Shown here piece after piece: positions 1 through 64,000 of a stretch of 64,000 bases of DNA. Below the pieces are notes generated by a model. The model was given only the letters and a program-made list of their open reading frames with translations, searched no databases and had not been told where the DNA came from. Origin of the DNA: a virus; IMG/VR virus record IMGVR_UViG_3300046542_000271, positions 1 through 64,000 of that record; one strand, written 5' to 3'. Position 1 is the first letter of the stretch; each line of letters begins with the position of its first letter. A program made the translations under genes and the position numbers.

Positions 1-129
1 CACACTGGGTATTCGGATGACTACTCGGTGCAACGTCGTGGTGACGCAGCCTACGCTGCGCTGGTAAAGATGAGGGATGAACTTGGTGGTAACGCCAAGG
101 CTATCTTCGACTGGTACTCCAACCAGTAA
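1..129 (+). CDS. 3' end of an unrecognised phage gene
   Basis: The first 42 codons of the window are open and end with TAA at 127-129, so this is the C-terminal part of a gene that begins upstream. The visible peptide runs HTGYSDDYSVQRRGDAAYAA and ends DWYSNQ. It is polar and probably helical, with no motif that I recognise. It lies upstream of, and co-directional with, a run of small genes that all use strong GGAGG ribosome binding sites. Function unknown. Confidence 0.6.
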   Translation, partial: HTGYSDDYSVQRRGDAAYAALVKMRDELGGNAKAIFDWYSNQ

Positions 130-180
130 TTTAACCGGGGAGGGAAACCTCCCCCATCTATATCCGTGGAGGATGGGAAC

Positions 181-411
181 ATGAGAAAGCCTAATAAGCG
201 TTTCGGTAACCTGGATTACCTGAGTCAGGGGAAACCGCGTGAGGAAGTCACGTTCCCTGAACCCGAGCCAATCGATCCTGAACTTGCCGACCACAAACGT
301 CGTGCGATGTACGAGTTCGAATTAGCTGTTTACAGAGATGTGAATGCTGGTAAGATCTCGCCAGTTGAAGGCATTACCCGCGTCCGGAAAGTCCTGGACG
401 AAAATCGTTAA
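181..411 (+). CDS. Small hypothetical protein, 76 aa
   Basis: The ATG at 181 is preceded by CCGTGGAGGA at 164-173, an ideal Shine-Dalgarno with spacing of about 7. An in-frame GTG at 166 lies inside the Shine-Dalgarno itself and is not the likely start. The product begins MRKPNKRFGNLDYL, is charged and shows no membrane segment. The middle is acidic and proline-rich (PEPEPIDPELADHK) and the C-terminus looks helical. It belongs to a four-gene rightward unit ending at the terminator at 1589-1637. Not recognised; small accessory genes like this in jumbo phages often act early on the host, which is inference only. Confidence 0.8.
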   Translation: MRKPNKRFGNLDYLSQGKPREEVTFPEPEPIDPELADHKRRAMYEFELAVYRDVNAGKISPVEGITRVRKVLDENR

Positions 412-438
412 TACATTCAGTCCGTGGAGGACAGCAAT

Positions 439-855
439 ATGTCGTTTACAGCCGCAGTTCGTTACAGCGAAGAACACTTCCATGATAAGGAAGGTGCTCT
501 GTTCACATTCCAGCGTGCCCGTGACGAAGGCATCTGGAACGTGCTGGAAGGTAACGTGGACATGGATGACATCTATGCCCGCCTGCACGACGAGAAAGGC
601 AGCCCTGTGCGCTACGTGCCGGTACAGGACTATTTGAAAGCCGTGTGCGAAGAAGGCTTCTTCTATCCTGGGTATGAAGGCGATATCGGGCTGATCGTCA
701 CCCACTACCGTCACCACTGTAAGACTTACGGTATTGAAGTTCCAGAAGTATGGAACCTCTCCGAGGCGGATATGGACGCGTCGTTATTGACCGTCCTGTC
801 GCGCGCCAACTATAAGCCGATCATGTCGTGGATCAATGCCATCAAGGCAAACTGA
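439..855 (+). CDS. Hypothetical protein, 138 aa
   Basis: The ATG at 439 is chosen over the in-frame GTG at 424 because the GTG is part of the CCGTGGAGGA ribosome binding site. The product (MSFTAAVRYSEEHFHDKEGA...) looks soluble and globular, mixed alpha/beta, and rich in aromatic residues and histidine (THYRHHC near residue 95). No catalytic motif was recognised. It sits 27 nt after the preceding gene and 9 nt before the next, so it is probably cotranscribed. Function unknown. Confidence 0.85.
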   Translation: MSFTAAVRYSEEHFHDKEGALFTFQRARDEGIWNVLEGNVDMDDIYARLHDEKGSPVRYVPVQDYLKAVCEEGFFYPGYEGDIGLIVTHYRHHCKTYGIEVPEVWNLSEADMDASLLTVLSRANYKPIMSWINAIKAN

Positions 856-864
856 GGTGTGAAT

Positions 865-1587
865 ATGGAAACCAATACCGTTAAAGATGTTCAAGATAAA
901 GTACGGATGACGATCAATCATCTACTGGGCGCTGCACTCGATGCTGGCGTCGATCTTCACGACCTGGCTACCCACCACGTCTTCATGCACCACGTTTTCA
1001 CCGACCCGATGAATATGAATAACTTCAAAGCCCTTAGCGAAGGGAATGAAGACATCCTGAAGCCGGGTTGGTTGGGGACATTCTCCAAATATCTGGACGA
1101 ACGTGCTGGGGCGTTCAAGCATTATTCACCGCTCGACATCGTACGGATTTACCAAACCCTCAATACCTCGTTCTTACACGTCTATGTCCTTCAGTCTGAA
1201 CTGACAGAAGTGGTTACTGACTTCTCAAACGACATCCGTGGCCGTAGACCAGTCTGCGTGCTTGATCAAAGAGCCTTGGACGAAGTCAACGCCCTCGTTG
1301 AAGAGCAGATCGGTAAGGCCATCGCGCCGCTAGGGATGTCCCTCGACGAGTTCTTACGAGAACAGCATGAGATCGGCGAAGTTATAGACGGTATCAGTCT
1401 CGGCGAGCTGCATGTCGCGTTCGGCAATGGTCATCCGCACGCCGAACGGATCCGCGAGATCCGCGCTAAGCTCACTCTAGCGGTACGTCTCATTGCGGAG
1501 TATGATCTCAGTGAAGTTAAACGAACGTTTGTTCCTCTGACCGAGCGTCTCAAGCGTCTCAATCCTAACGACAATCCGCTTACGTAA
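865..1587 (+). CDS. Hypothetical protein, 240 aa
   Basis: The ATG at 865 has GAGGTG at 854-859, which overlaps the stop of the previous gene and suggests translational coupling. A GTG at 859 is in frame but overlaps the Shine-Dalgarno. The product appears all-helical, with a histidine-rich stretch near residues 30-45 (LATHHVFMHHVF) and a charged C-terminal half. No enzyme motif was recognised. It is the last gene of the small-gene operon and is followed at once by a hairpin and T-run terminator. Confidence 0.85.
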   Translation: METNTVKDVQDKVRMTINHLLGAALDAGVDLHDLATHHVFMHHVFTDPMNMNNFKALSEGNEDILKPGWLGTFSKYLDERAGAFKHYSPLDIVRIYQTLNTSFLHVYVLQSELTEVVTDFSNDIRGRRPVCVLDQRALDEVNALVEEQIGKAIAPLGMSLDEFLREQHEIGEVIDGISLGELHVAFGNGHPHAERIREIRAKLTLAVRLIAEYDLSEVKRTFVPLTERLKRLNPNDNPLT

Positions 1588-1588
1588 A

Positions 1589-1637
1589 CAGCATAGATGC
1601 AGGAGCGTGAGCTCCTGCATCTAGCTTTCTTTTTTTT
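1589..1637 (+). terminator. Intrinsic terminator with GCATA-type stem
   Basis: GATGCAGGAGC (1596-1606) pairs perfectly with GCTCCTGCATC (1611-1621) around a GTGA tetraloop and is followed by CTTTC and eight T. It ends the 181-1587 operon and lies a few bases before the stop of the convergent helicase gene. It is one of several hairpins in the window that start with AGCATAGA. Confidence 0.9.
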
Positions 1638-1639
1638 GC

Positions 1640-4183
1640 TTACTTGATGTTGATCCGCCATCCGTGGAGGAAGCTACGCACATCAATCGCCTCACAGCGT
1701 GCTACACCACCCGATACGGTCTGCTGAGTTTTGTACTCGCTGACCATGCCGTTGCTGGCGTTGTAGTTTGGCATCCAGCCATCGTGCTTGTCACCCGCTA
1801 CCGTGTACAGGTAGATAGGTAGACGGTAGATCTGTTCCATCGACATCGGATTCTCATAGAACTCGAGGTTGATGACCTGACTACCTGCGGTGTGTGCGTA
1901 ACGCTTCAGACCAGCGTTCTTCTCGATTGCCGAGGAGATACCGAGCAGGATCGCTTCTTCACGATCAGACGTGGAGTAGAGCCAGGTGTTATCCTCGCAC
2001 CCATCCCACTTGACCAACGTACCCGAACGCTTGAAGCCAGGCATCAGCTCACTTTGCTGATACATGCTACCGTGATACAGAAAAGCAGGCAGACGGTCGG
2101 GGGTTGCGGTGGTAAGAGTCGACACGTTAGCAGGCGCTGGACTAGCCGATTCCAACGAGAGCGTAACGTCTGCTGCTTCGAGTGCGAGTTCAGTGATGAA
2201 GTCATGGCCATCCAGTTCACCTTCACGAGCTTCTAATGCCAAGCTGTCCAAGTCGACGTTGGTTACGCCGATGATGGAAGCCACCTGTTGTTGCGACCAT
2301 TCCATGATGTCGTTGCTGCGGGTGGAGATGTTTGGAAGATCCCCAGTGTCCAGCAAGACGTCCCACACGTCCACCGGCAGATCCTGACCCAGACGAGCAG
2401 CACGAGCCACGGTCTGTTCCCGGATACCCGAACGGAACGGTTGGTTGAGCAACAGCAGTTGGTTGGCAGCTGTCAGAGGCACAGCAGTCGACAACGACTG
2501 ATACGTTGCTACGAGGGGGTTGAGGTCAGGGACCTTGTAGAACTTAGCCACGATAGCAGCCAGGTCCTTGTTGGTCGAACCGTACACGAGTGCAGGGTCG
2601 TAACCATTCTCCTTGAGGATGACGTTGGACTTCTCCACCACTTCGACGAAGCTTGTGAAGATCAGCGTCTTCTTCTTGGCGTTGTCGATGAAGCGACCCA
2701 TGTCGATGTAAGGCAACATCTCGACGTGGCAGCGCGTACGCTCACGGCCGAGGATACCGCCCAAGGCTTCGCCCATGATCTTGAGGTCAACGTACTTCAG
2801 CACCGAACGAGCCGACTTGAACAGAGGCTTCTCACTCGGGTGGAGGATCGGCATGATGGTGCGCAACTCGAAGCTGTTGCAGTACGCCGCCTCTTCCTTC
2901 ATGAGCTTGGCATCAAACCCAGAGGACACCGTCTTGAAGCACTCCTGGTACTTGGCAAACGCCAAACGTTCCTGAGGTGATTTGATGGTGAGCTTGTAGT
3001 CTTCCAGTCCCCGGTTGTAATCCTGTCGGTACTTGCCGAAGTTCTCCTTGTAGTACTTACGACGTTCCTCGATGAATTTCTTCATCTTCTCGCCGATAGC
3101 ATTAAGGGTGAACTCCATCCCGTTGGGGATCTTGACCATGTGCTGCTTGGTGGTGACCACGATGTCCACCACGTCTTGTTTAGGAACGTGGTACTTCAGG
3201 TGACCGATCCGGTTACGCAGGATGTCGTTGGCACGCTTGGCATCACGGCCCCAGATCTTGCGGAAACGATCTTCAGACTCTTGGTCGAACAGTGGGTCGA
3301 TGCATTTAAGGAACGGAATACATTCCACACCCAGTGCCAGGATCGGAGTGCCCGACGCCCAGTTCACCCAGGACACGCACTTCATCTGGCAGAGTTCAAT
3401 GAAGAACTGAGTCCGCTGCGCGTCGATGCGGTTGAAGTTGTGCGATTCATCCAGCGCCACGAAGATGTTCTTCAATTGAGGCGAATGCATCTTCACGAAG
3501 TTCAGCAGGACTTCCAGCGACTCGTAGTGGCAGATGTAGTAGTGGTGTTCCATGGTCGGCATTTCACCCGACGTCGAAACCCAATACGACTTCTTGTTGA
3601 GCAGCAGATCCTTGATCGAATCTTCCCACACACGGTTGACCGCGTTCTTCGGTGTGAGGATGATTACCTTCTCAGCGTGCAGTGCAGCACCCAAGATCAG
3701 GTTGGTCAACGTCTTGCCCGTACCAGGCCCTGCATCGAGCATGTAGCCCTTCAGACGGTAAGCCGGTACCATGATCCCGAAGTGTTGCACGAACCCGCTC
3801 TGGAACGGTTTGAGTGGGTAAGGGATCTGCTTGTCGACCACGGACATGTCAGTGATGGATTTGGTGTCACGGTCGATCTGTCCCAGCCAGGTTTGTAGTT
3901 TGAGCTCTTCGATGATCTTGGCGATAACGCGACGAGGTAACCTGGTTTGAGGAGCGTTGTACAGCGTCTCCAGGATATAAAGGAAGTCCAGGCCGAAGAA
4001 GTGACGCATCCGCAACTCAGAGCTTCGGGCAATGGAAAACATATTTTTCTGGATGACAGTACTACCCCATGTGGCGTAGATGTCTTTGAACAACTTCATC
4101 GTGTCGATGCCCTGCACTACAATGTAGGTCGGGGTGGTCGTCACGGAGATAATCCCGAGTCGTTGCTTGAGCGCGGCGAACAT
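1640..4183 (-). CDS. SF2 (SNF2/DEAD-like) helicase with C-terminal extension
   Basis: This 847-residue protein has a superfamily 2 helicase core. Walker A is DAGPGTGKTLTN (about 150-161), motif II is a DESH box (ALDESHNF, 243-250), and motif III is WASGTP (275-280). A late motif VI-like segment reads QTVARAARLGQD. These indicate an ATP-dependent nucleic-acid translocase. phiKZ-like phages encode similar SF2 helicases. After a serine/alanine/proline-rich linker near residue 690, a further domain of about 140 residues starts with FLYHGSMYQQSELMPGF and contains LYSTSDREEAILLG, which is not part of the core. The ATG at 4183 follows AAGGA with good spacing. It is convergent with the small-gene operon. 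Helicase assignment is firm; substrate and pathway are unknown. Confidence 0.9.
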   Translation of the reverse strand: MFAALKQRLGIISVTTTPTYIVVQGIDTMKLFKDIYATWGSTVIQKNMFSIARSSELRMRHFFGLDFLYILETLYNAPQTRLPRRVIAKIIEELKLQTWLGQIDRDTKSITDMSVVDKQIPYPLKPFQSGFVQHFGIMVPAYRLKGYMLDAGPGTGKTLTNLILGAALHAEKVIILTPKNAVNRVWEDSIKDLLLNKKSYWVSTSGEMPTMEHHYYICHYESLEVLLNFVKMHSPQLKNIFVALDESHNFNRIDAQRTQFFIELCQMKCVSWVNWASGTPILALGVECIPFLKCIDPLFDQESEDRFRKIWGRDAKRANDILRNRIGHLKYHVPKQDVVDIVVTTKQHMVKIPNGMEFTLNAIGEKMKKFIEERRKYYKENFGKYRQDYNRGLEDYKLTIKSPQERLAFAKYQECFKTVSSGFDAKLMKEEAAYCNSFELRTIMPILHPSEKPLFKSARSVLKYVDLKIMGEALGGILGRERTRCHVEMLPYIDMGRFIDNAKKKTLIFTSFVEVVEKSNVILKENGYDPALVYGSTNKDLAAIVAKFYKVPDLNPLVATYQSLSTAVPLTAANQLLLLNQPFRSGIREQTVARAARLGQDLPVDVWDVLLDTGDLPNISTRSNDIMEWSQQQVASIIGVTNVDLDSLALEAREGELDGHDFITELALEAADVTLSLESASPAPANVSTLTTATPDRLPAFLYHGSMYQQSELMPGFKRSGTLVKWDGCEDNTWLYSTSDREEAILLGISSAIEKNAGLKRYAHTAGSQVINLEFYENPMSMEQIYRLPIYLYTVAGDKHDGWMPNYNASNGMVSEYKTQQTVSGGVARCEAIDVRSFLHGWRINIK

Positions 4184-4275
4184 CTGTTAGTCCTTCGAAT
4201 GGGTGGTTATTGACTCATAAATTACGCATGAGGACCGATTGGTATGAGGTGCATTCATATGAAAGGATTAAAGCG

Positions 4276-5175
4276 ATGTTAGAGGCTATGCTAGGTATTC
4301 CTTTTGGCGAGTTACCGCCAAGCATCTATACACGATTACCAGACGGACCTTACCCGATCAACTCAACGTACTCAGCCGCCGCTATCATCGGAACCAAGGT
4401 GTATTTCGAGGGCGGTAAGAACTTTCGTACGTACGATGTAGTCACCGGTGTCTGGAACGACGGTGCAGCGCTCAAGAAGCGCAATACCAACCTGACGTTT
4501 AGTTATGGCACAACCCACGTCACCGGAGGACTCTTACACGTCCACGGTAGTACAGCCGGAGGTATCTATCAACCAGATGCGCTCGCTGGGGGATCGTACT
4601 ACAACCCAGTGACAAACCTGTGGACCGGGGCAAACTTCGGAGGATATACAACAGATCCTTCCTACTACGGTTATAACGTCGCTGGGGCATACGACCCAGC
4701 CACTGGCGTTCTGGTCACAGCCGGCGGTACTGACTTTAACAACGCTGCTAACGCCAGATTGTACGTAGCCGATTTCGCAGCACACAACTTTAATCGATAT
4801 AGCACTCCGTTCTACGCGTTAGGTAATGGTAACAGTGCGCAGTTCGTCAATGGCGCATACTACTTTCTTGGTGCCGGTGGACTCTTTTCGAAGTACGTCA
4901 AGGCATCTCAGGCCTGGACCCAACTACCTAACTGCCCAGGCATGGGTGGAGGTGGTGTCCGCACTACTGTCTACAAAGGTAAGATCATCGCTTACGGCGG
5001 TGGCGCTAACGCAGCCGGTAAGAAACTTTCCATCTACAACCCAGCGACCAATACCTGGATGGCAAAAGAGACAGGAGGACCGGGCGGTACGTATGGGGGT
5101 CTGGTAGTTTACGGCGATACACTCTTTATCTTTACCGGCCTTCAGGTCTGGACAGTCGACCTAACAGGTTTTTAA
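4276..5175 (+). CDS. Kelch-like beta-propeller protein
   Basis: About 300 residues with repeating blades of the kelch type: YNPVTNLWTGANF, YDPATGVLVTAGG and IYNPATNTWMAKE, each with glycine pairs (GG) and a spaced Y/W. This suggests a beta-propeller for binding or adhesion. The ATG at 4276 has AAAGGA about 8 nt upstream. An earlier in-frame ATG at 4228 and a TTG at 4210 lack a ribosome binding site, but the 4228 start (MRTDWYEVHSYERIKAMLEA) cannot be excluded. It lies between the helicase and the collagen-like fibre and faces away from the helicase. Given its place at the edge of the adhesin array, a virion-exposed or carbohydrate-binding role is likely but inferred. Confidence 0.85.
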   Translation: MLEAMLGIPFGELPPSIYTRLPDGPYPINSTYSAAAIIGTKVYFEGGKNFRTYDVVTGVWNDGAALKKRNTNLTFSYGTTHVTGGLLHVHGSTAGGIYQPDALAGGSYYNPVTNLWTGANFGGYTTDPSYYGYNVAGAYDPATGVLVTAGGTDFNNAANARLYVADFAAHNFNRYSTPFYALGNGNSAQFVNGAYYFLGAGGLFSKYVKASQAWTQLPNCPGMGGGGVRTTVYKGKIIAYGGGANAAGKKLSIYNPATNTWMAKETGGPGGTYGGLVVYGDTLFIFTGLQVWTVDLTGF

Positions 5176-5176
5176 T

Positions 5177-5214
5177 AGCATAGAGCCCCTCCCGAAACGG
5201 AGGGGCTCTATGGT
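5177..5214. terminator. Perfect hairpin between convergent genes
   Basis: CATAGAGCCCCTCC (5179-5192) pairs perfectly over 14 bp with GGAGGGGCTCTATG (5199-5212), loop CGAAAC. It separates the rightward kelch gene and the leftward fibre gene. There is no clear T-run on either side, so it may stabilise or process 3' ends rather than act as a classical intrinsic terminator. Confidence 0.7.
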
Positions 5215-5218
5215 GTTG

Positions 5219-8200
5219 TTAGAACGTAAAGCCTTGTCCGCCGATCCAGCGGTTACCTACACCGTCCCACAGAAGGGTGACGATGGTGGTAGTGACACCC
5301 AACACGGGTTGTGTACTGGCGTGCCAAACGATTGTGCCAGGCCAGGTGATCGCTCCTGTCCCGTTGACGATGAGGATCACAGTCATTGCACGGTCTGCGG
5401 CAGGGATTGTCCCCGCTTTGAACGTGATGGTCCGTGGGCCACTGTTGTTGATGGAAAACACTTGTGCGCTCGAAAGATCGAGCTCGGTAGTCGCGGCCAA
5501 CATGGCCACCGAATAAAGACTGAAACGTTCCCAGGCCGCACCACGACGAATGTACGTGAATGTGTTAATTGGCGCGTCTGAGATGCCAGGTGCCGGTAGG
5601 GCGACCCACTGACCTTTCTTACGGACGTACAACTCAGCATCTGCTGCGTCCGAGATACCTGCCGCTGGTGGCGCTGGTGGTTCTACCCACTGACCATCTT
5701 TTCGCAGGTAATACTTGGTGTCGGAAGGAGCGTCGGAGAGATAAACCAACTCAGCCCAATCACCATTGACTCGTACATACTTCTTCCCATCCGTAGGAGC
5801 TTCACCCACGGCAACCACTTGCTCTACCCATTCGCCATTCAGGCGCAGGTAGCGCTTGCCGTCTTGAGGTGCTTCTGTTACGTCGAGGGGTTTCCAGATA
5901 CCGTTGAATCGAACGTACTCGTTGTCATCTTCAACCGCATCGTAGACGTTGCCACCACCCATGAAGCCGAGTGGTCCCCAGAGAACTTCACTGACCTTCT
6001 TGTAGAACTGAAGGGTTTTACTGTTCAGGAAGTAGTCGCCTTTACGAGCATCGACTGGCTGAGGTGCGCGAGGGAGTACGACCCAGATGTTACCTTGAGA
6101 CCCAACGTCCCCTTGGTCACCTTTGTCGCCTTTATCACCCTTGACGGAATCGCCTTTATCTCCCTTATCACCCTTATCCCCTTTAGGGCCTTGGATGACA
6201 CCAAGATCATCGTACGCAGATCCTGTCCAACCCCAGAAGTGCCCATCGATCAGGTAACCTGACCCGAGGGTACCTGTGGCTGGCAATTGCGATACGTTGG
6301 TCTTCTTACCCAGGATACTGATCCCTGGACCCATCTCACCCTGTGGACCTTGTTGGCCACGGATGGTACCCATGCTGACCCAACCAGTGGTCTTGTACAC
6401 CCAGAGGATCGTACCACCCACCACGTACGCATCACCAACACCCATGTCGATCAATGCAAGGCGTGCAGCGTCATCGGCGAGGAAACCTTTCGGGTTAAGA
6501 CCTACACCCACATCCCCCTTGTCACCCTTATCACCCTTGTCCCCTTTCTCACCAACGATCGCTTCGAAGAAGTCAGCTTCGGTGATGATTGAAGGATCGA
6601 TCTCCTTCACGATGTCCATCGCAGACTTTCCGATCTCTCCTGACACATCGCCAAGATCGATCCAGACACCTGCGTTGCTGACGTACATGTGTTTGTCGAC
6701 AGTGTAGCACCAGCCATCCTGATGGCCGATTACCGCGTCCAACGCCTCACGGTCGGCAAGGGTACCTTTCGGTTTAAGGCCAGCACCGGTAGCGCCTTTA
6801 TCACCTTTGTCTCCCTTGTCACCTTTGTCGCCGTCTTCACCTTTAGGGCCTTGAATCGGACCGAGGTTTCTGTACGCCGCACCTACCCATCCCCAGAAGT
6901 CGCCGTCGATGAGGTAACCGTCACCTTCTTCCCCTGTGAGTGGGAGGTCGTCGGTATGGTCAAGCTTACCTTTGAGGATAATGGAGGCGCCCATATCTCC
7001 TTTAAGGCCTTTGTCGCCTTTATCTCCCTTTATCCCGACGCCTTTATCGCCTTGGTCCCCCTTATCACCTTTGTCGCCCTTATCTCCTTTTAAGGGACCG
7101 AAGTTATCCCAGTCGGTGCCAGTCCAGCCCCAGAAGTCAAGGTCAATCAAGTAACCTTTACCGACCTCCCCAGTCTCAGGCAGTTCGGCAGCGTTGGTCA
7201 GCTTGCCAACGATGGAGATACCGACACCAGTGTCGCCCTTGTCTCCTTTATCTCCTGGATCACCTTTGAGGCCGACCCATTCACCGAGGTCTACCCAGAC
7301 AGTGCCGACTCGGGTGTAGAGGTTTCGTCCAACGGTGTAGCTGTCGTTCTCTCCGGCTTGGGCTGGGAGTTGTCCTACGGTGGCTACACGACCTTTAATG
7401 CCCAACATTGGGCCACGGTCACCCTTGTCACCTTGGTCTCCCTTATCGCCCTTATACGAAGCCAGCCAGTTGGCCATCGATCCGGAGAAGCCCTGGCTGA
7501 GGGCCAGTTCGTAAGCTGACTTACCCGTAGGACCTACTTGGGTTTGAAGCCATTGGGCAACCGAGCCCACGAATCCGTTCGTCACCGCGAGATCGTAGTT
7601 CGACTTACCGGTAGGACCAATCGGGCCAATGTCACCCTTATCACCCTTCAGACCACGATCACCAACGACGTGACCGATGTTCTGCCATTGCGTACCCGTC
7701 CAGACGTACAGGTTGTCTCCCACCATGTAACCGTCTGAGACCTTGGCTCCGGTAGGTAGATTACCGACAGCTGGTACTTCGCCTTTCAGCGATACCACGG
7801 CCGCAGAACTACCGGTCAGGCCGATGTCGCCTTTATCACCTTTGTCGCCCTTATCTCCTTTCTGAGTCAAGAGCCACGCGGCTTCGGTACCTAAGAACCC
7901 GTTGGCGACAGCGATCTGGTAGTTACTCTTACCCACCAGGCTGGCGAGCCATTGCACCAGCGTGCCATTGAAGCCACGACTGACCGCACCTTGATACGCC
8001 GAAGCGCCTTCAGGGCCAGGCTCACCCACTTCTTTCCAGGCGGTTGTATCCCACACGTACATCTTACGATTGATGATGTACGTGTCACCAGAGATGTTGT
8101 CATCGGCTGGCAGATACTCGGTACCTGGGAAACTACCCAGTACACGCAAACCAGTTCCATCCATCCCCTGAAGTGAAAGAATCCATTCGTCCTCAGTGCC

Positions 8201-8359
8201 CTCAAATCCGGTTAGCTCGACGGCGATGTCGTAAGCGGATTTACCGGACACCATCACTTCAGAGATGGTGGCTCTTCGGCTATTGCCGTCTTGTACGACT
8301 TCAATCAACTCTTCACCGGACAGCGTATCCGCCGGTGACATGTCTGAAATAGTACCCAT
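5219..8359 (-). CDS. Collagen-like tail fibre protein
   Basis: A 1046-residue fibre. The N-terminus (MGTISDMSPADTLSGEELIE...) resembles phage tail-fibre attachment domains. The body alternates long Gly-X-Y collagen-like blocks (GDKGDKGDKGD) with short globular inserts of two kinds: a GKSAYDIA...GF.GT...WL.S element and a repeated GYLIDGDFWGWTG element. The last 250 residues contain four or five 'YVRVNGDWAEL'-like repeats and a beta-rich C-terminal domain ending GGQGFTF. Collagen-like triple helices form the trimeric shaft and the C-terminus is the likely receptor-binding tip. The ATG is preceded by GGGGAGAT. It is the most downstream gene of the leftward adhesin block. Confidence 0.9.
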   Translation of the reverse strand: MGTISDMSPADTLSGEELIEVVQDGNSRRATISEVMVSGKSAYDIAVELTGFEGTEDEWILSLQGMDGTGLRVLGSFPGTEYLPADDNISGDTYIINRKMYVWDTTAWKEVGEPGPEGASAYQGAVSRGFNGTLVQWLASLVGKSNYQIAVANGFLGTEAAWLLTQKGDKGDKGDKGDIGLTGSSAAVVSLKGEVPAVGNLPTGAKVSDGYMVGDNLYVWTGTQWQNIGHVVGDRGLKGDKGDIGPIGPTGKSNYDLAVTNGFVGSVAQWLQTQVGPTGKSAYELALSQGFSGSMANWLASYKGDKGDQGDKGDRGPMLGIKGRVATVGQLPAQAGENDSYTVGRNLYTRVGTVWVDLGEWVGLKGDPGDKGDKGDTGVGISIVGKLTNAAELPETGEVGKGYLIDLDFWGWTGTDWDNFGPLKGDKGDKGDKGDQGDKGVGIKGDKGDKGLKGDMGASIILKGKLDHTDDLPLTGEEGDGYLIDGDFWGWVGAAYRNLGPIQGPKGEDGDKGDKGDKGDKGATGAGLKPKGTLADREALDAVIGHQDGWCYTVDKHMYVSNAGVWIDLGDVSGEIGKSAMDIVKEIDPSIITEADFFEAIVGEKGDKGDKGDKGDVGVGLNPKGFLADDAARLALIDMGVGDAYVVGGTILWVYKTTGWVSMGTIRGQQGPQGEMGPGISILGKKTNVSQLPATGTLGSGYLIDGHFWGWTGSAYDDLGVIQGPKGDKGDKGDKGDSVKGDKGDKGDQGDVGSQGNIWVVLPRAPQPVDARKGDYFLNSKTLQFYKKVSEVLWGPLGFMGGGNVYDAVEDDNEYVRFNGIWKPLDVTEAPQDGKRYLRLNGEWVEQVVAVGEAPTDGKKYVRVNGDWAELVYLSDAPSDTKYYLRKDGQWVEPPAPPAAGISDAADAELYVRKKGQWVALPAPGISDAPINTFTYIRRGAAWERFSLYSVAMLAATTELDLSSAQVFSINNSGPRTITFKAGTIPAADRAMTVILIVNGTGAITWPGTIVWHASTQPVLGVTTTIVTLLWDGVGNRWIGGQGFTF

Positions 8360-8383
8360 GTGGATCTCCCCTATATACGCATG

Positions 8384-8977
8384 TTAAGTTCCATCTTGAA
8401 GACGTACCTCGCTGTCCTCAAGATAGCGAATGGCACCATTTTCTTCTAAGCGTACTGGACCGTCTACATCTTCGACCGTGAAGATGAGTGTGGCTGGTCC
8501 GTTGTAATAGTAGTTGTCTTGCGTTGGGCGCAGAACGACTGTCAGTTTCCCCTTCACTATAACGGAAGGGTCGAGCTGACGCCTACCACGACTGTCGGCC
8601 GGGAACAGATGTCCGAACGATTCCATGTCTACGTCTAGTCCAGACATGCAGAACATTGCCAACACGTCTTCCACTAAACCGATCATCTCACTGAAGATGA
8701 TCTCCTTCCACGCAGGTCGAGTCGAAGCGGGGTTGGGGATACCGTAGCCGTTGAACTCATCCTGCAATGTATTGCGACGGTACCGCACCGTCTTTGAATT
8801 CTTGTACTTACCTTCGGGTCTTGCTGTGATGGTGATCTCAGTGTTACTGACGATTCCATTGACCTCAGTCTTGTTGGGTTTCACGCGTGGGGCTGAAATT
8901 TCGATCTGTGATTCATCGATACGATTCAAAGCTTTGGCGTTGATTAATTGCAGAATTCGGATGTCGATATCAGCCAC
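8384..8977 (-). CDS. Family A tail-module protein, 197 aa
   Basis: The start is GTG at 8977, with AAAGGGAG 6 nt upstream; no ATG fits better. The product has one family A module: NTEITITARPEGKYKNSKTV followed by RYRRNTL, then a helical middle and a C-terminal beta segment (ATLIFTVEDVDGPVRL). It lacks both the HYN and the L(D/N)GF terminal signatures. It lies 24 nt upstream of the collagen-like fibre gene and may be its chaperone or its attachment protein. That role is inferred from position only. Confidence 0.85.
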   Translation of the reverse strand: MADIDIRILQLINAKALNRIDESQIEISAPRVKPNKTEVNGIVSNTEITITARPEGKYKNSKTVRYRRNTLQDEFNGYGIPNPASTRPAWKEIIFSEMIGLVEDVLAMFCMSGLDVDMESFGHLFPADSRGRRQLDPSVIVKGKLTVVLRPTQDNYYYNGPATLIFTVEDVDGPVRLEENGAIRYLEDSEVRLQDGT

Positions 8978-9053
8978 GCTGATCTCCCTTTAATAAGGTG
9001 GTTCGTTCATATCGTTTGCAGTTATGTATAGTATGTAACAACAGTGCAGTTTC

Positions 9054-9236
9054 TACCCCAATGGCCGACACTCGCTCCGTTGGCCGGGGTACCAACGCTG
9101 GGATGTCCTCCCTAGCACTGACACTAGCCCATGCGGGTGGCTGGTGTAGCTATAGCCCGTAATAGTGCTAAGCCTCAGAACCTATCTAGCGTGAGGACAC
9201 GGATAGCTTCTGGGGATTGTCATTATATGTACAATC
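9054..9236 (+). ncRNA. Chain of RNA hairpins in a gene-free region (candidate ncRNA or leader)
   Basis: The gap 8978-9715 has no credible gene. Its first third folds into successive stems: TACCCC (9054-9059) with GGGGTA (9086-9091) around an inner GGCC/GGCC; TAGCACT (9113-9119) with AGTGCTA (9164-9170); CCTCAGAA and CTATC (9173-9186) with GATAG and TTCTGGGG (9202-9215), 13 bp with one mismatch; and GATTGT (9215-9220) with ACAATC (9231-9236). Strand is assigned from the downstream rightward terminator at 9614-9671. Ends are approximate and expression is unproven. I looked for tRNA signatures and found no convincing T-arm. Confidence 0.4.
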
Positions 9237-9493
9237 AGGACATACGTGTCCACACAACTTGAACTCCGACTCCCTGTGGGATCCTTGCCGATCACCGTTA
9301 TAGTTGGCACCGGCGGGTTACGCGATCAATCCTCTGCCACACACGCTTCTGACTCCAGCGACCCAGACCCGGTACTCCGGCGAGGCATTCAATGGTTTCT
9401 GAGCAGGCCTTGGATCATTAGACACGTCGAGTCCCTGGATCACCTGGAGAGGGTGGTTCATACTCGGCGTGTTTATGCTGCAACTTTTCCGAA

Positions 9494-9511
9494 CCTGTAA
9501 AATTTTACAGG
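9494..9511. promoter_or_regulatory. 18-bp perfect palindrome
   Basis: CCTGTAAAATTTTACAGG is a perfect inverted repeat with no spacer. Its core GTAAAATTTTAC recurs with one change (GTAAATTTTTAC) in the non-coding region at 61551-61562. A dimeric DNA-binding protein site is more likely than an RNA hairpin, because there is no loop. Binding partner unknown. Confidence 0.45.
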
Positions 9512-9559
9512 ACGACACTATCATTTGAACAAAGGTTATCCCATCAGCCTTTGGTCATT

Positions 9560-9597
9560 GGCTCCAGGTCAGAACTTCCCCTTCAGGGCCTGGAGCC
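9560..9597 (+). other. Hairpin with C-rich loop
   Basis: GGCTCCAGG (9560-9568) pairs with CCTGGAGCC (9589-9597) around a 20-nt loop that contains CTTCCCCTTC. It lies 16 nt before a stronger terminator hairpin and may form the 3' part of the same small RNA. It encodes nothing. Confidence 0.45.
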
Positions 9598-9613
9598 TCT
9601 TAGCACTGCGTTA

Positions 9614-9671
9614 GACCACCAACGACGTCCTCCCCCACTCCTCGTCGTTGGTGGTCATTTTTATCTCTTTT
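9614..9671 (+). terminator. Strong rightward intrinsic terminator with no gene upstream
   Basis: GACCACCAACGACG (9614-9627) pairs perfectly over 14 bp with CGTCGTTGGTGGTC (9643-9656), followed by ATTTTTATCTCTTTT. The loop is TCCTCCCCCACTCCT, which contains CCTCC. Only the + direction has a T-run. No rightward protein gene lies between 5175 and here, so it implies a non-coding transcript from this gap or very long readthrough. Confidence 0.7.
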
Positions 9672-9715
9672 ATGCTGCGTCCGTAAAATACTATGCACAC
9701 ACTCTGGAGATAACT

Positions 9716-10156
9716 ATGAATGTAAATACTACACTGACCGGCAAACAGAACATTGTCGCTCTACTGAATTCGTTGAATGGCACTACCCTGGTAGAGGCTA
9801 ACGTGACCCTGGGAACCGTGGAGGCGCTGGTTGAGCAACCTACAAACGCCCGCGTCCAGGTCGCCCCTGGCCCTACCCCAGTCTTCAGTGGTGAAGATTA
9901 CCTCTACTATAACCGTGTCTCCGCACCGGTACAGTTGGGGACTACCGAATCCATCCAAGTCACTGTCACCGCAGGCATGACGGATCAACAGATGTTCACA
10001 GCAGCGATGGCTGTGTTCCCTCTCCAGGCTTCTGAATGGCGTTTTGTAGCTGCGCAGAAACCGATCGGTAGTGATCGTCCTGGTCTACTGGTCATCAGCG
10101 CGCTAGACACCTCGCTGATCTTTCGCGGTGATTACAGCTTCAAGTTGGTCTTCTAA
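9716..10156 (+). CDS. Family A tail-module protein, 146 aa
   Basis: The ATG at 9716 follows TGGAGA with good spacing; the open frame extends upstream through the terminator region but that part is not coding. The N-terminus is a clear family A start: NIVALLNSLNGTTLVEANVT, then NARVQV, FSGEDYLYYNRV and a C-terminal strand ending FRGDYSFKLVF. It is the first of four small rightward family A genes, whereas almost all other members in the window are leftward. It lacks an L(D/N)GF tail. Probably a virion tail or fibre component by family. Confidence 0.85.
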   Translation: MNVNTTLTGKQNIVALLNSLNGTTLVEANVTLGTVEALVEQPTNARVQVAPGPTPVFSGEDYLYYNRVSAPVQLGTTESIQVTVTAGMTDQQMFTAAMAVFPLQASEWRFVAAQKPIGSDRPGLLVISALDTSLIFRGDYSFKLVF

Positions 10157-10219
10157 GTACCCCCTAGATGATAGTATGGAGTTTAGTCCGAACTCTGTAT
10201 CACATCTAGGAGATGCGAC

Positions 10220-10735
10220 ATGAAAATCAATTTGGCTAAAACGCCTCTGGAGAACTTGGTTCTTCAGATCGTTGAAGACAACAGCGGTCTGGTTCTGACC
10301 GCTGCCCAAGTAACTGCTGGCGCTCCATCGACTTTCGGTGGTGATCCACAGAACACCCAAGTGACCCTGACCGCCGTTGATGGTCAAGGTTACAGCGGTA
10401 CCAAGCTCGTCAAGTACGTGCGTCTGGGCCTGGACAGCGGTAAAGCTGTTCCAGTCACCACTCTGGAAGTGCTGGCCGCTGACGACCAGGCTGCTGTTGA
10501 GGCCAAGGTCGCCGTCGCTCTGGGTCTGATCGAAGACGAACTGACCTTCTCCGCGTACACCGCTGCGGTTGACGATGCCACCCCTGGCACCATCACTATT
10601 GCAGCGAACGCTGGTAGCCTGCTGTACGTCGGCGCTGCCAAAACCATCGCTATCACCGTTCCAGCAGTAGCTGACCCAGATCTCGAAGATGAAATCGTCA
10701 TCGACGAACTGAGCGGCTTCGACCCAGAAGCCTAA
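10220..10735 (+). CDS. Family A tail-module protein, 171 aa (tandem copy 1)
   Basis: The ATG at 10220 follows TAGGAG. The product (MKINLAKTPLENLVLQIVED...) is closely similar to the next two genes along its whole length. It shows NTQVTLTAVDGQGYSGTKLV, KYVRLGLDSGKAVP and the C-terminal tail DELSGFDPEA. The tail matches the L(D/N)GF motif found at the ends of other family A proteins and in the long repeat protein at 53860-55941. Codon use is smooth and strongly biased, suggesting high expression. Likely structural. Confidence 0.88.
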   Translation: MKINLAKTPLENLVLQIVEDNSGLVLTAAQVTAGAPSTFGGDPQNTQVTLTAVDGQGYSGTKLVKYVRLGLDSGKAVPVTTLEVLAADDQAAVEAKVAVALGLIEDELTFSAYTAAVDDATPGTITIAANAGSLLYVGAAKTIAITVPAVADPDLEDEIVIDELSGFDPEA

Positions 10736-10741
10736 CAAGTA

Positions 10742-10761
10742 GGCCGCCAGGGACGGCGGCC
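10742..10761 (+). other. GC-rich hairpin between tandem genes
   Basis: GGCCGCC (10742-10748) pairs with GGCGGCC (10755-10761), loop AGGGAC. There is no T-run. It sits just upstream of the TAGGGG ribosome binding site of the next gene. It may be an mRNA stabiliser, attenuator or translation modulator. A related but decayed sequence (CCGCCAGGGATCGGTG) precedes the third tandem copy. Confidence 0.5.
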
Positions 10762-10778
10762 CTCCTAGGGGTAAGTGG

Positions 10779-11222
10779 ATGAAGATCGACATCACCAAAA
10801 CGGCCTTGGAGAACATCGTTCTCCAGGTCATTGAGGACAATCCAGGACTCACTCTGAGTGCCTCCCAAGTTACTGCCAGCGACTTGGCCGTATTCGGCGG
10901 CGTTCAGAACACGCAGGTAACCTTGACGGCTATTCCAGGACAGGGCTTCAGTGGTACTGATGTGGTCTATTACGACCGCATGGGGATCAACGATGGCATT
11001 GGCCCAGACGTGACCAGTGTGGAAGTACTCCTCACCGACGACCAGACTGCTGTGGAGGTCAAAGTCGCTGCTGCCATGGGTCTTCGATTCGATGAGTTGG
11101 CGTTCAGTGACTACACCCCAGCCGTCAATGCGAGCACCCCAGGCGTCATCGGCGTGTCTCCAAAGCCCACCAGCATGCTGTACATGGGCGGCGGTGTCTA
11201 TATCACCATCACCGTGGCATAG
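10779..11222 (+). CDS. Family A tail-module protein, 147 aa (tandem copy 2, decayed C-terminus)
   Basis: MKIDITKTALENIVLQVIED is nearly identical to copy 3, also at DNA level. The module motifs NTQVTLTAIPGQGFSGTDVV and YYDRMG are present. The protein stops at ...YITITVA, about 24 residues shorter than its neighbours. Just past the TAG, in a different frame, the DNA reads RGFYPEA followed by TAA, a remnant of the GFDPEA tail. A deletion with frameshift has therefore removed the linker and tail. The rest of the frame is intact, so the protein is probably still made. Confidence 0.85.
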   Translation: MKIDITKTALENIVLQVIEDNPGLTLSASQVTASDLAVFGGVQNTQVTLTAIPGQGFSGTDVVYYDRMGINDGIGPDVTSVEVLLTDDQTAVEVKVAAAMGLRFDELAFSDYTPAVNASTPGVIGVSPKPTSMLYMGGGVYITITVA

Positions 11223-11289
11223 AGGCTTCTATCCTGAAGCTTAATGTCTAAACCGCCAGGGATCGGTGACACTCCTGCGGGTAAGCAAC

Positions 11290-11793
11290 ATGAAGATTGA
11301 TATCACCAAAACGGCCTTGGAGAACATCGTTCTCCAGGTTGTTGAAGACAACCCTGGTCTGATCCTGACCGCTGACCAAGTTACTCTTGGCGCAGTGAGC
11401 AACTTCTTTGGCGATCCTCAGAACACTCAGGTGACCTTGACTGCTATCGAAGGTCAAGGTTTCAGTGGTTCCAAGGTGGTCAAGTACAAGCGTCTCGGCG
11501 TTCTTAGCGGGAAGGCTGTACCTGTTACCAGCATCACCATCTCTGCAAGTGATGGGTTTGCCGAGGCTCAGATCGCGGCGGCTGAAGCGATGGGTCTGCG
11601 TTGGGAAGAGCTCCTGTTCCATGATTGGTCTCCACCAGTCAATGTGAACGTTTCAGGCATCATGGGTGTCTCTCCTAAAGCTGGCGGTTACTTCTACGTC
11701 GGTGCGGGTGAGATGATCCAAGTCAACATGTCGTCGGATCTCGAAACCCAGATCGCGACTGACGAGTTGAGTGGCTTCGATCCTGAAGTCTAA
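11290..11793 (+). CDS. Family A tail-module protein, 167 aa (tandem copy 3)
   Basis: The ATG at 11290 aligns with the start of copy 2 (MKIDITKTALENIVLQVVED); an upstream in-frame GTG at 11266 is not supported by the alignment. The product carries NTQVTLTAIEGQGFSGSKVV, KYKRLGVLSGKAVP and the tail DELSGFDPEV, so it is full length. The Shine-Dalgarno is weak (GCGGGTAAG). It is followed by the long hairpin at 11803-11852. It is a recent tandem duplicate of copies 1 and 2. Confidence 0.87.
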   Translation: MKIDITKTALENIVLQVVEDNPGLILTADQVTLGAVSNFFGDPQNTQVTLTAIEGQGFSGSKVVKYKRLGVLSGKAVPVTSITISASDGFAEAQIAAAEAMGLRWEELLFHDWSPPVNVNVSGIMGVSPKAGGYFYVGAGEMIQVNMSSDLETQIATDELSGFDPEV

Positions 11794-11802
11794 TCTACGC
11801 CA

Positions 11803-11852
11803 ACAGGCATAGGTGCACCACTGTGGGGAAACCCACAGTGGTGTTTATGCTG
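11803..11852. terminator. Hairpin with GAAA tetraloop between convergent genes
   Basis: CACCACTGTGGG (11816-11827) pairs with CCCACAGTGGTG (11832-11843) around a GAAA tetraloop. An outer stem ACAGGCAT/ATGCTGT extends it. It lies between the rightward tandem genes and the leftward lectin-like genes. No T-run follows. It belongs to the GCATA/TATGC hairpin set. Confidence 0.7.
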
Positions 11853-12908
11853 TTAACGTGGACGAGCAACAACTTCTACCTTAATGTCTTCAATGACACG
11901 TTTTGGAGAAGCTGGTGTGGCAAAGCCCTTAATAAGCGACTGTACCGACGTTAGCATGTTGACGTTTGGAAGGTCCAGGAAACTCGAGGTAGCCGTCTTG
12001 GTGGAAAGTTTAGTCTCCACGTTCGCAGGGTTACCGCCTGGATGAGACCGACCTAGGTCTGACACGATCCCGTAGATAGGACCACTGTTGAGTTTGGATT
12101 GCACGGCTTTAGGGAGGTAAGTCTCTTTAACCCCATCGCCCTTGATCGTAGTCCCCAGTACCGTGGAGCTCAGCTCGGTAGTCGTCACATCCACACCTTC
12201 CGCGATGGTGATACCAGCATCGGCGTTAGCCTGACGATCCATCGCCAACTCACGGATGTTGACAGAACCCAAACGAGAGCTAGGCGCTATCCCGTCATCG
12301 TACACCACGTAGATGTCGGTGATGTGCGCTAAAGCACCGGTTTGTGTGGCACCTGGTTTAGCTACCATGCACGCCATGTTGATCTTCCAGTACGACAGCG
12401 GAACATCCGTGAGCGTGGACACTACAACTCCATCGATGTACAACGAAGCGGCTCCAGTCACTACGTCGTGTACGATCTCGAAGTAGAGGTCTGGACGGTC
12501 GTTATAAACCACCATGCTAGGCAGGCTAAACTGCTTACCTGTCGGTGGAGCGCTGGCGATGTGATGCGTCCCCGAGACCCATGGCCTGAGGGCTGTGGTC
12601 ATCCGCCAGCCAATGATGAGCTTCTTGGCATTACCGATCGGCGGTAGCGTTGGAACACCGCGCTGTGCCTCCACCGGTGGAACTAGCTCGTTACCAGGTT
12701 GGACTTTCAGGTAAAACGCGCTGGCCTCAGAGGTGGTGTAAGTCGCTGTTGGTGACATGATCCAACGACGACTGTTCAACTCAGCGATGGCCAGCACGTT
12801 ACTGGTTGAGTAAGCGCCGATGTCAGACGCCTTCCCGACCAGTCCCAGGCCGTTCGTAATCGGTCCCAGCTTTATCCGGTCAAAGCCTTCTGCGTAGACT
12901 AGTGACAT
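11853..12908 (-). CDS. Family B lectin-like (LamG-fold) fibre protein, 351 aa
   Basis: The core shows the jelly-roll pattern of concanavalin/LamG domains: YFEIVHDVVTGAASLYIDG, then a strand ending ITDIYVVYDDG near residue 205. The C-terminal 140 residues form a second domain ending VIEDIKVEVVARPR. Such domains bind glycans in phage fibres and hydrolases. The ATG at 12908 follows GGGAG. It lies 2 nt after the next family A gene, so the two are translationally coupled. Receptor binding is the likely role, inferred from fold and context. Confidence 0.82.
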   Translation of the reverse strand: MSLVYAEGFDRIKLGPITNGLGLVGKASDIGAYSTSNVLAIAELNSRRWIMSPTATYTTSEASAFYLKVQPGNELVPPVEAQRGVPTLPPIGNAKKLIIGWRMTTALRPWVSGTHHIASAPPTGKQFSLPSMVVYNDRPDLYFEIVHDVVTGAASLYIDGVVVSTLTDVPLSYWKINMACMVAKPGATQTGALAHITDIYVVYDDGIAPSSRLGSVNIRELAMDRQANADAGITIAEGVDVTTTELSSTVLGTTIKGDGVKETYLPKAVQSKLNSGPIYGIVSDLGRSHPGGNPANVETKLSTKTATSSFLDLPNVNMLTSVQSLIKGFATPASPKRVIEDIKVEVVARPR

Positions 12909-12910
12909 GA

Positions 12911-13783
12911 TCAGTTACTCCCTACTGCGTCGAAACCATTTAAGGTATCGGTAACGATTTCATCGTCCAGTACGAGAGGTACAACTATCTCGAAGCCATT
13001 CAATGTATCGTTAGCGATAGCCATGTGGAGCTTCGGCGTATTGTCGAAGTCCGTGGTCTCAAGCACTGGCAAGAGTACATCGATCTTGATAACCGCTGAG
13101 CTGTCGTAGTACCCATCCGGAGAGAACAAGTAACTGTCCGGGTGTGGATAGATCTTCACCGTACCGTCTGGATTAACTACCGACTTGACGTTGTCGATGT
13201 CTTCTGCCAGCAGGCTATAGCCGAGACCCTGGACGTAAGCCAAGAACGCAGCAACGTTGACAAAGCCACCGTCAGGCAGGAGTAGGTTGTCCAGTACGTT
13301 AATCGAGTAACGGTTGTACGTTACATCGATACTTCCACGATACGGGTTGAGCTCCTTCGCCGTGACCGTGACCTTTGACAGTCGTCCAGCCACCTGAGTA
13401 GGTCGAGTGAACGTCAGACGGGTCAGGTCAACCGCTATCTTCATAGCGCTCTTAAAGAGCGTCGAGAACATGGTCCAGCCAGTGACGCCCTTGTTGATTG
13501 CGAGCTCTCCAGCGGCTTGCTGGATCACTTGCGTACGGACAGCACTCAGTTGGGTGGTCGGGACCGTTTTACTCGCCACACGGGCACTCACGGTCTCCAG
13601 GCTACTCTTTACATCCGCACGCTCCGGCAGGATCACGTAGGCGTTGTCAATCATGACCTGGGTGGTGTAATCGGCACTGGCTACACGGGCACTGATTGTT
13701 TCGACGGTCGATTTACCGTCGGCCCGTTCAGGTAAGATGACGTAGGCATTGTCTAACAATACCGTTGAAGTTTCATCAGCCAT
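12911..13783 (-). CDS. Family A tail-module protein with N-terminal duplication, 290 aa
   Basis: The first 72 residues hold two copies of a roughly 35-residue unit containing DNAYVILPERAD and ET(I/V)SARVAS. A helical segment follows, then the family A module (AKELNPYRGSIDVTYNRYS). The end holds two short tails, NDTLNGFE and TDTLNGFD. The ATG follows GGGGAG. It pairs with the lectin-like gene 2 nt downstream. The N-terminal repeats may be a virion attachment or oligomerisation element. Confidence 0.85.
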   Translation of the reverse strand: MADETSTVLLDNAYVILPERADGKSTVETISARVASADYTTQVMIDNAYVILPERADVKSSLETVSARVASKTVPTTQLSAVRTQVIQQAAGELAINKGVTGWTMFSTLFKSAMKIAVDLTRLTFTRPTQVAGRLSKVTVTAKELNPYRGSIDVTYNRYSINVLDNLLLPDGGFVNVAAFLAYVQGLGYSLLAEDIDNVKSVVNPDGTVKIYPHPDSYLFSPDGYYDSSAVIKIDVLLPVLETTDFDNTPKLHMAIANDTLNGFEIVVPLVLDDEIVTDTLNGFDAVGSN

Positions 13784-13796
13784 AACGACTCCCCAA

Positions 13797-14702
13797 TTAT
13801 TGCTCTTTGGCTGTAAAGGTCATAGAGATATCGTCAAGGAGTGTTTGAGGAGTTTTAAGGTCCGCGTGACTACCGGTGAACGTCAATCCTACGGTGCCGA
13901 GCGTAGACGCCCTGACTGCATCCAGGTGTTGAGACTCGATATTACCAGCGGTTCGGTCGAACGAAACGTCCAACGCCGCCGGATACCCGGAGATGTGGGT
14001 GCGCTTCAATCCGATCTGCAACCCAACCAGTTGCTGTGCCAATGCAGCTGCTGGAAGCGACTTCAGTTTCAGTTTGAACGCGGCGTCGACGTCGTTGGAA
14101 TTGACACTAACCTGGTTACCGCGATCGCCAGCGATAACACCAGCCAGGTTAGCTACCGCCCAATCGGTGTTGGTGACGAGTTCAAGTTCGGCGTCACTGA
14201 CATTGACAGGACCCAGCGCGTCAGCAGCCAAACCTTCCAACACATACACGTCAGTGATGTAACAGAACAAAGCACCGGTTGACTGCATGGTGACGTAGTG
14301 GTTTCCGCTGGAGCCTGTATAACCAGACGCCGCTATCCAAGGCCCAGCGTCGACACGGTACGTAGGAGAGATACCGTACCCACCAGCCATTTCGAAATAG
14401 AACTCTCGATCAATCACACACGGAATCGTTTGACCGCAAACGTTCGCCGGAGCGAACTTTGGTAGGACGCGGAACCCGATGACTTGAGCGTCGCCAGCGA
14501 CGGCTGCAAACGGCTTCTTAACGGTCAGTGAGACGCCACCACTCTGCTTCGCCGCAAGCCATCGTTTACCATTCAGCGATATAAAGTCTACGTTGTTAGT
14601 AAACTGCGTCTGGGTTTGCACTGCGTTGAATAGAGAGGACATTAATCCTGCCTGATCGGTTACCTTCGAGTAGTTCTCGAGTACCAGTAGTTTAACAGTC
14701 AT
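13797..14702 (-). CDS. Family B lectin-like fibre protein, 301 aa
   Basis: The product starts MTVKLLVLENYSKV. It has a beta-rich N-terminal domain with REFYFEMAGGYGISPTYRVD and a strand ITDVYVLEG typical of LamG-like domains. A second domain follows, with FDRTAGNIESQ and the end ISMTFTAKEQ. The ATG at 14702 follows GGAGGGG. It is 3 nt from the gene upstream in transcription. Likely a receptor-binding fibre element. The sequence is strongly diverged from its paralogues, so only the pattern is shared. Confidence 0.78.
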   Translation of the reverse strand: MTVKLLVLENYSKVTDQAGLMSSLFNAVQTQTQFTNNVDFISLNGKRWLAAKQSGGVSLTVKKPFAAVAGDAQVIGFRVLPKFAPANVCGQTIPCVIDREFYFEMAGGYGISPTYRVDAGPWIAASGYTGSSGNHYVTMQSTGALFCYITDVYVLEGLAADALGPVNVSDAELELVTNTDWAVANLAGVIAGDRGNQVSVNSNDVDAAFKLKLKSLPAAALAQQLVGLQIGLKRTHISGYPAALDVSFDRTAGNIESQHLDAVRASTLGTVGLTFTGSHADLKTPQTLLDDISMTFTAKEQ

Positions 14703-14705
14703 GAC

Positions 14706-15836
14706 TTACGCCCCTCCAACGAACTGTGTGAATTTGACCCGGACGTCTTTCAACTTAGCGCCATCAGGATCTATGGTGGTCGGACTGAGATTGACAGTAC
14801 CCACAACAGCGCCAGGAGTCGGTGTGTTGGCAACAGACGACAACACAGAACTGTCCACCAACGATTTGACTTCAACGGCGGAGTCGACGCCACTAACCCG
14901 ACCATAGCGGAAGACAGGGATAGGGGTTCCTCGCAGACGAGTCGCTACGTGATCGAGCGTCAAGTCTACCTGACCGCCCAGACCAGTCATCCGGGTAGGC
15001 AACGTATTGGTTACCACTCCGTCATGACGCGCATTGATAGCGCCGTTGGCCAAGTTATTGCTAATGTCTGTCAAGTCATTAGGGTAACCGGAGATAGCCT
15101 TGGCGCGATAGGCTTTCGTTTTTATATTCAATGACCGAGCTGACTTAAACGTCGGGTTCAGGAACTGAGAAGCCACGTAGACATCTCTGAACTTGAGTTT
15201 CGAGCCGGCCTGTATGCGGATGACTGGGGGATAGGTTACCGTGTAGTCGATAGTGTAATCAGAGCGGGTGAACAGACTATCCCACACCCGGATTCCGTCA
15301 ATCCAAATTTCGTAACAGATTGATGACAGTCCAGGCCGCGCTGCTTGGGCTGGGGTGACGTGGTATTGTCTTACTTCGACGTAATATTCACCAATGCTGG
15401 TGATATACGACTGCAACCAATTGGTGTGAACGCCAGGAATGCCGTAGTAGGCGGTAGAACCGTTGGCGCTACGCACCATACCTAGGATCGACAAATCGAT
15501 ACCCACCAGGTCGCTAAGGTTATCAACCTTTAGCCTGAAACCGAAGGCGGAGTAATTAGTGGTTTGTGCGTCGGCGCTAGAATTTACACCGAAGCCGCTC
15601 GTCGGACCATGGGTACTGATACACAGTCTCGCCGCTCCAGACAATTCGAACCATCTACGACCATCAGTACCTTCCGTCACCGTCGTCTTCAGACTTGCAA
15701 GCGCCGTGCCTGGACGAGTGAGTGTAAAGCCAGGTACGCCGTTGCTGTAAGTGTCGCTATCGAGCTCAGCGAGATAGGGACTCTGAGCCATCAAGCCGAC
15801 TGGGTGCGAGTCAGGCGTTATGTATCGAACTACCAT
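14706..15836 (-). CDS. Family B lectin-like fibre protein, 376 aa
   Basis: This is one of the longest family B members. The N-terminal jelly-roll region includes ICYEIWIDGIRVWDSLF and LKFRDVYVASQF. The C-terminal part has the two-step domain seen in other members (AISGYPNDLTDISNNLA ... VDLTLDHVATRL) and ends in VRVKFTQFVGGA. The ATG at 15836 follows ACGGAG. It is the first gene after the hairpin at 15880-15915 in the leftward direction, which may divide the array into separate transcripts. Confidence 0.8.
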   Translation of the reverse strand: MVVRYITPDSHPVGLMAQSPYLAELDSDTYSNGVPGFTLTRPGTALASLKTTVTEGTDGRRWFELSGAARLCISTHGPTSGFGVNSSADAQTTNYSAFGFRLKVDNLSDLVGIDLSILGMVRSANGSTAYYGIPGVHTNWLQSYITSIGEYYVEVRQYHVTPAQAARPGLSSICYEIWIDGIRVWDSLFTRSDYTIDYTVTYPPVIRIQAGSKLKFRDVYVASQFLNPTFKSARSLNIKTKAYRAKAISGYPNDLTDISNNLANGAINARHDGVVTNTLPTRMTGLGGQVDLTLDHVATRLRGTPIPVFRYGRVSGVDSAVEVKSLVDSSVLSSVANTPTPGAVVGTVNLSPTTIDPDGAKLKDVRVKFTQFVGGA

Positions 15837-15879
15837 ATTACATACTCCGTAAGGTTACTGTCATAGGATTTCTAATAAC

Positions 15880-15915
15880 CTACAGTGGGAGGTTGATGCC
15901 TCCCACTGTATGCTC
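15880..15915 (-). terminator. 12-bp perfect hairpin within the array
   Basis: TACAGTGGGAGG (15881-15892) pairs with CCTCCCACTGTA (15899-15910), loop TTGATG. Read leftward it begins AGCATACAGTGG, so it has the AGCATA prefix of the hairpin set. It directly follows the stop of the 15915-16409 gene. There is only a weak T-rich stretch downstream. Confidence 0.65.
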
Positions 15916-16409
15916 TAGATAGAACCTAAGTAGTTTGTGAACATCGTGGTCTGCAAGTGCGGCTTACGCAGCACTGGGAGGTCGTAGCTACCCTTAAACC
16001 ACTTAGACCCTACCTTGGCTACCAATGGGATCGTAAACTCCGTGACGGAGCCTGTGACGACCACCGGACCATCTACCAAGTCATCCTCAGTAAAGGGAAT
16101 GCCTGTGTTACGGCGAATGGTCGGGAGGAGACCGTAGACGGTACTGTCTTCGCTGGAGTATCGTTTAGCCAACCCCAGACCAGCAAGGCCAGCCAGATCC
16201 AATTGGAAGTAGCGGACCACCGTAGTGGAAGTACCACCACCCGCTTTCGGGATCGTGATGTTCAGCACGGCATCACGGTCTGATGCCCCGCCTACGTTAG
16301 GCGTGGATGTTGGCGCAACGACGCAGTCAGCCTGGACTAACGTCTGTCCCAACAACGTACCCAATTTATCGATGAACGTACCATCGACGAAGAAGTTCTG
16401 CTTAGACAT
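15915..16409 (-). CDS. Family A tail-module protein, 164 aa
   Basis: Single-module member with VLNITIPKAGGGTSTTVVRY, a helical segment ending NTGIPFTEDDLVDGP and a terminal KWFKGSYDLPVLRKPHLQ. That last segment resembles the ends of the two larger family A proteins at 20301 and 22422 (FFKGESTLTLTRAP, FFTGTTRVSISRAP). It has the best ribosome binding site of the array, TAAGGAGGT 5 nt before ATG 16409, which suggests strong translation. Likely structural. Confidence 0.85.
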   Translation of the reverse strand: MSKQNFFVDGTFIDKLGTLLGQTLVQADCVVAPTSTPNVGGASDRDAVLNITIPKAGGGTSTTVVRYFQLDLAGLAGLGLAKRYSSEDSTVYGLLPTIRRNTGIPFTEDDLVDGPVVVTGSVTEFTIPLVAKVGSKWFKGSYDLPVLRKPHLQTTMFTNYLGSI

Positions 16410-16420
16410 CAGGTACCTCC

Positions 16421-17335
16421 TTAGGCGCGATCAACCGCTTTCACGCCGACGGTCAGGACGGTCGCACCAGGCGTCGGAGCGAGCTGTCCTACGCAGACGC
16501 CATGACCTTTACTCGGGTTGAGCTGAGCAAGGATGTTATCCATACTCGTCGAACGCACCGTGCTTGTCTTGGTACCATCAGTGATAGTGGCAACCAGATC
16601 AGCCAGGTTGTCGGTACTGAGCATGGTCGATTGCGCTACCACGGCCAACGTACCGGCTGGGATGGCGTATGTGTTGTCAAGCTTAGTGGCGCCGACAGAC
16701 TTCAATGTTCCGTCACAGACAATTACCTCGTTACCAATGCCATTAGAGACGACTGGCAGGGTTGTGGACTTCCACCGGCGAAGGCGTGGTTCTTCATTAC
16801 CCTCGAACCGGCCGACGTAAATGTCTTTGTGGGTGAAGGCCTGGTTCGAGGACGCTCCCATGCCGATGCGAATAACCTTCGGACTGAGGCCTCCGACGGC
16901 TGCGGTCTTCACCAGGATGCCGTTGGAATAGAAACGCCCCTCTCCGGTGATTGGATTGTACGCCAGTTCGAGATACGCCGGCTGTCCGTTCGTCACACCG
17001 AAGACTTCAAACGGCCTTAATGCGACAGTGCCGATGTAGAACTCGTTCGAGGTCGAGGTGGCGCCGGCCGCGACATCTGGCGATACTAGGGTCCCGACCG
17101 TAACCCAATGCGAATCCCCTCGGGCCGGATCGATGGCGTCTGTGATATCGACGAAAATGTTGTCGTATGAGCCAGCGCGTTTTCGCAATCCACTGGAGTC
17201 CGCCGCGAGACCGTTCGCGGTGCCTGCTGTATAACGGAGTACGGTACCTTTGACAGTGAGGTAAGTACTGCCCACAACGTACGCCTCTGACATTTGTGCG
17301 AGGCGTTCTAACGAATAAGCGTGAAGAAGTTCCAA
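16421..17335 (-). CDS. Family B lectin-like fibre protein, 304 aa, TTG start
   Basis: The start is TTG at 17335 (MELLHAYSLERL), supported by TGAGGTG just upstream and by alignment with paralogues starting MKLLFAY and MRLIHAV. The core has YLELAYNPITGEGRFYSNG and THKDIYVGRFEG, a LamG-like pattern. The C-terminal domain ends TVLTVGVKAVDRA. A rare start codon with a close Shine-Dalgarno may lower expression relative to the neighbours. Receptor binding is inferred from fold. Confidence 0.8.
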   Translation of the reverse strand: MELLHAYSLERLAQMSEAYVVGSTYLTVKGTVLRYTAGTANGLAADSSGLRKRAGSYDNIFVDITDAIDPARGDSHWVTVGTLVSPDVAAGATSTSNEFYIGTVALRPFEVFGVTNGQPAYLELAYNPITGEGRFYSNGILVKTAAVGGLSPKVIRIGMGASSNQAFTHKDIYVGRFEGNEEPRLRRWKSTTLPVVSNGIGNEVIVCDGTLKSVGATKLDNTYAIPAGTLAVVAQSTMLSTDNLADLVATITDGTKTSTVRSTSMDNILAQLNPSKGHGVCVGQLAPTPGATVLTVGVKAVDRA

Positions 17336-17343
17336 GATACACC

Positions 17344-18372
17344 TCAGACGTTGTAGTGGAGGATCAGGTAGCGGAATTTGAATCCTGTCCCTGTCGACAG
17401 GTCAATAACCAGTGCCCGGTTGTAGTAGCCGGAATTGTCCACCGGTACATCGGTCACCGCAGGCAGGGTCAGGATCTGACTGCCCGCCTGACGAAGACCT
17501 CGGGCATTGTTGTAAACGTAGTCCGTGGTGCAGTCGTGGGTTATCCCGGCGGTGTTCAGAGCGTTGATCACGGTGGTCGCGTACGCTGCCGCACCCAGTG
17601 AGGTGCCAGTCAAAGTGCCCAACGTTGCAGCACTGGCACTGAAGTCTGTCGCATGAACCTTGAACGCCAGCGCATCCACTTCAGTCCAATCAAGACCAAC
17701 GATCTCTGTAGCCCGTTCGTTAAGATCGAGACGTCCGAGATTGAGCTGTCCGCCTGGTTGGAAGTAGAACGATGTCGGACTGACTTTCAGAATACGATCA
17801 GTGCCAGTTGGCGTCGGTTCTTCGATGAAGTCGAGGGACGACAACTTAGTACCGAACACACTGTTCATCCGTGCCACGATTTGAGCCGTGGTGTTGAGCG
17901 GATCGGAGATACTGGCGACCAACCCCGCTGGATCGACCACCGACAGCAATGTCGAGACGTCTACCCGTCGGTACTGCACATCGCTGTAGCGGCGATAGCC
18001 AGACGTCTTCAGGGCGTTGAGTCGTAGGTTGACGAGGGCAGGGTTACCGCTGACCACAGCACCTAGGGTCAGGTCGTAGTTCGCTGGGAGGAGTGTGAGA
18101 CCCAGCCCATCACCCAGTGACTTCAGTACCTCGTCCTTATACCCGACTTTGAAACGTGTACTGGGCGCGGTACGACGAATACCGCCAGCGTGCGGAACAT
18201 CAACGACGATGGTGCCAGGAAGCTTGGCAATACCGCGAGCGTACAGGTAATCGATACCCACTACAGGGGCGGGTACAGACAATGCCGTAACGTTGAGTTC
18301 GTCGACCTTCACCTCTGGAGGGATCGACTGGATAGCGGTTACGAGCAGCTCGTCAATCTTTACTTCGGCCAT
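17344..18372 (-). CDS. Family A two-module tail protein, 342 aa
   Basis: The N-terminus carries short repeats (VKIDELLVTA, VKVDELNVTA). A first module follows (SGYRRYSDVQYRRVDVSTLL), then FYFQPGGQLNLGRLD and a C-terminal domain ending RYLILHYNV. The HYN ending links this gene to the family A genes between 25.7 and 33.8 kb, while its middle matches the genes at 20301 and 22422. It is therefore a chimera of the two subtypes. AGGAG precedes ATG 18372. It is 3 nt from its neighbour and part of the alternating A-B series. Confidence 0.87.
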   Translation of the reverse strand: MAEVKIDELLVTAIQSIPPEVKVDELNVTALSVPAPVVGIDYLYARGIAKLPGTIVVDVPHAGGIRRTAPSTRFKVGYKDEVLKSLGDGLGLTLLPANYDLTLGAVVSGNPALVNLRLNALKTSGYRRYSDVQYRRVDVSTLLSVVDPAGLVASISDPLNTTAQIVARMNSVFGTKLSSLDFIEEPTPTGTDRILKVSPTSFYFQPGGQLNLGRLDLNERATEIVGLDWTEVDALAFKVHATDFSASAATLGTLTGTSLGAAAYATTVINALNTAGITHDCTTDYVYNNARGLRQAGSQILTLPAVTDVPVDNSGYYNRALVIDLSTGTGFKFRYLILHYNV

Positions 18373-18375
18373 GGG

Positions 18376-19332
18376 TTACTCCTGTTTCAAAGCGGCCTTG
18401 AGCTTGAGTGTCAGCTGCGTGGCTTGTTTGGTTGGGGCGATCCCTGGAATCTGTCTACCGTTCGTTGTGTTGCCGAACTCGGTGTCCAGTTGGATACCTC
18501 CGATGGAATCGATCGTGTACGCAGAAATGGTGGTTCCATCACGCAGCTCGGTGAGGAGCTTCGAGGCCTGCTGCGGGTTGATACCCTTCAGATCGACTGC
18601 TACCGCGTCGAGTGGTTTTGTCGGCAATGCAAACCCGACCGTCTTCCACGAGTCCGTCACGGTGTTGTAGATGAATGCGCCGTTCTCTGCACGCAGGTCA
18701 CTACTGATCTCGACGAGGTCTTCACATTCCCACGAGTTCAGACGGGTAGCCCCTTCAGACTTGTTGAAGATCGCGGCGTAAAAGCGACTGGCCTGTTTTA
18801 CCGTACTGGTACCACCCGTCTGACGGTCCCAGAACTTCAGGTTTACATCAGTCAGTGGCACGTTAGCCGGAATCGGCAAAGTGCGGACGAGACGGCCGTT
18901 GATGTACCCGCTGACGGTCCTTGCGATCGGATCGATGGTCACTTCGAAGTACAGATACACGTCGGTCACAGAGACCGTGAGATCCGTCCAGAGGATCGGG
19001 CAGATGCTCAGCACGCTTGGGAGGTTGACTTTGATACCGGAGAGTGTTGGCCCGGCAACTGGCGCCTGGACCGTACCGTACCATTGCCAGCCGAACGTCA
19101 AGACTTCACCATCCACCAAGCGATTCAGGACGTCGAAGCTACGAGCCTGCAAATCGGTGTAGAGGCTGTTGAACGTCAAGACCTCGCCGTTACTGTTGAG
19201 TTGGTTACTTGCGATCTGGTAAAACTGGAATGGACTCGCACCCAAGGGGATCCAGGTGTTGGTGGGTGTGGTGGGTAGGTTGGTGCCCGCACCAGCAATG
19301 CCGCGTCCTGTATAAGCAAATAGTAATTTCAT
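18376..19332 (-). CDS. Family B lectin-like fibre protein, 318 aa
   Basis: MKLLFAYTGRGIAG is the typical family start. The jelly-roll core includes YFEVTIDPIARTVSGYING with a strand SRFYAAIFN. The C-terminal domain contains SIGGIQLDTEFGNTTNG and ends LTLKLKAALKQE. TAGGTAG precedes the ATG. Position and fold suggest a glycan-binding fibre tip or decoration protein. No catalytic residues are evident, so enzymatic depolymerase activity is not supported. Confidence 0.82.
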   Translation of the reverse strand: MKLLFAYTGRGIAGAGTNLPTTPTNTWIPLGASPFQFYQIASNQLNSNGEVLTFNSLYTDLQARSFDVLNRLVDGEVLTFGWQWYGTVQAPVAGPTLSGIKVNLPSVLSICPILWTDLTVSVTDVYLYFEVTIDPIARTVSGYINGRLVRTLPIPANVPLTDVNLKFWDRQTGGTSTVKQASRFYAAIFNKSEGATRLNSWECEDLVEISSDLRAENGAFIYNTVTDSWKTVGFALPTKPLDAVAVDLKGINPQQASKLLTELRDGTTISAYTIDSIGGIQLDTEFGNTTNGRQIPGIAPTKQATQLTLKLKAALKQE

Positions 19333-19339
19333 GGTCTAC

Positions 19340-20293
19340 CTACGGCAACAATTTGAGGGAGGCAGTCACTTTCTTCGAGACGTTGTCAAAGTCAACAGAA
19401 CCCAGATGGTTAGCCACGTCGATACCTCGACCAACCCAGTTGTCGGCAACACCAACTAGAGGGGTGTCGAGCATACTGGTGGTGCGTTCGGAGCTACCGC
19501 TGCTAAGCTTGGCGTCTAACCGCTCTGGGAAAGCACCATCCACCGTACCGCCTAGCATCACCGACGATAACTTGCGGGTGCCGGAGTAATTGAACTCGAT
19601 GGTCTTCGGCGTCACGCTGAGTGTGTCGTCGATGTTATTGTCGGAATCTGAGCTAGGGAACTGACTAGCACCAACAACCAACGCCTCACAAGCCCAGCCG
19701 CCTAGGTAGACCTTTTCAGTAGCGGGTTTGAAGAAAGCCGCGTAGACATCCTTGACGATCAAGGTGGTGATTGCTCCGGTTGCCGGTGCTGACATAAAGT
19801 AGAAGTTCAGAGTCGTACGGTCGTGGTTAAGTGCCGACTGCACTGACTTGATGAACTTGCCGTTAACGTAGAGCGACCAGGTTTTCAGGTCATACGAACC
19901 GACGTACTCGACAAACATTCCAAGCTCACCTAAAGCACCTGCAACAACCTCGGTCCAGGTGAAGAGGTTCTCTTCACCGACACTAGAGGCTACTCGAAGG
20001 TAGGAGGCACCGTTTGTTGGAAGTACTTTACCTGCGGTGGTCGCCATGTAGTGCCCGCAACCGATCACTTCATCCGCCTGCCATGACGCCGCGGCGCGAC
20101 CGACCTGCAAAGAGAGGAATCCACTCGAGCCGGTCGTCCTCACCCCTTCAGGATCGGCGAAGACAGCGTTACCTATCTGGATCCAGATGAACATCGGCAG
20201 CTTCGCGATTCGGTTCCACGAAGCCTTGACGATATCGTACCGATGTCCGCTGTTTTGAAGGTCACTCGCGGTGACCGCATGAATCAGTCTCAT
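19340..20293 (-). CDS. Family B lectin-like fibre protein, 317 aa
   Basis: It starts MRLIHAVTASDLQNSG and contains YVGSYDLKTWSLYVNGKFI and IVKDVYAAFFKPATEKVYLG, the LamG-like core. The strand DVYAAFF is shared almost exactly with the neighbour at 18376 (FYAAIF), and both have a 'GWACEALV' or 'SWECEDLV' segment right after it, so these two are close paralogues. The C-terminus ends KKVTASLKLLP. TAGGTGAT precedes the ATG. Confidence 0.83.
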   Translation of the reverse strand: MRLIHAVTASDLQNSGHRYDIVKASWNRIAKLPMFIWIQIGNAVFADPEGVRTTGSSGFLSLQVGRAAASWQADEVIGCGHYMATTAGKVLPTNGASYLRVASSVGEENLFTWTEVVAGALGELGMFVEYVGSYDLKTWSLYVNGKFIKSVQSALNHDRTTLNFYFMSAPATGAITTLIVKDVYAAFFKPATEKVYLGGWACEALVVGASQFPSSDSDNNIDDTLSVTPKTIEFNYSGTRKLSSVMLGGTVDGAFPERLDAKLSSGSSERTTSMLDTPLVGVADNWVGRGIDVANHLGSVDFDNVSKKVTASLKLLP

Positions 20294-20300
20294 AGATCAC

Positions 20301-21410
20301 CTACAGAGAGAACGTGTAGCCGTTGGGAACCAGGTTGGTAATCCAAGGCGCGCGGGTAAGAGTGAGGGTCGATTCACCTTTAAAGAACTTGCTGTTAGGC
20401 GCAGCTTTGAAGGTAACGTCAATAGTACCGGCTGGAGTAGGGTCCGCGATGTCCACGTTGACGAACTCGTTGGCATCGAATGGCAGACCAGCCATCGTAG
20501 CGAACTCAGCGACGTTAACCGCATCCAAGAACTTACCGGGTAGGATGTCCCAGACAGTTTTCGTAACCACGCGCTGTGGAAGCTCTGCCAACGACACCCG
20601 GAAGTAGTAGACGGTCTTATTGGTGACGGTCTGTCCTACTGTGAAGGTCAGAGAGATCTGACGATCGCGGGAGGTGGTCGGTCCAGCACTCGGCGCAGAG
20701 ACATCTGCGACTTGCGTCTGGGGTGCGGTGAACGTGTCATTGAACAGCTTGTTGAACTCAACGCGGAACGTGTCCTTCGTGAAGAACGCCTGCTGAGCAA
20801 CCAAGGTGTTCGCCGCCGGCCACTGAAGCGCCTTGAGGAGGAGTTCGAACTGACGGTCAGTACCATCGAGTCGACCCAAACTCACTTGGACGCCTGGCGC
20901 GAAGTAGTGCGACGTATCAGCCGTGGTCAGTACGGTTGGGACACCTGGCGTTATAGGTACAGCCTGGAAATCATTGACCGTGAGCGTCAGACCGTAAAGT
21001 CGGTTGAACGTAGCGATGATGTCGGCAAACGTAGCGATCGGGAAACCATCAGCCGGCTTGAACAGGTCCATGTCGATCGACGAGATCAGCTCACGCACGT
21101 CACGGCGACGATACACGATCGGAGTCGACCGCCGCTTACCAGACGACTCGAGGGCAATCAGGTCGATCGTCGCCCGAGCTGTGGCTGGGGTGTCGTTCAC
21201 GACAGGACCGATGTCATACTTCGTCGGATCGATCGCGATCCCTGTACTTACCGTGAAGGCTTCCAGGAGTTCTACGCGGGGCGTACGTTTGAATTGAGTA
21301 GTACCTGCGAGGCGAGTCACGACGCTAGCCGTGACCCCATCCATGTTGATGGTCGCTGGCACTGAGACGACGGCGCTCATTGACGCGCCGTCAAAATTCA
21401 TCTCAGCCAT
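20301..21410 (-). CDS. Family A three-part tail protein, 369 aa
   Basis: The N-terminal repeats (MNFDGASMSAVV, INMDGVTASVV) are followed by a module with SSGKRRSTPIVYRRRDVREL. A linker HYFAPGVQVSLGRLDGTDR and a conserved AFFTKDTFRVEFNKLFNDT lead into a second module that ends FFKGESTLTLTRAPWITNLV. It is a close paralogue of the gene at 22422-23537, which shares the TFRVEFNKLF block nearly unchanged. The Shine-Dalgarno is weak (AAGAGAG). Likely a tail-fibre scaffold onto which the lectin-like partners assemble, which is inference from gene alternation. Confidence 0.87.
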   Translation of the reverse strand: MAEMNFDGASMSAVVSVPATINMDGVTASVVTRLAGTTQFKRTPRVELLEAFTVSTGIAIDPTKYDIGPVVNDTPATARATIDLIALESSGKRRSTPIVYRRRDVRELISSIDMDLFKPADGFPIATFADIIATFNRLYGLTLTVNDFQAVPITPGVPTVLTTADTSHYFAPGVQVSLGRLDGTDRQFELLLKALQWPAANTLVAQQAFFTKDTFRVEFNKLFNDTFTAPQTQVADVSAPSAGPTTSRDRQISLTFTVGQTVTNKTVYYFRVSLAELPQRVVTKTVWDILPGKFLDAVNVAEFATMAGLPFDANEFVNVDIADPTPAGTIDVTFKAAPNSKFFKGESTLTLTRAPWITNLVPNGYTFSL

Positions 21411-21422
21411 GAAGGAGCTCTC

Positions 21423-22412
21423 TTAGTTGTTCACGATGGAGAGGGCGAGTTTGCACTCGGTCAGCGGAGTACCAGTAACGTACGGCTGCGGTGTAGCCAT
21501 GACCCGTTGGTTGGCGATCTCATCAAGCATCAATGTCGGAATCGCTGTCGGCATGTTGGCCGCTTTACGGGCAACTGTCTCACTGCCATTGAGGGTACGC
21601 TTCGTATTGACCGATGCCGTTGGCCCCTGACTGAAAGCACGGACACTTTCAACTACACCACACACCGAGAAATTGGCCACTGGTGCAGTATCGAATTCGA
21701 TGGTGTGATCACCGGTGACTAACTGTGCTGCACCGCCTGGGGTCATACCGTCGATGTTCAAGGTAGTGTTCTTCGCCACAAGCTTTTGGATCTTGAAGTT
21801 ACCCAGACGGTCATCGATACTGTCCACCACGCCGACGTAGAAATCGGTGATGAACATCCGGGTTGTCGTCTCCTGGGTGGCGAAGGAGTTGAAGTTAACG
21901 ATCTGTGTCGACAGCGGATAGGCGTTAGTGTTCAGGAGCGAAAAGATACCGCTTGCGCGCTGGATGCCGTTGATGAAGATCTTGTACGCCCCCGTCGCCG
22001 GACGGTAAATCAATTCAACGCATGTCCGCTTATTCTGACCGTACGTAGCCAGGATGTCGGCTCTGGTCAGTCCACCAATCCAGGTGACGATACTCTGGTT
22101 AGATGTGGTGATGGAGAAGAAGACACCGTTTGCGACGGGGGTGACGACCGGATCGATCATGATCCCCATCGCCAGCCAACACTCCCCAGTTGGGTAATCG
22201 GCGATGACCTCTTTCAGTGGCAGACCCGTCTGCGTGGCGTACGCAGCCATACTCAAACCTTTACCGGGCGTCGGGGTAGCTTTGTACCCACCCCAACCAT
22301 CTACGTGGAACAGGTCGAGCGTACCGAGTCGCCGGACGTTGCCGTCTGGGGTAGGTTGTACGGTCAGTGGGTTCGAGAAGTCATCGATCCCGATAGCAGA
22401 ATATACTCTCAT
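21423..22412 (-). CDS. Family B lectin-like fibre protein, 329 aa
   Basis: Core motifs are CVELIYRPATGAYKIFING and MFITDFYVGVVDSI, as expected for a LamG-like jelly roll. A segment KIQKLVAKNTTLNIDGMTPG follows, then a C-terminal domain with RVMATPQPYVTGTPLTECKL. AGGTGA lies upstream of ATG 22412. It is flanked on both sides by the two near-identical three-part family A genes, so the A-B pair looks duplicated as a unit. Confidence 0.83.
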   Translation of the reverse strand: MRVYSAIGIDDFSNPLTVQPTPDGNVRRLGTLDLFHVDGWGGYKATPTPGKGLSMAAYATQTGLPLKEVIADYPTGECWLAMGIMIDPVVTPVANGVFFSITTSNQSIVTWIGGLTRADILATYGQNKRTCVELIYRPATGAYKIFINGIQRASGIFSLLNTNAYPLSTQIVNFNSFATQETTTRMFITDFYVGVVDSIDDRLGNFKIQKLVAKNTTLNIDGMTPGGAAQLVTGDHTIEFDTAPVANFSVCGVVESVRAFSQGPTASVNTKRTLNGSETVARKAANMPTAIPTLMLDEIANQRVMATPQPYVTGTPLTECKLALSIVNN

Positions 22413-22421
22413 CTATTTCAC

Positions 22422-23537
22422 CTAGAAAACAAATTCGGTGTAAGGGACAACCGTGTCGGCGATGTGTGGTGCACGACTGATCGAGACACGCGTCGTACCG
22501 GTGAAGAACTTCGAGTTCGGCGCCGCAGTGATGTTGATGTTGATCGGGCCACGGTCGGTGGTTTCCACGATGGTGGTGTTAACCAACTCGTTGGCGTCCA
22601 GCGGGATGCCCGTCAGGGAGTTGAGTCGTGCTACGTTCGCTGGGTCGAGGATATTACCCGCCCAGAGGTCGTAAGTACTCGTCGCCATGTATTGTGAGGT
22701 CAACTGACCCAGGTCTAGCCTGTAGTAGTAAACCGTCTTGACGACATCACCTTGACCCTTGTTGAAGGTCATGGTCATTTGACGTTCGCGCTTGGTACCA
22801 AAGCCGGCCGCTGGTGCCGACACATCTGGGATCGTGGACTGGAGCGCTGTCCAGGTATCGCCGAACAGTTTGTTGAACTCAACGCGGAAGGTGTCTTTAA
22901 CGAAGAACGCCTTATGTCCCACGAGAGTCTTGGCAGCCGGCCAGTTGAGGCCGGGGATCTCCATGTCTCGATCGGACAACGCCACCACGCCGAGCGATGC
23001 CTTCGTACCTGGGATGAACCAGTAGGAGGAATCCTTCGCGGTGATGAGGGTATCGCCCGTTTGGTTGATCGGCCCGTCTTCGAAGTCCGCCAACGGAAGC
23101 TTCGTCAGGAACAGCCGGTTGAATTCGGTGATCACCTGATGGATGGTGGTACGAGCCGGACTGTACCGCAACAGGTCGAGGTTGTAGTCAGCTGTCAGGA
23201 TGTCGGCAGGGTAACGGGCGTAGGACAGGTCCAAGCTACCCGAGTACAATAGAGGACTCACCGCGCTGACGGCGACCTTGGTGTTGTATTCACCCTCATC
23301 AGCACCGGCCAAAGCAACAGGAGGACCAACGTTGAAGTTCTTCGGGGTGAACGGACGGCCGATCTTCGCTGCGATCGACTGATAGATGTCGTCGAGCGGT
23401 GCGAGTGTGAAGTTCGGTTGACCAAAAGGGACCTTGGTGAATAACGCTTTCGCCCCTACCGAGTACAGGGCGGCCTGTTGGGCCGCCTTTGTAGCGTAGA
23501 AGACGGACGCGCCACCAGTAATAGCTGACGTGGCCAT
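22422..23537 (-). CDS. Family A three-part tail protein, 371 aa
   Basis: The domain order is as in the paralogue at 20301: a module with YSGSLDLSYARYPADILT, a linker YWFIPGTKASLGVVALSDR, the block AFFVKDTFRVEFNKLFGDT, and a second module ending FFTGTTRVSISRAPHIADTV. The N-terminus differs (MATSAITGGASVFYATKAAQ), so the paralogues differ mainly at the ends. AAGGA is 11 nt from the ATG, a slightly long spacing. Confidence 0.87.
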   Translation of the reverse strand: MATSAITGGASVFYATKAAQQAALYSVGAKALFTKVPFGQPNFTLAPLDDIYQSIAAKIGRPFTPKNFNVGPPVALAGADEGEYNTKVAVSAVSPLLYSGSLDLSYARYPADILTADYNLDLLRYSPARTTIHQVITEFNRLFLTKLPLADFEDGPINQTGDTLITAKDSSYWFIPGTKASLGVVALSDRDMEIPGLNWPAAKTLVGHKAFFVKDTFRVEFNKLFGDTWTALQSTIPDVSAPAAGFGTKRERQMTMTFNKGQGDVVKTVYYYRLDLGQLTSQYMATSTYDLWAGNILDPANVARLNSLTGIPLDANELVNTTIVETTDRGPININITAAPNSKFFTGTTRVSISRAPHIADTVVPYTEFVF

Positions 23538-23551
23538 AACTCAGAGTTTCC

Positions 23552-24709
23552 TTAGTTGACGCTCAGCGTGATCGTCTTCGTGAGAGAGGACGCGTCGATG
23601 TCGCCGTTAGGCAGCCTGACGTCGATCTGAGCAACGGTAGCGCCGATACCCGGCATACCTTGGGATTGTTGGAACGGATGCGTCCTAGGCGTCCTGAAGA
23701 CCGCAGAGCGACCATCTTGCAGCGCGCCCTTACACGTCTGTTTGCCGGAGACGTTCTTCAAGTCAGCCGTCACCATCACCGCGATACACTTCCCCTTACC
23801 TTGAGCAGCCGCATCATTCAGGAGCGTGTTGCGTAGGGCGAATGCCACTGGAGAACCAGCGGTAATTGGAACGGGTGTGCTGGCGGTATAGCGATCCGTC
23901 ACGACCTTCGTCAACTGACGCGGGGCGTTCAGCACGGTCGCGTTTGGATGCGAGCTGTTCACTACATCGGATAAGGTGGCGAGTGAGAAGTTACCGTGAC
24001 GGGGCGGATCTGTCGGCAGGTCATTCTCAGTGAAGAGGATGTCTTCGTACAGGTTTTCGTAGACGTACTGGTACGGTAGCGATGAGTTAGCCGGTGCGTT
24101 TTGGTTTGCCACCATCCCCACCATCAGACCTACGAACTTCAGGGTCGGATAGCCGGAGTAACTGGTGACTACCTTCGCCGCTTGGCCAGTTATCGGGTGC
24201 TTAGCGAACCATGTCACCGTGCGTCGCTTGCGATCCACCACGACTTCGCGACGAACACGCATACCTTCCACGATGGTCAAGACGGATGACATCGATCCGC
24301 CCAACTTCAAGATCGTGTACGTACCTTCGTCACCCTGGAGGATCATCCCCAGGTCAGCCATGTTGAAGATCCAGTTGGTGGGCAATGTCAGGTAGGTGTG
24401 GGTGAAGGACAGATTGAGTTGAGTCAACCGATCGGACAATCCAGGGTCGAGAGTGTCGAGGAGGTACGTCCACCCCTGTTCGACCGAAACAGAGTTCCGG
24501 CACCAGGTATTGCGCCGCATCTTGATACCGCCGGACTCAGGGTACGAGACGTAGTTAAACGGCGCGTTAGCGGCGTTAACCCGATTCTCGTACTGTGTCG
24601 CACGCATCATCGGGATGACACCAGCCATCGGCTGTACCAACAACTCACCCACATCCCGCATGTGGGCGGTACCAGCTCTGGACGTATCGACCAGATCAAG
24701 AATTTTCAT
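23552..24709 (-). CDS. Family B lectin-like fibre protein, 385 aa
   Basis: It starts MKILDLVDTSRAGTAH and is the longest family B protein. The strand pair MRVRREVVVDRKRRTVTWFA corresponds to the jelly-roll core of the paralogues, followed by LKFVGLMVGMVAN and a YEDILF segment at the DVYV position. The C-terminal 130 residues (RQLTKVVTDRYTASTPVPIT...) end ASSLTKTITLSVN. TAGGA precedes ATG 24709. Fold assignment is weaker than for its neighbours. Confidence 0.78.
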   Translation of the reverse strand: MKILDLVDTSRAGTAHMRDVGELLVQPMAGVIPMMRATQYENRVNAANAPFNYVSYPESGGIKMRRNTWCRNSVSVEQGWTYLLDTLDPGLSDRLTQLNLSFTHTYLTLPTNWIFNMADLGMILQGDEGTYTILKLGGSMSSVLTIVEGMRVRREVVVDRKRRTVTWFAKHPITGQAAKVVTSYSGYPTLKFVGLMVGMVANQNAPANSSLPYQYVYENLYEDILFTENDLPTDPPRHGNFSLATLSDVVNSSHPNATVLNAPRQLTKVVTDRYTASTPVPITAGSPVAFALRNTLLNDAAAQGKGKCIAVMVTADLKNVSGKQTCKGALQDGRSAVFRTPRTHPFQQSQGMPGIGATVAQIDVRLPNGDIDASSLTKTITLSVN

Positions 24710-24722
24710 GTGAGATTCCTAC

Positions 24723-25712
24723 TTACGGATCGATTTTGAACGACAGGGTAAGATCGTTACCGATATCGGCCGGATTGATCTTCACTATCCTGACATCGGG
24801 TAAGAGTCGCGGTTTGATATCACCCGCGATCTTAGCGCCGTTAGATCCAGCTTCGACATAACCGGTGCCGGTTACTTTCTGGTGAATGGCGTAGATGTAG
24901 TCAGCCGTCTTCAGTGCAGCTGGGTTGGCTAAGCTCTGGGTGAATAGCTTAGTACCCGCCGTGTCCAGCGTCGACGCCACGGTAGCCAAAGAACCCCAGT
25001 TATTCATGTCGGTGGGAGTGATGTTGAAGTTGAGGGTGTGGCTGGTGGTCAGCAACTGCTCGACCTTCAGATCGCCCAGCGGCTCAAACACCTCACCTAC
25101 CCCCAAGCCACCCATGTACAGATCACGAACATGACCTACCACCGGCGTGTTAGCGTACGGCATGTTGATCTGATCGGCATATAGACGGAAGAAGATCGGA
25201 TACGCGCTGTCGATACCCTGAGGTGCCGGCCACTTAATCTTCGAGACGAATCCGCCATCGATATAGATCCAGAGGGTACCTGTCTTCCAATCGATGACGA
25301 TCTCCCAATACTGACCATTATCGTCCGTGAGGTGCGGGGTGTAAGGGATTGGACAACCGATCGAGCTGTTGCCGGTACTCGGTTTTTCTGAAGCGAAGGC
25401 GTAAAGGTAAGGAGTGCCCGATGCCTCACCTCTATAGCCTGACTTCGTCACGATACGGAAGCCCACCACCGAGCGATCGTACGTATCGTCCTTCAGACTG
25501 AACACACCGGCGTTGATGGTAAGCCCAAAGGCGTACTGAAACCAACCAGTGGCGTCCATCGAGACCGGACCGTTAAACAACACTCCGGGTTGATTGAGGT
25601 CGTTGGTGAAAACGTTAGTGACCGGACTCACACTGAACAGTGGTGACGAACGTTCATCCGAGTTGTAGTCAGCGACGACCTTCGGCGCACCCATTAGGGC
25701 CAGCATTTCCAT
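24723..25712 (-). CDS. Family B lectin-like fibre protein, 329 aa
   Basis: This has the clearest jelly-roll pattern of the set: YWEIVIDWKTGTLWIYIDGG, then VGHVRDLYMGGLGVGEVFE. The C-terminal domain (LLTTSHTLNFNITPTDMNNW...) ends NDLTLSFKIDP. GAGGTGAT precedes ATG 25712. It is the most upstream family B gene in the leftward direction; beyond it the array continues with family A genes only. Confidence 0.84.
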   Translation of the reverse strand: MEMLALMGAPKVVADYNSDERSSPLFSVSPVTNVFTNDLNQPGVLFNGPVSMDATGWFQYAFGLTINAGVFSLKDDTYDRSVVGFRIVTKSGYRGEASGTPYLYAFASEKPSTGNSSIGCPIPYTPHLTDDNGQYWEIVIDWKTGTLWIYIDGGFVSKIKWPAPQGIDSAYPIFFRLYADQINMPYANTPVVGHVRDLYMGGLGVGEVFEPLGDLKVEQLLTTSHTLNFNITPTDMNNWGSLATVASTLDTAGTKLFTQSLANPAALKTADYIYAIHQKVTGTGYVEAGSNGAKIAGDIKPRLLPDVRIVKINPADIGNDLTLSFKIDP

Positions 25713-25720
25713 ACATCACC

Positions 25721-26044
25721 TCACTGGTTGAAGTGGAGGTAGACCCGCGTCGCATCTCCCAGGTTTACGCCGACCACACGGTTGAACAGTGGGTTGGTTG
25801 GGAGGTCGTTGTGGTTCGGACCGTTGAGGAAGACTTCAGCCTTGCAGACGTTGGTCTCACGAGCGTCATCGCAATCGTTGACCCACATGCCAGCGGCCTT
25901 AGGATCGCGATCGGACATGATCGTGGCCAGGTGGGTGCCGTCTTCTTTACTCAACTCACCCAGAGCCAAGCCAGACAGGAACTCAGCCTCGGCAGTGAAG
26001 TTCACGCGGAAGAAGTTAGGACGAGTAGCAGTGCGAGTGGTCAT
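25721..26044 (-). CDS. Separated C-terminal HYN-type domain, 107 aa
   Basis: The ATG at 26044 overlaps the TGA of the upstream gene (ATGA), so translation is coupled. The product corresponds only to the C-terminal half of the two-domain family A proteins next door: FNRVVGVNLGDATRVYLHFNQ aligns with the VLELAG...GRFILHYND ending. Together with the 26041-26544 gene it adds up to one full two-domain protein, so this locus is a gene split in two. An upstream extension of the frame into the other gene is not supported. Confidence 0.8.
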   Translation of the reverse strand: MTTRTATRPNFFRVNFTAEAEFLSGLALGELSKEDGTHLATIMSDRDPKAAGMWVNDCDDARETNVCKAEVFLNGPNHNDLPTNPLFNRVVGVNLGDATRVYLHFNQ

Positions 26045-26544
26045 GTCGTTTGGTTCCAAGTGAAGGAATCGGTATTGACGTAGAGCGAGATGTGTTGGAA
26101 CGGCTCTACGCGGATGGTGGTGGTGCCGTACCACGCCAGAGACCCAGGCTTAGCCGTGAGGGTTAGCGTGTAGACACCAGGTGCGCCAGTGGCGACTAGC
26201 GGGGTCGGTTCGATATCCGTCGCATCGAACAGAATGCCCAACTGAGCCAACAGGTTCGCGAAGTGGGTGTGGGCAGTATCGCCAGCGGTCACGTTGAACC
26301 GAATGACCTTGGCTGAGATCCCAACCGATTGCAGGTCGAGCCGTTTGAAGCTGAAGATCCGACTGTTTTTGTAAGTGGTGTTCTTCGCCGACGGGGACAA
26401 TTTGATGCGCGCCGCGTCTTGCTGTAACGGGTTATCGATCACCACCGGCGAGAGAGCCCACATCGTTGGATCGACAACTGTCAACGATGCGTACTTCTGA
26501 AGCTGGAGGAGGATCGTAGCCTTTGAACCTTTTCGGAAGTCCAT
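26041..26544 (-). CDS. Separated N-terminal family A module, 167 aa
   Basis: This is the N-terminal half of a family A two-domain protein: ILLQLQKYASLTVVDPTMWA, NTTYKNSRIFSFKRLDLQSV, then AKPGSLAWYGTTTIRVEP. It ends where paralogues continue into the HYN domain. The TGA overlaps the start of the next gene by 4 nt. GAGGGTAAT precedes the ATG. The two halves probably associate; whether the split is functional or degenerative is not known. Confidence 0.83.
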   Translation of the reverse strand: MDFRKGSKATILLQLQKYASLTVVDPTMWALSPVVIDNPLQQDAARIKLSPSAKNTTYKNSRIFSFKRLDLQSVGISAKVIRFNVTAGDTAHTHFANLLAQLGILFDATDIEPTPLVATGAPGVYTLTLTAKPGSLAWYGTTTIRVEPFQHISLYVNTDSFTWNQTT

Positions 26545-26553
26545 GGATTACCC

Positions 26554-27432
26554 TCAGACTTTATAATGCAGGTACAAGATGTCCGGCATGTTAGTCAGTT
26601 TACTGGAGCGGTAGAGGATGACGCAGCGGTTATAATCATCGCTGTTGAAGTAGCCGCTGGCGTTGGGTAGGATGTACCGAAGGCCATACGCACTCAACAA
26701 CCCACCTGGGGTCGTATCAGCACCCAAGTCAAATGGTTGACCTGTGATGGTGGCGATGTACTCGACCAGGTTCAGCAGGTCCAGATCGGTAGGGTTCAAC
26801 GCTTTCGCCGTCGAGGTACTCCAGGTCTCCAGGTAGTCGGAGAACGCAGAGAAGTCGTGTCCGTACGTAGCGTAGCGGCGCAGGGGATCCGCTTCGTTAC
26901 GTGGAACGCCGTCCCAATGTACCAACATTGGAGGCGCTGCTGGAACGTGGAGGTCAGTCGGGTACCTGGCGAGGAAGCCACAAGTGATCTGGCCAGTGAA
27001 CGCCGGGTTTTTGGCATTCATCGTCAGGTAGCTACGACTGGTGGTGTTGCCGTACACTTGGAATGACGCGAACGATGTCGTGTCAGCTTCCACCAACGAC
27101 AGTCCGGTACGCTTGTTGAGGGCTGCGAGGACGTCTGAAAGTAGGACGACCGCGGTAGCGTACCACTCATCAAACCACACCATCGCATTGTCGGGCAGCA
27201 GCGACTGAAGGGCCAGACGACGATAACGAACCTTGAAGCCACCGATGTACGGACTGTTCGACCGCGGGGTGATGGTCATCTCGGTATTGCGGAAGTTGCC
27301 GGCGGCCGACCATGCGACAGGAGTACCGAAGAAACACTCGTTCGCTTTAATGGGGAACGGGAGATCCGGGTTGTCACGGTTGATCAGGTCAGCCACCAAT
27401 TCACCGGTTGGCTTTTTGTAATCTATAAACAT
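26554..27432 (-). CDS. Family A two-domain tail protein, NRDNP subtype, 292 aa
   Basis: The start at 27432 (MFIDYKKPTGELVADLINRD) aligns with paralogues starting MPIYQGTAIKNVFDLINRDN. The longer frame to 27477 would begin inside the hairpin at 27449-27485 and is rejected. The module motif is YIGGFKVRYRRLALQSLL. The second domain has YGHDFSAFSDYLE and ends ILYLHYKV. It alternates with the NAANGTT subtype at 27486, and the pair recurs at 28390/29337. Confidence 0.85.
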   Translation of the reverse strand: MFIDYKKPTGELVADLINRDNPDLPFPIKANECFFGTPVAWSAAGNFRNTEMTITPRSNSPYIGGFKVRYRRLALQSLLPDNAMVWFDEWYATAVVLLSDVLAALNKRTGLSLVEADTTSFASFQVYGNTTSRSYLTMNAKNPAFTGQITCGFLARYPTDLHVPAAPPMLVHWDGVPRNEADPLRRYATYGHDFSAFSDYLETWSTSTAKALNPTDLDLLNLVEYIATITGQPFDLGADTTPGGLLSAYGLRYILPNASGYFNSDDYNRCVILYRSSKLTNMPDILYLHYKV

Positions 27433-27448
27433 GATCAGATTCTCGTTG

Positions 27449-27485
27449 AGGATGGAGCTGGTGTGATCCAGCTCCATCTATGCCG
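27449..27485 (-). terminator. 10-bp perfect hairpin at an internal gene junction
   Basis: GATGGAGCTG (27451-27460) pairs with CAGCTCCATC (27469-27478), loop of 8 nt. Read leftward it begins GGCATAGATGGAGC, directly after the stop of the 27486-28376 gene. It therefore has the GGCATAGA prefix of the hairpin set. No T-run follows. Confidence 0.6.
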
Positions 27486-28376
27486 TCAGCTGATGGCGTT
27501 CGGATCTTCTGGGTCGTTGTAGTGGAGGATGAACCGACCACTCGGCTTGGTCACCGTACCGGCCAGTTCAAGTACCATGATGTACTTGTAGGCAGGGTTC
27601 GAGGCGTACTCGATGGAGTTCAAGCCGTTATAGACGCAGGTAGCGCCGAACACGTTCCACAACAGCGCGGTGGCGTCAACAGCAGTCCACAGCAGAGCGC
27701 CGAGGCCTTTGTCGAGCGACTTCAGTGCGTTAGCGATCAGAGCTGCCTGAGGCTGAGTGAGAACGCCGCCATCGTCGATCAGCAAGAACTGATCGCGGTA
27801 CAGGCTGAAATCGTAGCCGTAGGTGTAGATCAATGCCGAGGTCTGAGTGGTGAAGTCATCCACCGGGTAGTTCAGACCATTCAGCGTGGTCGCTTGCAGG
27901 TAGTTGTCGATCAACGCACCGCCAGGGATGATGTCGAACGTCACGCTACCCAACCAGATCAGACTGCCAGCCTTTGCCCGTACAGTGACAGTCGCCTTAC
28001 CTTGACCGTCCAAGGTAATCGGATCATCTTCCACGTCGTCCGCGTTCAACTTGATCGCGTAGTAGTAGAGGATGTTCGACAGGATGTCGTGAACAGAATC
28101 CACCTGATAGCACGGCAACGTACGTACTGGACGGAAGTGACGGAAGTCACCCAGTTGCAGGCGATCGTACACCAGGTAGGTTTTACCTTTGAAGTCGGCA
28201 CCCGGCATTGGGGTGGCCTTGATAAAGGTGTTCTTGGTGGTGGTGCCCTCACGCCACGTACCAGCAACAGGCTGTGGGACCGAGAGGGCAGTGTTAAGTG
28301 CTGTGAACCGCGTCGTGCCGTTAGCGGCGTTGATGTAGTCCAGTAGACTTTGCTTGGGATTAATGAAGATGCTCAC
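27486..28376 (-). CDS. Family A two-domain tail protein, NAANGTT subtype, 296 aa
   Basis: The start is GTG at 28376 with AGGAG upstream (MSIFINPKQSLLDYINAANG). The module motif is FKGKTYLVYDRLQLGDFRHF, then AKAGSLIWLGSVTFDIIPGG and LNGLNYPVDDF. The second domain has YGYDFSLYRDQFL and the ending GRFILHYNDPEDPNAIS. It is a close paralogue of the 29337-30221 gene along its whole length. Likely a tail or baseplate fibre subunit. Confidence 0.88.
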   Translation of the reverse strand: MSIFINPKQSLLDYINAANGTTRFTALNTALSVPQPVAGTWREGTTTKNTFIKATPMPGADFKGKTYLVYDRLQLGDFRHFRPVRTLPCYQVDSVHDILSNILYYYAIKLNADDVEDDPITLDGQGKATVTVRAKAGSLIWLGSVTFDIIPGGALIDNYLQATTLNGLNYPVDDFTTQTSALIYTYGYDFSLYRDQFLLIDDGGVLTQPQAALIANALKSLDKGLGALLWTAVDATALLWNVFGATCVYNGLNSIEYASNPAYKYIMVLELAGTVTKPSGRFILHYNDPEDPNAIS

Positions 28377-28389
28377 TGACTTCTCCTGG

Positions 28390-29322
28390 TTACTTGTTGT
28401 AGTACATGACGGTGCGACCGTACTTGGCGTACAGGGTAGAGTCCGTCGGGTACATCACAGCGGCGTAGCTGAATCCGGCACGGTTGACTTCCGGGTACGC
28501 GGCGTCAGGCAGGATGATGAACTTCAGGTTAAGTGTCTTGGTTCCAATACCTTTCGGGTTATTGGTCCCGTGGTAGACCCCGAAGTTGATCTCTAGGTCC
28601 TGGTTTACGAAGGCGTCGGCGTATAGCTTACCGATCCCGCCGTAGCTGGTGGTATTGTCGGTATTCACACTGGTAGTCTGGGCGGTGGATGGCCAGCTAC
28701 CAGCAACCGCCTCCTCAGTGAAGTGGCGATCCCAGAACAACCAAGTACCGTACGCTCGACGATCGTCCCATGCCGTGAAGTCGTTCTTCGCGTTCGACGG
28801 CCAAACACCACCACCAAGTTCAGCGGTGGCCATGATGTCAACGCCAAGCTCTTCCTTATCCTGAACCCAGCGGAACGTGGCGGCGCCAGTGTACATCAGG
28901 GAGGTGGCTTTGGTCGTGAGGGTGAAGTCGGCCTCAGGTGCGTAGGTGCCGTGCATCAATGTGTTCGTGTCTTGGAAATCCACCAGCGAGAAGTTAAGAC
29001 CGAACTGGTTATTGATCAACGGAAGAAACTCCGTCATCGTGTACCAGCGTGACGCGAGGAAGCGCTGGATGCGGGGCTTGTTCTCACGCAGCAGTTGCGG
29101 GAGGTTGATCCGACGGTAGGTCAGAGTGATCCCACCGCGATACATGCTACCCGCCTTCGGGGACAGGCGAATCTGGGTATCATGCTTCTGAGGCGTCAGC
29201 GCGATCGCAACTGGCAAACCCACGATCATCGTGGATTCATTGACCGGAAACGGAAGCGTGGGGTTGTCTCGATTGATAAGGTCGAAGACATTCTTAATTG
29301 CGGTACCTTGGTAAATAGGCAT
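28390..29322 (-). CDS. Family A two-domain tail protein, NRDNP subtype, 310 aa
   Basis: MPIYQGTAIKNVFDLINRDN starts the protein and AGGA lies 7 nt upstream. The module motif is YRGGITLTYRRINLPQLLR. The second domain contains the modified motif FTAWDDRRAYGTWLFW and SYGGIGKLYADAFVNQDLEI, ending YAKYGRTVMYYNK. It is a paralogue of the genes at 26554 and 30230 and forms a duplicated pair with the 29337 gene. Confidence 0.88.
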   Translation of the reverse strand: MPIYQGTAIKNVFDLINRDNPTLPFPVNESTMIVGLPVAIALTPQKHDTQIRLSPKAGSMYRGGITLTYRRINLPQLLRENKPRIQRFLASRWYTMTEFLPLINNQFGLNFSLVDFQDTNTLMHGTYAPEADFTLTTKATSLMYTGAATFRWVQDKEELGVDIMATAELGGGVWPSNAKNDFTAWDDRRAYGTWLFWDRHFTEEAVAGSWPSTAQTTSVNTDNTTSYGGIGKLYADAFVNQDLEINFGVYHGTNNPKGIGTKTLNLKFIILPDAAYPEVNRAGFSYAAVMYPTDSTLYAKYGRTVMYYNK

Positions 29323-29336
29323 CTCAATGTCCTGTG

Positions 29337-30221
29337 TTAAGCAGCCGAGGCGTCTTCGGGGTCGTTATAGTGAATATAGAAGCGACCAGACGGAATGGTG
29401 ACATCGCCTCTGAGCTCGATACCGATGACGTACTTGTAAACCGGGTTCGTTGGTAGGGCCGCTTCGTTAAGTCCGTTGTAGAAGACTGTAGCGCCTTGCA
29501 GCGACCATGCCGTCGAGGATTGGTTGGAGTTCCACAATGCCTTACCGTCACTGCTGATGTCCAACAGCAACAGCGTCTCCAGAACCGCCGTCAATCCGGC
29601 GCCGTGTAGCGTCCCTTCCTCAATAACGAGGAGACGGTCACGGTTGATGGTGGCGTCGATGGGATACGCGATCACAGCAGCCGAACTACCGGTCTTGAAG
29701 TTATCGATCGGATACTTGATCTGATCCGGTGCGATGTTGGTCAAGTATTCTTCCAGAGGAAGACCACCTGGCATCACCTCGAACGTGATCTGACCGATCC
29801 ACAACGGAGACGAAGGTTTCGCACGCACCGTCACCGTACCGACCCCATTCACGTCCAAGTTCAGCGGATCATCTTCCACGTCATCGGCCGAGAGGTTGAT
29901 GGCGTAGTAGTACCTGATCGCTTCCAGGAGACCGTGGGTCGTGGCAGGCTTGGGAGCCTTGAGCTGACGCGCTGGACGGAACCGAGCAAAGTCGTTGAGT
30001 TGCAGACGGTTGTAGAACACCACCTTGCGACCCTTGAACAGAGGCGTTGCACCCGGAGCTACGATCGCCCAACTGTTCTTCTCGGTCTGTCCTTGATAGC
30101 GGCTGTCCATGACGTCGTACGGCCGTGACAGATCGATGTTAGCCGAGGTCAGACGAGTCGTGCTATTGGCGGCGTTGATGTAATCAATCACCGCCTGTTT
30201 CGAATTGATGAATACAGACAT
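29337..30221 (-). CDS. Family A two-domain tail protein, NAANGTT subtype, 294 aa
   Basis: MSVFINSKQAVIDYINAANS is almost the same start as the 27486 gene. Further shared blocks are ADDVEDDPLNLDVNGVGTVT, LWIGQITFEVMPGGLPLEEY and the ending GRFYIHYNDPEDASAA. AGAGGT precedes the ATG. The two genes are clear recent duplicates that have diverged most in the middle of the second domain. Confidence 0.88.
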   Translation of the reverse strand: MSVFINSKQAVIDYINAANSTTRLTSANIDLSRPYDVMDSRYQGQTEKNSWAIVAPGATPLFKGRKVVFYNRLQLNDFARFRPARQLKAPKPATTHGLLEAIRYYYAINLSADDVEDDPLNLDVNGVGTVTVRAKPSSPLWIGQITFEVMPGGLPLEEYLTNIAPDQIKYPIDNFKTGSSAAVIAYPIDATINRDRLLVIEEGTLHGAGLTAVLETLLLLDISSDGKALWNSNQSSTAWSLQGATVFYNGLNEAALPTNPVYKYVIGIELRGDVTIPSGRFYIHYNDPEDASAA

Positions 30222-30229
30222 GGGGACCT

Positions 30230-31177
30230 CTACACGTTGTAGTAGAAGGGCAAGTAACCCATCGCCGCTTGGCCGAACGTTGGATGGTTGGCGAACCAGA
30301 GTAGGAGTACGTGCGTCGCCCCGTCGCGGTTGAGGAACGGGTACGTGACCTTGTTCCCAGCGTTGATCGGCATGAAACGCCAGCCCATCGTGCGACCGTA
30401 GATACCGTTCGGATTATCGGTAGCGTGGAAATCCTCGTATTTGATCCCGAGGTTGTACGCCACGTTAATCTCGTCAAGCAGCGCCTTGAAGCCGTATTGC
30501 GGCATCGAAGCACTCCAGATGAACGATGACTGCGTCGTGGTGGTTGGCCACAGACCAGCAACCGAGTCTTCGGTGTAGTCACGATACAACGGCAGGAACT
30601 CGTTACGTAGTGGCAACGGGAAGGTTTCTTCCGGATCGTACAGACCACGACCTGTAGGCCATACCGCACCTGCCAACTCGCCTTGGGTCAAGACATCGAG
30701 ACCGAGCTCTTCCAGGTCCTGCGACCAGTAAAGATCGATAGTGCCCACGTACTGATAACTCTCATCACCCATGACGAGGTTACGGGTGAAGGTCTGCCAA
30801 CCGCCATAGAAACCAGCACCCGTGACATCAGCAGGGTCCAAGTTCAACCCGTACTTCTTGTTGATCAAGGGGATGTAGGCTTCCTTATACAGCCAGGTAC
30901 CGGTCGTGATGAACTTCTTGAGTTCAAGTCGCTGACTACGGAACAGGATTGACAAGTCAATCCGACGGTAGGTCACGATCACGTTACCACGATAAGGACT
31001 GGACTCTTTCGCCGTGATCCGCATCTGGGTGTTGTGGTCCAGTTGGTTGGGGACCAGGTACTTCTGTGGTTTACTGTAGATGAAGTCGGTCGCGTTAAGC
31101 TTCCACGTCATCGCTGGGTTGTCGCGGTTGATCGCTGCGATAAGCAGGTCAATATCTTTACCGGCGTACAGAGGCAT
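30230..31177 (-). CDS. Family A two-domain tail protein, NRDNP subtype, 315 aa
   Basis: MPLYAGKDIDLLIAAINRDN is the family start and AGGTGAAG lies upstream. The module motif is YRGNVIVTYRRIDLSILFR. The second domain has LPLYRDYTEDSVAGLWPTTT, also seen in the 28390 paralogue (HFTEEAVAGSWPSTAQTTS), and ends MGYLPFYYNV. Likely a structural component of the tail fibre or baseplate. Confidence 0.88.
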   Translation of the reverse strand: MPLYAGKDIDLLIAAINRDNPAMTWKLNATDFIYSKPQKYLVPNQLDHNTQMRITAKESSPYRGNVIVTYRRIDLSILFRSQRLELKKFITTGTWLYKEAYIPLINKKYGLNLDPADVTGAGFYGGWQTFTRNLVMGDESYQYVGTIDLYWSQDLEELGLDVLTQGELAGAVWPTGRGLYDPEETFPLPLRNEFLPLYRDYTEDSVAGLWPTTTTQSSFIWSASMPQYGFKALLDEINVAYNLGIKYEDFHATDNPNGIYGRTMGWRFMPINAGNKVTYPFLNRDGATHVLLLWFANHPTFGQAAMGYLPFYYNV

Positions 31178-31187
31178 TGATCTTCAC

Positions 31188-31994
31188 CTAGTAAGGGTTG
31201 TAATGGAAGTAAAGGCGACCGGTGTAGTTACCCGCTGGGTAGGTCATCACGAAGACGCGCTCGAACGCAGGGTTCGCATCAGGGACCGCTGAGGTCGCAG
31301 CGTCAAACATCTGTCCGTTCGCGAAGTACGGAATACCCAACTTGTTGGTGGTCTTCACCAGGTTGTTGTAGCTGGTCATGTAGCCGGTCTTATTCGGCTT
31401 CATGTCGTCGTAATGGATCGAGAAGTCGTAACCCCAGGTCACCATGCGTCCGTACGGTTGATCGTACTTCTTCGACGGATGACGCAGGACATCCAACTCG
31501 ATACGGTTGACCATCAGGTCCAGCCACGAGGGACCGAACTTGATCGTGACTTCAACGGTACCAAACCACTGCAACGAGTCGGGAGCCATGTTGATGTTGA
31601 GCGTGATCTCATCACCGTCTTCGATGACGACCTCAGCGAAGTCTTCGAGGTCCTCGATTTCGAGGTCGAGCTTCGTAGCCGCTTTGAAGTAAGGGAAGAC
31701 GTTCTCACGAGTGATCGAAAGAGGGGTCTGCCAGTTCAAGGTCGGGAAGAAGTGTGCGATGTCCAGTCGGTTGTAGTACTGAACAACGTCACCCCAGTAG
31801 CCCTTGCTCGGGATACCTTGCACGGTGACCACGGTGTTGCGATCGTACAGATCGGTCGGAGCGAGATCAAAGTAGCGAAGGCGTGTGTCGTTGAACTCTT
31901 TCGGCGGAAGGTAGTCTTCGTTCAACACTTGGTGGATGAGGTTAGCGCTCCCCGCGAGGAACTCCTGCACCACTGGGTTTTCTTCATCGGCCAT
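31188..31994 (-). CDS. Family A two-domain tail protein, 268 aa
   Basis: The N-terminus is acidic (MADEENPVVQEFLAGSANLI). The module has NTVVTVQGIPSKGYWGDVVQ and YYNRLDIAHFF; the strand AEVVIEDGDEITLNINMAPD follows. The second domain has WGYDFSIHYDDMK and ends GRLYFHYNPY. GGAG is 9 nt upstream of the ATG. The gene is 3 nt from its upstream neighbour. Confidence 0.87.
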   Translation of the reverse strand: MADEENPVVQEFLAGSANLIHQVLNEDYLPPKEFNDTRLRYFDLAPTDLYDRNTVVTVQGIPSKGYWGDVVQYYNRLDIAHFFPTLNWQTPLSITRENVFPYFKAATKLDLEIEDLEDFAEVVIEDGDEITLNINMAPDSLQWFGTVEVTIKFGPSWLDLMVNRIELDVLRHPSKKYDQPYGRMVTWGYDFSIHYDDMKPNKTGYMTSYNNLVKTTNKLGIPYFANGQMFDAATSAVPDANPAFERVFVMTYPAGNYTGRLYFHYNPY

Positions 31995-31997
31995 GGC

Positions 31998-32882
31998 TTA
32001 CGGCTCCAATGGGGCGTTGAAATGGAAGTACAGATCACCAATGTAGCCCAGGCACTTGACTGGGTCGACGGTTACACGTACGAAGCGCTCGTACTGGATG
32101 TTGTACTCGTCAGGGAGGTCGACAGTCGAACCCACAGCCTTCACAGTCGCGCCTGCCAGCGAGTAACGCTGGTTGGCTGTCATGGTCCAAGCGTGACCAG
32201 TAATCGCCACCAGGGCCAGTCTGACGGCTTCCAGCTGCGCTGTACCCACCTGTACGGTGTCCAGGTTGGCGAATTGGGCAGAGAAGTCACGCCAGTACGA
32301 GTAAACAGCGGCAAATGGCTTGGAGCTGTAGGTCGCTGGGTAATCGAAGGCACTGACGGTGACGTCGGTGAGGTAGTCCTTGAGCTGATAACCACCACGA
32401 CGCATACCGACGGAGACGGTACCGATCCAGCCAAGGCTGGTAGGGTTGGCTTCCAGGGTGACGCTGATTGGGTTGTCGAGGTCTTTCTCCTCGGTAGTCA
32501 GCGCACGCGAGACGATGTCGTCCGCGGTCAGGATCAGACCGTACTTCTTGTTAAGAGAAGCCACCACATCCATCGTGGTGTTGACCTCCATGACGTCTGC
32601 CAGCAACGGGGTCTGACGGATCAACTCCTTCAAGTCCATCCGGTGGTAGTAGACGGTGACGGAGCCCTGGTACAGCGAGTACTGATCTTTCGCCGTGATC
32701 AGCATCGAGGTATTGACTTTCTCGTCAATGGCCTTCTGCGCAGGCGTCAGCTCCTCAGGGAGGTCAAGGGGGTCGATAGCAGCAGGGGTACCGAAGAGGT
32801 ATTGCTCCTCGACCAGGGCCAGACCGTTGAGTCGGTTGATGGACTCGAGGATCTGAGGAAACGTGGATTTATAAATAGCCAT
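31998..32882 (-). CDS. Family A two-domain tail protein, 294 aa
   Basis: It starts MAIYKSTFPQILESINRLNG. The module contains NTSMLITAKDQYSLYQGSVT followed by VYYHRMDLKELI. A helical piece with NKKYGLILTADDIVSRA leads to the second domain (YWRDFSAQFANLD), ending IGDLYFHFNAPLEP. TAAGG precedes the ATG. It is a textbook example of the family A consensus in this window. Confidence 0.89.
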   Translation of the reverse strand: MAIYKSTFPQILESINRLNGLALVEEQYLFGTPAAIDPLDLPEELTPAQKAIDEKVNTSMLITAKDQYSLYQGSVTVYYHRMDLKELIRQTPLLADVMEVNTTMDVVASLNKKYGLILTADDIVSRALTTEEKDLDNPISVTLEANPTSLGWIGTVSVGMRRGGYQLKDYLTDVTVSAFDYPATYSSKPFAAVYSYWRDFSAQFANLDTVQVGTAQLEAVRLALVAITGHAWTMTANQRYSLAGATVKAVGSTVDLPDEYNIQYERFVRVTVDPVKCLGYIGDLYFHFNAPLEP

Positions 32883-32890
32883 GATTTACC

Positions 32891-33784
32891 TTAATCCTCT
32901 TCAGGGACGATGATTTCGGTTTCGTTGTAGTGGAAGTAAGCGGTCCCTTCCTGTCTCCGTACGTACGGGTAATAAGGGTCGGCCACTTGTTGAATGATCA
33001 CGAACTCAAAGTCCTGACGGGCCTCAGGGCGATCCTTCGTCAAATACTGCGTGATCGTGTATCCCCATCCGGATGGCCAGGAGGTATACCCGAACAGGTT
33101 GCGCATCATGGTGGCAACCGCCGCCGAGTCAGAGAAGAACATCGGCAAGCGCGGGTTGAACCGGATGATCTCGCGGTATGGCGTGAAGTCTGTGCCATAG
33201 GTTGCCATGTTTACGGAATCTTTTACAGTAAACGGTGGAACGCCTGGACCGGGTTTCGGTGGTGCACGATACGTACGCCCCGCGTCCAGCATGGCATAGA
33301 GGTTTGGCTTCTTGACCACGTTAGCCAGGAAGATACGCCGGCGCGTGAAGCGGACAATGAAGTAACCCTGGTACGCCACACTCGAAGCTTTGGCTTCAAG
33401 CTTCAGGTTGGTGGTCTCGTCGAAGTCGAGCCAGCTGTAGTCAGCATCGAGGAAGTCGTCTTCTGACAACATGATGCCGAGGTGCTGAGACAGCCCTGGG
33501 AAGATCGAATAAAGGGTACCGCGACTCACCCCCTCGTATCGGGGAATGATGTCTCCAAACGCCTTGTTGAGGTCCATACGGGCATAGTTGACCGTCACGG
33601 TGCCTTGATAAGGGGAGAGGGGGCTGGAGATGGCTTTTGCGCGAGTATGAGTCGGGCCAGCCATGCCCACAAAAACAGGAGAGGTAAGCTTCAGATGGTC
33701 TGGCTCAATCGGAACCGGCAGCAGGGGAGACGCCGAAATCGCTTGAGCGAGGATATCTCTGCCAGGACCTGGGACCAGGATCAT
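32891..33784 (-). CDS. Family A two-domain tail protein, 297 aa
   Basis: It starts MILVPGPGRDILAQAISASP. The module has SSPLSPYQGTVTVNYARMDL and the second domain YGTDFTPYREIIRF, ending GTAYFHYNETEIIVPEED. It has a strong ribosome binding site (TAAGGAG). It is the first gene downstream of the T-run terminator at 33802-33868, so it may begin a new transcript. Confidence 0.87.
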   Translation of the reverse strand: MILVPGPGRDILAQAISASPLLPVPIEPDHLKLTSPVFVGMAGPTHTRAKAISSPLSPYQGTVTVNYARMDLNKAFGDIIPRYEGVSRGTLYSIFPGLSQHLGIMLSEDDFLDADYSWLDFDETTNLKLEAKASSVAYQGYFIVRFTRRRIFLANVVKKPNLYAMLDAGRTYRAPPKPGPGVPPFTVKDSVNMATYGTDFTPYREIIRFNPRLPMFFSDSAAVATMMRNLFGYTSWPSGWGYTITQYLTKDRPEARQDFEFVIIQQVADPYYPYVRRQEGTAYFHYNETEIIVPEED

Positions 33785-33801
33785 GAGATCGCTCCTTACA
33801 T

Positions 33802-33868
33802 GAACAAAAAAATAAACCAGGATGACGCATAGCGAGAAGAGAACAAGTCTCCATCGCTATGCGTCACG
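33802..33868 (-). terminator. Leftward terminator with 13-bp stem
   Basis: TGACGCATAGCGA (33823-33835) pairs with TCGCTATGCGTCA (33854-33866). Read leftward, the hairpin follows the 33878 gene and is followed by GGTTTATTTTTTTG. The loop can form a small inner stem (GAGA/TCTC). This is the only hairpin of the array with a clear leftward T-run. Confidence 0.7.
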
Positions 33869-33877
33869 TCGAGCTAC

Positions 33878-34438
33878 TTACGGAGCTGGCTCTTCTGGAG
33901 GCGGCTCAGGGTAGTTCAGACCTTCCATCACTGGTTTGGTGATTACGGACGACAGAGGGATGTCATCAGCGGTCAGGGAGAGAGTCAACGACCCGATGAA
34001 TACCGGGCTGTCCGGGTTCATCTGGATGGTGATCTGCTTGGTTTCGTTCGGGGTACCTTCCCACGGACCGGCCTGCGTAACGATACTACCGTCGATGTAG
34101 TCATCTTCGGTGATGTTGGTACGCAGCTTGAGGTTGATCTCGGCCATCAGGTCCGAGAAGTTCTCAGCATCGCCGATACCCAGGGTCAGGGTTTCACCGA
34201 ACAGGAAGCCTTGGACGTCCAGACGGTTGTAGCCCAGGATCACTTGGCCGGTGTAACCCGAACCTGGCAGCGAGGTGACCGTCATGTCGGTGTTGTACAA
34301 CGCACCGGCAGTAGTAGTTACCGTTGGCAGGCCCAGCTCCACCAGGGTGTTATCGAGCGTGGTGCCGTTTTGCTCGTTGATGAGATCGAAGATGATCTCC
34401 TGAGGCAACTTGCTAAAATCACTGATGTGCTTAGCCAT
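33878..34438 (-). CDS. Family A tail-module protein, 186 aa
   Basis: Two adjacent ATG codons occur at 34441 and 34438; the second is better spaced from AAGGA. The product has FDLINEQNGTTLDNTLVELG, NTDMTVTSLPGSGYTGQVIL, then GYNRLDVQGFL, and ends VMEGLNYPEPPPEEPAP, a proline-rich L(D/N)G-type tail. It has one module and no HYN domain. Probable structural protein. Confidence 0.87.
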   Translation of the reverse strand: MAKHISDFSKLPQEIIFDLINEQNGTTLDNTLVELGLPTVTTTAGALYNTDMTVTSLPGSGYTGQVILGYNRLDVQGFLFGETLTLGIGDAENFSDLMAEINLKLRTNITEDDYIDGSIVTQAGPWEGTPNETKQITIQMNPDSPVFIGSLTLSLTADDIPLSSVITKPVMEGLNYPEPPPEEPAP

Positions 34439-34482
34439 CATTGGTTCCTTCAGTAGTGAGGGTGTTCTACATAGGATCGAGC

Positions 34483-34977
34483 TTAAACGAGGCTAGTGTC
34501 CCGTTTAAGGTAGAGTCGTACAGACTCCGAATAGACCCTGGAGGTAGCTGATGCAAAGATCCGAACCAGGGTCCAGTCTTCGGCGTTCACCAACTTCGCA
34601 TTGAGGTCGATGTTGTCAACCGAGACCTCCTCAAGCTTGAGGTGCAAGGCAGCGTTAATGTACGTCAAATTCTCATAGAGGCTAGGACGCTTCCCGATCA
34701 CGACTCGAGGAATCTTTTCACACGCCGGGAGTAGTCGGCGCAATGGAACGCGGTTATAAAGGTAGGTCGCATTCCCTCGATAACGATCGCTCGTGGTGAT
34801 GGTCGCCACGATAGAGGTATCACGACCTTTATTAGCGTCGGCGCTCACAGCGGTTGGTGTACCCCACGACAGCTCCGAGGAGTTGATCGGGGCGTTCCCA
34901 TTCGAAAGCCGGATAATGTCCAGCATCAGACTGAGTTCTGGTTTGGTGTAATCGAATACGATAGCCACGGCGCTCAC
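34483..34977 (-). CDS. Family A tail-module protein, 164 aa
   Basis: The start is GTG at 34977 within GTGA, overlapping the stop of the upstream gene by 4 nt, so it is translationally coupled. It contains MLDIIRLSNGNAPINSSELS, SDRYRGNATYLYNRVPLRRL and a terminal strand SRVYSESVRLYLKRDTSLV. The L(D/N)G tail is missing. It is the second gene from the beginning of the leftward array. Confidence 0.84.
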   Translation of the reverse strand: MSAVAIVFDYTKPELSLMLDIIRLSNGNAPINSSELSWGTPTAVSADANKGRDTSIVATITTSDRYRGNATYLYNRVPLRRLLPACEKIPRVVIGKRPSLYENLTYINAALHLKLEEVSVDNIDLNAKLVNAEDWTLVRIFASATSRVYSESVRLYLKRDTSLV

Positions 34978-35504
34978 CTATTTGGCGGGTCTGGGTAATA
35001 GAGGCCGTCCAGCATGGTTTTAGTGATGATGTCCCTGAGCGGTATCTCTACTGGGTCAGTCGGGTCTTCCTCAGCAGCGAAGACATGAGTACCCACCCAG
35101 ATATACGACGACGCAAAGAACTTCACCGACCAGCCGGCATGTGTACGAGTCGCCAGCTGCACATGCGACAAGTCGAGCTCGACATTATAAGTGCTGGCGA
35201 AGTACACCGCAAGTTGCTGCGGTGTCTTCACTTCCTTTGGAATCAGGATCGTTGGATTACCCAACCCTTGAAGAAGGAGCTCTTGCGTCAACCGATTGTA
35301 ATAGAAGACTTGGTCTTTCTCGACCTTGTCGTGCACAGCGGTAGCCAGCACCACTGTGTTCATGCCATCGATGTCATCGGCCCTAGGTAGGGACAGCACC
35401 AGCGAACTCGCATCAAGCACGACATCGTAGCCTTCGATTACCTCCCTGTTCGTCGACACAATCATGTCGATTAGTTGCTGTTTCCCGTCCATATGTGTGT
35501 CCAT
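34974..35504 (-). CDS. Family A tail-module protein, 176 aa, first gene of the array
   Basis: It starts MDTHMDGKQQLIDMIVSTNR. A second ATG at 35492 is possible; neither has a strong Shine-Dalgarno. It has NTVVLATAVHDKVEKDQVFY, YNRLTQELLLQGLG, SSYIWVGTHVFAAEEDPTDP and the tail DIITKTMLDGLYYPDPPNR. It is the most upstream member, so a promoter for the leftward array should lie in the gap 35505-35645. Confidence 0.85.
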   Translation of the reverse strand: MDTHMDGKQQLIDMIVSTNREVIEGYDVVLDASSLVLSLPRADDIDGMNTVVLATAVHDKVEKDQVFYYNRLTQELLLQGLGNPTILIPKEVKTPQQLAVYFASTYNVELDLSHVQLATRTHAGWSVKFFASSYIWVGTHVFAAEEDPTDPVEIPLRDIITKTMLDGLYYPDPPNR

Positions 35505-35645
35505 GTGGAGTTAACCTGAGTCATAGGATGTTTTCGATTCAACTTTTCTTGAGTCGTACATTCTACACTTGACAATGGCAATAAAAATATACACAGGCTA
35601 CTGATGTAATGTGTGTATCGCCTTTCACTATCTGAGGAATCAAAT

Positions 35646-35987
35646 ATGACTTCCGTATCAAGGGAATTACACGGGGTAAAAGTTCAGCTGGAACCAGCTG
35701 GCGAAACCACGAAACTCAATCGCCGCATCGGGAGCTGCACCATCCGGTTCGAGGACGAGACGCGGGATTACATCCGGGTGTATGGCAAGCTCGATGACAT
35801 CTGGACCCGTCCGGAACGTGTTACCTTCGAGAAAGACCTCCGTGCCATGTGCGCTGATCAAGAGATCATCGACGAACTCTTCCCTGGCAAGAAGCTGCAA
35901 TCCGTACGACGCTTCAACCCTTCTGAGTTTCTGATCAGTAAAGGCTGGCGTTGCCACGGTACCCAGGTCACCGCTTCACAACTGTAA
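35646..35987 (+). CDS. Hypothetical protein, 113 aa
   Basis: The ATG at 35646 follows GAGGAAT; the longer frame from 35613 is not supported. The product is soluble and charged (MTSVSRELHGVKVQLEPAGE ... FLISKGWRCHGTQVTASQL), mixed alpha/beta. It opens a rightward group of small genes that resembles the group at 181-1587 in gene size and ribosome binding sites. Function unknown. Confidence 0.82.
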   Translation: MTSVSRELHGVKVQLEPAGETTKLNRRIGSCTIRFEDETRDYIRVYGKLDDIWTRPERVTFEKDLRAMCADQEIIDELFPGKKLQSVRRFNPSEFLISKGWRCHGTQVTASQL

Positions 35988-36038
35988 TAACTCTCGCAAT
36001 ATCCCAACTGATAAAGTTCGTCCGTGGAGGACACCAGC

Positions 36039-36584
36039 ATGACCGTATTCAAACTCGACAACCGTAAAGTAGTTGTATCGGAGAAAGGCGTTTCCAAAGT
36101 ACTCACTTCCCCTTTCGGTGTGAGCTACTCGGAAAAGACTGAACGCTTCTATGCGTGGGTCATCAACGATCAGGACCAGTGGTCTTCTCGTTCGTTTGGT
36201 GTCAACGCACATGGCGCAATCAACGCCTTCGAGTTGGCGGTTGAGGCTCGGGAAGATTCGCTGAACTTCTTGCTCAACCGCCGCATGCTGCCGCGCATCC
36301 GTCACTTGATGCGTAAGGTACCAGATCACGCTACCACGATCCGCCAGGTTGGGGATTTCTACATCGTACGTGATCCGTTGCGTAAGAACTATCACAAGTT
36401 CGCTACAAAGGAAGATGCACAAACCTTCAACATCGCTGTAACTGAGGAGTGGAAGCTGGAGTACAAGTTCGACAAGCTCTCCATGATCAAGATTGACTAC
36501 CAGCCTTACAAACGAACCGACGTCGTGGATAGCTTCACCCGTCAGTTCCGTAATGCGGCCCAGGAGATTGGAATCCGTCACTGA
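36039..36584 (+). CDS. Hypothetical protein, 181 aa
   Basis: The ATG at 36039 lies 7 nt after TCCGTGGAGGAC; the in-frame GTG at 36024 is part of that site. The protein begins MTVFKLDNRKVVVSEKGVSK and has alternating strands and charged helices (NNFLLNRRMLPRIRHLM-like basic helix near residue 85). No known motif. Likely a soluble accessory protein. Confidence 0.85.
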   Translation: MTVFKLDNRKVVVSEKGVSKVLTSPFGVSYSEKTERFYAWVINDQDQWSSRSFGVNAHGAINAFELAVEAREDSLNFLLNRRMLPRIRHLMRKVPDHATTIRQVGDFYIVRDPLRKNYHKFATKEDAQTFNIAVTEEWKLEYKFDKLSMIKIDYQPYKRTDVVDSFTRQFRNAAQEIGIRH

Positions 36585-36627
36585 TCCCCGTCTAACCCAA
36601 TCCCGTACTTACTAAGGAAGAACAAAC

Positions 36628-36798
36628 ATGCAGCGTTACCCTCATCTCGATATCGATACCTCTTACATCTACGGCAAACTGAACCGTCGTCGTAAGGCTT
36701 ACCGTCGTGAGCAACTCGCCAAGCGAGTCTGCCCTGTCGTGATCTTCGTCGCCACCATGGGCACCCTCGGCTATCTACTCGCCACGAGGTTGTTCTAA
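36628..36798 (+). CDS. Small membrane protein, 56 aa
   Basis: Starts MQRYPHLDIDTSYIYGKLNR. A strongly basic stretch (RRRKAYRREQLAKR) is followed by one hydrophobic segment, CPVVIFVATMGTLGYLLA, near the C-terminus. This predicts a cytoplasmic N-terminus and a single inner-membrane anchor. AAGGAAG lies upstream of the ATG. The stop overlaps the next start (TAATG), so the two small membrane proteins are coupled. It may be lysis- or membrane-related, but no spanin or holin motif is recognised. Confidence 0.72.
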   Translation: MQRYPHLDIDTSYIYGKLNRRRKAYRREQLAKRVCPVVIFVATMGTLGYLLATRLF

Positions 36799-37010
36799 TG
36801 TCGAAGCGCAATCAAGACAAGGACATCATGGTCGCAGAGAGTAATACGATTCTCTGGCTCATTGGCGCAGTCTTCAGTGTCATGCTGCTCGTCAGTGTGA
36901 TCTACGAAGACCACCGTCCTGAGCCTGGCTGTGTTACGTTTGAACAGGCGTTGAAAGCCGGTGTGATGAGTTACCCAGACCCAGAAGCTACTGGCCAGAG
37001 TTGCGGCTAA
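36798..37010 (+). CDS. Small single-pass membrane protein, 70 aa
   Basis: After a polar N-terminus (MSKRNQDKDIMVAESNT) there is a membrane segment ILWLIGAVFSVMLLVSVIY, then a polar tail with two cysteines (PGCVTF and QSCG). The tail would face the periplasm if the basic N-terminus is cytoplasmic. Cysteines in a periplasmic tail could form a disulphide. It starts on the last base of the previous stop. Function unknown. Confidence 0.75.
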   Translation: MSKRNQDKDIMVAESNTILWLIGAVFSVMLLVSVIYEDHRPEPGCVTFEQALKAGVMSYPDPEATGQSCG

Positions 37011-37020
37011 GGAATTACCA

Positions 37021-37043
37021 GAGAGGTGGGTATCCCACCTCTC
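37021..37043 (+). other. 10-bp perfect hairpin, 3-nt loop
   Basis: GAGAGGTGGG (37021-37030) pairs with CCCACCTCTC (37034-37043) around TAT. It lies between two rightward genes, 23 nt before the ATG at 37066. There is no T-run. It could insulate translation of the next gene or stabilise the upstream mRNA. Confidence 0.55.
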
Positions 37044-37065
37044 GCCTATGACTGAGGAGTCGAAC

Positions 37066-37440
37066 ATGTTGTACATTATAGCTGTCAGTAAGAAACACCG
37101 GATCAAGATCAGCGATGCTCAGGCGTTGTTCGATGGCGTGAAGGCGTTTGAAGGCATGCAACTCTCTGGCACTATCAGTGCTCGTGAGCTGGAAGTCGGC
37201 AAGTACTTTGGCAAGCTCTTCCAGATGGATGACGCTGTCAACGAATGCAACGATGTGCACCTGGTGATGTTGGGTGACTTCAAAGAGCACGAGCGTCTGG
37301 AGATGGGTCGATTCTTTACACCGATCGTCGAAGCGATGCCGGCTGAGGAATACGTCAACCTGTCCGGCGATGTGCTCCGCTATCAAGGTGGTCGTGCAGC
37401 ACTCGACCTGTTGATGCAATACATGAAACGTAAATCCTAA
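37066..37440 (+). CDS. Hypothetical protein, 124 aa
   Basis: The ATG at 37066 follows GAGGAG; an in-frame ATG at 37048 lies upstream of that Shine-Dalgarno and is less likely. The product (MLYIIAVSKKHRIKISDAQA) has a short beta-strand start and is otherwise helical. No motif was recognised. Stop and next ribosome binding site are adjacent. Confidence 0.83.
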   Translation: MLYIIAVSKKHRIKISDAQALFDGVKAFEGMQLSGTISARELEVGKYFGKLFQMDDAVNECNDVHLVMLGDFKEHERLEMGRFFTPIVEAMPAEEYVNLSGDVLRYQGGRAALDLLMQYMKRKS

Positions 37441-37456
37441 GACCGTGGAGGTCAGT

Positions 37457-38116
37457 ATGACTGGTAGCAAACAAGATACTCCAATCCCGGAGAATCTGCT
37501 GTACACGCGTGAGCAACTCGAGAAAGGCATGAAGCCTGGTAACCGTCCAACGATCCCAGCGTGGCATCTGGTGGATGGCGTTATCAAGCTGACGTACTGG
37601 CATGCGATCAAGTACTACACCAAGGTACTGATTGCCGCTGAGAAGGCTCGCCTAGAGTGCACTCACGCACAAGCGGCGGACTGGGTGGAAGGTTATCACG
37701 ACTTCCGCAATCGTCGCCTGGAGGACGTCCTGAAGTACCTGCTGGATGTCTACCCTCCCCACATCGAAGGCGCAGACAGACTGCATCGTCAATGGGAGAT
37801 GGTTCGCAACCGGACGTCGGAGTGTCCTCAACCTCCAGCTGATGAGCCGTCTGGGATTGAGAACATAAAGCCTTACGTGATACCTTCCTCAGACGAGAGA
37901 TTGAAGCGGATGTGGCTCGAGGGTGTGATGGAAGGTAATCCGGAAGAGTTCTGGACCTACCTGCGTGACGTTAAAGCTGAATTCGCTGAAGGCTTCGAAC
38001 ACCTTCGGGAGTTACTGTCGAAAGGCGGTAGAGACGCTGGTCGGCTTGAGCGGATGAGTAATACCGTCAAGATGATGCATAACGACATCTCTGACTTCAT
38101 CGCCAAGTACAACTAA
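37457..38116 (+). CDS. Hypothetical protein, 219 aa
   Basis: The ATG at 37457 follows CCGTGGAGGT; the in-frame GTG at 37445 belongs to that site. The protein is mostly helical (MTGSKQDTPIPENLLYTREQ ...), with the segment LKYLLDVYPPHIEGADRLHR and a charged C-terminus ending HNDISDFIAKYN. No enzyme motif. It is the last gene before a strong terminator. Confidence 0.85.
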   Translation: MTGSKQDTPIPENLLYTREQLEKGMKPGNRPTIPAWHLVDGVIKLTYWHAIKYYTKVLIAAEKARLECTHAQAADWVEGYHDFRNRRLEDVLKYLLDVYPPHIEGADRLHRQWEMVRNRTSECPQPPADEPSGIENIKPYVIPSSDERLKRMWLEGVMEGNPEEFWTYLRDVKAEFAEGFEHLRELLSKGGRDAGRLERMSNTVKMMHNDISDFIAKYN

Positions 38117-38167
38117 CAGCATAGAGCCGGGGCGTAGTGCCCCGGCTCTATGCCCTTTCTTTTTTTT
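38117..38167 (+). terminator. Intrinsic terminator, 15-bp perfect stem
   Basis: GCATAGAGCCGGGGC (38119-38133) pairs perfectly with GCCCCGGCTCTATGC (38139-38153), loop GTAGT, followed by CCTTTC and eight T. It ends the 35646-38116 operon. The same CTTTC plus T-run follows the hairpins at 1589, 39929 and 49520. Confidence 0.92.
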
Positions 38168-38169
38168 GC

Positions 38170-39336
38170 TTACGCAGCGCCGCGAGCGCCCAGGCAAGTG
38201 TCCACTTCGTGGATACCTGGATCCAGGATACGCTCTACTGGGCAAGCCAGCAGACGGGAAGCGATACCGATACCCACTTGCAGGGCATTGGCCATCTTCG
38301 ACGAGGCAGCCAGCTCAGCAGTCTGCTCAGGCGTGTACTTGTCGATCTTCTTGTCTTCGGCATCAGCGATCTGCTCGAGCATTTTCAGCTCGTTCTGACG
38401 CTTCTCCATGGTCTTGCAGTTGACATCCAACGCATTGACCATGGCAGCACGAGCGTGCAGCAGTTCACGCACTGGGACTTGGCTCGGGTCCTTAACATCG
38501 TAGGACTCGTGACCGCCGCCTTGTACAACCACCTGAGCACCGCTACGACCGATGAAGAACGTGGCATGTCCGCCGGACGGCAGAGTGACGTTCTCTTTGT
38601 GGTCGCCAACGGACTTGGCAATGCTGGAGATGCTGTCGCCTTCGAACTTGGTGAAGTCCAGGTGCAGCAGTTTCTCGAACGCTTGCTCAGCAGCGTGGGT
38701 CAGCTTCAGGGAAGCGCCAGCAACTGCGTCAGCGCCTTTGGCCACGTCAGCTGGGTTCTTGCCCAGTACGCCGATGCGCAGGACTTTACCAGCTTCATAG
38801 CCGATGCCAGCAGGAGCCTTGTCAGCGCCGACTTCAGTACCGCCGAACTTGTAACCAACTGCTTGAGCAGCGGCTTCCATTTTGGACTGGCCGAGTTTCA
38901 GGTGCTCGACGTGCTGTTTCTTCTTGCCGAACCAGCTGGCGAACTTGGCTTTCAGTTTAGCCCACAGGCCTTTGATGAAAGCCCAGATGCGCTTGAGGAC
39001 GCCCTTCTTCTTCGATACCTTGGCTTCGGCTTCGGAGCCGGTAGCCACAACCAGAGCCTGGCTGGATTCAAACGAAGGTACAACAGCAGCCAGAGGGATC
39101 TCGACTTCTGCGGTGGTAAAGATCGATTCGATCGCTACCTGGTACGCTTCGTTGGACAGGGTCTCTGGATCCAGCTGCTCGATCGCAGTAGCCATGGCTA
39201 CGGAACGGCCCAGCTGGGCGAGGTCTTCACGCATGGCGGATTCGAAAGAAGCCATCTCCAGCGGGTCGTAGGCTTCAACAGACACTTCAGGTTCTGCGAA
39301 GTGTTGGCTGATGTGTTGCTGCAACAGATCGTTCAT
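38170..39336 (-). CDS. Probable internal head protein with cationic amphipathic segment, 388 aa
   Basis: Residues 1-100 are acidic and helical, like a propeptide. Residue 100 onward reads GSEAEAKVSKKKG, where G-S-E fits the (S/A/G)-X-E site used by phiKZ-type prohead proteases. Right after it, residues 108-141 form a Lys/Trp-rich amphipathic stretch (VLKRIWAFIKGLWAKLKAKF, then ASWFGKKK). The remainder contains a beta-rich part (GGHATFFIGRSGAQVVVQGG) and C-terminal helices. Large phages package such processed internal proteins and some eject them with DNA. AAAGGA precedes the ATG. Identification as an internal head protein is inferred, not proven. Confidence 0.8.
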   Translation of the reverse strand: MNDLLQQHISQHFAEPEVSVEAYDPLEMASFESAMREDLAQLGRSVAMATAIEQLDPETLSNEAYQVAIESIFTTAEVEIPLAAVVPSFESSQALVVATGSEAEAKVSKKKGVLKRIWAFIKGLWAKLKAKFASWFGKKKQHVEHLKLGQSKMEAAAQAVGYKFGGTEVGADKAPAGIGYEAGKVLRIGVLGKNPADVAKGADAVAGASLKLTHAAEQAFEKLLHLDFTKFEGDSISSIAKSVGDHKENVTLPSGGHATFFIGRSGAQVVVQGGGHESYDVKDPSQVPVRELLHARAAMVNALDVNCKTMEKRQNELKMLEQIADAEDKKIDKYTPEQTAELAASSKMANALQVGIGIASRLLACPVERILDPGIHEVDTCLGARGAA

Positions 39337-39450
39337 GACGCAATCCTTTATACGGGGTGAGTTAACTCATATTAAAACGTATCTAAAAATCTTTCAGTCA
39401 TACATAGTCAGCATGAACAATCCCACTAAAGCATTGCAGGAGTATGACAT

Positions 39451-39651
39451 ATGAGTATCGGCAACGTAGTTAAAGTCGGCATCGCCGCATTCGCCGCTGT
39501 TAAGCTGGCTACCTGGTCCTACACGGCCTGCCGTGACATTAGCCGGGTTCGTGAGAAGTTGGCGTTCCTCGATGCCAATGGCGTCACTCTGGAACAAACT
39601 ATCTTCGCAACCGAAGCTGACCTTGACAAACTGATGGGAGAAGTAAAATGA
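39451..39651 (+). CDS. Small protein with N-terminal hydrophobic segment, 66 aa
   Basis: The ATG at 39451 follows CAGGAG. The N-terminus (MSIGNVVKVGIAAFAAVKLA) is hydrophobic and could be a membrane anchor; the rest is a charged helix (EQTIFATEADLDKLMGEVK). Its TGA overlaps the next ATG (ATGA). It is the first gene of a three-gene mini-operon of very small proteins. Confidence 0.72.
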   Translation: MSIGNVVKVGIAAFAAVKLATWSYTACRDISRVREKLAFLDANGVTLEQTIFATEADLDKLMGEVK

Positions 39652-39776
39652 GCGCACTGAAATTGGTAGGTCTGGTTCTGGTAGCTGGTTGGGCAGCTGG
39701 CACTATCGGCGGTATGGTCGGTAAGCGCCAGGGCGAGAAAGAAGTCAACGCAGTCAAGAAAGGGGAAGCAAAATGA
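39648..39776 (+). CDS. Tiny membrane protein, 42 aa
   Basis: MSALKLVGLVLVAGWAAGTI continues as GGMVGKRQGEKEV and ends KKGEAK. One hydrophobic, glycine-rich helix is followed by a basic tail. It starts and stops in ATGA overlaps with both neighbours, so the three genes are translated as a coupled set. GGGAG lies about 9 nt before the start. Function unknown. Confidence 0.65.
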   Translation: MSALKLVGLVLVAGWAAGTIGGMVGKRQGEKEVNAVKKGEAK

Positions 39777-39922
39777 AAGAAGTTACTCTGCTGTTCGTAG
39801 GCATCGGTATCGGTTACCTGTACTGCAAAGCACGGGCTGAAGCAGCCGCTAACAAGAAGTTGGAAGCAGCCGCCACCTGCACGCGATGCGGTGGTAATGG
39901 AAAGGAACCTGCGGCCAGTTAA
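39773..39922 (+). CDS. Tiny membrane protein with CxxC motif, 49 aa
   Basis: MKEVTLLFVGIGIGYLYCKA is a membrane segment; an alanine-rich helix and the sequence CTRCGGNGKEPAAS follow. CxxCGGNG resembles half a zinc knuckle of the DnaJ cysteine-rich type. The start overlaps the previous stop, and AAAGGGGAAG precedes it. The gene ends just before the terminator at 39929. Confidence 0.65.
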   Translation: MKEVTLLFVGIGIGYLYCKARAEAAANKKLEAAATCTRCGGNGKEPAAS

Positions 39923-39928
39923 GGTTCG

Positions 39929-39978
39929 CAGCATAAATGGAGGAGCGCAGGCTCCTCCAAATGTGCCTTTCTTTTTTT
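39929..39978 (+). terminator. Intrinsic terminator after the mini-operon
   Basis: TGGAGGAGC (39938-39946) pairs with GCTCCTCCA (39951-39959), loop GCAG, with outer GCATAAA/AATGTGC and then CCTTTCTTTTTTT. It ends the three-gene unit and precedes the convergent helicase gene stop at 39983. Confidence 0.9.
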
Positions 39979-39982
39979 GTGT

Positions 39983-41524
39983 TTATTCGAAGTCAGACCA
40001 TTCGGCCCCAGCATCAGGACCGGACTTACTCGCACCCACTTTGCGGTAGGAGGTGTCGATGTCCAGATCAACGTCATACTTGAAGCCGATCATCGGCAGT
40101 TCAAGGAACTTCAAGCAGAAGTATTTAGCCGTTTCATCGGTTGCGCCCATCTTCCGATGCTTCGACCATTGGAACTCCTGCCATGTAGCGCCACCAGACA
40201 CCGTCTTAGCAACGATGTACTCGAAGTCGAACTCTGTATCCAACTTCTTACAACCTTCGTAGTAGCCTTTCCCTGGGAGCTTACGGACGTAGTCATCAGG
40301 GAACTGACGCGCAAGAGTCTTGGCATCTGTCGAAAGTTGGTGAGCAGTATAGTGGAAGATGTTGTGCGGTGACGTGAAACCACGCAGCTTACGATGCAAG
40401 CCCTGTACTTCATCACCCGCCGTCATCTGCGGAATACCCATCTTGCCGATCAGGTTCACGTAGTCGCAACCCGCCGACACAATTTCGAAACCTTCTTCTT
40501 CAAACCCTTTCAGGATATCGAGGTAAGCTTCGGAATCGCCACCGTTCGGGAATTCCACGAAACGTACGTTCCAACCATTAGCCTGGAGACGCGCCTTCAC
40601 GTACTCCGCCATCTCTTGCGGTTTCAGACCACGGATCTTCACAGGGAGACCGTGTTCTTGCTGCATCAGGATGACGTACAGCTTCTGGAACACCAGTTCG
40701 AGTTTGTCTTCGATGGTGGTATAGACGTGCAGTGGACGTTTGGTCTCATCAAACAGCACGGGACTGTTGAACAAGCACATGGCAATGAAGATGTCGAGCA
40801 GGTTACCCGACTTGTTCTGACCTGGCAATGCTGAGACGTTCAACCACTCACCACGACGCGCACCGCCCTGATCGCCCGTCATACGGTTCATCGCCTTGAA
40901 CCCGTACCTCAGGATAGCTCGAGGGTCGATCGCCGTCTGTGCCATGTGGTAGACGTCTTCAACAGACTGCATGTCGCCAATGTCGATGATACGTGCAACG
41001 TGAGCAGCCCGACGCTTACCGCCCAATGGCAGCTCTTGCAGCTTGGTCATCAACTCGTCGCGGTACGTTTTGATGTCCTTGATCTTCTCACGATCAAAGC
41101 CCAAGGTGCGGGATACAGAACGCATCATGGCAACGAATTGTTCGATGGCAACGAACTCATATAGCTCAGCTGATAGCTCGTCGTACTTCAATCCCGCCGC
41201 TACTGGATCTGTCACCGGTAGTAATGATTTGGGGAATAGATCGTACATGCGGTCATTATCACCGCAAGCGACGCGTACCCTTGAGAGCAAGTCCTCGAGG
41301 TCAAGCTTGGCGTTATGTCCCTTGAAGTTCATCCACATCAAGACATTACGCAGCTTTACAAGGCCTGACTTCTCCCGACTCGTCTCGAGAGGGTCTTCAG
41401 GAAGCTTCAAGTGCTCCATGACTTTCTCATGAAGTGCAAGTACTGGCTCGCCGTCAGGTCGCTCGGCATGGCTCGAGTAGTACGAGGCTCCGATAGCCTT
41501 CAGTAGTAATAATTTGATTTCCAT
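39983..41524 (-). CDS. DnaB-like replicative helicase with degenerate Walker A
   Basis: A 513-residue protein with the SF4 RecA-type core. The sequence GFKAMNRMTG...GARRGEWLNV aligns with the start of the DnaB C-terminal domain. The phosphate loop reads ALPGQNKSGN (about 232-241), which lacks the usual G before K. A hydrophobic strand ends SAGCDYVNLIG, matching the DYLQL Walker B. Residues 1-200 are helical and would correspond to the N-terminal and linker domains. It should unwind phage DNA at the fork as a hexamer. phiKZ-like phages carry DnaB-like proteins. The Shine-Dalgarno before ATG 41524 is weak. Confidence 0.82.
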   Translation of the reverse strand: MEIKLLLLKAIGASYYSSHAERPDGEPVLALHEKVMEHLKLPEDPLETSREKSGLVKLRNVLMWMNFKGHNAKLDLEDLLSRVRVACGDNDRMYDLFPKSLLPVTDPVAAGLKYDELSAELYEFVAIEQFVAMMRSVSRTLGFDREKIKDIKTYRDELMTKLQELPLGGKRRAAHVARIIDIGDMQSVEDVYHMAQTAIDPRAILRYGFKAMNRMTGDQGGARRGEWLNVSALPGQNKSGNLLDIFIAMCLFNSPVLFDETKRPLHVYTTIEDKLELVFQKLYVILMQQEHGLPVKIRGLKPQEMAEYVKARLQANGWNVRFVEFPNGGDSEAYLDILKGFEEEGFEIVSAGCDYVNLIGKMGIPQMTAGDEVQGLHRKLRGFTSPHNIFHYTAHQLSTDAKTLARQFPDDYVRKLPGKGYYEGCKKLDTEFDFEYIVAKTVSGGATWQEFQWSKHRKMGATDETAKYFCLKFLELPMIGFKYDVDLDIDTSYRKVGASKSGPDAGAEWSDFE

Positions 41525-41592
41525 TGGCTATTAGCTCGCTTGCCCTACACTCACTGGCCGAGTGTGGCAACTGTCAAATGCGGAGTGTATAA

Positions 41593-42057
41593 ATGTACGA
41601 TAAATTGAAAGTCCGGTACGTCCCAGCTTGGCTAACGGCCGTGGCTGATTACTACAAGACTGATATCGACAAATTGGAATGCATAGTATCTAAGCATGAT
41701 CTTGTGTTGTACGGTCTTGCTAATACGATGCTAAGGACCAAGTTGCAGCAATTGGGGATTCATAAAGATTTCGTGTTCCCTGATGTGATGGAAGGTGAAG
41801 TCTACAGCCAGGACGATGCGCTGTTCGCATTGTATGGCCAGAATCACGCAGGCAAGACCATCCCGGATTTCAACCTCTCTCGCTTCGCCATTCGTGCGGG
41901 CAAAGCTGAGGGTGAGATCTACTTGGTTGAGCTGGCAGATGGCGACGAATGTAATCTTGTGAAAGAACTGTTGTGCGCTGTCTCCCAATACTGTGGAAGA
42001 AAGGTAGCGCATGGATCAGATTCGTTCAGACGATATCTGTCCGCTGTCAAAATTTAA
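41593..42057 (+). CDS. Hypothetical protein, 154 aa
   Basis: The ATG at 41593 follows GGAG with spacing 8. Product MYDKLKVRYVPAWLTAVADY ... RRYLSAVKI is mixed alpha/beta with several cysteines. No motif was recognised. It is divergent from the DnaB-like gene and upstream of the capsid gene. The last 47 nt overlap a second small frame starting at 42011. Confidence 0.8.
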   Translation: MYDKLKVRYVPAWLTAVADYYKTDIDKLECIVSKHDLVLYGLANTMLRTKLQQLGIHKDFVFPDVMEGEVYSQDDALFALYGQNHAGKTIPDFNLSRFAIRAGKAEGEIYLVELADGDECNLVKELLCAVSQYCGRKVAHGSDSFRRYLSAVKI

Positions 42058-42217
42058 TACATGGGCGTACTCCGTATTCTTATGTAGGAAATATATCGCC
42101 CACATTGGGCGTGTTTCCAAAACCGAGTTCCAAGAACTTACGCCATGCGGGACAAGGATCGCTTTTACCAGTCGACTGGCATTAGACGGCGTCGATCCAC
42201 AAAAGCCTAGGCTATAA
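42011..42217 (+). CDS. Possible small protein overlapping the previous gene, 68 aa
   Basis: The ATG at 42011 has AAAGG 6 nt upstream, and the frame runs 68 codons into the gap before the capsid gene. MDQIRSDDICPLSKFNTWAY ... LALDGVDPQKPRL is a plausible soluble peptide with no known motif. The 47-nt overlap with the previous gene is unusual for this genome, so a non-coding leader for the capsid gene is the alternative. Confidence 0.45.
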   Translation: MDQIRSDDICPLSKFNTWAYSVFLCRKYIAHIGRVSKTEFQELTPCGTRIAFTSRLALDGVDPQKPRL

Positions 42218-42219
42218 AT

Positions 42220-42229
42220 CAAACGTTTG
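42220..42229. promoter_or_regulatory. Palindrome CAAACGTTTG upstream of the capsid gene
   Basis: A 10-bp perfect palindrome 11 nt before the capsid ATG, directly abutting the GGAG Shine-Dalgarno. The same core occurs as ACAAACGTTTGT at 49504-49515. Role unknown. Confidence 0.3.
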
Positions 42230-42239
42230 GAGTTTTTCC

Positions 42240-44393
42240 ATGAGTGTTCTCTCGCTGAAACGTAAGAACCGCTTCGCTGGCGCGACCGGTGTAAACATTG
42301 CCGACCTGAAAGCGGCCCAACAAAACAGCGCTATGTATAGCGTTGAATCGATGGACGTTGCCAAAGCTCTTAAAGATGGCAGCTTCGAATCCTTCGATCT
42401 GTCGTCCGTTGCCGATACCCTGCACAGCGTCCTGGAACCAGGTCAAACTGCCGGCGACTTCCGCAACCCTAACGGCATGGCCGTAGCTTCCATGATCGCA
42501 TCCCTGGGCCGTGCTGCTCCGGACTACCTGCGCATGGTTTCCACCGAAAGCGCCGCTCACAGCGATGGCCTGCCGTCCGCCCAAGCCTACGGCCTGGAAT
42601 ACGACAGCGTCTACTCCACCGAGTCGTTCGACAACCAGAACCTGACCGACCACCTGTCGATCTCGATCGGTCTGAACTACAAAATTTCCCGCCAAGGCCC
42701 GGCGATGGAAATGATCTACCGTACCATCCCTCTGACCCCAGAGCAAGGTACCGTGGAAGTGGAAGTGCCGAACCTGTACGTGCAGAACACTCTGCGCCAC
42801 GCCAACGACGGTAGCGAATCCGACTTCGGCCTGCGCCGTGTGATCGACTCGCACATCGACTACCAGGTTCTGAACGACAACTGCACTCAGCTGGTTCCTG
42901 GCCACAACGGTCAAACCGCTGCGATGTTCGTTCCGACCTCCGTCGTTACCCCGTTCGAATACAAGTCCGGTCGTCGTACCGTTCTGACTTCGGCTCTGCA
43001 AGTGGGCAAGACCATCAACCTGTTCGGCGTCGGTCAAACTGACGCAGTGAGCCGTGTTGGTCAAGCTGACTACACCGAAGCACTGGATCGCAACATCGGT
43101 ATCGAATCCGTGTTCGTGACCCTGGGCGGCGACACCATTCGCTGGGATACCCGCGGCCTGCCGTTCTCCCGCTTCTACAAAGGCCCAGAGCAAGGCAACC
43201 GCGCTCTGAAGCTCGACTTCCCGCTGACCACCCTGGTGATCAACAAGGATACCGTCGACTACGCTGGCGACGCACTGACCGATCCAGTGTTCGACATCAT
43301 CGCCACCGGCGAATACAGCGTTCGTCTGCGCACTACCCTGAACGGTACTGCCGACGTTGAGCGTGGTACTGTCAACATCAACCCAGCTAGCCTGGAAGTG
43401 ATGTCGATCACCAACAAAGCTGGCGAGCAGATCTCCCTGACTGGCACCGTTGGCGCGTCCATCGTTACCGGCCTGGCTGGCCTGAAGACCGAAGGCTGGT
43501 GGCCAGACGCTCGTCTGACCAACTCCAACCATCGTCACCTGGGTCTGCTGCTGAACGTCCGTTCGGTGAAAGAACGTCTGATGACTCGCGTTCGTTCCCC
43601 GTTCTTCGTTCCGTACCCAGTGTCGGAAGATCGCGACCAGACCGTAATGGACTGGCTGACCTTCGCTGTAGGCGCGTACATCAACAACGAAGCTGTTGGT
43701 TCGATGATCGGCTACCACGAGCGTCTGATGCGTCTGACCGGCGGCCTGCGCGGCGAGCTCACCATCGGTGACTTCGAAGAAAACGCCATGCCGATCGAAG
43801 GTATCGGTCGCTACCTGATCAACCCTTACGTCCAGACCTTGAAGGTCAACGTGAAGGGCAATGCTCAGAGCACCAACACCGTCGACAACATCAAGAACGG
43901 CCAAGAAGTTCTGCTGAACGTAATCCGTTCGGTATCGTTCGATATCCAACAGCGCACCAACTACGAAAACGCCTGCCGTTACGTAGATGGCGGTGAAATC
44001 TCCAAGGCATGGAAAGTTGCCCTGGTCACCAGCAAGAAGATCGAGCGCTTCATGACCGTGTCCGGCGACAGCCGTACTCTGGGTGCTGGCCTGCCGTTCC
44101 AGCTGGAAAGCGACGTCGACGCACGTCTGGACAAGCGTATCTACATGACGCTGGTTCGTGAAGGCGACGGCATCGACCCACTGAGCTCCGGCGTAATGCT
44201 GCTGACTCCTACTCTGGTATCGACTCTGTCGGTTACCCGTGACAACGCGCCTCGTCAAGAAGCCGTTGTTCAGCCGCGCTTCCAACACTACAACCTGCTG
44301 CCGATCGTTGTCATGATCGAAGTAGACGGTGTGGACGAGCTGCTCGAAGAGTCGCTGCCTTTTCGTGTGGAAAACACTGAAGTTACTCCTTAA
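42240..44393 (+). CDS. Major capsid protein (phiKZ type)
   Basis: 717 residues, close to the phiKZ major capsid protein in size. The gene has extremely regular, biased codons, as expected for the most abundant virion protein. TTGGAG lies 7 nt upstream of the ATG. The N-terminal 130 residues are helical and acidic; S-T-E sites at 101-103 and 126-128 fit the (S/A/G)-X-E prohead protease motif, so maturation by removal of about 103 or 128 residues is possible. The rest (LSISIGLNYKISRQGPAMEM ...) would form the HK97-like fold. A 17-bp hairpin follows the gene. RNA polymerase and portal genes lie downstream in the phiKZ-like order. Confidence 0.88.
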   Translation: MSVLSLKRKNRFAGATGVNIADLKAAQQNSAMYSVESMDVAKALKDGSFESFDLSSVADTLHSVLEPGQTAGDFRNPNGMAVASMIASLGRAAPDYLRMVSTESAAHSDGLPSAQAYGLEYDSVYSTESFDNQNLTDHLSISIGLNYKISRQGPAMEMIYRTIPLTPEQGTVEVEVPNLYVQNTLRHANDGSESDFGLRRVIDSHIDYQVLNDNCTQLVPGHNGQTAAMFVPTSVVTPFEYKSGRRTVLTSALQVGKTINLFGVGQTDAVSRVGQADYTEALDRNIGIESVFVTLGGDTIRWDTRGLPFSRFYKGPEQGNRALKLDFPLTTLVINKDTVDYAGDALTDPVFDIIATGEYSVRLRTTLNGTADVERGTVNINPASLEVMSITNKAGEQISLTGTVGASIVTGLAGLKTEGWWPDARLTNSNHRHLGLLLNVRSVKERLMTRVRSPFFVPYPVSEDRDQTVMDWLTFAVGAYINNEAVGSMIGYHERLMRLTGGLRGELTIGDFEENAMPIEGIGRYLINPYVQTLKVNVKGNAQSTNTVDNIKNGQEVLLNVIRSVSFDIQQRTNYENACRYVDGGEISKAWKVALVTSKKIERFMTVSGDSRTLGAGLPFQLESDVDARLDKRIYMTLVREGDGIDPLSSGVMLLTPTLVSTLSVTRDNAPRQEAVVQPRFQHYNLLPIVVMIEVDGVDELLEESLPFRVENTEVTP

Positions 44394-44455
44394 AAACGTG
44401 GCGCCGATCCAGAACCTTGGAACGGTACCGCTGCCTAGGGTAGCGTAAGTGTCAA

Positions 44456-44500
44456 ATGCATAAAAGCCCCTGGGTTCACTCCCAGGGGCTTTTATGCTGT
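44456..44500 (+). terminator. 17-bp perfect hairpin after the capsid gene
   Basis: GCATAAAAGCCCCTGGG (44458-44474) pairs perfectly with CCCAGGGGCTTTTATGC (44481-44497), loop TTCACT. It is the longest stem in the window. The T-run is only partial (CTATGCTTTTATAG), so partial termination or mRNA stabilisation is likely. Confidence 0.82.
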
Positions 44501-44583
44501 CTATGCTTTTATAGCAATACATTATCGTGATGCAGGGTAGATTCAATGAACTCGATGTAATTCTTTAAGGCAGGCAACTAACT

Positions 44584-45804
44584 ATGGATATGGGAATCTC
44601 CAAGCGACAGGCCAAAGGCAACGGTTCATCTGGCGTGGTATTTCGTAACAACGAAAACGCTGGACCAATCGTGATCACCAACCAGTACCTCAATTACGGA
44701 TTGACATACACCATCACCAACCTCACGGGCCGGTCAGTATATGTCAAAGACCGACTGGGTACTCTGGTTGAAATCAAGCAGGGCCGTGGCAAGGTAGAAG
44801 GCGTCATTTGTATTGAGGTGGTCTGGAAAGCGGGAGTGGAACAGATCCGGGCCTTAATGGAACAGTATTCGCGCTATAGCGCCATCAATGAGTTCTGCCG
44901 TAACGCAGAAGAAGCCCTTTACCTCTTTCTGAAGAATAGTAGTAATTCTTCACCATCTATGCGTATCTTTATAGATGAGGAGTTGCTGCGTTCGCGTAAC
45001 GACGCAATCTATCAACCTGATCTCGATTTACTCCTTATGTTCGCCACTCGTATCGAGACCGAGCATCCATCTAGCCCATTGTCGCGATTCCGTGACGGTG
45101 GAGACCAATCCGTCAAACTCATCAACAGCTGTGGCGCTGATGCGCTGATTTATGCCATCGAGGCAATCGACAACTCCATCCACCAACGTTACAAAGACAA
45201 ATATCTGTACATCGGCGACGAAGTCTACCATGTCCCGGTCCAACATAAACCTGGCTCGCCTCACTGCGGATTCATTGTGACACGCAATCGTTCAGCAGAT
45301 GAGATCAACAAGAACCTAGAACCTGGTAAACGGTATATCCGTGAACTTATGTCCTTTACTGATGCTGCCAGGAAGTTTGGGGTAGCTGATACGGTGGAGG
45401 AAGCCAGGGCCATGGGTGATCTAAAGCTTCAGTCTGAGGCCAGGATCGCCGAGCTACAGATGCGCATCAAAGAAACAGATACACAAAACACGCTGCTAAA
45501 GCGTGAAATAGAAAATACCAACACGGAGCGTGATCGCGAGAGCGGTAACGTCAAATACAACCGGGAGCGAGAGAAGAATGATGAAGAGTTCGCATTCCAA
45601 CGAGAGAAGTGGCAGCGAGAGCGCGAGAAGTTAGACCAGGATTCTGCCCTCGCTAGGGAGAAATACGAGCGGGAGCGGGACAAAGCTTTGCAAGACGCAG
45701 CAAGGGATGAGATCAAGAACACGTATGAATGGATCAAGGTCCTCACTGGGGGCTTGGCAATCCTCGGTACGTTTTTAGGGTTGAGTCGACTTAAATTGGC
45801 TTAG
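44584..45804 (+). CDS. Coiled-coil protein with C-terminal membrane anchor, 406 aa
   Basis: Residues 1-280 are a globular region (MDMGISKRQAKGNGSSGVVF ...). Residues about 285-375 form a long, highly charged coiled coil (EKWQREREKLDQDSALAREK). The C-terminus is a hydrophobic segment, VLTGGLAILGTFLGLSRLKLA. The layout suggests a tail-anchored scaffold or tether at a membrane. It lies between the capsid and RNA polymerase genes. The Shine-Dalgarno is weak. Not recognised beyond these features. Confidence 0.83.
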   Translation: MDMGISKRQAKGNGSSGVVFRNNENAGPIVITNQYLNYGLTYTITNLTGRSVYVKDRLGTLVEIKQGRGKVEGVICIEVVWKAGVEQIRALMEQYSRYSAINEFCRNAEEALYLFLKNSSNSSPSMRIFIDEELLRSRNDAIYQPDLDLLLMFATRIETEHPSSPLSRFRDGGDQSVKLINSCGADALIYAIEAIDNSIHQRYKDKYLYIGDEVYHVPVQHKPGSPHCGFIVTRNRSADEINKNLEPGKRYIRELMSFTDAARKFGVADTVEEARAMGDLKLQSEARIAELQMRIKETDTQNTLLKREIENTNTERDRESGNVKYNREREKNDEEFAFQREKWQREREKLDQDSALAREKYERERDKALQDAARDEIKNTYEWIKVLTGGLAILGTFLGLSRLKLA

Positions 45805-45825
45805 TAATAATGCGGGATCTCGCGG

Positions 45826-47478
45826 ATGGACATTGAACTTTTCGACGAAATGCAAGAGGGGAAACCAGTCTTTGATCAACGGATCTTGGACGGCATGGCA
45901 TATAGCGGGTTACAGGACGCTAAGGGCGAAGTCGATCGCCTGATTGGGTGTGCCAGACGTAGCTTCCCTCAAGATTTCGAATACCTGGGGTCGTCTATTT
46001 GTCCGCCACAGGAAGCCTATTTGGTAATGGCTTCTATTAAACGACGTGGGGAGTCGTCGGTGGACCTTGCGCCAAGCGATGTAGTGCTGTGCAAGTATGA
46101 GTTTGCGTTTGAAGGGCTTCCGCTGAAGGACCGTTACTTCTTCCTCCCTTATGTTCGCAAGGGCGGATTCATCAAGATCGCGGGTAAGCAGTTTGCTATC
46201 AGTCCTGTGCTCGCAGATCCAGGCTTCTCGGTGGGTGAAGATTATGTCTTCATCCGGATGAACCGCGCGCCAGTCAACTTCAAGCGGATCATTTACACGA
46301 TCGACATCAACGGGGAGAAAGTCTCCAAGTATGTCGTTCACTCCAAGCTGCACCATAGAGCCGGTAATCGCGACCGTAAACACGGCAGCGATGTGATTCA
46401 CGTAGGGCGGGTGATTACGACCATCCCTCATTACCTGTTCTGTAAGTACGGCCCAGAGGAAGCCTTCAAACGCTTTGGTCACTGTGATGTCCACATCACG
46501 ACTGAGGCGGAATTGGCAGAGTCCCCGATGGACCCGGAGAAATACACGTTCATCCGCAGTCGGAAGGTTGCTCCTTCTACATTGAAGAAGATCCATAACT
46601 ACGCGATGAATGCATCGCCTGTGGTGTTGGTATTCGACAAAGCTCAAATGGCTGGCAAGCAGCACCTGGTCGAGGGTCTTGCGGCTGGGTTCTTCTACAT
46701 GGTTGACCACTTCCCTGAAGTGACTGAACGCAAGGAACTGGCTGACCCATTCACCTGGAAGCTGTGGCTGGCGTATGTTCTCTTCGGGGATCAGCTGGGC
46801 TACGGTAAGTTGGTGGAGAACGTTGATTCTCACCTCAACAGCCTGGATGACTACGTGGACGTTGAAGTCCGCCGTACGCTCCTGGATGAAGAGGAACTGG
46901 AGTTCGATGACATCTACCAACTGTGCTCTCACATCCAAGAGCACATGGATGACATCATCCAGCGCAAAGGGACTGACATCGCGAGCATGTACGGTAAACG
47001 GCTGATGACAGCCAACTACGTGCTGCGGGATATCTTTGAACAGATCTTCCGTTGTGTGTTCGAGATTACCAAGAACCGCAAGCGCAAACTGACCAAGGAG
47101 GATTACAACAAACTCCTCGGGAAGTATTTCATTCCTGAAAAGATCCATGAATTACGTAACACCGCTACGAAGGCATACGTCTCCTCGGTCTCCTCACCGA
47201 GCGACAACATGTTCTTCAAGGTCACCAGCCGTCTGGTAATGCAGGCACACACTGGCACCAGTGGCAAGAGTCAGAATGTGAACGTTCACGATCCGATGTC
47301 GCACCTGCACGAATCTACGGCAGAATGTGGCAACAGCTTGGTACTGCCCCGCAACAGTCCACTGGCTCGGAATACCATCAACCCTACCGCATGGCTGGAC
47401 TCGAAGATGACTCTTCTGAAGAAGCCTCACATGCGTGGGGTGATTGAGTACATCGGCGAACATATTCACCGCAATTAA
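45826..47478 (+). CDS. Multisubunit RNA polymerase, N-terminal part of beta subunit
   Basis: 550 residues. FLPYVRKGGFIKIAGKQFAI (about 107-126) resembles the RpoB segment around 'GtFIinG.ervvvsQl'. The C-terminal part, VNVHDPMSHLHESTAECGN then SLVLPRNSPLARN, resembles the RpoB region 'V.P.hyGr.CpieTPEG.niGL', where the N-terminal half of a split beta subunit would end. In phiKZ the non-virion RNA polymerase is split and its beta N-terminal half (gp123) lies close to the capsid gene (gp120), as here. It would act with other subunits encoded elsewhere in transcribing phage genes. A role in the virion enzyme instead is possible. Confidence 0.72.
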   Translation: MDIELFDEMQEGKPVFDQRILDGMAYSGLQDAKGEVDRLIGCARRSFPQDFEYLGSSICPPQEAYLVMASIKRRGESSVDLAPSDVVLCKYEFAFEGLPLKDRYFFLPYVRKGGFIKIAGKQFAISPVLADPGFSVGEDYVFIRMNRAPVNFKRIIYTIDINGEKVSKYVVHSKLHHRAGNRDRKHGSDVIHVGRVITTIPHYLFCKYGPEEAFKRFGHCDVHITTEAELAESPMDPEKYTFIRSRKVAPSTLKKIHNYAMNASPVVLVFDKAQMAGKQHLVEGLAAGFFYMVDHFPEVTERKELADPFTWKLWLAYVLFGDQLGYGKLVENVDSHLNSLDDYVDVEVRRTLLDEEELEFDDIYQLCSHIQEHMDDIIQRKGTDIASMYGKRLMTANYVLRDIFEQIFRCVFEITKNRKRKLTKEDYNKLLGKYFIPEKIHELRNTATKAYVSSVSSPSDNMFFKVTSRLVMQAHTGTSGKSQNVNVHDPMSHLHESTAECGNSLVLPRNSPLARNTINPTAWLDSKMTLLKKPHMRGVIEYIGEHIHRN

Positions 47479-47505
47479 TCGAATTGAAACTGGAGCGCAA
47501 CTAAC

Positions 47506-49431
47506 ATGGCTATGACCCGCGACGAACAAGCCCTTTGGGATGGCATTGCTGACGAAGCAGTACGCTACATTGACGAACGCGCTGATGAGCGCGGTGCAAG
47601 TGAACTGCGTGTGCGTTATGCCGAGATCCTCGGCAAGAACAACTACGCTAACCGCGACTTCGAAGCGTTGATCGATTCGATGTTCGACGGCTTCCGCAAC
47701 ATCGAAGAAGAATACGCGCGTTCCAACGATCGCCTGGAAGACTTCCTTCCGAAAGCGGTACAGGACGTGGTCGATGGTCACTTCGCCAACAGTGTGCTGA
47801 GCAATCGCCGCACTGCTGACGAGCTGGACAATCGCACCTATGCCGAAATGGAAGACATGGTCAAGCTGTACAAGGACCTGTTGGGCGGTCGTAGCCGCGG
47901 CGGTGGACGTGGTGACCGTGGCGGTCGAGGTGACCGCGGTGGTCGTGACGAGCGTGGTGGTTCTGGCTATAGCCGTGGTGGCCGTCAGGAACGCAGTCGC
48001 AGCACCGAGAACCTGGGTCGTACCAGTGGCGGTGGCGGTGGTGGCTGGCGTAATCAGAAGGCCGCTCGTACCAAAGTCGCTGCTGGCGATCATTGGGCAG
48101 AAGCTGCGCGTGATGCGCGGGATACCGATGATCGTGAAGAAGCATCCCGTCAGGTGGAAGAAGTTCGTCGTCCAGCCGCCGCCAAGCCGCTGATCGCTGA
48201 CTCTCCTCTGGCACCGGTGGAATCCCGTCCAGTGTTGGAAGGTCCGGATTACACCAAGGCTCGTCCGCATGACGAGTTCCTGCAAGATGGCGAGCACTGG
48301 AAAGTTGCTTCCAAGTCGGGTTGGGCTATTCCGTTCGACTATCAAAACCCACTGGCCAGCGTACCGAAGCTGTACGATGTCCGTACCCAAATCAAATACC
48401 ACGTAAAGAATGTAGACGGCAAAGTCCGTGAGGAGCTCGTTAAAGTGAATGATGACAACCGTTACCTGGCTCATGAAGGCATGCAGCAACCTGAGCGCTA
48501 CCACTCGACTAACCGTCGGGCTACTCCGGCCGTTTCCCTGTCGGGCGCCAAACCTGCCGCTGGTGATGACGACCTGAATCAGGTTGATGTAAAACCGGTT
48601 GTCACCAATCTCCAGGAATCCCTGGGCAATCTCGATCGCAACCAGTTCGAGATCGGCGAGAACGGTGCTCCTCTGGGCGAAACCCTCAACGGTCTGGTGT
48701 TCAACACCCGCGTGAAGATGGTTGCTGGTAAGGACGCTCAGCGTCTGAACATCTGCTACCGTCACACGGCGCTGATCGCCACCTCCTGGGAGCAGGAAGC
48801 GCTGATCCAGCGTATCTACGGCTCCAACAACCTGTCGGCTGCTGCGCAATCCCTGCGTGATCTGAAGGGTGACTTCGACGTCACCATCTGGAATGAACTG
48901 AACAAGCGCTTCTCGGACCTGGTCCTGCGTGCCGTTCGCTTCCAGTTCCAGCACAACTCGGTGAAAGCCATGTCGTTCGCCAACGACTGGGAGAAACTGA
49001 TCAAGCACCTGGAAGGCACCAAAGGCGAAGGCTTTGCTTCCGACTTTGCTCAGCGCACTTCGTACATCATCCCAATGGCCTGCGCTATCGCTGGCCGTGA
49101 CGATCTGTCGGCGTTCACTGAACTGCCAGAAGGCCAAGAAGCTCCGTGCGTAGTGTTCCTGGATTCGACTGCAATCGTCGCCCTGGACTCGACTCTGGAC
49201 GCTCTGGGTCTGGGCAAGCAGCTGCTGGAAATGGAAACCGGTGCCAGCATCACGGCTCAGGCCGATGCAGCTCTGAACACCGTCGTACGCGGTCTGTACA
49301 GCAAGCTGGACGACAAAGCGCCAAGCGCTGGTGCCACTCGTGTGTACCTGAACACCAACGACGGCGCCATCCTGGAACTGATTCCGTTTGCCGCTCGTAA
49401 GGAAAACTTCATCTTGGCAGTCGTCAAGTAA
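47506..49431 (+). CDS. RGG-rich protein, 641 aa
   Basis: Residues 1-125 are helical (MAMTRDEQALWDGIADEAVR). Residues about 126-182 are an arginine-glycine-rich stretch (GGRSRGGGRGDRGGRGDRGG ...), low complexity and similar to RNA-binding RGG boxes. A charged linker follows, and residues 230-641 look folded (DGEHWKVASKSGWAIPFDYQ ... RVYLNTNDGAILELIPF). GGAG is 10 nt upstream of the ATG. Strong codon bias suggests high expression. Between RNA polymerase and CYTH-like genes, a nucleic-acid-binding role is plausible; a virion role cannot be excluded. Confidence 0.85.
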   Translation: MAMTRDEQALWDGIADEAVRYIDERADERGASELRVRYAEILGKNNYANRDFEALIDSMFDGFRNIEEEYARSNDRLEDFLPKAVQDVVDGHFANSVLSNRRTADELDNRTYAEMEDMVKLYKDLLGGRSRGGGRGDRGGRGDRGGRDERGGSGYSRGGRQERSRSTENLGRTSGGGGGGWRNQKAARTKVAAGDHWAEAARDARDTDDREEASRQVEEVRRPAAAKPLIADSPLAPVESRPVLEGPDYTKARPHDEFLQDGEHWKVASKSGWAIPFDYQNPLASVPKLYDVRTQIKYHVKNVDGKVREELVKVNDDNRYLAHEGMQQPERYHSTNRRATPAVSLSGAKPAAGDDDLNQVDVKPVVTNLQESLGNLDRNQFEIGENGAPLGETLNGLVFNTRVKMVAGKDAQRLNICYRHTALIATSWEQEALIQRIYGSNNLSAAAQSLRDLKGDFDVTIWNELNKRFSDLVLRAVRFQFQHNSVKAMSFANDWEKLIKHLEGTKGEGFASDFAQRTSYIIPMACAIAGRDDLSAFTELPEGQEAPCVVFLDSTAIVALDSTLDALGLGKQLLEMETGASITAQADAALNTVVRGLYSKLDDKAPSAGATRVYLNTNDGAILELIPFAARKENFILAVVK

Positions 49432-49503
49432 ACCAGTGACTCGATCTTCTACCCTGCGAAGTGTCGATCGAGTCATTACTCCCATTAACCCCTAACAGCT
49501 TAC

Positions 49504-49515
49504 ACAAACGTTTGT
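49504..49515. promoter_or_regulatory. Palindrome ACAAACGTTTGT
   Basis: 12-bp perfect palindrome in the gap after the RGG gene. It shares CAAACGTTTG with the site before the capsid gene. A longer stem, TGACTCGATC with GATCGAGTCA, also lies in this gap at about 49437-49475. Confidence 0.3.
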
Positions 49516-49519
49516 CTAA

Positions 49520-49564
49520 TCCACAGAGGTCCCTACGGGGGCCTCGCTGGTACTTTCTTTTTTT
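49520..49564 (+). terminator. Intrinsic terminator after the RGG gene
   Basis: GAGGTCCC (49526-49533) pairs with GGGGCCTC (49538-49545) with one G-T pair, followed by CTTTCTTTTTTTG. The next gene's Shine-Dalgarno begins 5 nt after the T-run, so its transcription needs readthrough or a promoter inside the gap. Confidence 0.82.
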
Positions 49565-49579
49565 GTTCAAGGAGTGGCT

Positions 49580-50224
49580 ATGAAGGAATGTCTGATCGAA
49601 CAGTTGGCTTTTCATCGCTTCGAGCAATCTGAAGTGTCCAATGAAGCCTCTGGTCACGAGTACGAGATCGAAATCTACGTTCGGCTCAAGAACCCTGATG
49701 AGGTAGCGGCAAAGGCTTCCTCTCACGAACTACAAGAGCAGTGGGGCTGCTTCATCCCCAAGACTGATAAGAATGCTGCCAGCATGTCGACTCGCGTCCG
49801 TATGACGCAGCGGATGGACGAGGAGCCTGGCTACGTGTTCTGCTCCAAGACAGACGGTGGCGAACTGGGTCGTAAGGAAGTTGAACACGACTCCTGTCGC
49901 GATCAGTTCGAACAGTTCCGCATGGCCGCTGACCAGGGCTTGAAGAAGATCCGCTACAACGTTCCTCATCACCTGGAATCCATTGCGACTGACATCGTCT
50001 ATGAAGTGGACGTGTTCCGCAATAAGAAAGGTGAGTTGGTGGAATGGACCAAGATCGATGCTGAGGTTCAACCCGGCACCGCGATCCGTCCAGAAGACAT
50101 TCCTTTCGAGTGCGAGGAGATCATCATCGTGACTCCGGAAGCGAAGAAGGAAGATGCAGAGCTGCGCGACAAGATTGGCAAGCTGTACGCCAAATACTTC
50201 CGCTCGGACAACGAGTTGATCTAA
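49580..50224 (+). CDS. CYTH/triphosphatase-like protein, 214 aa
   Basis: The ATG at 49580 has AAGGAG 5 nt upstream; the in-frame GTG at 49574 is inside that site. The N-terminus (SGHEYEIEIYVRLKN) and the series STRVRMTQRM, LKKIRYNVP, IVYEVDVFRNKKGELVEWTK resemble the E.E, K.R and 'DvF.g...glv.aE' pattern of CYTH tunnel enzymes, which hydrolyse triphosphates or make cAMP. The typical EXEXK start is imperfect, so activity is uncertain. It is followed by a 14-bp hairpin. Confidence 0.5.
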   Translation: MKECLIEQLAFHRFEQSEVSNEASGHEYEIEIYVRLKNPDEVAAKASSHELQEQWGCFIPKTDKNAASMSTRVRMTQRMDEEPGYVFCSKTDGGELGRKEVEHDSCRDQFEQFRMAADQGLKKIRYNVPHHLESIATDIVYEVDVFRNKKGELVEWTKIDAEVQPGTAIRPEDIPFECEEIIIVTPEAKKEDAELRDKIGKLYAKYFRSDNELI

Positions 50225-50225
50225 A

Positions 50226-50275
50226 CGGCATAAAGACACCTACTGGGTTTGCGCCCAGTAGGTGTCTGTGCTGCT
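50226..50275. terminator. 14-bp perfect hairpin between convergent genes
   Basis: AGACACCTACTGGG (50234-50247) pairs with CCCAGTAGGTGTCT (50254-50267), loop TTTGCG, with outer GGCATA/TGTGCTG. No T-run on either strand. It separates the CYTH-like gene from the leftward membrane protein gene. Confidence 0.7.
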
Positions 50276-50708
50276 ATGTCGTAGGAACTGGTGACAACAT
50301 CTTCATGATCTCAACGATCAATTTAGTGATCTCCAGTACTGCTTCCGTGTTGACTCCACTTCCCACGCCACTGGCCAGGATGAGAGCAACCACGCAGACT
50401 GTAGCACCAAAGCCCATGAATGCTGCGAAGTGTTTGCGCGTCTTGTCCGTCTTAACAGCGGCATCGGATACCGGCTGATCAGACATCAAGGATACTTGTC
50501 CTCCCACAGATGTAACCAAAACCATCTGTTGCGTCACGGCGTCTAAAGTCGACAAGGCCGACTTAATTTCCATCGCCGTTGCGGTGCGGGGGTCCAACTG
50601 AGCATCCACATTCAGGAAGCTGTTGACCAATCCAATCAACGCTTCTTCCCAAGGGAAGTCCACCGCCGGGTTCCTGCCCATCAAAATTAAAGCATCTTCG
50701 ATTTTCAT
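50274..50708 (-). CDS. Membrane protein, 144 aa
   Basis: The start at 50708 (MKIEDALILMGRNPAVDFPW) has AAGGGG 8 nt upstream; the longer frame to 50789 would run inside the next gene. A hydrophobic segment FAAFMGFGATVCVVALILASGV is followed by a short amphipathic C-terminal helix (LEITKLIVEIMKML). One or two membrane segments near the C-terminus would fit a holin-like or tail-anchored protein, but nothing specific is recognised. It overlaps the promoter-distal side of the resolvase gene closely. Confidence 0.78.
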   Translation of the reverse strand: MKIEDALILMGRNPAVDFPWEEALIGLVNSFLNVDAQLDPRTATAMEIKSALSTLDAVTQQMVLVTSVGGQVSLMSDQPVSDAAVKTDKTRKHFAAFMGFGATVCVVALILASGVGSGVNTEAVLEITKLIVEIMKMLSPVPTT

Positions 50709-50737
50709 CCAGGAGACCCCTTCTTGCGTGTGAGGCG

Positions 50738-51388
50738 TTAGTCCGCCCTCATCAGATCTATGCCGTCGGGGTATTGCGAACTGAACCACATGTGACGTGG
50801 ACCCAGATTCTCCCGCAAAGCCACGGCCCTAGCCACAGCAATGGCGTCAATCGAGTGCTCATCCAGAGTCCTCAAGTTGATACCGTCCACTGCGACAATC
50901 GTGGGATCTGCAAGGATACAGTCACGGATGTAATCTTTCTCCGTTTTAAAGTTACTCCCTTTCGGGATTACAGCGGCCTTGGCTGTATAAGGAGAAATCC
51001 CGACGAACTCTAAGCCAGGTCGATAATCATACACAGCTGTCTGGATATAATCAAGCGACATGGATAACGCTTTGTAGCTACTCACGAATGCGCGACGGGC
51101 AAATGGTGTCTCAATTGCCACAGAGTCAGGATCTTCGTCCTCGAGCACCGTCCTCATATACCGCTGAATCGTCTTGAGGCGCGCTACAAGCGTATCCTCG
51201 TAAAAATTCATGTCAGGGTACAAGTAACCTGACGTACGGTCCGCCTTGAACGTCTCAGCGCGTGTGACCAAACTGATACCCGTACGGATATCATGCTCCA
51301 AGATAACGATGCCGACAGTGTTAGTGCCGTTGTCGATACCTAGAACTCGGAACTTCCATGAATCATCAGCATCGAAATTTATGAACAT
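50738..51388 (-). CDS. RuvC-like Holliday junction resolvase
   Basis: 216 residues with the RNase H-fold pattern of RuvC-type nucleases: VLGIDNGTNTVGIVIL (Asp19), DSVAIETPFARR (Glu93) and TLDEHSIDAIAVAR (Asp176, His178, Asp181). It should resolve branched DNA before packaging or in recombination. The ATG at 51388 is preferred; an in-frame GTG at 51400 is buried in a hairpin stem. The only Shine-Dalgarno, AGGAG, lies on the far side of that hairpin. It is flanked by tail genes upstream and a membrane protein downstream. Confidence 0.82.
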   Translation of the reverse strand: MFINFDADDSWKFRVLGIDNGTNTVGIVILEHDIRTGISLVTRAETFKADRTSGYLYPDMNFYEDTLVARLKTIQRYMRTVLEDEDPDSVAIETPFARRAFVSSYKALSMSLDYIQTAVYDYRPGLEFVGISPYTAKAAVIPKGSNFKTEKDYIRDCILADPTIVAVDGINLRTLDEHSIDAIAVARAVALRENLGPRHMWFSSQYPDGIDLMRAD

Positions 51389-51425
51389 ACACAATGCCAC
51401 TGGGGTTTAAGCCCCAGTGGCCTCC
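51388..51425 (-). promoter_or_regulatory. Hairpin-bridged ribosome binding site of the resolvase gene
   Basis: Read leftward: AGGAG, then GCCACTGGGG pairing perfectly over 10 bp with CCCCAGTGGC (loop CTTAAA), then ATTGTGT and ATG. Folding the hairpin leaves 7 nt between AGGAG and ATG, an ideal spacing. Without folding, the distance is over 30 nt. Alternatively, it is simply a terminator-like hairpin at the end of the tail gene. Confidence 0.5.
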
Positions 51426-51435
51426 TATGCGCGAA

Positions 51436-52311
51436 CTACGGAATAACGTTCAGGGTAGGAATCGAAGCAGTACCCAGCAGCGGCAGTTGGTTACCCAGGT
51501 CAAAGTCCAACGTCAGCTCTTGGCTGTTGTAGTACAGTGCCTTGTGGTCCATCGAGTAGCTGTAGGCCTGACATCCGATTGCTTCCAGGAAGTTAATCGA
51601 GCCGGAAGTACTTGGGACAGAGACGGTGCGGTCAGCGGCTGTGCAGAGTGCGAACTCCGACATGATGGCGTAACGCTCATCACCGTTGTGCATGATCTTG
51701 GCGGCGTTGATGAATTCTTCGATAGCCACTTCATCGAGACGCACGCGGATCACGCAGCTAACCGACAGGCTGACGTCAGTGGTGGACACTGCGCCTTTTA
51801 CTGGCAATTCAACCGGCTCTGGGTAGAGGTCAGCAGTAGAAGGAATGAAGACCGCTTCAGTGGTCTGGCCATTCTCCACGGTGATCTTCTTCATCACCAC
51901 GGTCACGTCAGCTGGATCGATGTCCATGCGCATGCCGTAGTAGGCGTAGTAGTTCACGCCACTGACCATCATTTCCTTACGCAACGCGTACTTGTCGCGC
52001 AGCACCTTAGGCAAGTCATCGTCGATACGACGCAGTGCGAAAGGTACCGGGTTGTAGGTCGACGCGTGGTTGGCCAGGTGGTCGATCACGGAAGTCAGTG
52101 CGATACCGCCATCGCCTGCTACAGCGCGGTGGCCTTTGTTACCCACGGTCATGATGCCGAGGTAGACCTTCTCACCGTTCGTTGGACGAGCAGCGTCCTG
52201 GATACCCAGGCGTTCGTTGAAGGTGGTACGCGATGGAATGACAGGCGTGTGACCCAGGAGGAGGTGGACCAGAGTTTTGGCACCATACAGGGTGGATTGG
52301 ATAGTGTTCAC
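51436..52311 (-). CDS. Virion structural protein, tail or baseplate, 291 aa
   Basis: The start is GTG at 52311 (MNTIQSTLYGAKTLVHLLLG) with TGAGG upstream. It is not a family A or B member. Beta-rich with YAYYGMRMDIDPADVTVVMK, DVSLSVSCVIRVRLDEVAIE and a C-terminal ALYYNSQELTLDFDLGNQLP. It is the most downstream gene of the 51.4-58.2 kb tail cluster adjoining the portal gene. In phiKZ the genes beside the portal also encode tail components, so a baseplate role is likely. Confidence 0.8.
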   Translation of the reverse strand: MNTIQSTLYGAKTLVHLLLGHTPVIPSRTTFNERLGIQDAARPTNGEKVYLGIMTVGNKGHRAVAGDGGIALTSVIDHLANHASTYNPVPFALRRIDDDLPKVLRDKYALRKEMMVSGVNYYAYYGMRMDIDPADVTVVMKKITVENGQTTEAVFIPSTADLYPEPVELPVKGAVSTTDVSLSVSCVIRVRLDEVAIEEFINAAKIMHNGDERYAIMSEFALCTAADRTVSVPSTSGSINFLEAIGCQAYSYSMDHKALYYNSQELTLDFDLGNQLPLLGTASIPTLNVIP

Positions 52312-52320
52312 GGATCAACC

Positions 52321-53364
52321 TCAATGTTGGAAGAGTGGCGTGACAGACGACGGGTTGAACTGCTGGTTAGTCGGTGTAGCCGGAGATGAGTACCGGTAAC
52401 CGATCCGCAGTATGCCACTCAGATTCCGACACAGGTCACCGAGTTCGATAACCAAGACGTAACTGTAACGGCTGTCGTCAGCACTGTATTCAGGAGTGAC
52501 CAGCCCGTTATAGAGGATGGTACTGTTGTAAAAATTGAAATCCGATGCAGTGTCTGGCGTGTAGTGCCAGAGGTCACCCGTCAGCGCAAACAAGACGCCT
52601 GTAAGGCGGTTGGCTACGTCGACGATCGGACCGGACTTCTGTTCATAGAGATAGGCTGCGGTCTTCTTGGCATCACCCAACGGGGTCTTGATGAACTCAG
52701 CAATGAACAGACGACCCTGAGGAAGGTACAGATCGATAGGAGGACGACCTACCGCACCATCCTTATAGAAGTCACGGAAATCCATGCGGCGAGCGATGGT
52801 GGTATTCAGCAACGCAAGCGCAGGGCGGACCAACACATGCAGATAACCGAAGAAGACCAAGTGGTCGTCAAAGGTGATCTTGAAGTTACGGTCCAGATCA
52901 GGATCGGGTGCAAACGCAGGCTCAGTGACCTTATTAAAGCCAGTGAGGTACGGTTGAGTCATGCGGGTGGTGATGTCAGACTGATCTGCATCCAACCCAC
53001 CGTAGATCTCCTGGATCTGGATGTGTCCAGGTTCTAGCATCACGCCACATTGATCGAAGATCGCCTGGAGCAACGCTGCATCATCAGCCAGGTCAGTGGC
53101 ATTGATCACCAGACGACTCAAATCCGCGTGGCGATTAGCCTCGATGCGGTAGTAAGTCATCGGGCGTTGTTCGTCAGACCAACCCAGGTCAGTGCGGAAC
53201 ATCAACTTGACTTCAGTCTTGCCTTCACTGTCGAGAGCTTCAGGATCACTGAAGACCAACTGATCGGCAGCCAACTGGGTTCCGTTGAACGTGTTGATCA
53301 TCTCAACCAGCAATTGCTTGCTGGACTTATTGAAACGATTCAGAGGGGAAGCGCAGTTACTCAT
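52321..53364 (-). CDS. Family A two-domain tail protein, 347 aa
   Basis: The start at 53364 (MSNCASPLNRFNKSSKQLLV) lies just after the stop of the upstream gene; the frame extends further but would overlap it. The module contains EMINTFNGTQLAADQLVFSD and MTYYRIEANRHADLSRLV. A DFRDFYKDG segment and the second domain with FNFYNSTILYNGLV follow. The end is SGILRIGYRYSS, a variant of the HYN ending. It shows that the array family also occurs in the conserved baseplate cluster. Confidence 0.84.
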   Translation of the reverse strand: MSNCASPLNRFNKSSKQLLVEMINTFNGTQLAADQLVFSDPEALDSEGKTEVKLMFRTDLGWSDEQRPMTYYRIEANRHADLSRLVINATDLADDAALLQAIFDQCGVMLEPGHIQIQEIYGGLDADQSDITTRMTQPYLTGFNKVTEPAFAPDPDLDRNFKITFDDHLVFFGYLHVLVRPALALLNTTIARRMDFRDFYKDGAVGRPPIDLYLPQGRLFIAEFIKTPLGDAKKTAAYLYEQKSGPIVDVANRLTGVLFALTGDLWHYTPDTASDFNFYNSTILYNGLVTPEYSADDSRYSYVLVIELGDLCRNLSGILRIGYRYSSPATPTNQQFNPSSVTPLFQH

Positions 53365-53380
53365 CAATCTGATCTCTGAA

Positions 53381-53845
53381 TTACGACAGTTCAACCTGGA
53401 ACGAGCCTGTCCAGAACAACGAGAGCGGAGCTGCCTGGATCGTCGACACTCGCTCAAGCAAGTTATCTTCGACCACGTCGTCGGCAGTCAAATAGAAGCT
53501 ATCGTTGGATCGCAGGGTGCTCAGGATAACTGACGAGTTAGTTGGGGCCACTACCTTGAGTTTGGTGGCTGTGAACCACTCACTCATCTGAAGGCGCTTG
53601 TATCGCACCGTGAGGGAGCCCGTATGGACACGGGCTACTGATTCACTGGTGGAGTCAAACGTTTCAATCAGGGCAACGGCATTCACACCATCGCTTTCGA
53701 TGACCGTAGCTTTTGCAAACTCCGGTCGTAGACGCAAGTTAAAGGCGTCATTCACCATGATCAAGAAACCCTCCACCGGAGGGTACTTGACATAGCGTTC
53801 GATGCGATGGAAGGGCACTTCACTGATAGTGTCCATCTTGTTCAT
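53381..53845 (-). CDS. Family A tail-module protein, 154 aa
   Basis: Starts MNKMDTISEVPFHRIERYVK. Module motifs are VNAVALIETFDSTSESVARV, HTGSLTVRYKRLQMSEWFT, then FYLTADDVVEDNLLE and LSLFWTGSFQVELS. This is a compact, complete copy of the module, without the HYN or L(D/N)G extension, and a good reference for its boundaries. AGGA is 9 nt from the ATG. Confidence 0.87.
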   Translation of the reverse strand: MNKMDTISEVPFHRIERYVKYPPVEGFLIMVNDAFNLRLRPEFAKATVIESDGVNAVALIETFDSTSESVARVHTGSLTVRYKRLQMSEWFTATKLKVVAPTNSSVILSTLRSNDSFYLTADDVVEDNLLERVSTIQAAPLSLFWTGSFQVELS

Positions 53846-53859
53846 CGGTCATCGTCCTG

Positions 53860-55941
53860 TTACGGTTCAGGAGTGGGTGGAGGAGGATAGCTCAGACCGT
53901 TAGGCGTCTTAACGAAGATGACGTCCTTCAAGTCTACGCCGCCTGGTGGTTTGCCTTCAAAGCCGTCGAGTCTAGGCAGGACAACTTCAGAAAGCTTCTT
54001 CTTCAGGTGAACGGTTTCAAAACCATCCAGCTTAGGTTTCCAGAGCGCCTCAGTCAGACGGTGCTTGGTTTTACCTTCGAAGCCATCAAGCGTTTCAACC
54101 TCTTCAGACAGCAACTTCAACTTATCGCTGTCGTAGCCATCCAACGCCGGTGTCTCGATCAATTCAGGCAGCAGGTAGCGCTTGTCTGATTCGAACCCAT
54201 CCAGGGCTGGAGTATCAACTACTTCAGGTAGGAGTTTCAGTTTGTCACTGTCGTAGCCATTGAGTGCGCGATCAACGATCTCCTCAGAGAGCAGGTGACG
54301 CTTATCGGACTCGTAGCCGTCCAAGGTCCGTACATCAATGACCTCAGGTAACAGTTTCAACTTGTCGCTGTCAAACCCGTCTTGCTGAGTGACCGGGAGG
54401 TCATTCTCGAGCAGCTTCTTCTTGTCAGACTCGAAGCCTTCCTGAGCGGTGGTGTGTAAAGTCTGCGACAGTCTGCGGGTGAGGTTAGACGTCCACCCGT
54501 CAAGCTGGGTGATCTCCAGTACCTGCGAGAGTGGCCTGCGCTTGTCAGATTCAAATCCGTGTTGCGATCCCTGAAATGCTTCAGAGATAAGCTTGCGCTT
54601 ATCGCTATCGAAACCATCCTGTTTCGGCAGATGGAACTCATCCGACAGCGGTCGGTGCTTTTCGGAGGTGAATCCGTCCAGATAAGGTTCAGGTGTCCAT
54701 TCGCCGATTGGCAGTTTCTTAATGGACTCAAAGCCCATAATGAACGGCGTGCGAGTGAACTCACCGATAGGCATCTTCTTAACGGATGTGAATCCATCAA
54801 GGTAAGGCTTACTGGTGCAGGTCCTGATATCCGGCGCTGGGAATGGAGGAACAAATCCATCCAGCTTAGGCGCGAGCAACTCCAGCGGCATCTTGCAACC
54901 GAACTTCAGGACGAAACCGTCCAAGACGTTGTCGAAGACTTCAGTCGCCAAGTCAATCTGGTTCGACTCATCCCAGATAACCAGTTCGACGTAGATGTCG
55001 CCGACGGTGGTCAAGGAGTTCGGCGTGGTAGTCAGGCGGTAAATGCCTTTCTCCACCAGAGTACTTGGGAGTGTTGCCCAGTTGGAGATGTCGCTTTCGA
55101 CCAAGCCCGTATCGAACTTGAAGTTGATGGCATCCAGTACCTTAGCCCTGGTCACCACACCACCTGTTGCTACCCTGACCGCATGGCGGTAGGTTGGGGT
55201 GTAGGATTTGCGCTGATACGTGAAGTCCATCGACCCGGTGAAATCACCGCCGACGCCTGTCAGTGTAATCTTGGTGTTCAGGCCGTTGTCATCCGGAGAG
55301 ATAACGGTAGGCCCAGAGGTAATGCGGAAATCCTCCGGCCGAAGCTGGTAGGGTTCTTCGTACGACGAGTTGTGGTTCTCTATCGCTTTCAACAAGACCT
55401 TTAAGAAGTCGTCTGAGCGGAAACCCGTCGAGAATGGAATAAAGATCGCTGTGTTCGAGAAGAACTCTTTGAGGAGGTAAGCTTCACGAATCAGTTGTAA
55501 CGCAACCGACCCCACCCAACGAGGTGAGGTTTCCGGGGCAGAGATGACGTAGCTACCGGCGGTTTCAGTCGTGAACAATGTCACGTCGTCCGCACTGACC
55601 GGTATATCGTGCTTCGCTAACAATCGACTGAGGATGTCGACCGAGCTCACGGACCCCTTGAACTTCACCGTCTTGTCCACCCCCGTTAGAAACTCGGTCA
55701 GGTTAAGACGTTTGAACTGGAAGGTTAGAGGGTCCTTGAACTTGGCACTGATTGCAGGTGGCGCGTAGAAGCTGCTGAACGTCATTTCCGCCAGAGCATC
55801 TTTGGAAGTCGGTACACCCTTTGGGCGAATGTTCTCAATGACGAGCCATTCTTTATTTACCCAGGATGGCAGATTATCCAGAAGGATCTGCTTAACCGCT
55901 TCCAAAGAGTCCATCTTGAGAAGGGATTCTGGCGTACTCAT
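53860..55941 (-). CDS. Family A tail protein with long tandem-repeat region, 693 aa
   Basis: The ATG at 55941 follows TGAGG; an upstream TTG at 55953 is less likely. Residues 1-360 hold two family A modules (SAKFKDPLTFQFKRLNLTEF; FTGSMDFTYQRKSYTPTYRH). From about residue 365 to 680 there are about 16 copies of a 19-20 residue repeat with consensus LDGFESDKR.LL.E...... It ends GLSYPPPPTPEP, like other family A tails. The repeat looks like a serial expansion of the single L(D/N)GF tail of the paralogues. A stalk or spacer role in the baseplate is inferred. Confidence 0.88.
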   Translation of the reverse strand: MSTPESLLKMDSLEAVKQILLDNLPSWVNKEWLVIENIRPKGVPTSKDALAEMTFSSFYAPPAISAKFKDPLTFQFKRLNLTEFLTGVDKTVKFKGSVSSVDILSRLLAKHDIPVSADDVTLFTTETAGSYVISAPETSPRWVGSVALQLIREAYLLKEFFSNTAIFIPFSTGFRSDDFLKVLLKAIENHNSSYEEPYQLRPEDFRITSGPTVISPDDNGLNTKITLTGVGGDFTGSMDFTYQRKSYTPTYRHAVRVATGGVVTRAKVLDAINFKFDTGLVESDISNWATLPSTLVEKGIYRLTTTPNSLTTVGDIYVELVIWDESNQIDLATEVFDNVLDGFVLKFGCKMPLELLAPKLDGFVPPFPAPDIRTCTSKPYLDGFTSVKKMPIGEFTRTPFIMGFESIKKLPIGEWTPEPYLDGFTSEKHRPLSDEFHLPKQDGFDSDKRKLISEAFQGSQHGFESDKRRPLSQVLEITQLDGWTSNLTRRLSQTLHTTAQEGFESDKKKLLENDLPVTQQDGFDSDKLKLLPEVIDVRTLDGYESDKRHLLSEEIVDRALNGYDSDKLKLLPEVVDTPALDGFESDKRYLLPELIETPALDGYDSDKLKLLSEEVETLDGFEGKTKHRLTEALWKPKLDGFETVHLKKKLSEVVLPRLDGFEGKPPGGVDLKDVIFVKTPNGLSYPPPPTPEP
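53900..54850 (-). repeat. Tandem 57-60 bp repeats encoding LDGFESDKR-type units
   Basis: About 16 in-frame units, each starting with (L/Q)(D/N)G(F/Y)(E/D)SDK and continuing (R/L)..L(L/S)E.... The middle units from about 54070 to 54600 are most alike at DNA level (recurrent TTGTC..(T/C)TGTC(A/G)(T/A)A(G/A)CC pattern), while the outer units are more diverged. Confidence 0.75.
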
Positions 55942-55964
55942 TATTCGCCTCAAGTAAAAGACTG

Positions 55965-58196
55965 TTAAAGTCCGAGGAACATCTTCCGTCGAGTGTCAGT
56001 CAGGACATCATACCCACCCGTCATGATGGGGAACGAAGACCCAATGAAGAGGTCCGCGTAACTCATCCGCTCAGGCTCAAGGTAATCGAGCGTGAGTGTC
56101 CGATCGCCAGAGATGTCGGTGACAGCCTCGGGGATCAGCTTGAGAGTCGGTAGGGCGAAGTCCATGCGGGTAACGAGTGTTCCCCGACCTAACAGTTTGA
56201 TGTTTGCGACGACCGGGATTTTACCGGTGACCATGTCCAGGGTAGAGCGGAAGTCCACTCCAACGTTGGCCTTGATCTTGTCATGCCGGCGCTCATACGA
56301 ATCGACGTCCAGGATAGTGGGTGGGTCGATGTCGATCAACTTGTGTTCGGTTTCATCCAGTTTCGGAATCGACTGCTTAGGGAACTTCCCGTCCACGATC
56401 TTGACAGGGTTGTCGTTGATCGTCTTGATGAACTGCACCGAGTAGGACGAAAGCGCCTGCATGATGCGGATCATCGAAGCATGGATCTGACGAACGCTGT
56501 TCACGTTACTGAGGTCAGCACCGGTAATCGAGTTGAAGATCGTGCTATACATCAGCTGATATTCAACACGTCCCATGGTGGCAGTGTCGATCCCCATCTC
56601 GTTGAGCCAGGAGTCGTAGGACTGCTCCTTCGCCAGGTCGATCCGGATGTCCTGGTAGAACCGATCCACCACAGTGTGCAGTTGACCTTCCGCTCGCCAG
56701 TCCTGGTAGTAGCAACGGAACTTACGGTGGTCCAACATCTTGCGGTGGATGTCGACACAGAGTTCCCGGAAAGCTTCCACCGAGACGTAACGCGTGATAG
56801 GTGCCTGGTCCGTCAACAGGTGATGGATGGCATAGTCTGGCACACGTTTAGGTTCAGCGAACTTCCTGAGCTCTGTAAACGTCGGCAACGGCATACGACG
56901 AACACGGTTGGCCGACAGAACCGGCACCTTATCGAGTGTGATCCCGATAGCCTTGTTGTACGCATAGATGTAGAAGATGAAGGCGTTCTTGGCCGTCAGC
57001 TTAAACGTATCCCCGTTACTCGGGTTGGTGATCGACATTACGGTGTTGTAGCGACCGAAGTGCGACAAGTACAGCCAGTGGTTCAACAAGACGTCAGTCA
57101 GGGTGAACGGGTCCGCGTCAGCACGGTCAAGAACGTTGGAGTCCAGGACCTTGGTGATGTGGGTACTGGTCTTGGCATGAACCGATCGCTTGGTAACGTC
57201 GATCTCATGGTCGTCCCGGTATGGCGTGTTACCCCTGGCGATCCCGTCTTCCATGTCGAGGATCTCGCCCACGGATTTATCGGTAGCGCCGTTAGCAGGT
57301 TCGATCCCGTTGAGGGTTTCCTGCTGGAGCTCAACCACAGGCTTGAGCGTCGTGGTGGTTTTGTCATACACATGACTCAGCTTAAAGCCGGACAGGTTGA
57401 AACCACGATCCGTCAGCACCTTCTCGGTGGTGAGCTTGAGGATCTCTTCACGCCCCAGGTTACGGTTGAGGTAACGGATGTTGCGGTACAGCCACAGACG
57501 CAGCTTACGCGTCATGTAGTCGAACTCTTTACCGACTGCACTGAACGAGGTCAGGTATTGGCGCACGTAGAACGTATGCACGTAATCGGTTTTACACATC
57601 TCTTTACGAAGCGTGACAATCCACAGCGGAAGCTTCGTGTAGAGGACACCCAACAAGCCCGTATAGTAGAAGGGTTCGAACAGACCGTAGTCCCGGTTAT
57701 CGCGTTGCAGGAAGTACATGTCGATGTAACGCTGAACCCGTGGGATCAGGTACTCTTCACCTTCCTCGACTTCCTTTTTGTCATGCCACAAGATCTTATG
57801 GTCTTCTGACGTAACTGCGGTCTCGATATCGATGGGGTTCAGGATACCGTTGATCAGCGCTTGCTGGTCAGGATACCTGGCTACCAGGTCTTTATAATAG
57901 ACCGAACCGTAGGCGTATTCGCGCTTCGTACCACGGTGCTCTGCTAAGGTCACAATGTCGAATGGGATCTCTTCCTGGGTGTCCAGGGAAACCACCGTCA
58001 TGTCGGTATCCGACTCGTGGTACGTACCCGCCATGTTGAGGTAGTACTTCCAAGTGTACGGATTGTCTCGATCCACCTTGTACCCTAACTGGGTCACTTT
58101 GGTGTTGAGGAGATCAGCTGTACTCGCACTCTTTATTAAGAGCGTAGCCGCCAATTTCAATGTGCTCTTGATATAGAGCCGGTAATGGGCATTCAT
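55965..58196 (-). CDS. Large virion structural protein next to the portal, 743 aa
   Basis: Starts MNAHYRLYIKSTLKLAATLL. It is mainly helical with a beta-rich C-terminus (FALPTLKLIPEAVTDISGDR, TLTLDYLEPERMSYADLFIG). It contains few recognisable motifs and is not a family A or B member. It is divergent from the portal gene with a gap of only 35 nt. In phiKZ a large virion protein (gp130) lies beside the portal; this is the positional counterpart, probably a baseplate or neck component. The Shine-Dalgarno is weak (AAAGAA). Confidence 0.8.
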   Translation of the reverse strand: MNAHYRLYIKSTLKLAATLLIKSASTADLLNTKVTQLGYKVDRDNPYTWKYYLNMAGTYHESDTDMTVVSLDTQEEIPFDIVTLAEHRGTKREYAYGSVYYKDLVARYPDQQALINGILNPIDIETAVTSEDHKILWHDKKEVEEGEEYLIPRVQRYIDMYFLQRDNRDYGLFEPFYYTGLLGVLYTKLPLWIVTLRKEMCKTDYVHTFYVRQYLTSFSAVGKEFDYMTRKLRLWLYRNIRYLNRNLGREEILKLTTEKVLTDRGFNLSGFKLSHVYDKTTTTLKPVVELQQETLNGIEPANGATDKSVGEILDMEDGIARGNTPYRDDHEIDVTKRSVHAKTSTHITKVLDSNVLDRADADPFTLTDVLLNHWLYLSHFGRYNTVMSITNPSNGDTFKLTAKNAFIFYIYAYNKAIGITLDKVPVLSANRVRRMPLPTFTELRKFAEPKRVPDYAIHHLLTDQAPITRYVSVEAFRELCVDIHRKMLDHRKFRCYYQDWRAEGQLHTVVDRFYQDIRIDLAKEQSYDSWLNEMGIDTATMGRVEYQLMYSTIFNSITGADLSNVNSVRQIHASMIRIMQALSSYSVQFIKTINDNPVKIVDGKFPKQSIPKLDETEHKLIDIDPPTILDVDSYERRHDKIKANVGVDFRSTLDMVTGKIPVVANIKLLGRGTLVTRMDFALPTLKLIPEAVTDISGDRTLTLDYLEPERMSYADLFIGSSFPIMTGGYDVLTDTRRKMFLGL

Positions 58197-58231
58197 TTCT
58201 TTATAACCCCGATCTGACTAGGAGAGGAGTA

Positions 58232-61200
58232 ATGGACACTAACGAGGTTAGCGGACAGTCTCGAGTTGAGCAGTTCCGTGACTTGTCTGAAACGGACAAG
58301 AACGTTATTAAACGCCTTACCGTCGACAGAGCCAATAAGAAAGGTGGCGGCACCGATCGTCTGGATCTGTCTCCGTTGTCTGGCGTGTTTCGCCGTACGC
58401 TGCGTGATGCAACGGACATCCGTAACATCTTCCAGACGATGCCGGACCTTCACCTTCCGCGTGAAATCCTCATCAGTGCCATCATGTCACCAGGGGATCT
58501 CTCGCAACAAACCCTGATCTTCGGCAACGACATGAAAGGCTGTGATACAGCCCTCACGGCGCCTCTGGTTAAGAACCTTGAAGACTTCTTTATCACTATA
58601 AAGAAGACGGACACCAAGGTTGCCGAATGGGTAGACGACGCCCTTATCTGGTCTGGTGCTCACCCGATCCTCATCATCCCCGAAGCCACACTCGACCGGT
58701 TGGTCCTGGGTGACGACGATGCGTCGATGGAATCCATCAGCTCGTACGGTGGTGAGTTTGTCGATGGGTGGTACAAACCCAAAGGTATTTTCGGCCTTAG
58801 CGTACCGACGGTAGACGGTCACGCATACGTTTCGATGGAGTCCGCAAGCGGTCGCATCCGCCAAGGCTCCATGGCTGAATATCATACAATCAAGACGACG
58901 AGGGGTGAGAAGAAGCTCAGTCTGCCTATTCGCGTGACTGACAACATGGCCGTGTTGCGCACTCCGGCTGTCCAGAAGATGAAACGCAGTCGCGTGATGG
59001 AAAATGCTTATGGCACTCCATCGCTTGAAGCGCGTAAACGTCAGCGTAAAGCGGACAATCAGAAAGACGCGCCAGATGCCTCGTCGATCTACAACAAGTT
59101 CTATCGTCAGCCACAACAAGTGCGCCGTAGCCGCCTCCAGGTGGTGCCTAGCGGTAAACAAGCTGGCGGGGGTAACGCAGGTCACCCACTCGAGTATCAC
59201 CTCTCCACTGAAGCGGTGATGCCGGTCTGCGTACCTGGTGATGAATCCAACCACGTTGGGTACATTATCCTTCTGGATGCCAACGGCTATCCGATCAGCT
59301 ACAGTCGCCGTCTGAACTACTACGATGACATCCGTCGCAGCAGTGGCGGTACTGACAACGCCGGTAGCTCTGGCGGTGTGGCCGGTGAACTGATCCAGAT
59401 GTCGAAGGAAGCGATCGTTGGTGGTATTGCCAACGCCTCTGACACTCAGATCGATCGTCTGGCTGACTTGCACGCTGACCTGGTGGATGCTGACATCGTA
59501 GCCCGTTTCCGGACTGGCATGATGGGTGGTGACTTCGAGCTCACTCACACCGAGCACATTGACCGTCTGATGTTTGCACGGACAATGAAGAACCAACTGA
59601 CCACCATGCTCTACGTACCTGCTGAGCTCATGATCTACATGGCTTATGAGTACAACGAGTTTGGTATCGGTAAGTCGATCCTGGAAGATGCCAAGTCGCT
59701 CGCTGCTATGCGCGCCGCTGTTACCGTGGCTAACGTGATTGGTTCGACCAAGAACGCGATCCCTGGTAAGGACATCAACATCGAGCTGCCTGAGGATGAC
59801 GGTGACCCACTGGGTACTGCTACCTTCATGGCAAACGAAGCGTTGGGTCTGGCGTATCACCAGTTCCCGATGGCGATCAGTTCGACTGTGGGTCTGGCTG
59901 AGCAACTCCAGATGTCGTCCTTCTCGGTCAACGTAACGGGTAACCCTCGGTTCCCTGAAGTGAAGACCTCCATCTCTCCGCGTGAGTCCAGTTTCGCTCA
60001 GATCGATAACGACCTGCAACAGCAGCTGCGTGATGACCTGACGCGGGTATTCGGCCTGACGCCTGAAATGGTGGACAACGTCAACCAGCCTGAGTTTGCA
60101 ACGACAGCTGTGCAGAACAGCCTGATGCTGCAAAAACGTGTGATGGTGATCCAGGGTAAGACCAACCCGATGCTGACCGACTACGTGCGTATCTTTACGT
60201 ACAACTCGGGTATCCTCATCGGTGAGCTGATGGAGATCGTCGAGCAGAACGCTAAGTTGCTGCCTGATGACTACAAACAGGATCCTGAAGGCTTCCTGGA
60301 AGAGTTCCTGAATAACCTGACTGTTAAGTTGCCGGCTCCTGAGAACGACAACCTGACCAAGCAGATGGAACTGTTCAACAACTTCAGCGAAACACTGGAC
60401 AAGGCTCTGCCAGCTTACATCCGTGAAGAATACTTCGATGGCTACGCGCCTGACAAGATCAAGGAAGCCATGACAACTGTTGTGGAATCCTGGAAAGGCG
60501 TGATTCTGCGTCAATGGATGCGTAAGCGCGGTATCCTGCGTGAGTTGGACGTCTTCAGTTCTGCTGAGGATGGTAGCCCAATCATGGACCTGACCGAAGA
60601 GATGTCTAACCACGTCGAATCCGTCATGAAGTCCGTGGGTAGCTTCGCCAAGCGCGTGGCTAAGGACTCTGTCAAGCGTAAGAAGTCTACGGCTCAAACC
60701 GTGGATGAGCAGGACAAGGCGCAGAAGATGCTGGAAGAGCTGACCGCTGAGCCAGTTGATCCTAACGCTGAAGAAGACATGTACGGCGGTGGTCAGGATC
60801 TGGCCAACGGTAATGTCCCTGAAGAGCCTGACGATGAGTTTGGTGCTACTGACGGATTGGGTGATGGTACCGAAGGTGGCGATGTCAACGGTGATGGTAG
60901 CGATGATCTCAACATGGATCTGGGTGATGCTGAAGCGGGTGTTGATGCTAACACCAACGACAATGCGCTCACCGATACCAACGCTGACGCTACGGCAGAT
61001 GCAACTGCTGAGACCACCGATGCTACAGCTGATGCTAGCGCTGAACCTGCTTCGGCAGATGCGGATCTGGCTATCGACCTGGACGCTCCAGAAGGCGCTG
61101 AGACGCCAGACGCTGCTGAGCCTGCCGCTGATGCGGTTGAACCGGCTGCGCCTGCTGACGACGCTGCTGCGGCCCCTGAGGGTGAGCAGCCAGCTGACGT

Positions 61201-61498
61201 CGATACTGACTTGAACATTAACCTGGATGAGCCTCCAGTTGATGGGAAAGAAGGTGTGGAAGAAGAGGGTGGTGAGAAACCTACTGCTGAAGATGGTGAT
61301 CTCAACATCAACTTGGAAGAACCTGAAGTACCTGAGGAGGAGCCTGAGCCTGAGGTAACGGAAGAGGATCTCAAGCTTGATCTGGGTGAAGCGCCTGAAG
61401 TGAAGGACGATAAAGACAAGGATGACAAGAAAGGTAAGAAGGACGGTAAGGATGATCTGACGATCGACCTTGGCGAGCCTACTAAACCGAAGTCATAA
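58232..61498 (+). CDS. Portal protein with acidic repeat tail
   Basis: 1088 residues. The centre (LTTMLYVPAELMIYMAYEYN, AAVTVANVIGSTKNAIPGKD) and the following helical region (DDLTRVFGLTPEMVDNVNQP) fit a T4/phiKZ-type portal; position relative to the capsid and RNA polymerase genes also agrees. It would form the dodecameric DNA channel at one vertex. From about residue 823 the sequence becomes acidic, alanine-rich and disordered, with six copies of a DL.I(D/N)L(D/G/E)E(P/A)-like motif (DLNINLDEP, DLTIDLGEP, DLKLDLGEA). This extends the protein well beyond the phiKZ portal. AGGAGAGGAG precedes the ATG. Confidence 0.78.
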   Translation: MDTNEVSGQSRVEQFRDLSETDKNVIKRLTVDRANKKGGGTDRLDLSPLSGVFRRTLRDATDIRNIFQTMPDLHLPREILISAIMSPGDLSQQTLIFGNDMKGCDTALTAPLVKNLEDFFITIKKTDTKVAEWVDDALIWSGAHPILIIPEATLDRLVLGDDDASMESISSYGGEFVDGWYKPKGIFGLSVPTVDGHAYVSMESASGRIRQGSMAEYHTIKTTRGEKKLSLPIRVTDNMAVLRTPAVQKMKRSRVMENAYGTPSLEARKRQRKADNQKDAPDASSIYNKFYRQPQQVRRSRLQVVPSGKQAGGGNAGHPLEYHLSTEAVMPVCVPGDESNHVGYIILLDANGYPISYSRRLNYYDDIRRSSGGTDNAGSSGGVAGELIQMSKEAIVGGIANASDTQIDRLADLHADLVDADIVARFRTGMMGGDFELTHTEHIDRLMFARTMKNQLTTMLYVPAELMIYMAYEYNEFGIGKSILEDAKSLAAMRAAVTVANVIGSTKNAIPGKDINIELPEDDGDPLGTATFMANEALGLAYHQFPMAISSTVGLAEQLQMSSFSVNVTGNPRFPEVKTSISPRESSFAQIDNDLQQQLRDDLTRVFGLTPEMVDNVNQPEFATTAVQNSLMLQKRVMVIQGKTNPMLTDYVRIFTYNSGILIGELMEIVEQNAKLLPDDYKQDPEGFLEEFLNNLTVKLPAPENDNLTKQMELFNNFSETLDKALPAYIREEYFDGYAPDKIKEAMTTVVESWKGVILRQWMRKRGILRELDVFSSAEDGSPIMDLTEEMSNHVESVMKSVGSFAKRVAKDSVKRKKSTAQTVDEQDKAQKMLEELTAEPVDPNAEEDMYGGGQDLANGNVPEEPDDEFGATDGLGDGTEGGDVNGDGSDDLNMDLGDAEAGVDANTNDNALTDTNADATADATAETTDATADASAEPASADADLAIDLDAPEGAETPDAAEPAADAVEPAAPADDAAAAPEGEQPADVDTDLNINLDEPPVDGKEGVEEEGGEKPTAEDGDLNINLEEPEVPEEEPEPEVTEEDLKLDLGEAPEVKDDKDKDDKKGKKDGKDDLTIDLGEPTKPKS

Positions 61499-61506
61499 GT
61501 CCCTTT

Positions 61507-61545
61507 GGAGAGGAGTGGGTTTCGGCCCACTCCTGCTCTATTTTG
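61507..61545 (+). terminator. Hairpin terminator after the portal gene
   Basis: AGGAGTGGG (61511-61519) pairs with CCCACTCCT (61526-61534), loop TTTCGG, followed by GCTCTATTTTG. It ends the portal transcript. Confidence 0.78.
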
Positions 61546-61566
61546 TTGACGTAAATTTTTACAACG
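61546..61566. promoter_or_regulatory. Palindromic AT-rich element GTAAATTTTTAC
   Basis: GTTGACGTAAATTTTTACAAC has an inverted-repeat core related to the palindrome at 9494-9511 (11 of 12 core positions the same). It sits in the 272-bp non-coding gap before the last gene group. Confidence 0.35.
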
Positions 61567-61599
61567 CGTAGTCATCAGATGAACTAATTTAATGCTTTA

Positions 61600-61670
61600 T
61601 CTAAGTGAGTGTAGTGAGGCGTAGCCGAACGAAACGAACGTGGTAGACAACGAACGAAGTGAGTGTCTCT
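61600..61670. repeat. Short direct repeats in the gap before 61771
   Basis: AAGTGAGTGT occurs exactly at 61603-61612 and 61657-61666, and GAACGAA/ACGAACG units fill the space between them. The remaining gap to 61770 holds no other clear structure apart from the Shine-Dalgarno of the next gene. Confidence 0.5.
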
Positions 61671-61770
61671 AGTGCTCTTAACTGTGTTCAGGAGGGGGAG
61701 GCTTTTATTACGCAAACTTCTCCGAGTGATACATTATTCAAGTGAATACACTAAGCTTAGGAGATATGGC

Positions 61771-62247
61771 ATGACTTTGCAACGAGTGACCATGGTACAG
61801 TCGTTAAAGCGAGACATTCTGGAACGCTCAGGTGTAGAAGTACCTACCCGTTTCGTTAACTGCATGATTTATGAAGATCTGCAAACCTTCGAAGATCTGT
61901 TGAAGGTCGATCCCAAACTCGCAATCAGGTTCCCTAACTTTGGCGCTCGTTGCGTTGATTTACTCAAGCGGATCCAACAGTCGCAAGATCCGGCTCTTCA
62001 TCAAAGTAATCAGCACATGTTGACCGCTGTACGGAATCAGACGGTAGATTTGATTACTCGTCTGCGTCAAGAGATTCCGGCCTTCAACTCACTCCATGAC
62101 GAAGAGCAAGTCTGGATCGTGACCAACGTGCGTCTGCATGACTTCGAGTCATTCAAGTCAGCTGCTCTGCAAAGCTACGCCAATGGTGGCACGCCTGAGC
62201 GTGTGCTGCGCATGGCCATGAATGAATTTGGCTTCAATAAGGGTTAG
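61771..62247 (+). CDS. Hypothetical protein, 158 aa
   Basis: The ATG at 61771 follows TTAGGAG; the frame is open from 61663 but the upstream part is low-quality sequence. MTLQRVTMVQSLKRDILERS begins an all-helical, charged protein ending EFGFNKG. No motif was recognised. It starts a rightward group of small genes resembling those at 1-1.6 kb and 35.6-38.1 kb. Confidence 0.82.
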   Translation: MTLQRVTMVQSLKRDILERSGVEVPTRFVNCMIYEDLQTFEDLLKVDPKLAIRFPNFGARCVDLLKRIQQSQDPALHQSNQHMLTAVRNQTVDLITRLRQEIPAFNSLHDEEQVWIVTNVRLHDFESFKSAALQSYANGGTPERVLRMAMNEFGFNKG

Positions 62248-62257
62248 GGGATCCGAC

Positions 62258-62935
62258 ATGTCTTTGAAAAGAACACTCACTACGCAAGAACGTGTGGACC
62301 TTGCAGTCAAGGCTGGTTACTGGGCAGATATCACAGAGTTCGTCAGGATGCATGATGGTCAGGGCGCTACTGGCGCTGAAACCGGTAACGGCGTCATCTC
62401 TATCGCTGAACCCTCTGGTACACCTAAGGTGTACAGTGCGTTACCTGGCTATGCATTCCCAGCTATCGATTGTTATCTGAACACTTTCGGGATTCCGTTA
62501 GATGTTGAAGTCGAGACGCCTGCGGTATCCGCACCCAAAGCGTCTATGCTGTCAATGGCTCATTTGCAGTATGCCAACCATTGCCACGAGCAGGCGGCGT
62601 ACTTTGAATCTCAATCGGGTAAGACCTGCTCTGGTCGATTGAAGGAGGATGCGGAATACGCCGCAGCACACACTGCCTTCTCGATGATTGAAGAGATCGT
62701 CCAGAAACATCCGATCGAGATCCATGGTGCCACGATACTCGTCGATGACGTCAATGCGATCCGCACACTCAAGTTGGCCAGTGGTCGGATGGTCTGCCAG
62801 GCTAAGGGCTTCGCCGGTTACGGTTACTACAAACCCGATGGCTACACAAGCCACATGTCGGTTGATGACATCCTCAACCACGAAATCAACGAACTCGCCA
62901 ACGTTCTGCACGATAAAGGCCTGGGTCTCAATTAA
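62258..62935 (+). CDS. Hypothetical protein, 225 aa
   Basis: The ATG at 62258 follows TAGGGG. The protein (MSLKRTLTTQERVDLAVKAG) contains an acidic centre and a histidine/cysteine segment (YANHCHEQAAYFESQSGKTC). The C-terminus ends DILNHEINELANVLHDKGLG. A metal-binding role could be guessed from His and Cys spacing but is not supported by a known motif. Confidence 0.82.
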   Translation: MSLKRTLTTQERVDLAVKAGYWADITEFVRMHDGQGATGAETGNGVISIAEPSGTPKVYSALPGYAFPAIDCYLNTFGIPLDVEVETPAVSAPKASMLSMAHLQYANHCHEQAAYFESQSGKTCSGRLKEDAEYAAAHTAFSMIEEIVQKHPIEIHGATILVDDVNAIRTLKLASGRMVCQAKGFAGYGYYKPDGYTSHMSVDDILNHEINELANVLHDKGLGLN

Positions 62936-62945
62936 GGAGTTTCAC

Positions 62946-63770
62946 ATGCGTCAAGAAGTATTCAACGATTTCATCCGCAGCTTCCGTATAAACCCTGCTG
63001 AACTCACTGCCCTCACGAAGCTGTACCTCTCGTACAACGTGCGTCAGGAACTACATCGTAGCAACGCTAATCCGGTGATCGTCCTCGATGGGAATGAGAT
63101 CAGCCTCGACTCTTGGGATGTCGGCATCAACGGCGAGGTGGCTATCGAACACTTCGCAGAGAGTCAAAGTGCACCGCATGGCGTCATGTTGAACTTCGGG
63201 CACGGTTTAAAGGTTCCGTTGTTCAATACCTGGGGCGTACCAACGAAACCTCCACTCGGTACCGGCGACAACGAACCGGCGGTCGAAGATCGTAAAGACC
63301 GTCGCCGTGAAGAGGTACGCATGGAACGCGTCGACTGCGAGCGCCATATGGACGCGGTGGATATCCAGATCCTGCGTAACGTTTACAGTAAGTGGTCCAA
63401 GACCTTGCTTGACCTGATGCAAGGCTGGTGGCAGGTAGCAGTACCCGCGAAGGTATACAAGAAGTTCTCTGTGGGTCAGATCGTCTACCTCATCGGTGAA
63501 AAAGATCTACTGAATGCCGCCTGGGAAGTACGCAGTACGGGCATTGCCGGTGATCGAGACATCGAAGGGTGTCATCTGATGTCCGGCGCTATTGAGCCGA
63601 TGTGTAGCGGTCACTGCGGTACCGAACAAGAATGGCTGAAGTGTCATGCGGTTAATACCCGGATGCGTGAACAGATGGTTCCTACCGACGAAGAAAAGGA
63701 GTTCATCGATGTGGCAAGAGACTTCATCGAGCGGAATTTCCGCCCGAAAGACCCACGCGATGCGCGCTAA
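62946..63770 (+). CDS. Hypothetical protein, 274 aa
   Basis: The ATG at 62946 follows AAGGAG with ideal spacing; the open frame upstream overlaps the previous gene and is rejected. The product (MRQEVFNDFIRSFRINPAEL) has a beta-rich middle (VIVLDGNEISLDSWDVGING) and a cysteine/histidine patch MCSGHCGTEQEWLKCHAVNT near residue 225, possibly metal binding. Function unknown. Confidence 0.84.
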   Translation: MRQEVFNDFIRSFRINPAELTALTKLYLSYNVRQELHRSNANPVIVLDGNEISLDSWDVGINGEVAIEHFAESQSAPHGVMLNFGHGLKVPLFNTWGVPTKPPLGTGDNEPAVEDRKDRRREEVRMERVDCERHMDAVDIQILRNVYSKWSKTLLDLMQGWWQVAVPAKVYKKFSVGQIVYLIGEKDLLNAAWEVRSTGIAGDRDIEGCHLMSGAIEPMCSGHCGTEQEWLKCHAVNTRMREQMVPTDEEKEFIDVARDFIERNFRPKDPRDAR

Positions 63771-63993
63771 CAACATCGCAGAGCTTCGTCCTCTCATCGG
63801 TCTGGCTCTGAAGATGGAGTTAGGTCGGTGGAAGGTCATCTGTAGTGACGGCATCGCTAAAGAAATCCACGTCAAAGCGGGTAACGTGATTTTCATCTTC
63901 AAAGTAGACGAGGTGAATATCGGTTACCTGGCACCCGGTGATGAAGTCCATGTGAACATCGCCACCGGTAAACTGACGCACGTACACCGTTAA
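63760..63993 (+). CDS. Small protein, 77 aa
   Basis: The ATG at 63760 overlaps the end of the previous gene by 11 nt. The product (MRANNIAELRPLIGLALKME) has a helical start and a beta-barrel-like remainder (VIFIFKVDEVNIGYLAPGDE, VHVNIATGKLTHVHR). An earlier in-frame ATG at 63709 has AAGGAG 7 nt upstream, but its extra 17 residues look like out-of-frame sequence of the other gene. Both starts are possible. Function unknown. Confidence 0.7.
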   Translation: MRANNIAELRPLIGLALKMELGRWKVICSDGIAKEIHVKAGNVIFIFKVDEVNIGYLAPGDEVHVNIATGKLTHVHR

Positions 63994-64000
63994 CAACCAA

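What the first reader, a model, noticed from the sequence alone, without database searches (positions are those of the whole stretch)
8384..35504. A 27 kb array of about 30 paralogous tail/adhesin genes with alternating A (module) and B (lectin-like) genes
Between 11.8 and 25.7 kb, genes with the family A module and genes with a LamG-like jelly roll alternate, usually 2-12 nt apart. All are diverged but keep the same pattern. This suggests matched pairs of scaffold and receptor-binding subunit, i.e. a phage with many interchangeable fibres. It takes over 40 percent of the window. phiKZ also has paralogous structural genes near its portal, but such extensive alternation with lectin-like partners is unusual as far as I know.
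Basis: partly seen in the sequence, partly recalled or inferred. Interest (0 to 1): 0.65.

Follow-up and report, generated by a model that had tools for sequence, protein, structure and literature searches.

The report
Giant-phage virion array with lectin-like partners
A phiKZ-like giant phage carries a 27 kb block of about 30 small virion-protein genes in which one recurring docking module is interspersed with lectin-like proteins; the same block in phage SPN3US encodes proteins of the head, not the tail, so this is probably a modular, exchangeable adhesin coat whose job is still unknown.

Summary
The array is real. It has 28 genes on the minus strand (8384-35504) plus four convergent plus-strand genes inside it. 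22 carry Pfam DUF7941 ("A") and one carries only its C-terminal domain. Six "B" genes are clear homologues with a predicted ConA/LamG-like jelly roll; three more resemble them only weakly or by position. Alternation is not strict: reading down from 25.7 kb the order is BBABABBABABBAB. A sister phage (264 kb) lacks one BB pair. Paralogy points to local duplication.

The family is known. In Salmonella phage SPN3US the same array is "paralog family B" (gp138-154), found in virions and assigned by mass spectrometry to the HEAD. Reciprocal best hits from this array to SPN3US gp141, 143, 148 and 154 are collinear. There the partners are Fn3-like, here LamG-like; Burkholderia phage FLC9 fuses DUF7941 and LamG in one protein. 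Against this, the only solved DUF7941 protein (phiKZ gp127) sits at the baseplate periphery, and siphophage relatives of B lie in tail-tip loci.

Best reading: A docks to the virion and B is displayed, most likely on the head (about 0.5). "Tail fibres" is not favoured but not excluded. New variant of a known kind.

The parts
34974..35504 (-). g01, A module (176 aa), first gene of the array
   Evidence: An profile E 2e-27; PF25613
34483..34977 (-). g02, A module (164 aa)
   Evidence: An profile E 1e-36
33878..34441 (-). g03, A module (187 aa); reciprocal best hit FLC9 f325 and SPN3US gp141 (abundant head protein)
   Evidence: PF25613 E 3e-31; RBH
32891..33784 (-). g04, A module + variable C part (297 aa); RBH FLC9 f324
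31998..32882 (-). g05, full DUF7941 (An + Ac, 294 aa); RBH FLC9 f323
31188..31994 (-). g06, full DUF7941 (268 aa); RBH FLC9 f322
30230..31177 (-). g07, A module + C part (315 aa)
   Evidence: PF25613 E 2e-28
29337..30221 (-). g08, full DUF7941 (294 aa); RBH SPN3US gp143; modelled by AlphaFold2
   Evidence: PF25613 E 2e-42
28390..29322 (-). g09, A module + C part (310 aa); RBH FLC9 f321, SPN3US gp148
27486..28376 (-). g10, full DUF7941 (296 aa); 45% identical to g08; RBH FLC9 f320
26554..27477 (-). g11, A module + C part (307 aa); RBH SPN3US gp154
26041..26544 (-). g12, A module only (167 aa)
   Evidence: An E 3e-32
25721..26044 (-). g13, separate gene for the C-terminal domain of DUF7941 (107 aa), ATGA overlap with g12
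   Evidence: phrog_1037 E 4e-8; split conserved in sister phage, FLC9 f317 and SNUABM_54
24723..25712 (-). g14, B jelly-roll protein (329 aa)
   Evidence: leave-one-out HMM E 1.5e-5
23552..24709 (-). g15, B-like by position and by-eye motif only (385 aa)
   Evidence: not recovered by B profile; 75% identical orthologue in sister phage
22422..23537 (-). g16, two A modules (371 aa); RBH FLC9 f310 (A + LamG fusion)
21423..22412 (-). g17, B jelly-roll protein (329 aa); RBH FLC9 f311
   Evidence: leave-one-out HMM E 2e-9
20301..21410 (-). g18, two A modules (369 aa), 38% identical to g16
19340..20293 (-). g19, B jelly-roll protein (317 aa)
   Evidence: Laminin_G_3 E 0.0065, below cut-off; hhalign to g20 prob 96
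18376..19332 (-). g20, B jelly-roll protein (318 aa)
   Evidence: leave-one-out HMM E 4e-16
17344..18372 (-). g21, A module (sister to g16/g18 first module) + C part (342 aa)
   Evidence: PF25613 E 1e-9; tree
16421..17335 (-). g22, B jelly-roll protein (304 aa); modelled by AlphaFold2
15915..16409 (-). g23, A module (sister to g16/g18 second module; 164 aa)
14706..15836 (-). g24, B-like by position; marginal profile match (376 aa); no match in sister phage
13797..14702 (-). g25, weak B homologue (301 aa); no match in sister phage
   Evidence: B profile E 4e-4
12911..13783 (-). g26, A module with repeated N-terminal segment (290 aa)
   Evidence: PF25613; An E 7e-18
11853..12908 (-). g27, B jelly-roll protein (351 aa), only 36% identical to its orthologue
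9551..10156 (+). p1, convergent A-module gene (true start probably 9716)
   Evidence: An E 8e-29; clusters with SPN3US gp160, abundant head protein
10220..10735 (+). p2, convergent A-module gene; RBH FLC9 f309
   Evidence: An E 2e-34
10779..11222 (+). p3, convergent A-module gene
   Evidence: An E 2e-33
11290..11793 (+). p4, convergent A-module gene, 53% identical to p2/p3, not found in sister phage
8384..8977 (-). g28, partial A module (197 aa), last gene of the claimed interval
   Evidence: PF25613 E 6e-10
52321..55953 (-). second DUF7941 cluster (378, 154 and 697 aa), outside the finding; syntenic with phiKZ gp126-127 (baseplate periphery)

Best explanation
The block is the orthologue of the SPN3US head paralog array (gp138-154). 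The A module (DUF7941 N-domain) is a docking unit that binds the virion; the duplicated copies provide many distinct docking sites. The C-terminal parts of A proteins, and the neighbouring B proteins with their lectin-like jelly roll, are carried on it and displayed. The most likely job is low-affinity, multi-specific binding of glycans on host or environment by a mixed coat on the head surface, with the set of displayed domains changed by duplicating, losing or swapping genes. Shown: module identity, the B fold by prediction, orthology and collinearity with SPN3US and FLC9, gene gain/loss, and A-partner fusion. Published for SPN3US: virion and head location. Inferred: that A docks, that B is displayed outside, that B binds glycans, and that location carries over to this phage.
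For: Collinear reciprocal best hits: g03-gp141, g08-gp143 (106 bits), g09-gp148, g11-gp154. Head assignment of that family from tailless mutants, gp141 and gp160 at >300 copies. Numbering map checked on protein masses. A fused to LamG in FLC9 f310, both above Pfam cut-offs. A fused to Fn3-like partner F in SPN3US gp145/148/151 and EarlPhillipIV; F matches an Fn3-like PDB chain, E 1.8e-4. Partner type differs between phages at the same place: none (SNUABM_54), F (SPN3US, EarlPhillipIV), LamG (FLC9, this phage). The A module is the part with high confidence in the model, and phiKZ gp127 is modelled for only 150 of 290 residues, as expected of an anchored module with a mobile rest.
Against: phiKZ gp127 carries the same module in the baseplate periphery, and SPN3US gp237 of the same family was reassigned to the tail, so the module alone does not fix the location. 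No B homologue of a giant phage has itself been located on a virion; the nearest siphophage ones are in tail-tip loci. The SPN3US authors guessed 'Head ejection?' for three members, i.e. inside. No A-B contact was predicted here. The B model is of moderate confidence (pLDDT 70) and Foldseek TM-scores are low (about 0.3 in PDB, 0.5 in BFVD).
Confidence: 0.5

Rival explanations
1. One reading: a tail/baseplate array. A modules sit at the baseplate periphery as in phiKZ gp127 and carry B lectin domains as interchangeable receptor-binding subunits.
For: The only solved DUF7941 chain is in 'outer peripheral region in the phage phiKZ baseplate complex'. SPN3US gp237 is a tail member. B relatives in Achromobacter siphophage AchV4 lie after tail assembly and putative tail fibre genes. 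A collagen-like fibre gene lies directly downstream (5219-8359).
Against: The orthologous SPN3US array is in tailless heads. phiKZ gp127 matches array members at 18 bits or less, SPN3US gp143 matches g08 at 106 bits. The phiKZ gp126-127 synteny is with the separate cluster at 52.3-58.2 kb, not with this array.
Confidence: 0.3
2. Internal head proteins: members are packaged and ejected with the DNA, as the SPN3US authors suggested with a question mark for gp141, gp143 and gp160.
For: Published label 'Head ejection?'. A gene weakly related to internal head proteins (phrog_2497) lies nearby at 38170-39336.
Against: LamG and Fn3-like partners are typical of exposed adhesins (general knowledge); SPN3US family members are not among the published prohead protease substrates, which include the main ejection proteins gp53 and gp54; a relative of the module is a peripheral baseplate part in phiKZ.
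Confidence: 0.13
3. Neutral amplification: the paralogues are redundant copies from recombination-prone tandem genes with no division of labour.
For: Unit number varies freely: SPN3US three cassettes, EarlPhillipIV two, sister phage lacks g24/g25 and p4.
Against: Most copies are intact, diverged and kept one-to-one between sister phages at 36-83% identity; collinear orthologues persist in FLC9.
Confidence: 0.07

Closest known systems
SPN3US paralog family B array, gp138-154 (Thomas 2016, Ali 2017)
   Same: Same module (DUF7941), consecutive genes in one direction, a run of A genes followed by A genes interspersed with partner genes, collinear reciprocal best hits; virion proteins.
   Different: Partner is an Fn3-like protein F in strict (A-F, F, F) cassettes; here the partner is a LamG-like jelly roll, some A proteins in the mixed section carry two A modules, order is BBABA, and there are four convergent A genes.
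Burkholderia phage FLC9 gp307-gp326
   Same: Nearest named relative by sequence: f325-f320 collinear with g03-g10, LamG proteins in the same place, A genes after them.
   Different: LamG genes are not interleaved with separate A genes; instead A and LamG are joined in single proteins (f310, f314). Annotated only as hypothetical proteins.
phiKZ gp126-gp127 (gp127 in PDB 9xqd, baseplate outer periphery)
   Same: DUF7941 fold; profile E 5e-20, Foldseek E 2.6e-5.
   Different: Two adjacent genes, not an array; syntenic with window 52.3-58.2 kb, not with this array; no LamG partner found.
ConA/LamG-like virion proteins of Casjensviridae siphophages (AchV4 gp25-27 and others)
   Same: Best structural and profile matches of B; also consecutive paralogues.
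   Different: Tail-tip locus of a 59 kb siphophage, no DUF7941 found there.
T4 Hoc and other capsid decoration proteins
   Same: Works-like comparison only: exposed adhesive domains on a capsid; SPN3US hexamers carry an unidentified Hoc-like knob.
   Different: No sequence link tested; Hoc is one gene, not an array.

Membership tests
DUF7941 (PF25613) | Score above Pfam gathering threshold | tested here: met
   All seven A proteins scanned individually, up to 146 bits against 27; 29 stretches in the record
SPN3US paralog family B (head array) | Homology to gp138-154 in collinear order | tested here: met
   Four collinear reciprocal best hits; tree weak at deep nodes
SPN3US paralog family B (head array) | Proteins present in virions and in tailless heads | not testable with these tools
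   Known for SPN3US only
SPN3US paralog family B (head array) | Fn3-like F partner genes in (A-F, F, F) cassettes | tested here: not met
   No F match in the window array; one F-type gene in the sister phage near the g28 orthologue
ConA/LamG-like jelly roll (B) | Jelly-roll fold | tested here: met
   Model of g22: top PDB matches are mostly ConA/LamG-like jelly-roll proteins, E 1e-5 to 6e-4, low TM; phage proteins incl. ConA-like ones, E down to 2.5e-11
ConA/LamG-like jelly roll (B) | Pfam Laminin_G_3 above cut-off | tested here: not met
   17.1 bits against 27.6 for g19, none for the others
phiKZ gp131-type tail fibre paralogues (SPN3US family C) | Homology to phiKZ gp131 | tested here: not met
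   A and B profiles do not find the solved PHIKZ131 chain 4gbf
phiKZ-like nucleus-forming phages | phiKZ-type major head protein, phage RNA polymerase gene and PhuZ tubulin | tested here: met
   Major head protein and polymerase in the window, PhuZ in the sister phage E 5e-24; nuclear shell not found with the phiKZ query (uninformative)
   Order BBABABBABABBAB; sister phage lacks one BB pair

The most novel reading that the evidence does not exclude
A general head-surface display system of giant phages: one docking module used on both head and baseplate, amplified into an array, with the displayed adhesin class (none, Fn3-like, LamG-like) swapped between lineages at the same locus and individual partners gained or lost as pairs, giving each virion a mixed set of twenty or more different surface proteins.
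Probability: 0.35. Interest if true: 0.68.

Novelty: new variant of a known kind. Interest (0 to 1): 0.5.

Why it matters
The role of the 17-20 head paralogues of SPN3US, called potentially the largest paralogue family in any phage genome, has been open since 2016. This locus gives two handles on it: the same module has a solved relative in the phiKZ baseplate, and in this lineage the partners are recognisable lectin-like domains, one of them fused to the module in FLC9. That turns 'unknown head proteins' into a testable hypothesis of docking module plus exchangeable adhesin.

Tried and rejected
Five-gene repeat unit (BBABA three times): looks exact in this window, but nearest paralogues are neighbours (g19-g20-g22; g16-g18-g21), not partners five genes apart, and the sister phage breaks the period.

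A-B complex by reading through the in-frame stops between g16 and g17: the aligner placed B-only rows on the A part, so no joint model was run and no A-B interface evidence exists.

Searching viral contigs with the A and B alignments failed because no stretch was conserved enough; g14 alone found no close relative.

phiKZ nuclear shell query in the sister phage: nothing, uninformative. Sigma-70 promoter and terminator scans: at about or below shuffle level. Pfam, PHROGs and PDB sequence searches give no accepted assignment for B. Foldseek matches of B to clostridial neurotoxin binding domains reflect only the shared jelly-roll fold. DUF7941 literature: one irrelevant paper.
Full report
Setting. 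The window is the first 64 kb of a 112,421-base virus record. The phage is phiKZ-like: phiKZ-type major head protein, phage polymerase and DnaB-type helicase genes lie at 40-47 kb, in the order seen around phiKZ gp118-gp123. A sister contig of 263,994 bases, IMGVR_UViG_3300044878_000136 (called G001), carries the same array and a PhuZ tubulin gene (E 5e-24).

What is there. I number the minus-strand genes g01 (35.5 kb) to g28 (8.4 kb) in the direction of transcription, and the four plus-strand genes at 9.6-11.8 kb p1-p4. Gaps within g01-g27 are mostly 2-14 nt; exceptions are the 4-base overlaps g01/g02 and g12/g13, and gaps of 41, 93 and 78 nt before g03, g04 and g24. Family A is Pfam DUF7941, PHROG 1037/2935 'virion structural protein'. 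DUF7941 has 29 matches in this record, 29 in G001 and none in 14 control genomes. A module profile built here finds the N-terminal module (An, about 160 aa) in g01-g12, g16 (twice), g18 (twice), g21, g23, g26, g28 and p1-p4. A second domain (Ac, about 105 aa) follows An in g05, g06, g08 and g10, and stands alone as g13. The g12/g13 split is conserved in G001, FLC9 f318/f317 and Erwinia phage SNUABM_54, so it is not a frameshift artefact.

Family B. g14, g17, g19, g20, g22 and g27 recover each other in leave-one-out profile searches (E 1e-5 to 1e-16), and the same profiles find FLC9 gp311-316. g25 is weak (E 4e-4), g24 marginal and g15 not detected. An AlphaFold2 model of g22 with 16 aligned sequences has mean pLDDT 70 and pTM 0.72. 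Its best PDB matches are mostly jelly rolls of the ConA/LamG class: legume lectins, calreticulin, a GH43 domain, and the jelly-roll part of clostridial binding domains (E 1e-5 to 6e-4, TM about 0.3). In BFVD the best match is a virion structural protein of Achromobacter siphophage AchV4 (E 2.5e-11, TM 0.52), where B-type genes lie just after tail assembly and putative tail fibre genes. The jelly-roll claim therefore stands, at moderate confidence.

Order and evolution. From 25.7 to 11.8 kb the order is BBABABBABABBAB, not alternation. The first modules of g16, g18 and g21 form one clade (support 0.98), and the second modules of g16 and g18 form another with g23 (0.96). Among B proteins the neighbours g19, g20 and g22 are closest. 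So the section grew by local duplication, and the apparent five-gene period is not a repeat unit. G001 has no match to g24 or g25, and I found no p4 there. Orthologue identity is 55-83% for A and 36-75% for B in the mixed section; B tends to diverge faster, but the ranges overlap.

Comparison with other phages. SPN3US: seven A genes, then (A-F, F, F) three times, then A. EarlPhillipIV: nine A genes, then (A-F, F, F) twice, then two A genes on the other strand. SNUABM_54: eight A genes plus Ac and no partner found. FLC9: a run of A genes, then LamG genes, then A genes. F begins with an Fn3-like domain (PDB 3mpc, E 1.8e-4). FLC9 f310 has DUF7941 and two LamG domains in one 1076-residue protein, each family above its Pfam cut-off; f314 also combines the two types by the profiles built here. 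Reciprocal best hits are collinear with FLC9 in the A run (g03-f325, g04-f324, g05-f323, g06-f322, g09-f321, g10-f320), with g16-f310, g17-f311 and p2-f309 beyond it, and collinear with SPN3US (g03-gp141, g08-gp143, g09-gp148, g11-gp154). SPN3US numbers are 266 minus the RefSeq number, checked on masses: gp168 is 188 kDa and 1727 aa, gp141 is 32.6 kDa and 303 aa.

Where it sits. In SPN3US, gp138-154 are 'paralog family B', virion proteins assigned to the head because they are present in tailless particles; gp141 and gp160 are at more than 300 copies (PMC5694885). The 2016 paper calls this 17-member head family potentially the largest in any phage genome (PMC5105663). The 2023 study with a tail-tube mutant counts 21 paralog B proteins among head proteins but moves gp237 to the tail (PMC10052503). 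Against this, the DUF7941 profile finds exactly one credible solved chain, phiKZ gp127 (E 5e-20), and the g08 model finds the same chain by fold (E 2.6e-5, TM 0.66 on the target): PDB 9xqd, outer peripheral region of the phiKZ baseplate. So the module is used on both head and baseplate. The array here is much closer to the SPN3US head array (up to 106 bits) than to phiKZ gp127 (at most 18 bits), and phiKZ gp126-128 correspond by position to a separate cluster at 52.3-58.2 kb. I therefore favour the head, but this is inference by homology.

Mechanism. Shown: module, fold class, orthology, fusion, exchange of partner type, gain and loss of genes. Inferred: A docks to the virion and B is displayed; display is on the head surface; B binds glycans. 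phiKZ gp127 is modelled for 150 of its 290 residues, as expected of an anchored module with a mobile rest, though which residues these are was not shown. An exposed role fits LamG and Fn3-like partners; Heymann 2020 saw an unidentified Hoc-like knob on the SPN3US hexamers (PMC7552025), which might, speculatively, be a family member.

Verdict. It is a known kind of locus with a new partner class and, on present evidence, probably not a set of tail fibres. Neither A-B pairing nor location has been tested for this phage.

Noticed in passing
window 5219-8359 (-) and L011 (sister contig 125250-126344): Collagen-like repeat fibre with Fibritin_C match, 1046 aa here but 364 aa in the sister phage; N-terminal 68 aa 62% identical. 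Large length change of the repeat region.
   Followed up: partly
sister contig G001:126358-127074 (L011): An F-type (SPN3US partner) gene sits near the g28 orthologue, so one phage carries both partner types; this window has no F match at that place.
   Followed up: partly
window 4210-5175 (+): ORF of 321 aa with Kelch-like repeats by eye, no match in the sister region held; not tested with a library.
   Followed up: no
window 12911-13783 (g26), 20301-21410 (g18), 17344-18372 (g21): N-termini carry short repeated segments (e.g. NAYVILPERAD..S..ET.SARVAS twice in g26); FLC9 f310 and the C-terminus of SPN3US gp145 look similar by eye. Possibly interlocking strands between subunits; unexplained.
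   Followed up: no
window 52321-58196 (-): Second DUF7941 cluster syntenic with phiKZ gp126-128, whose gp127 is in the solved baseplate periphery.
   Followed up: partly
window 9551-11793 (+): Four convergent A-module genes; p2, p3, p4 are 53-56% identical, p4 not found in the sister phage. EarlPhillipIV also has opposite-strand A genes right after its array.
   Followed up: partly
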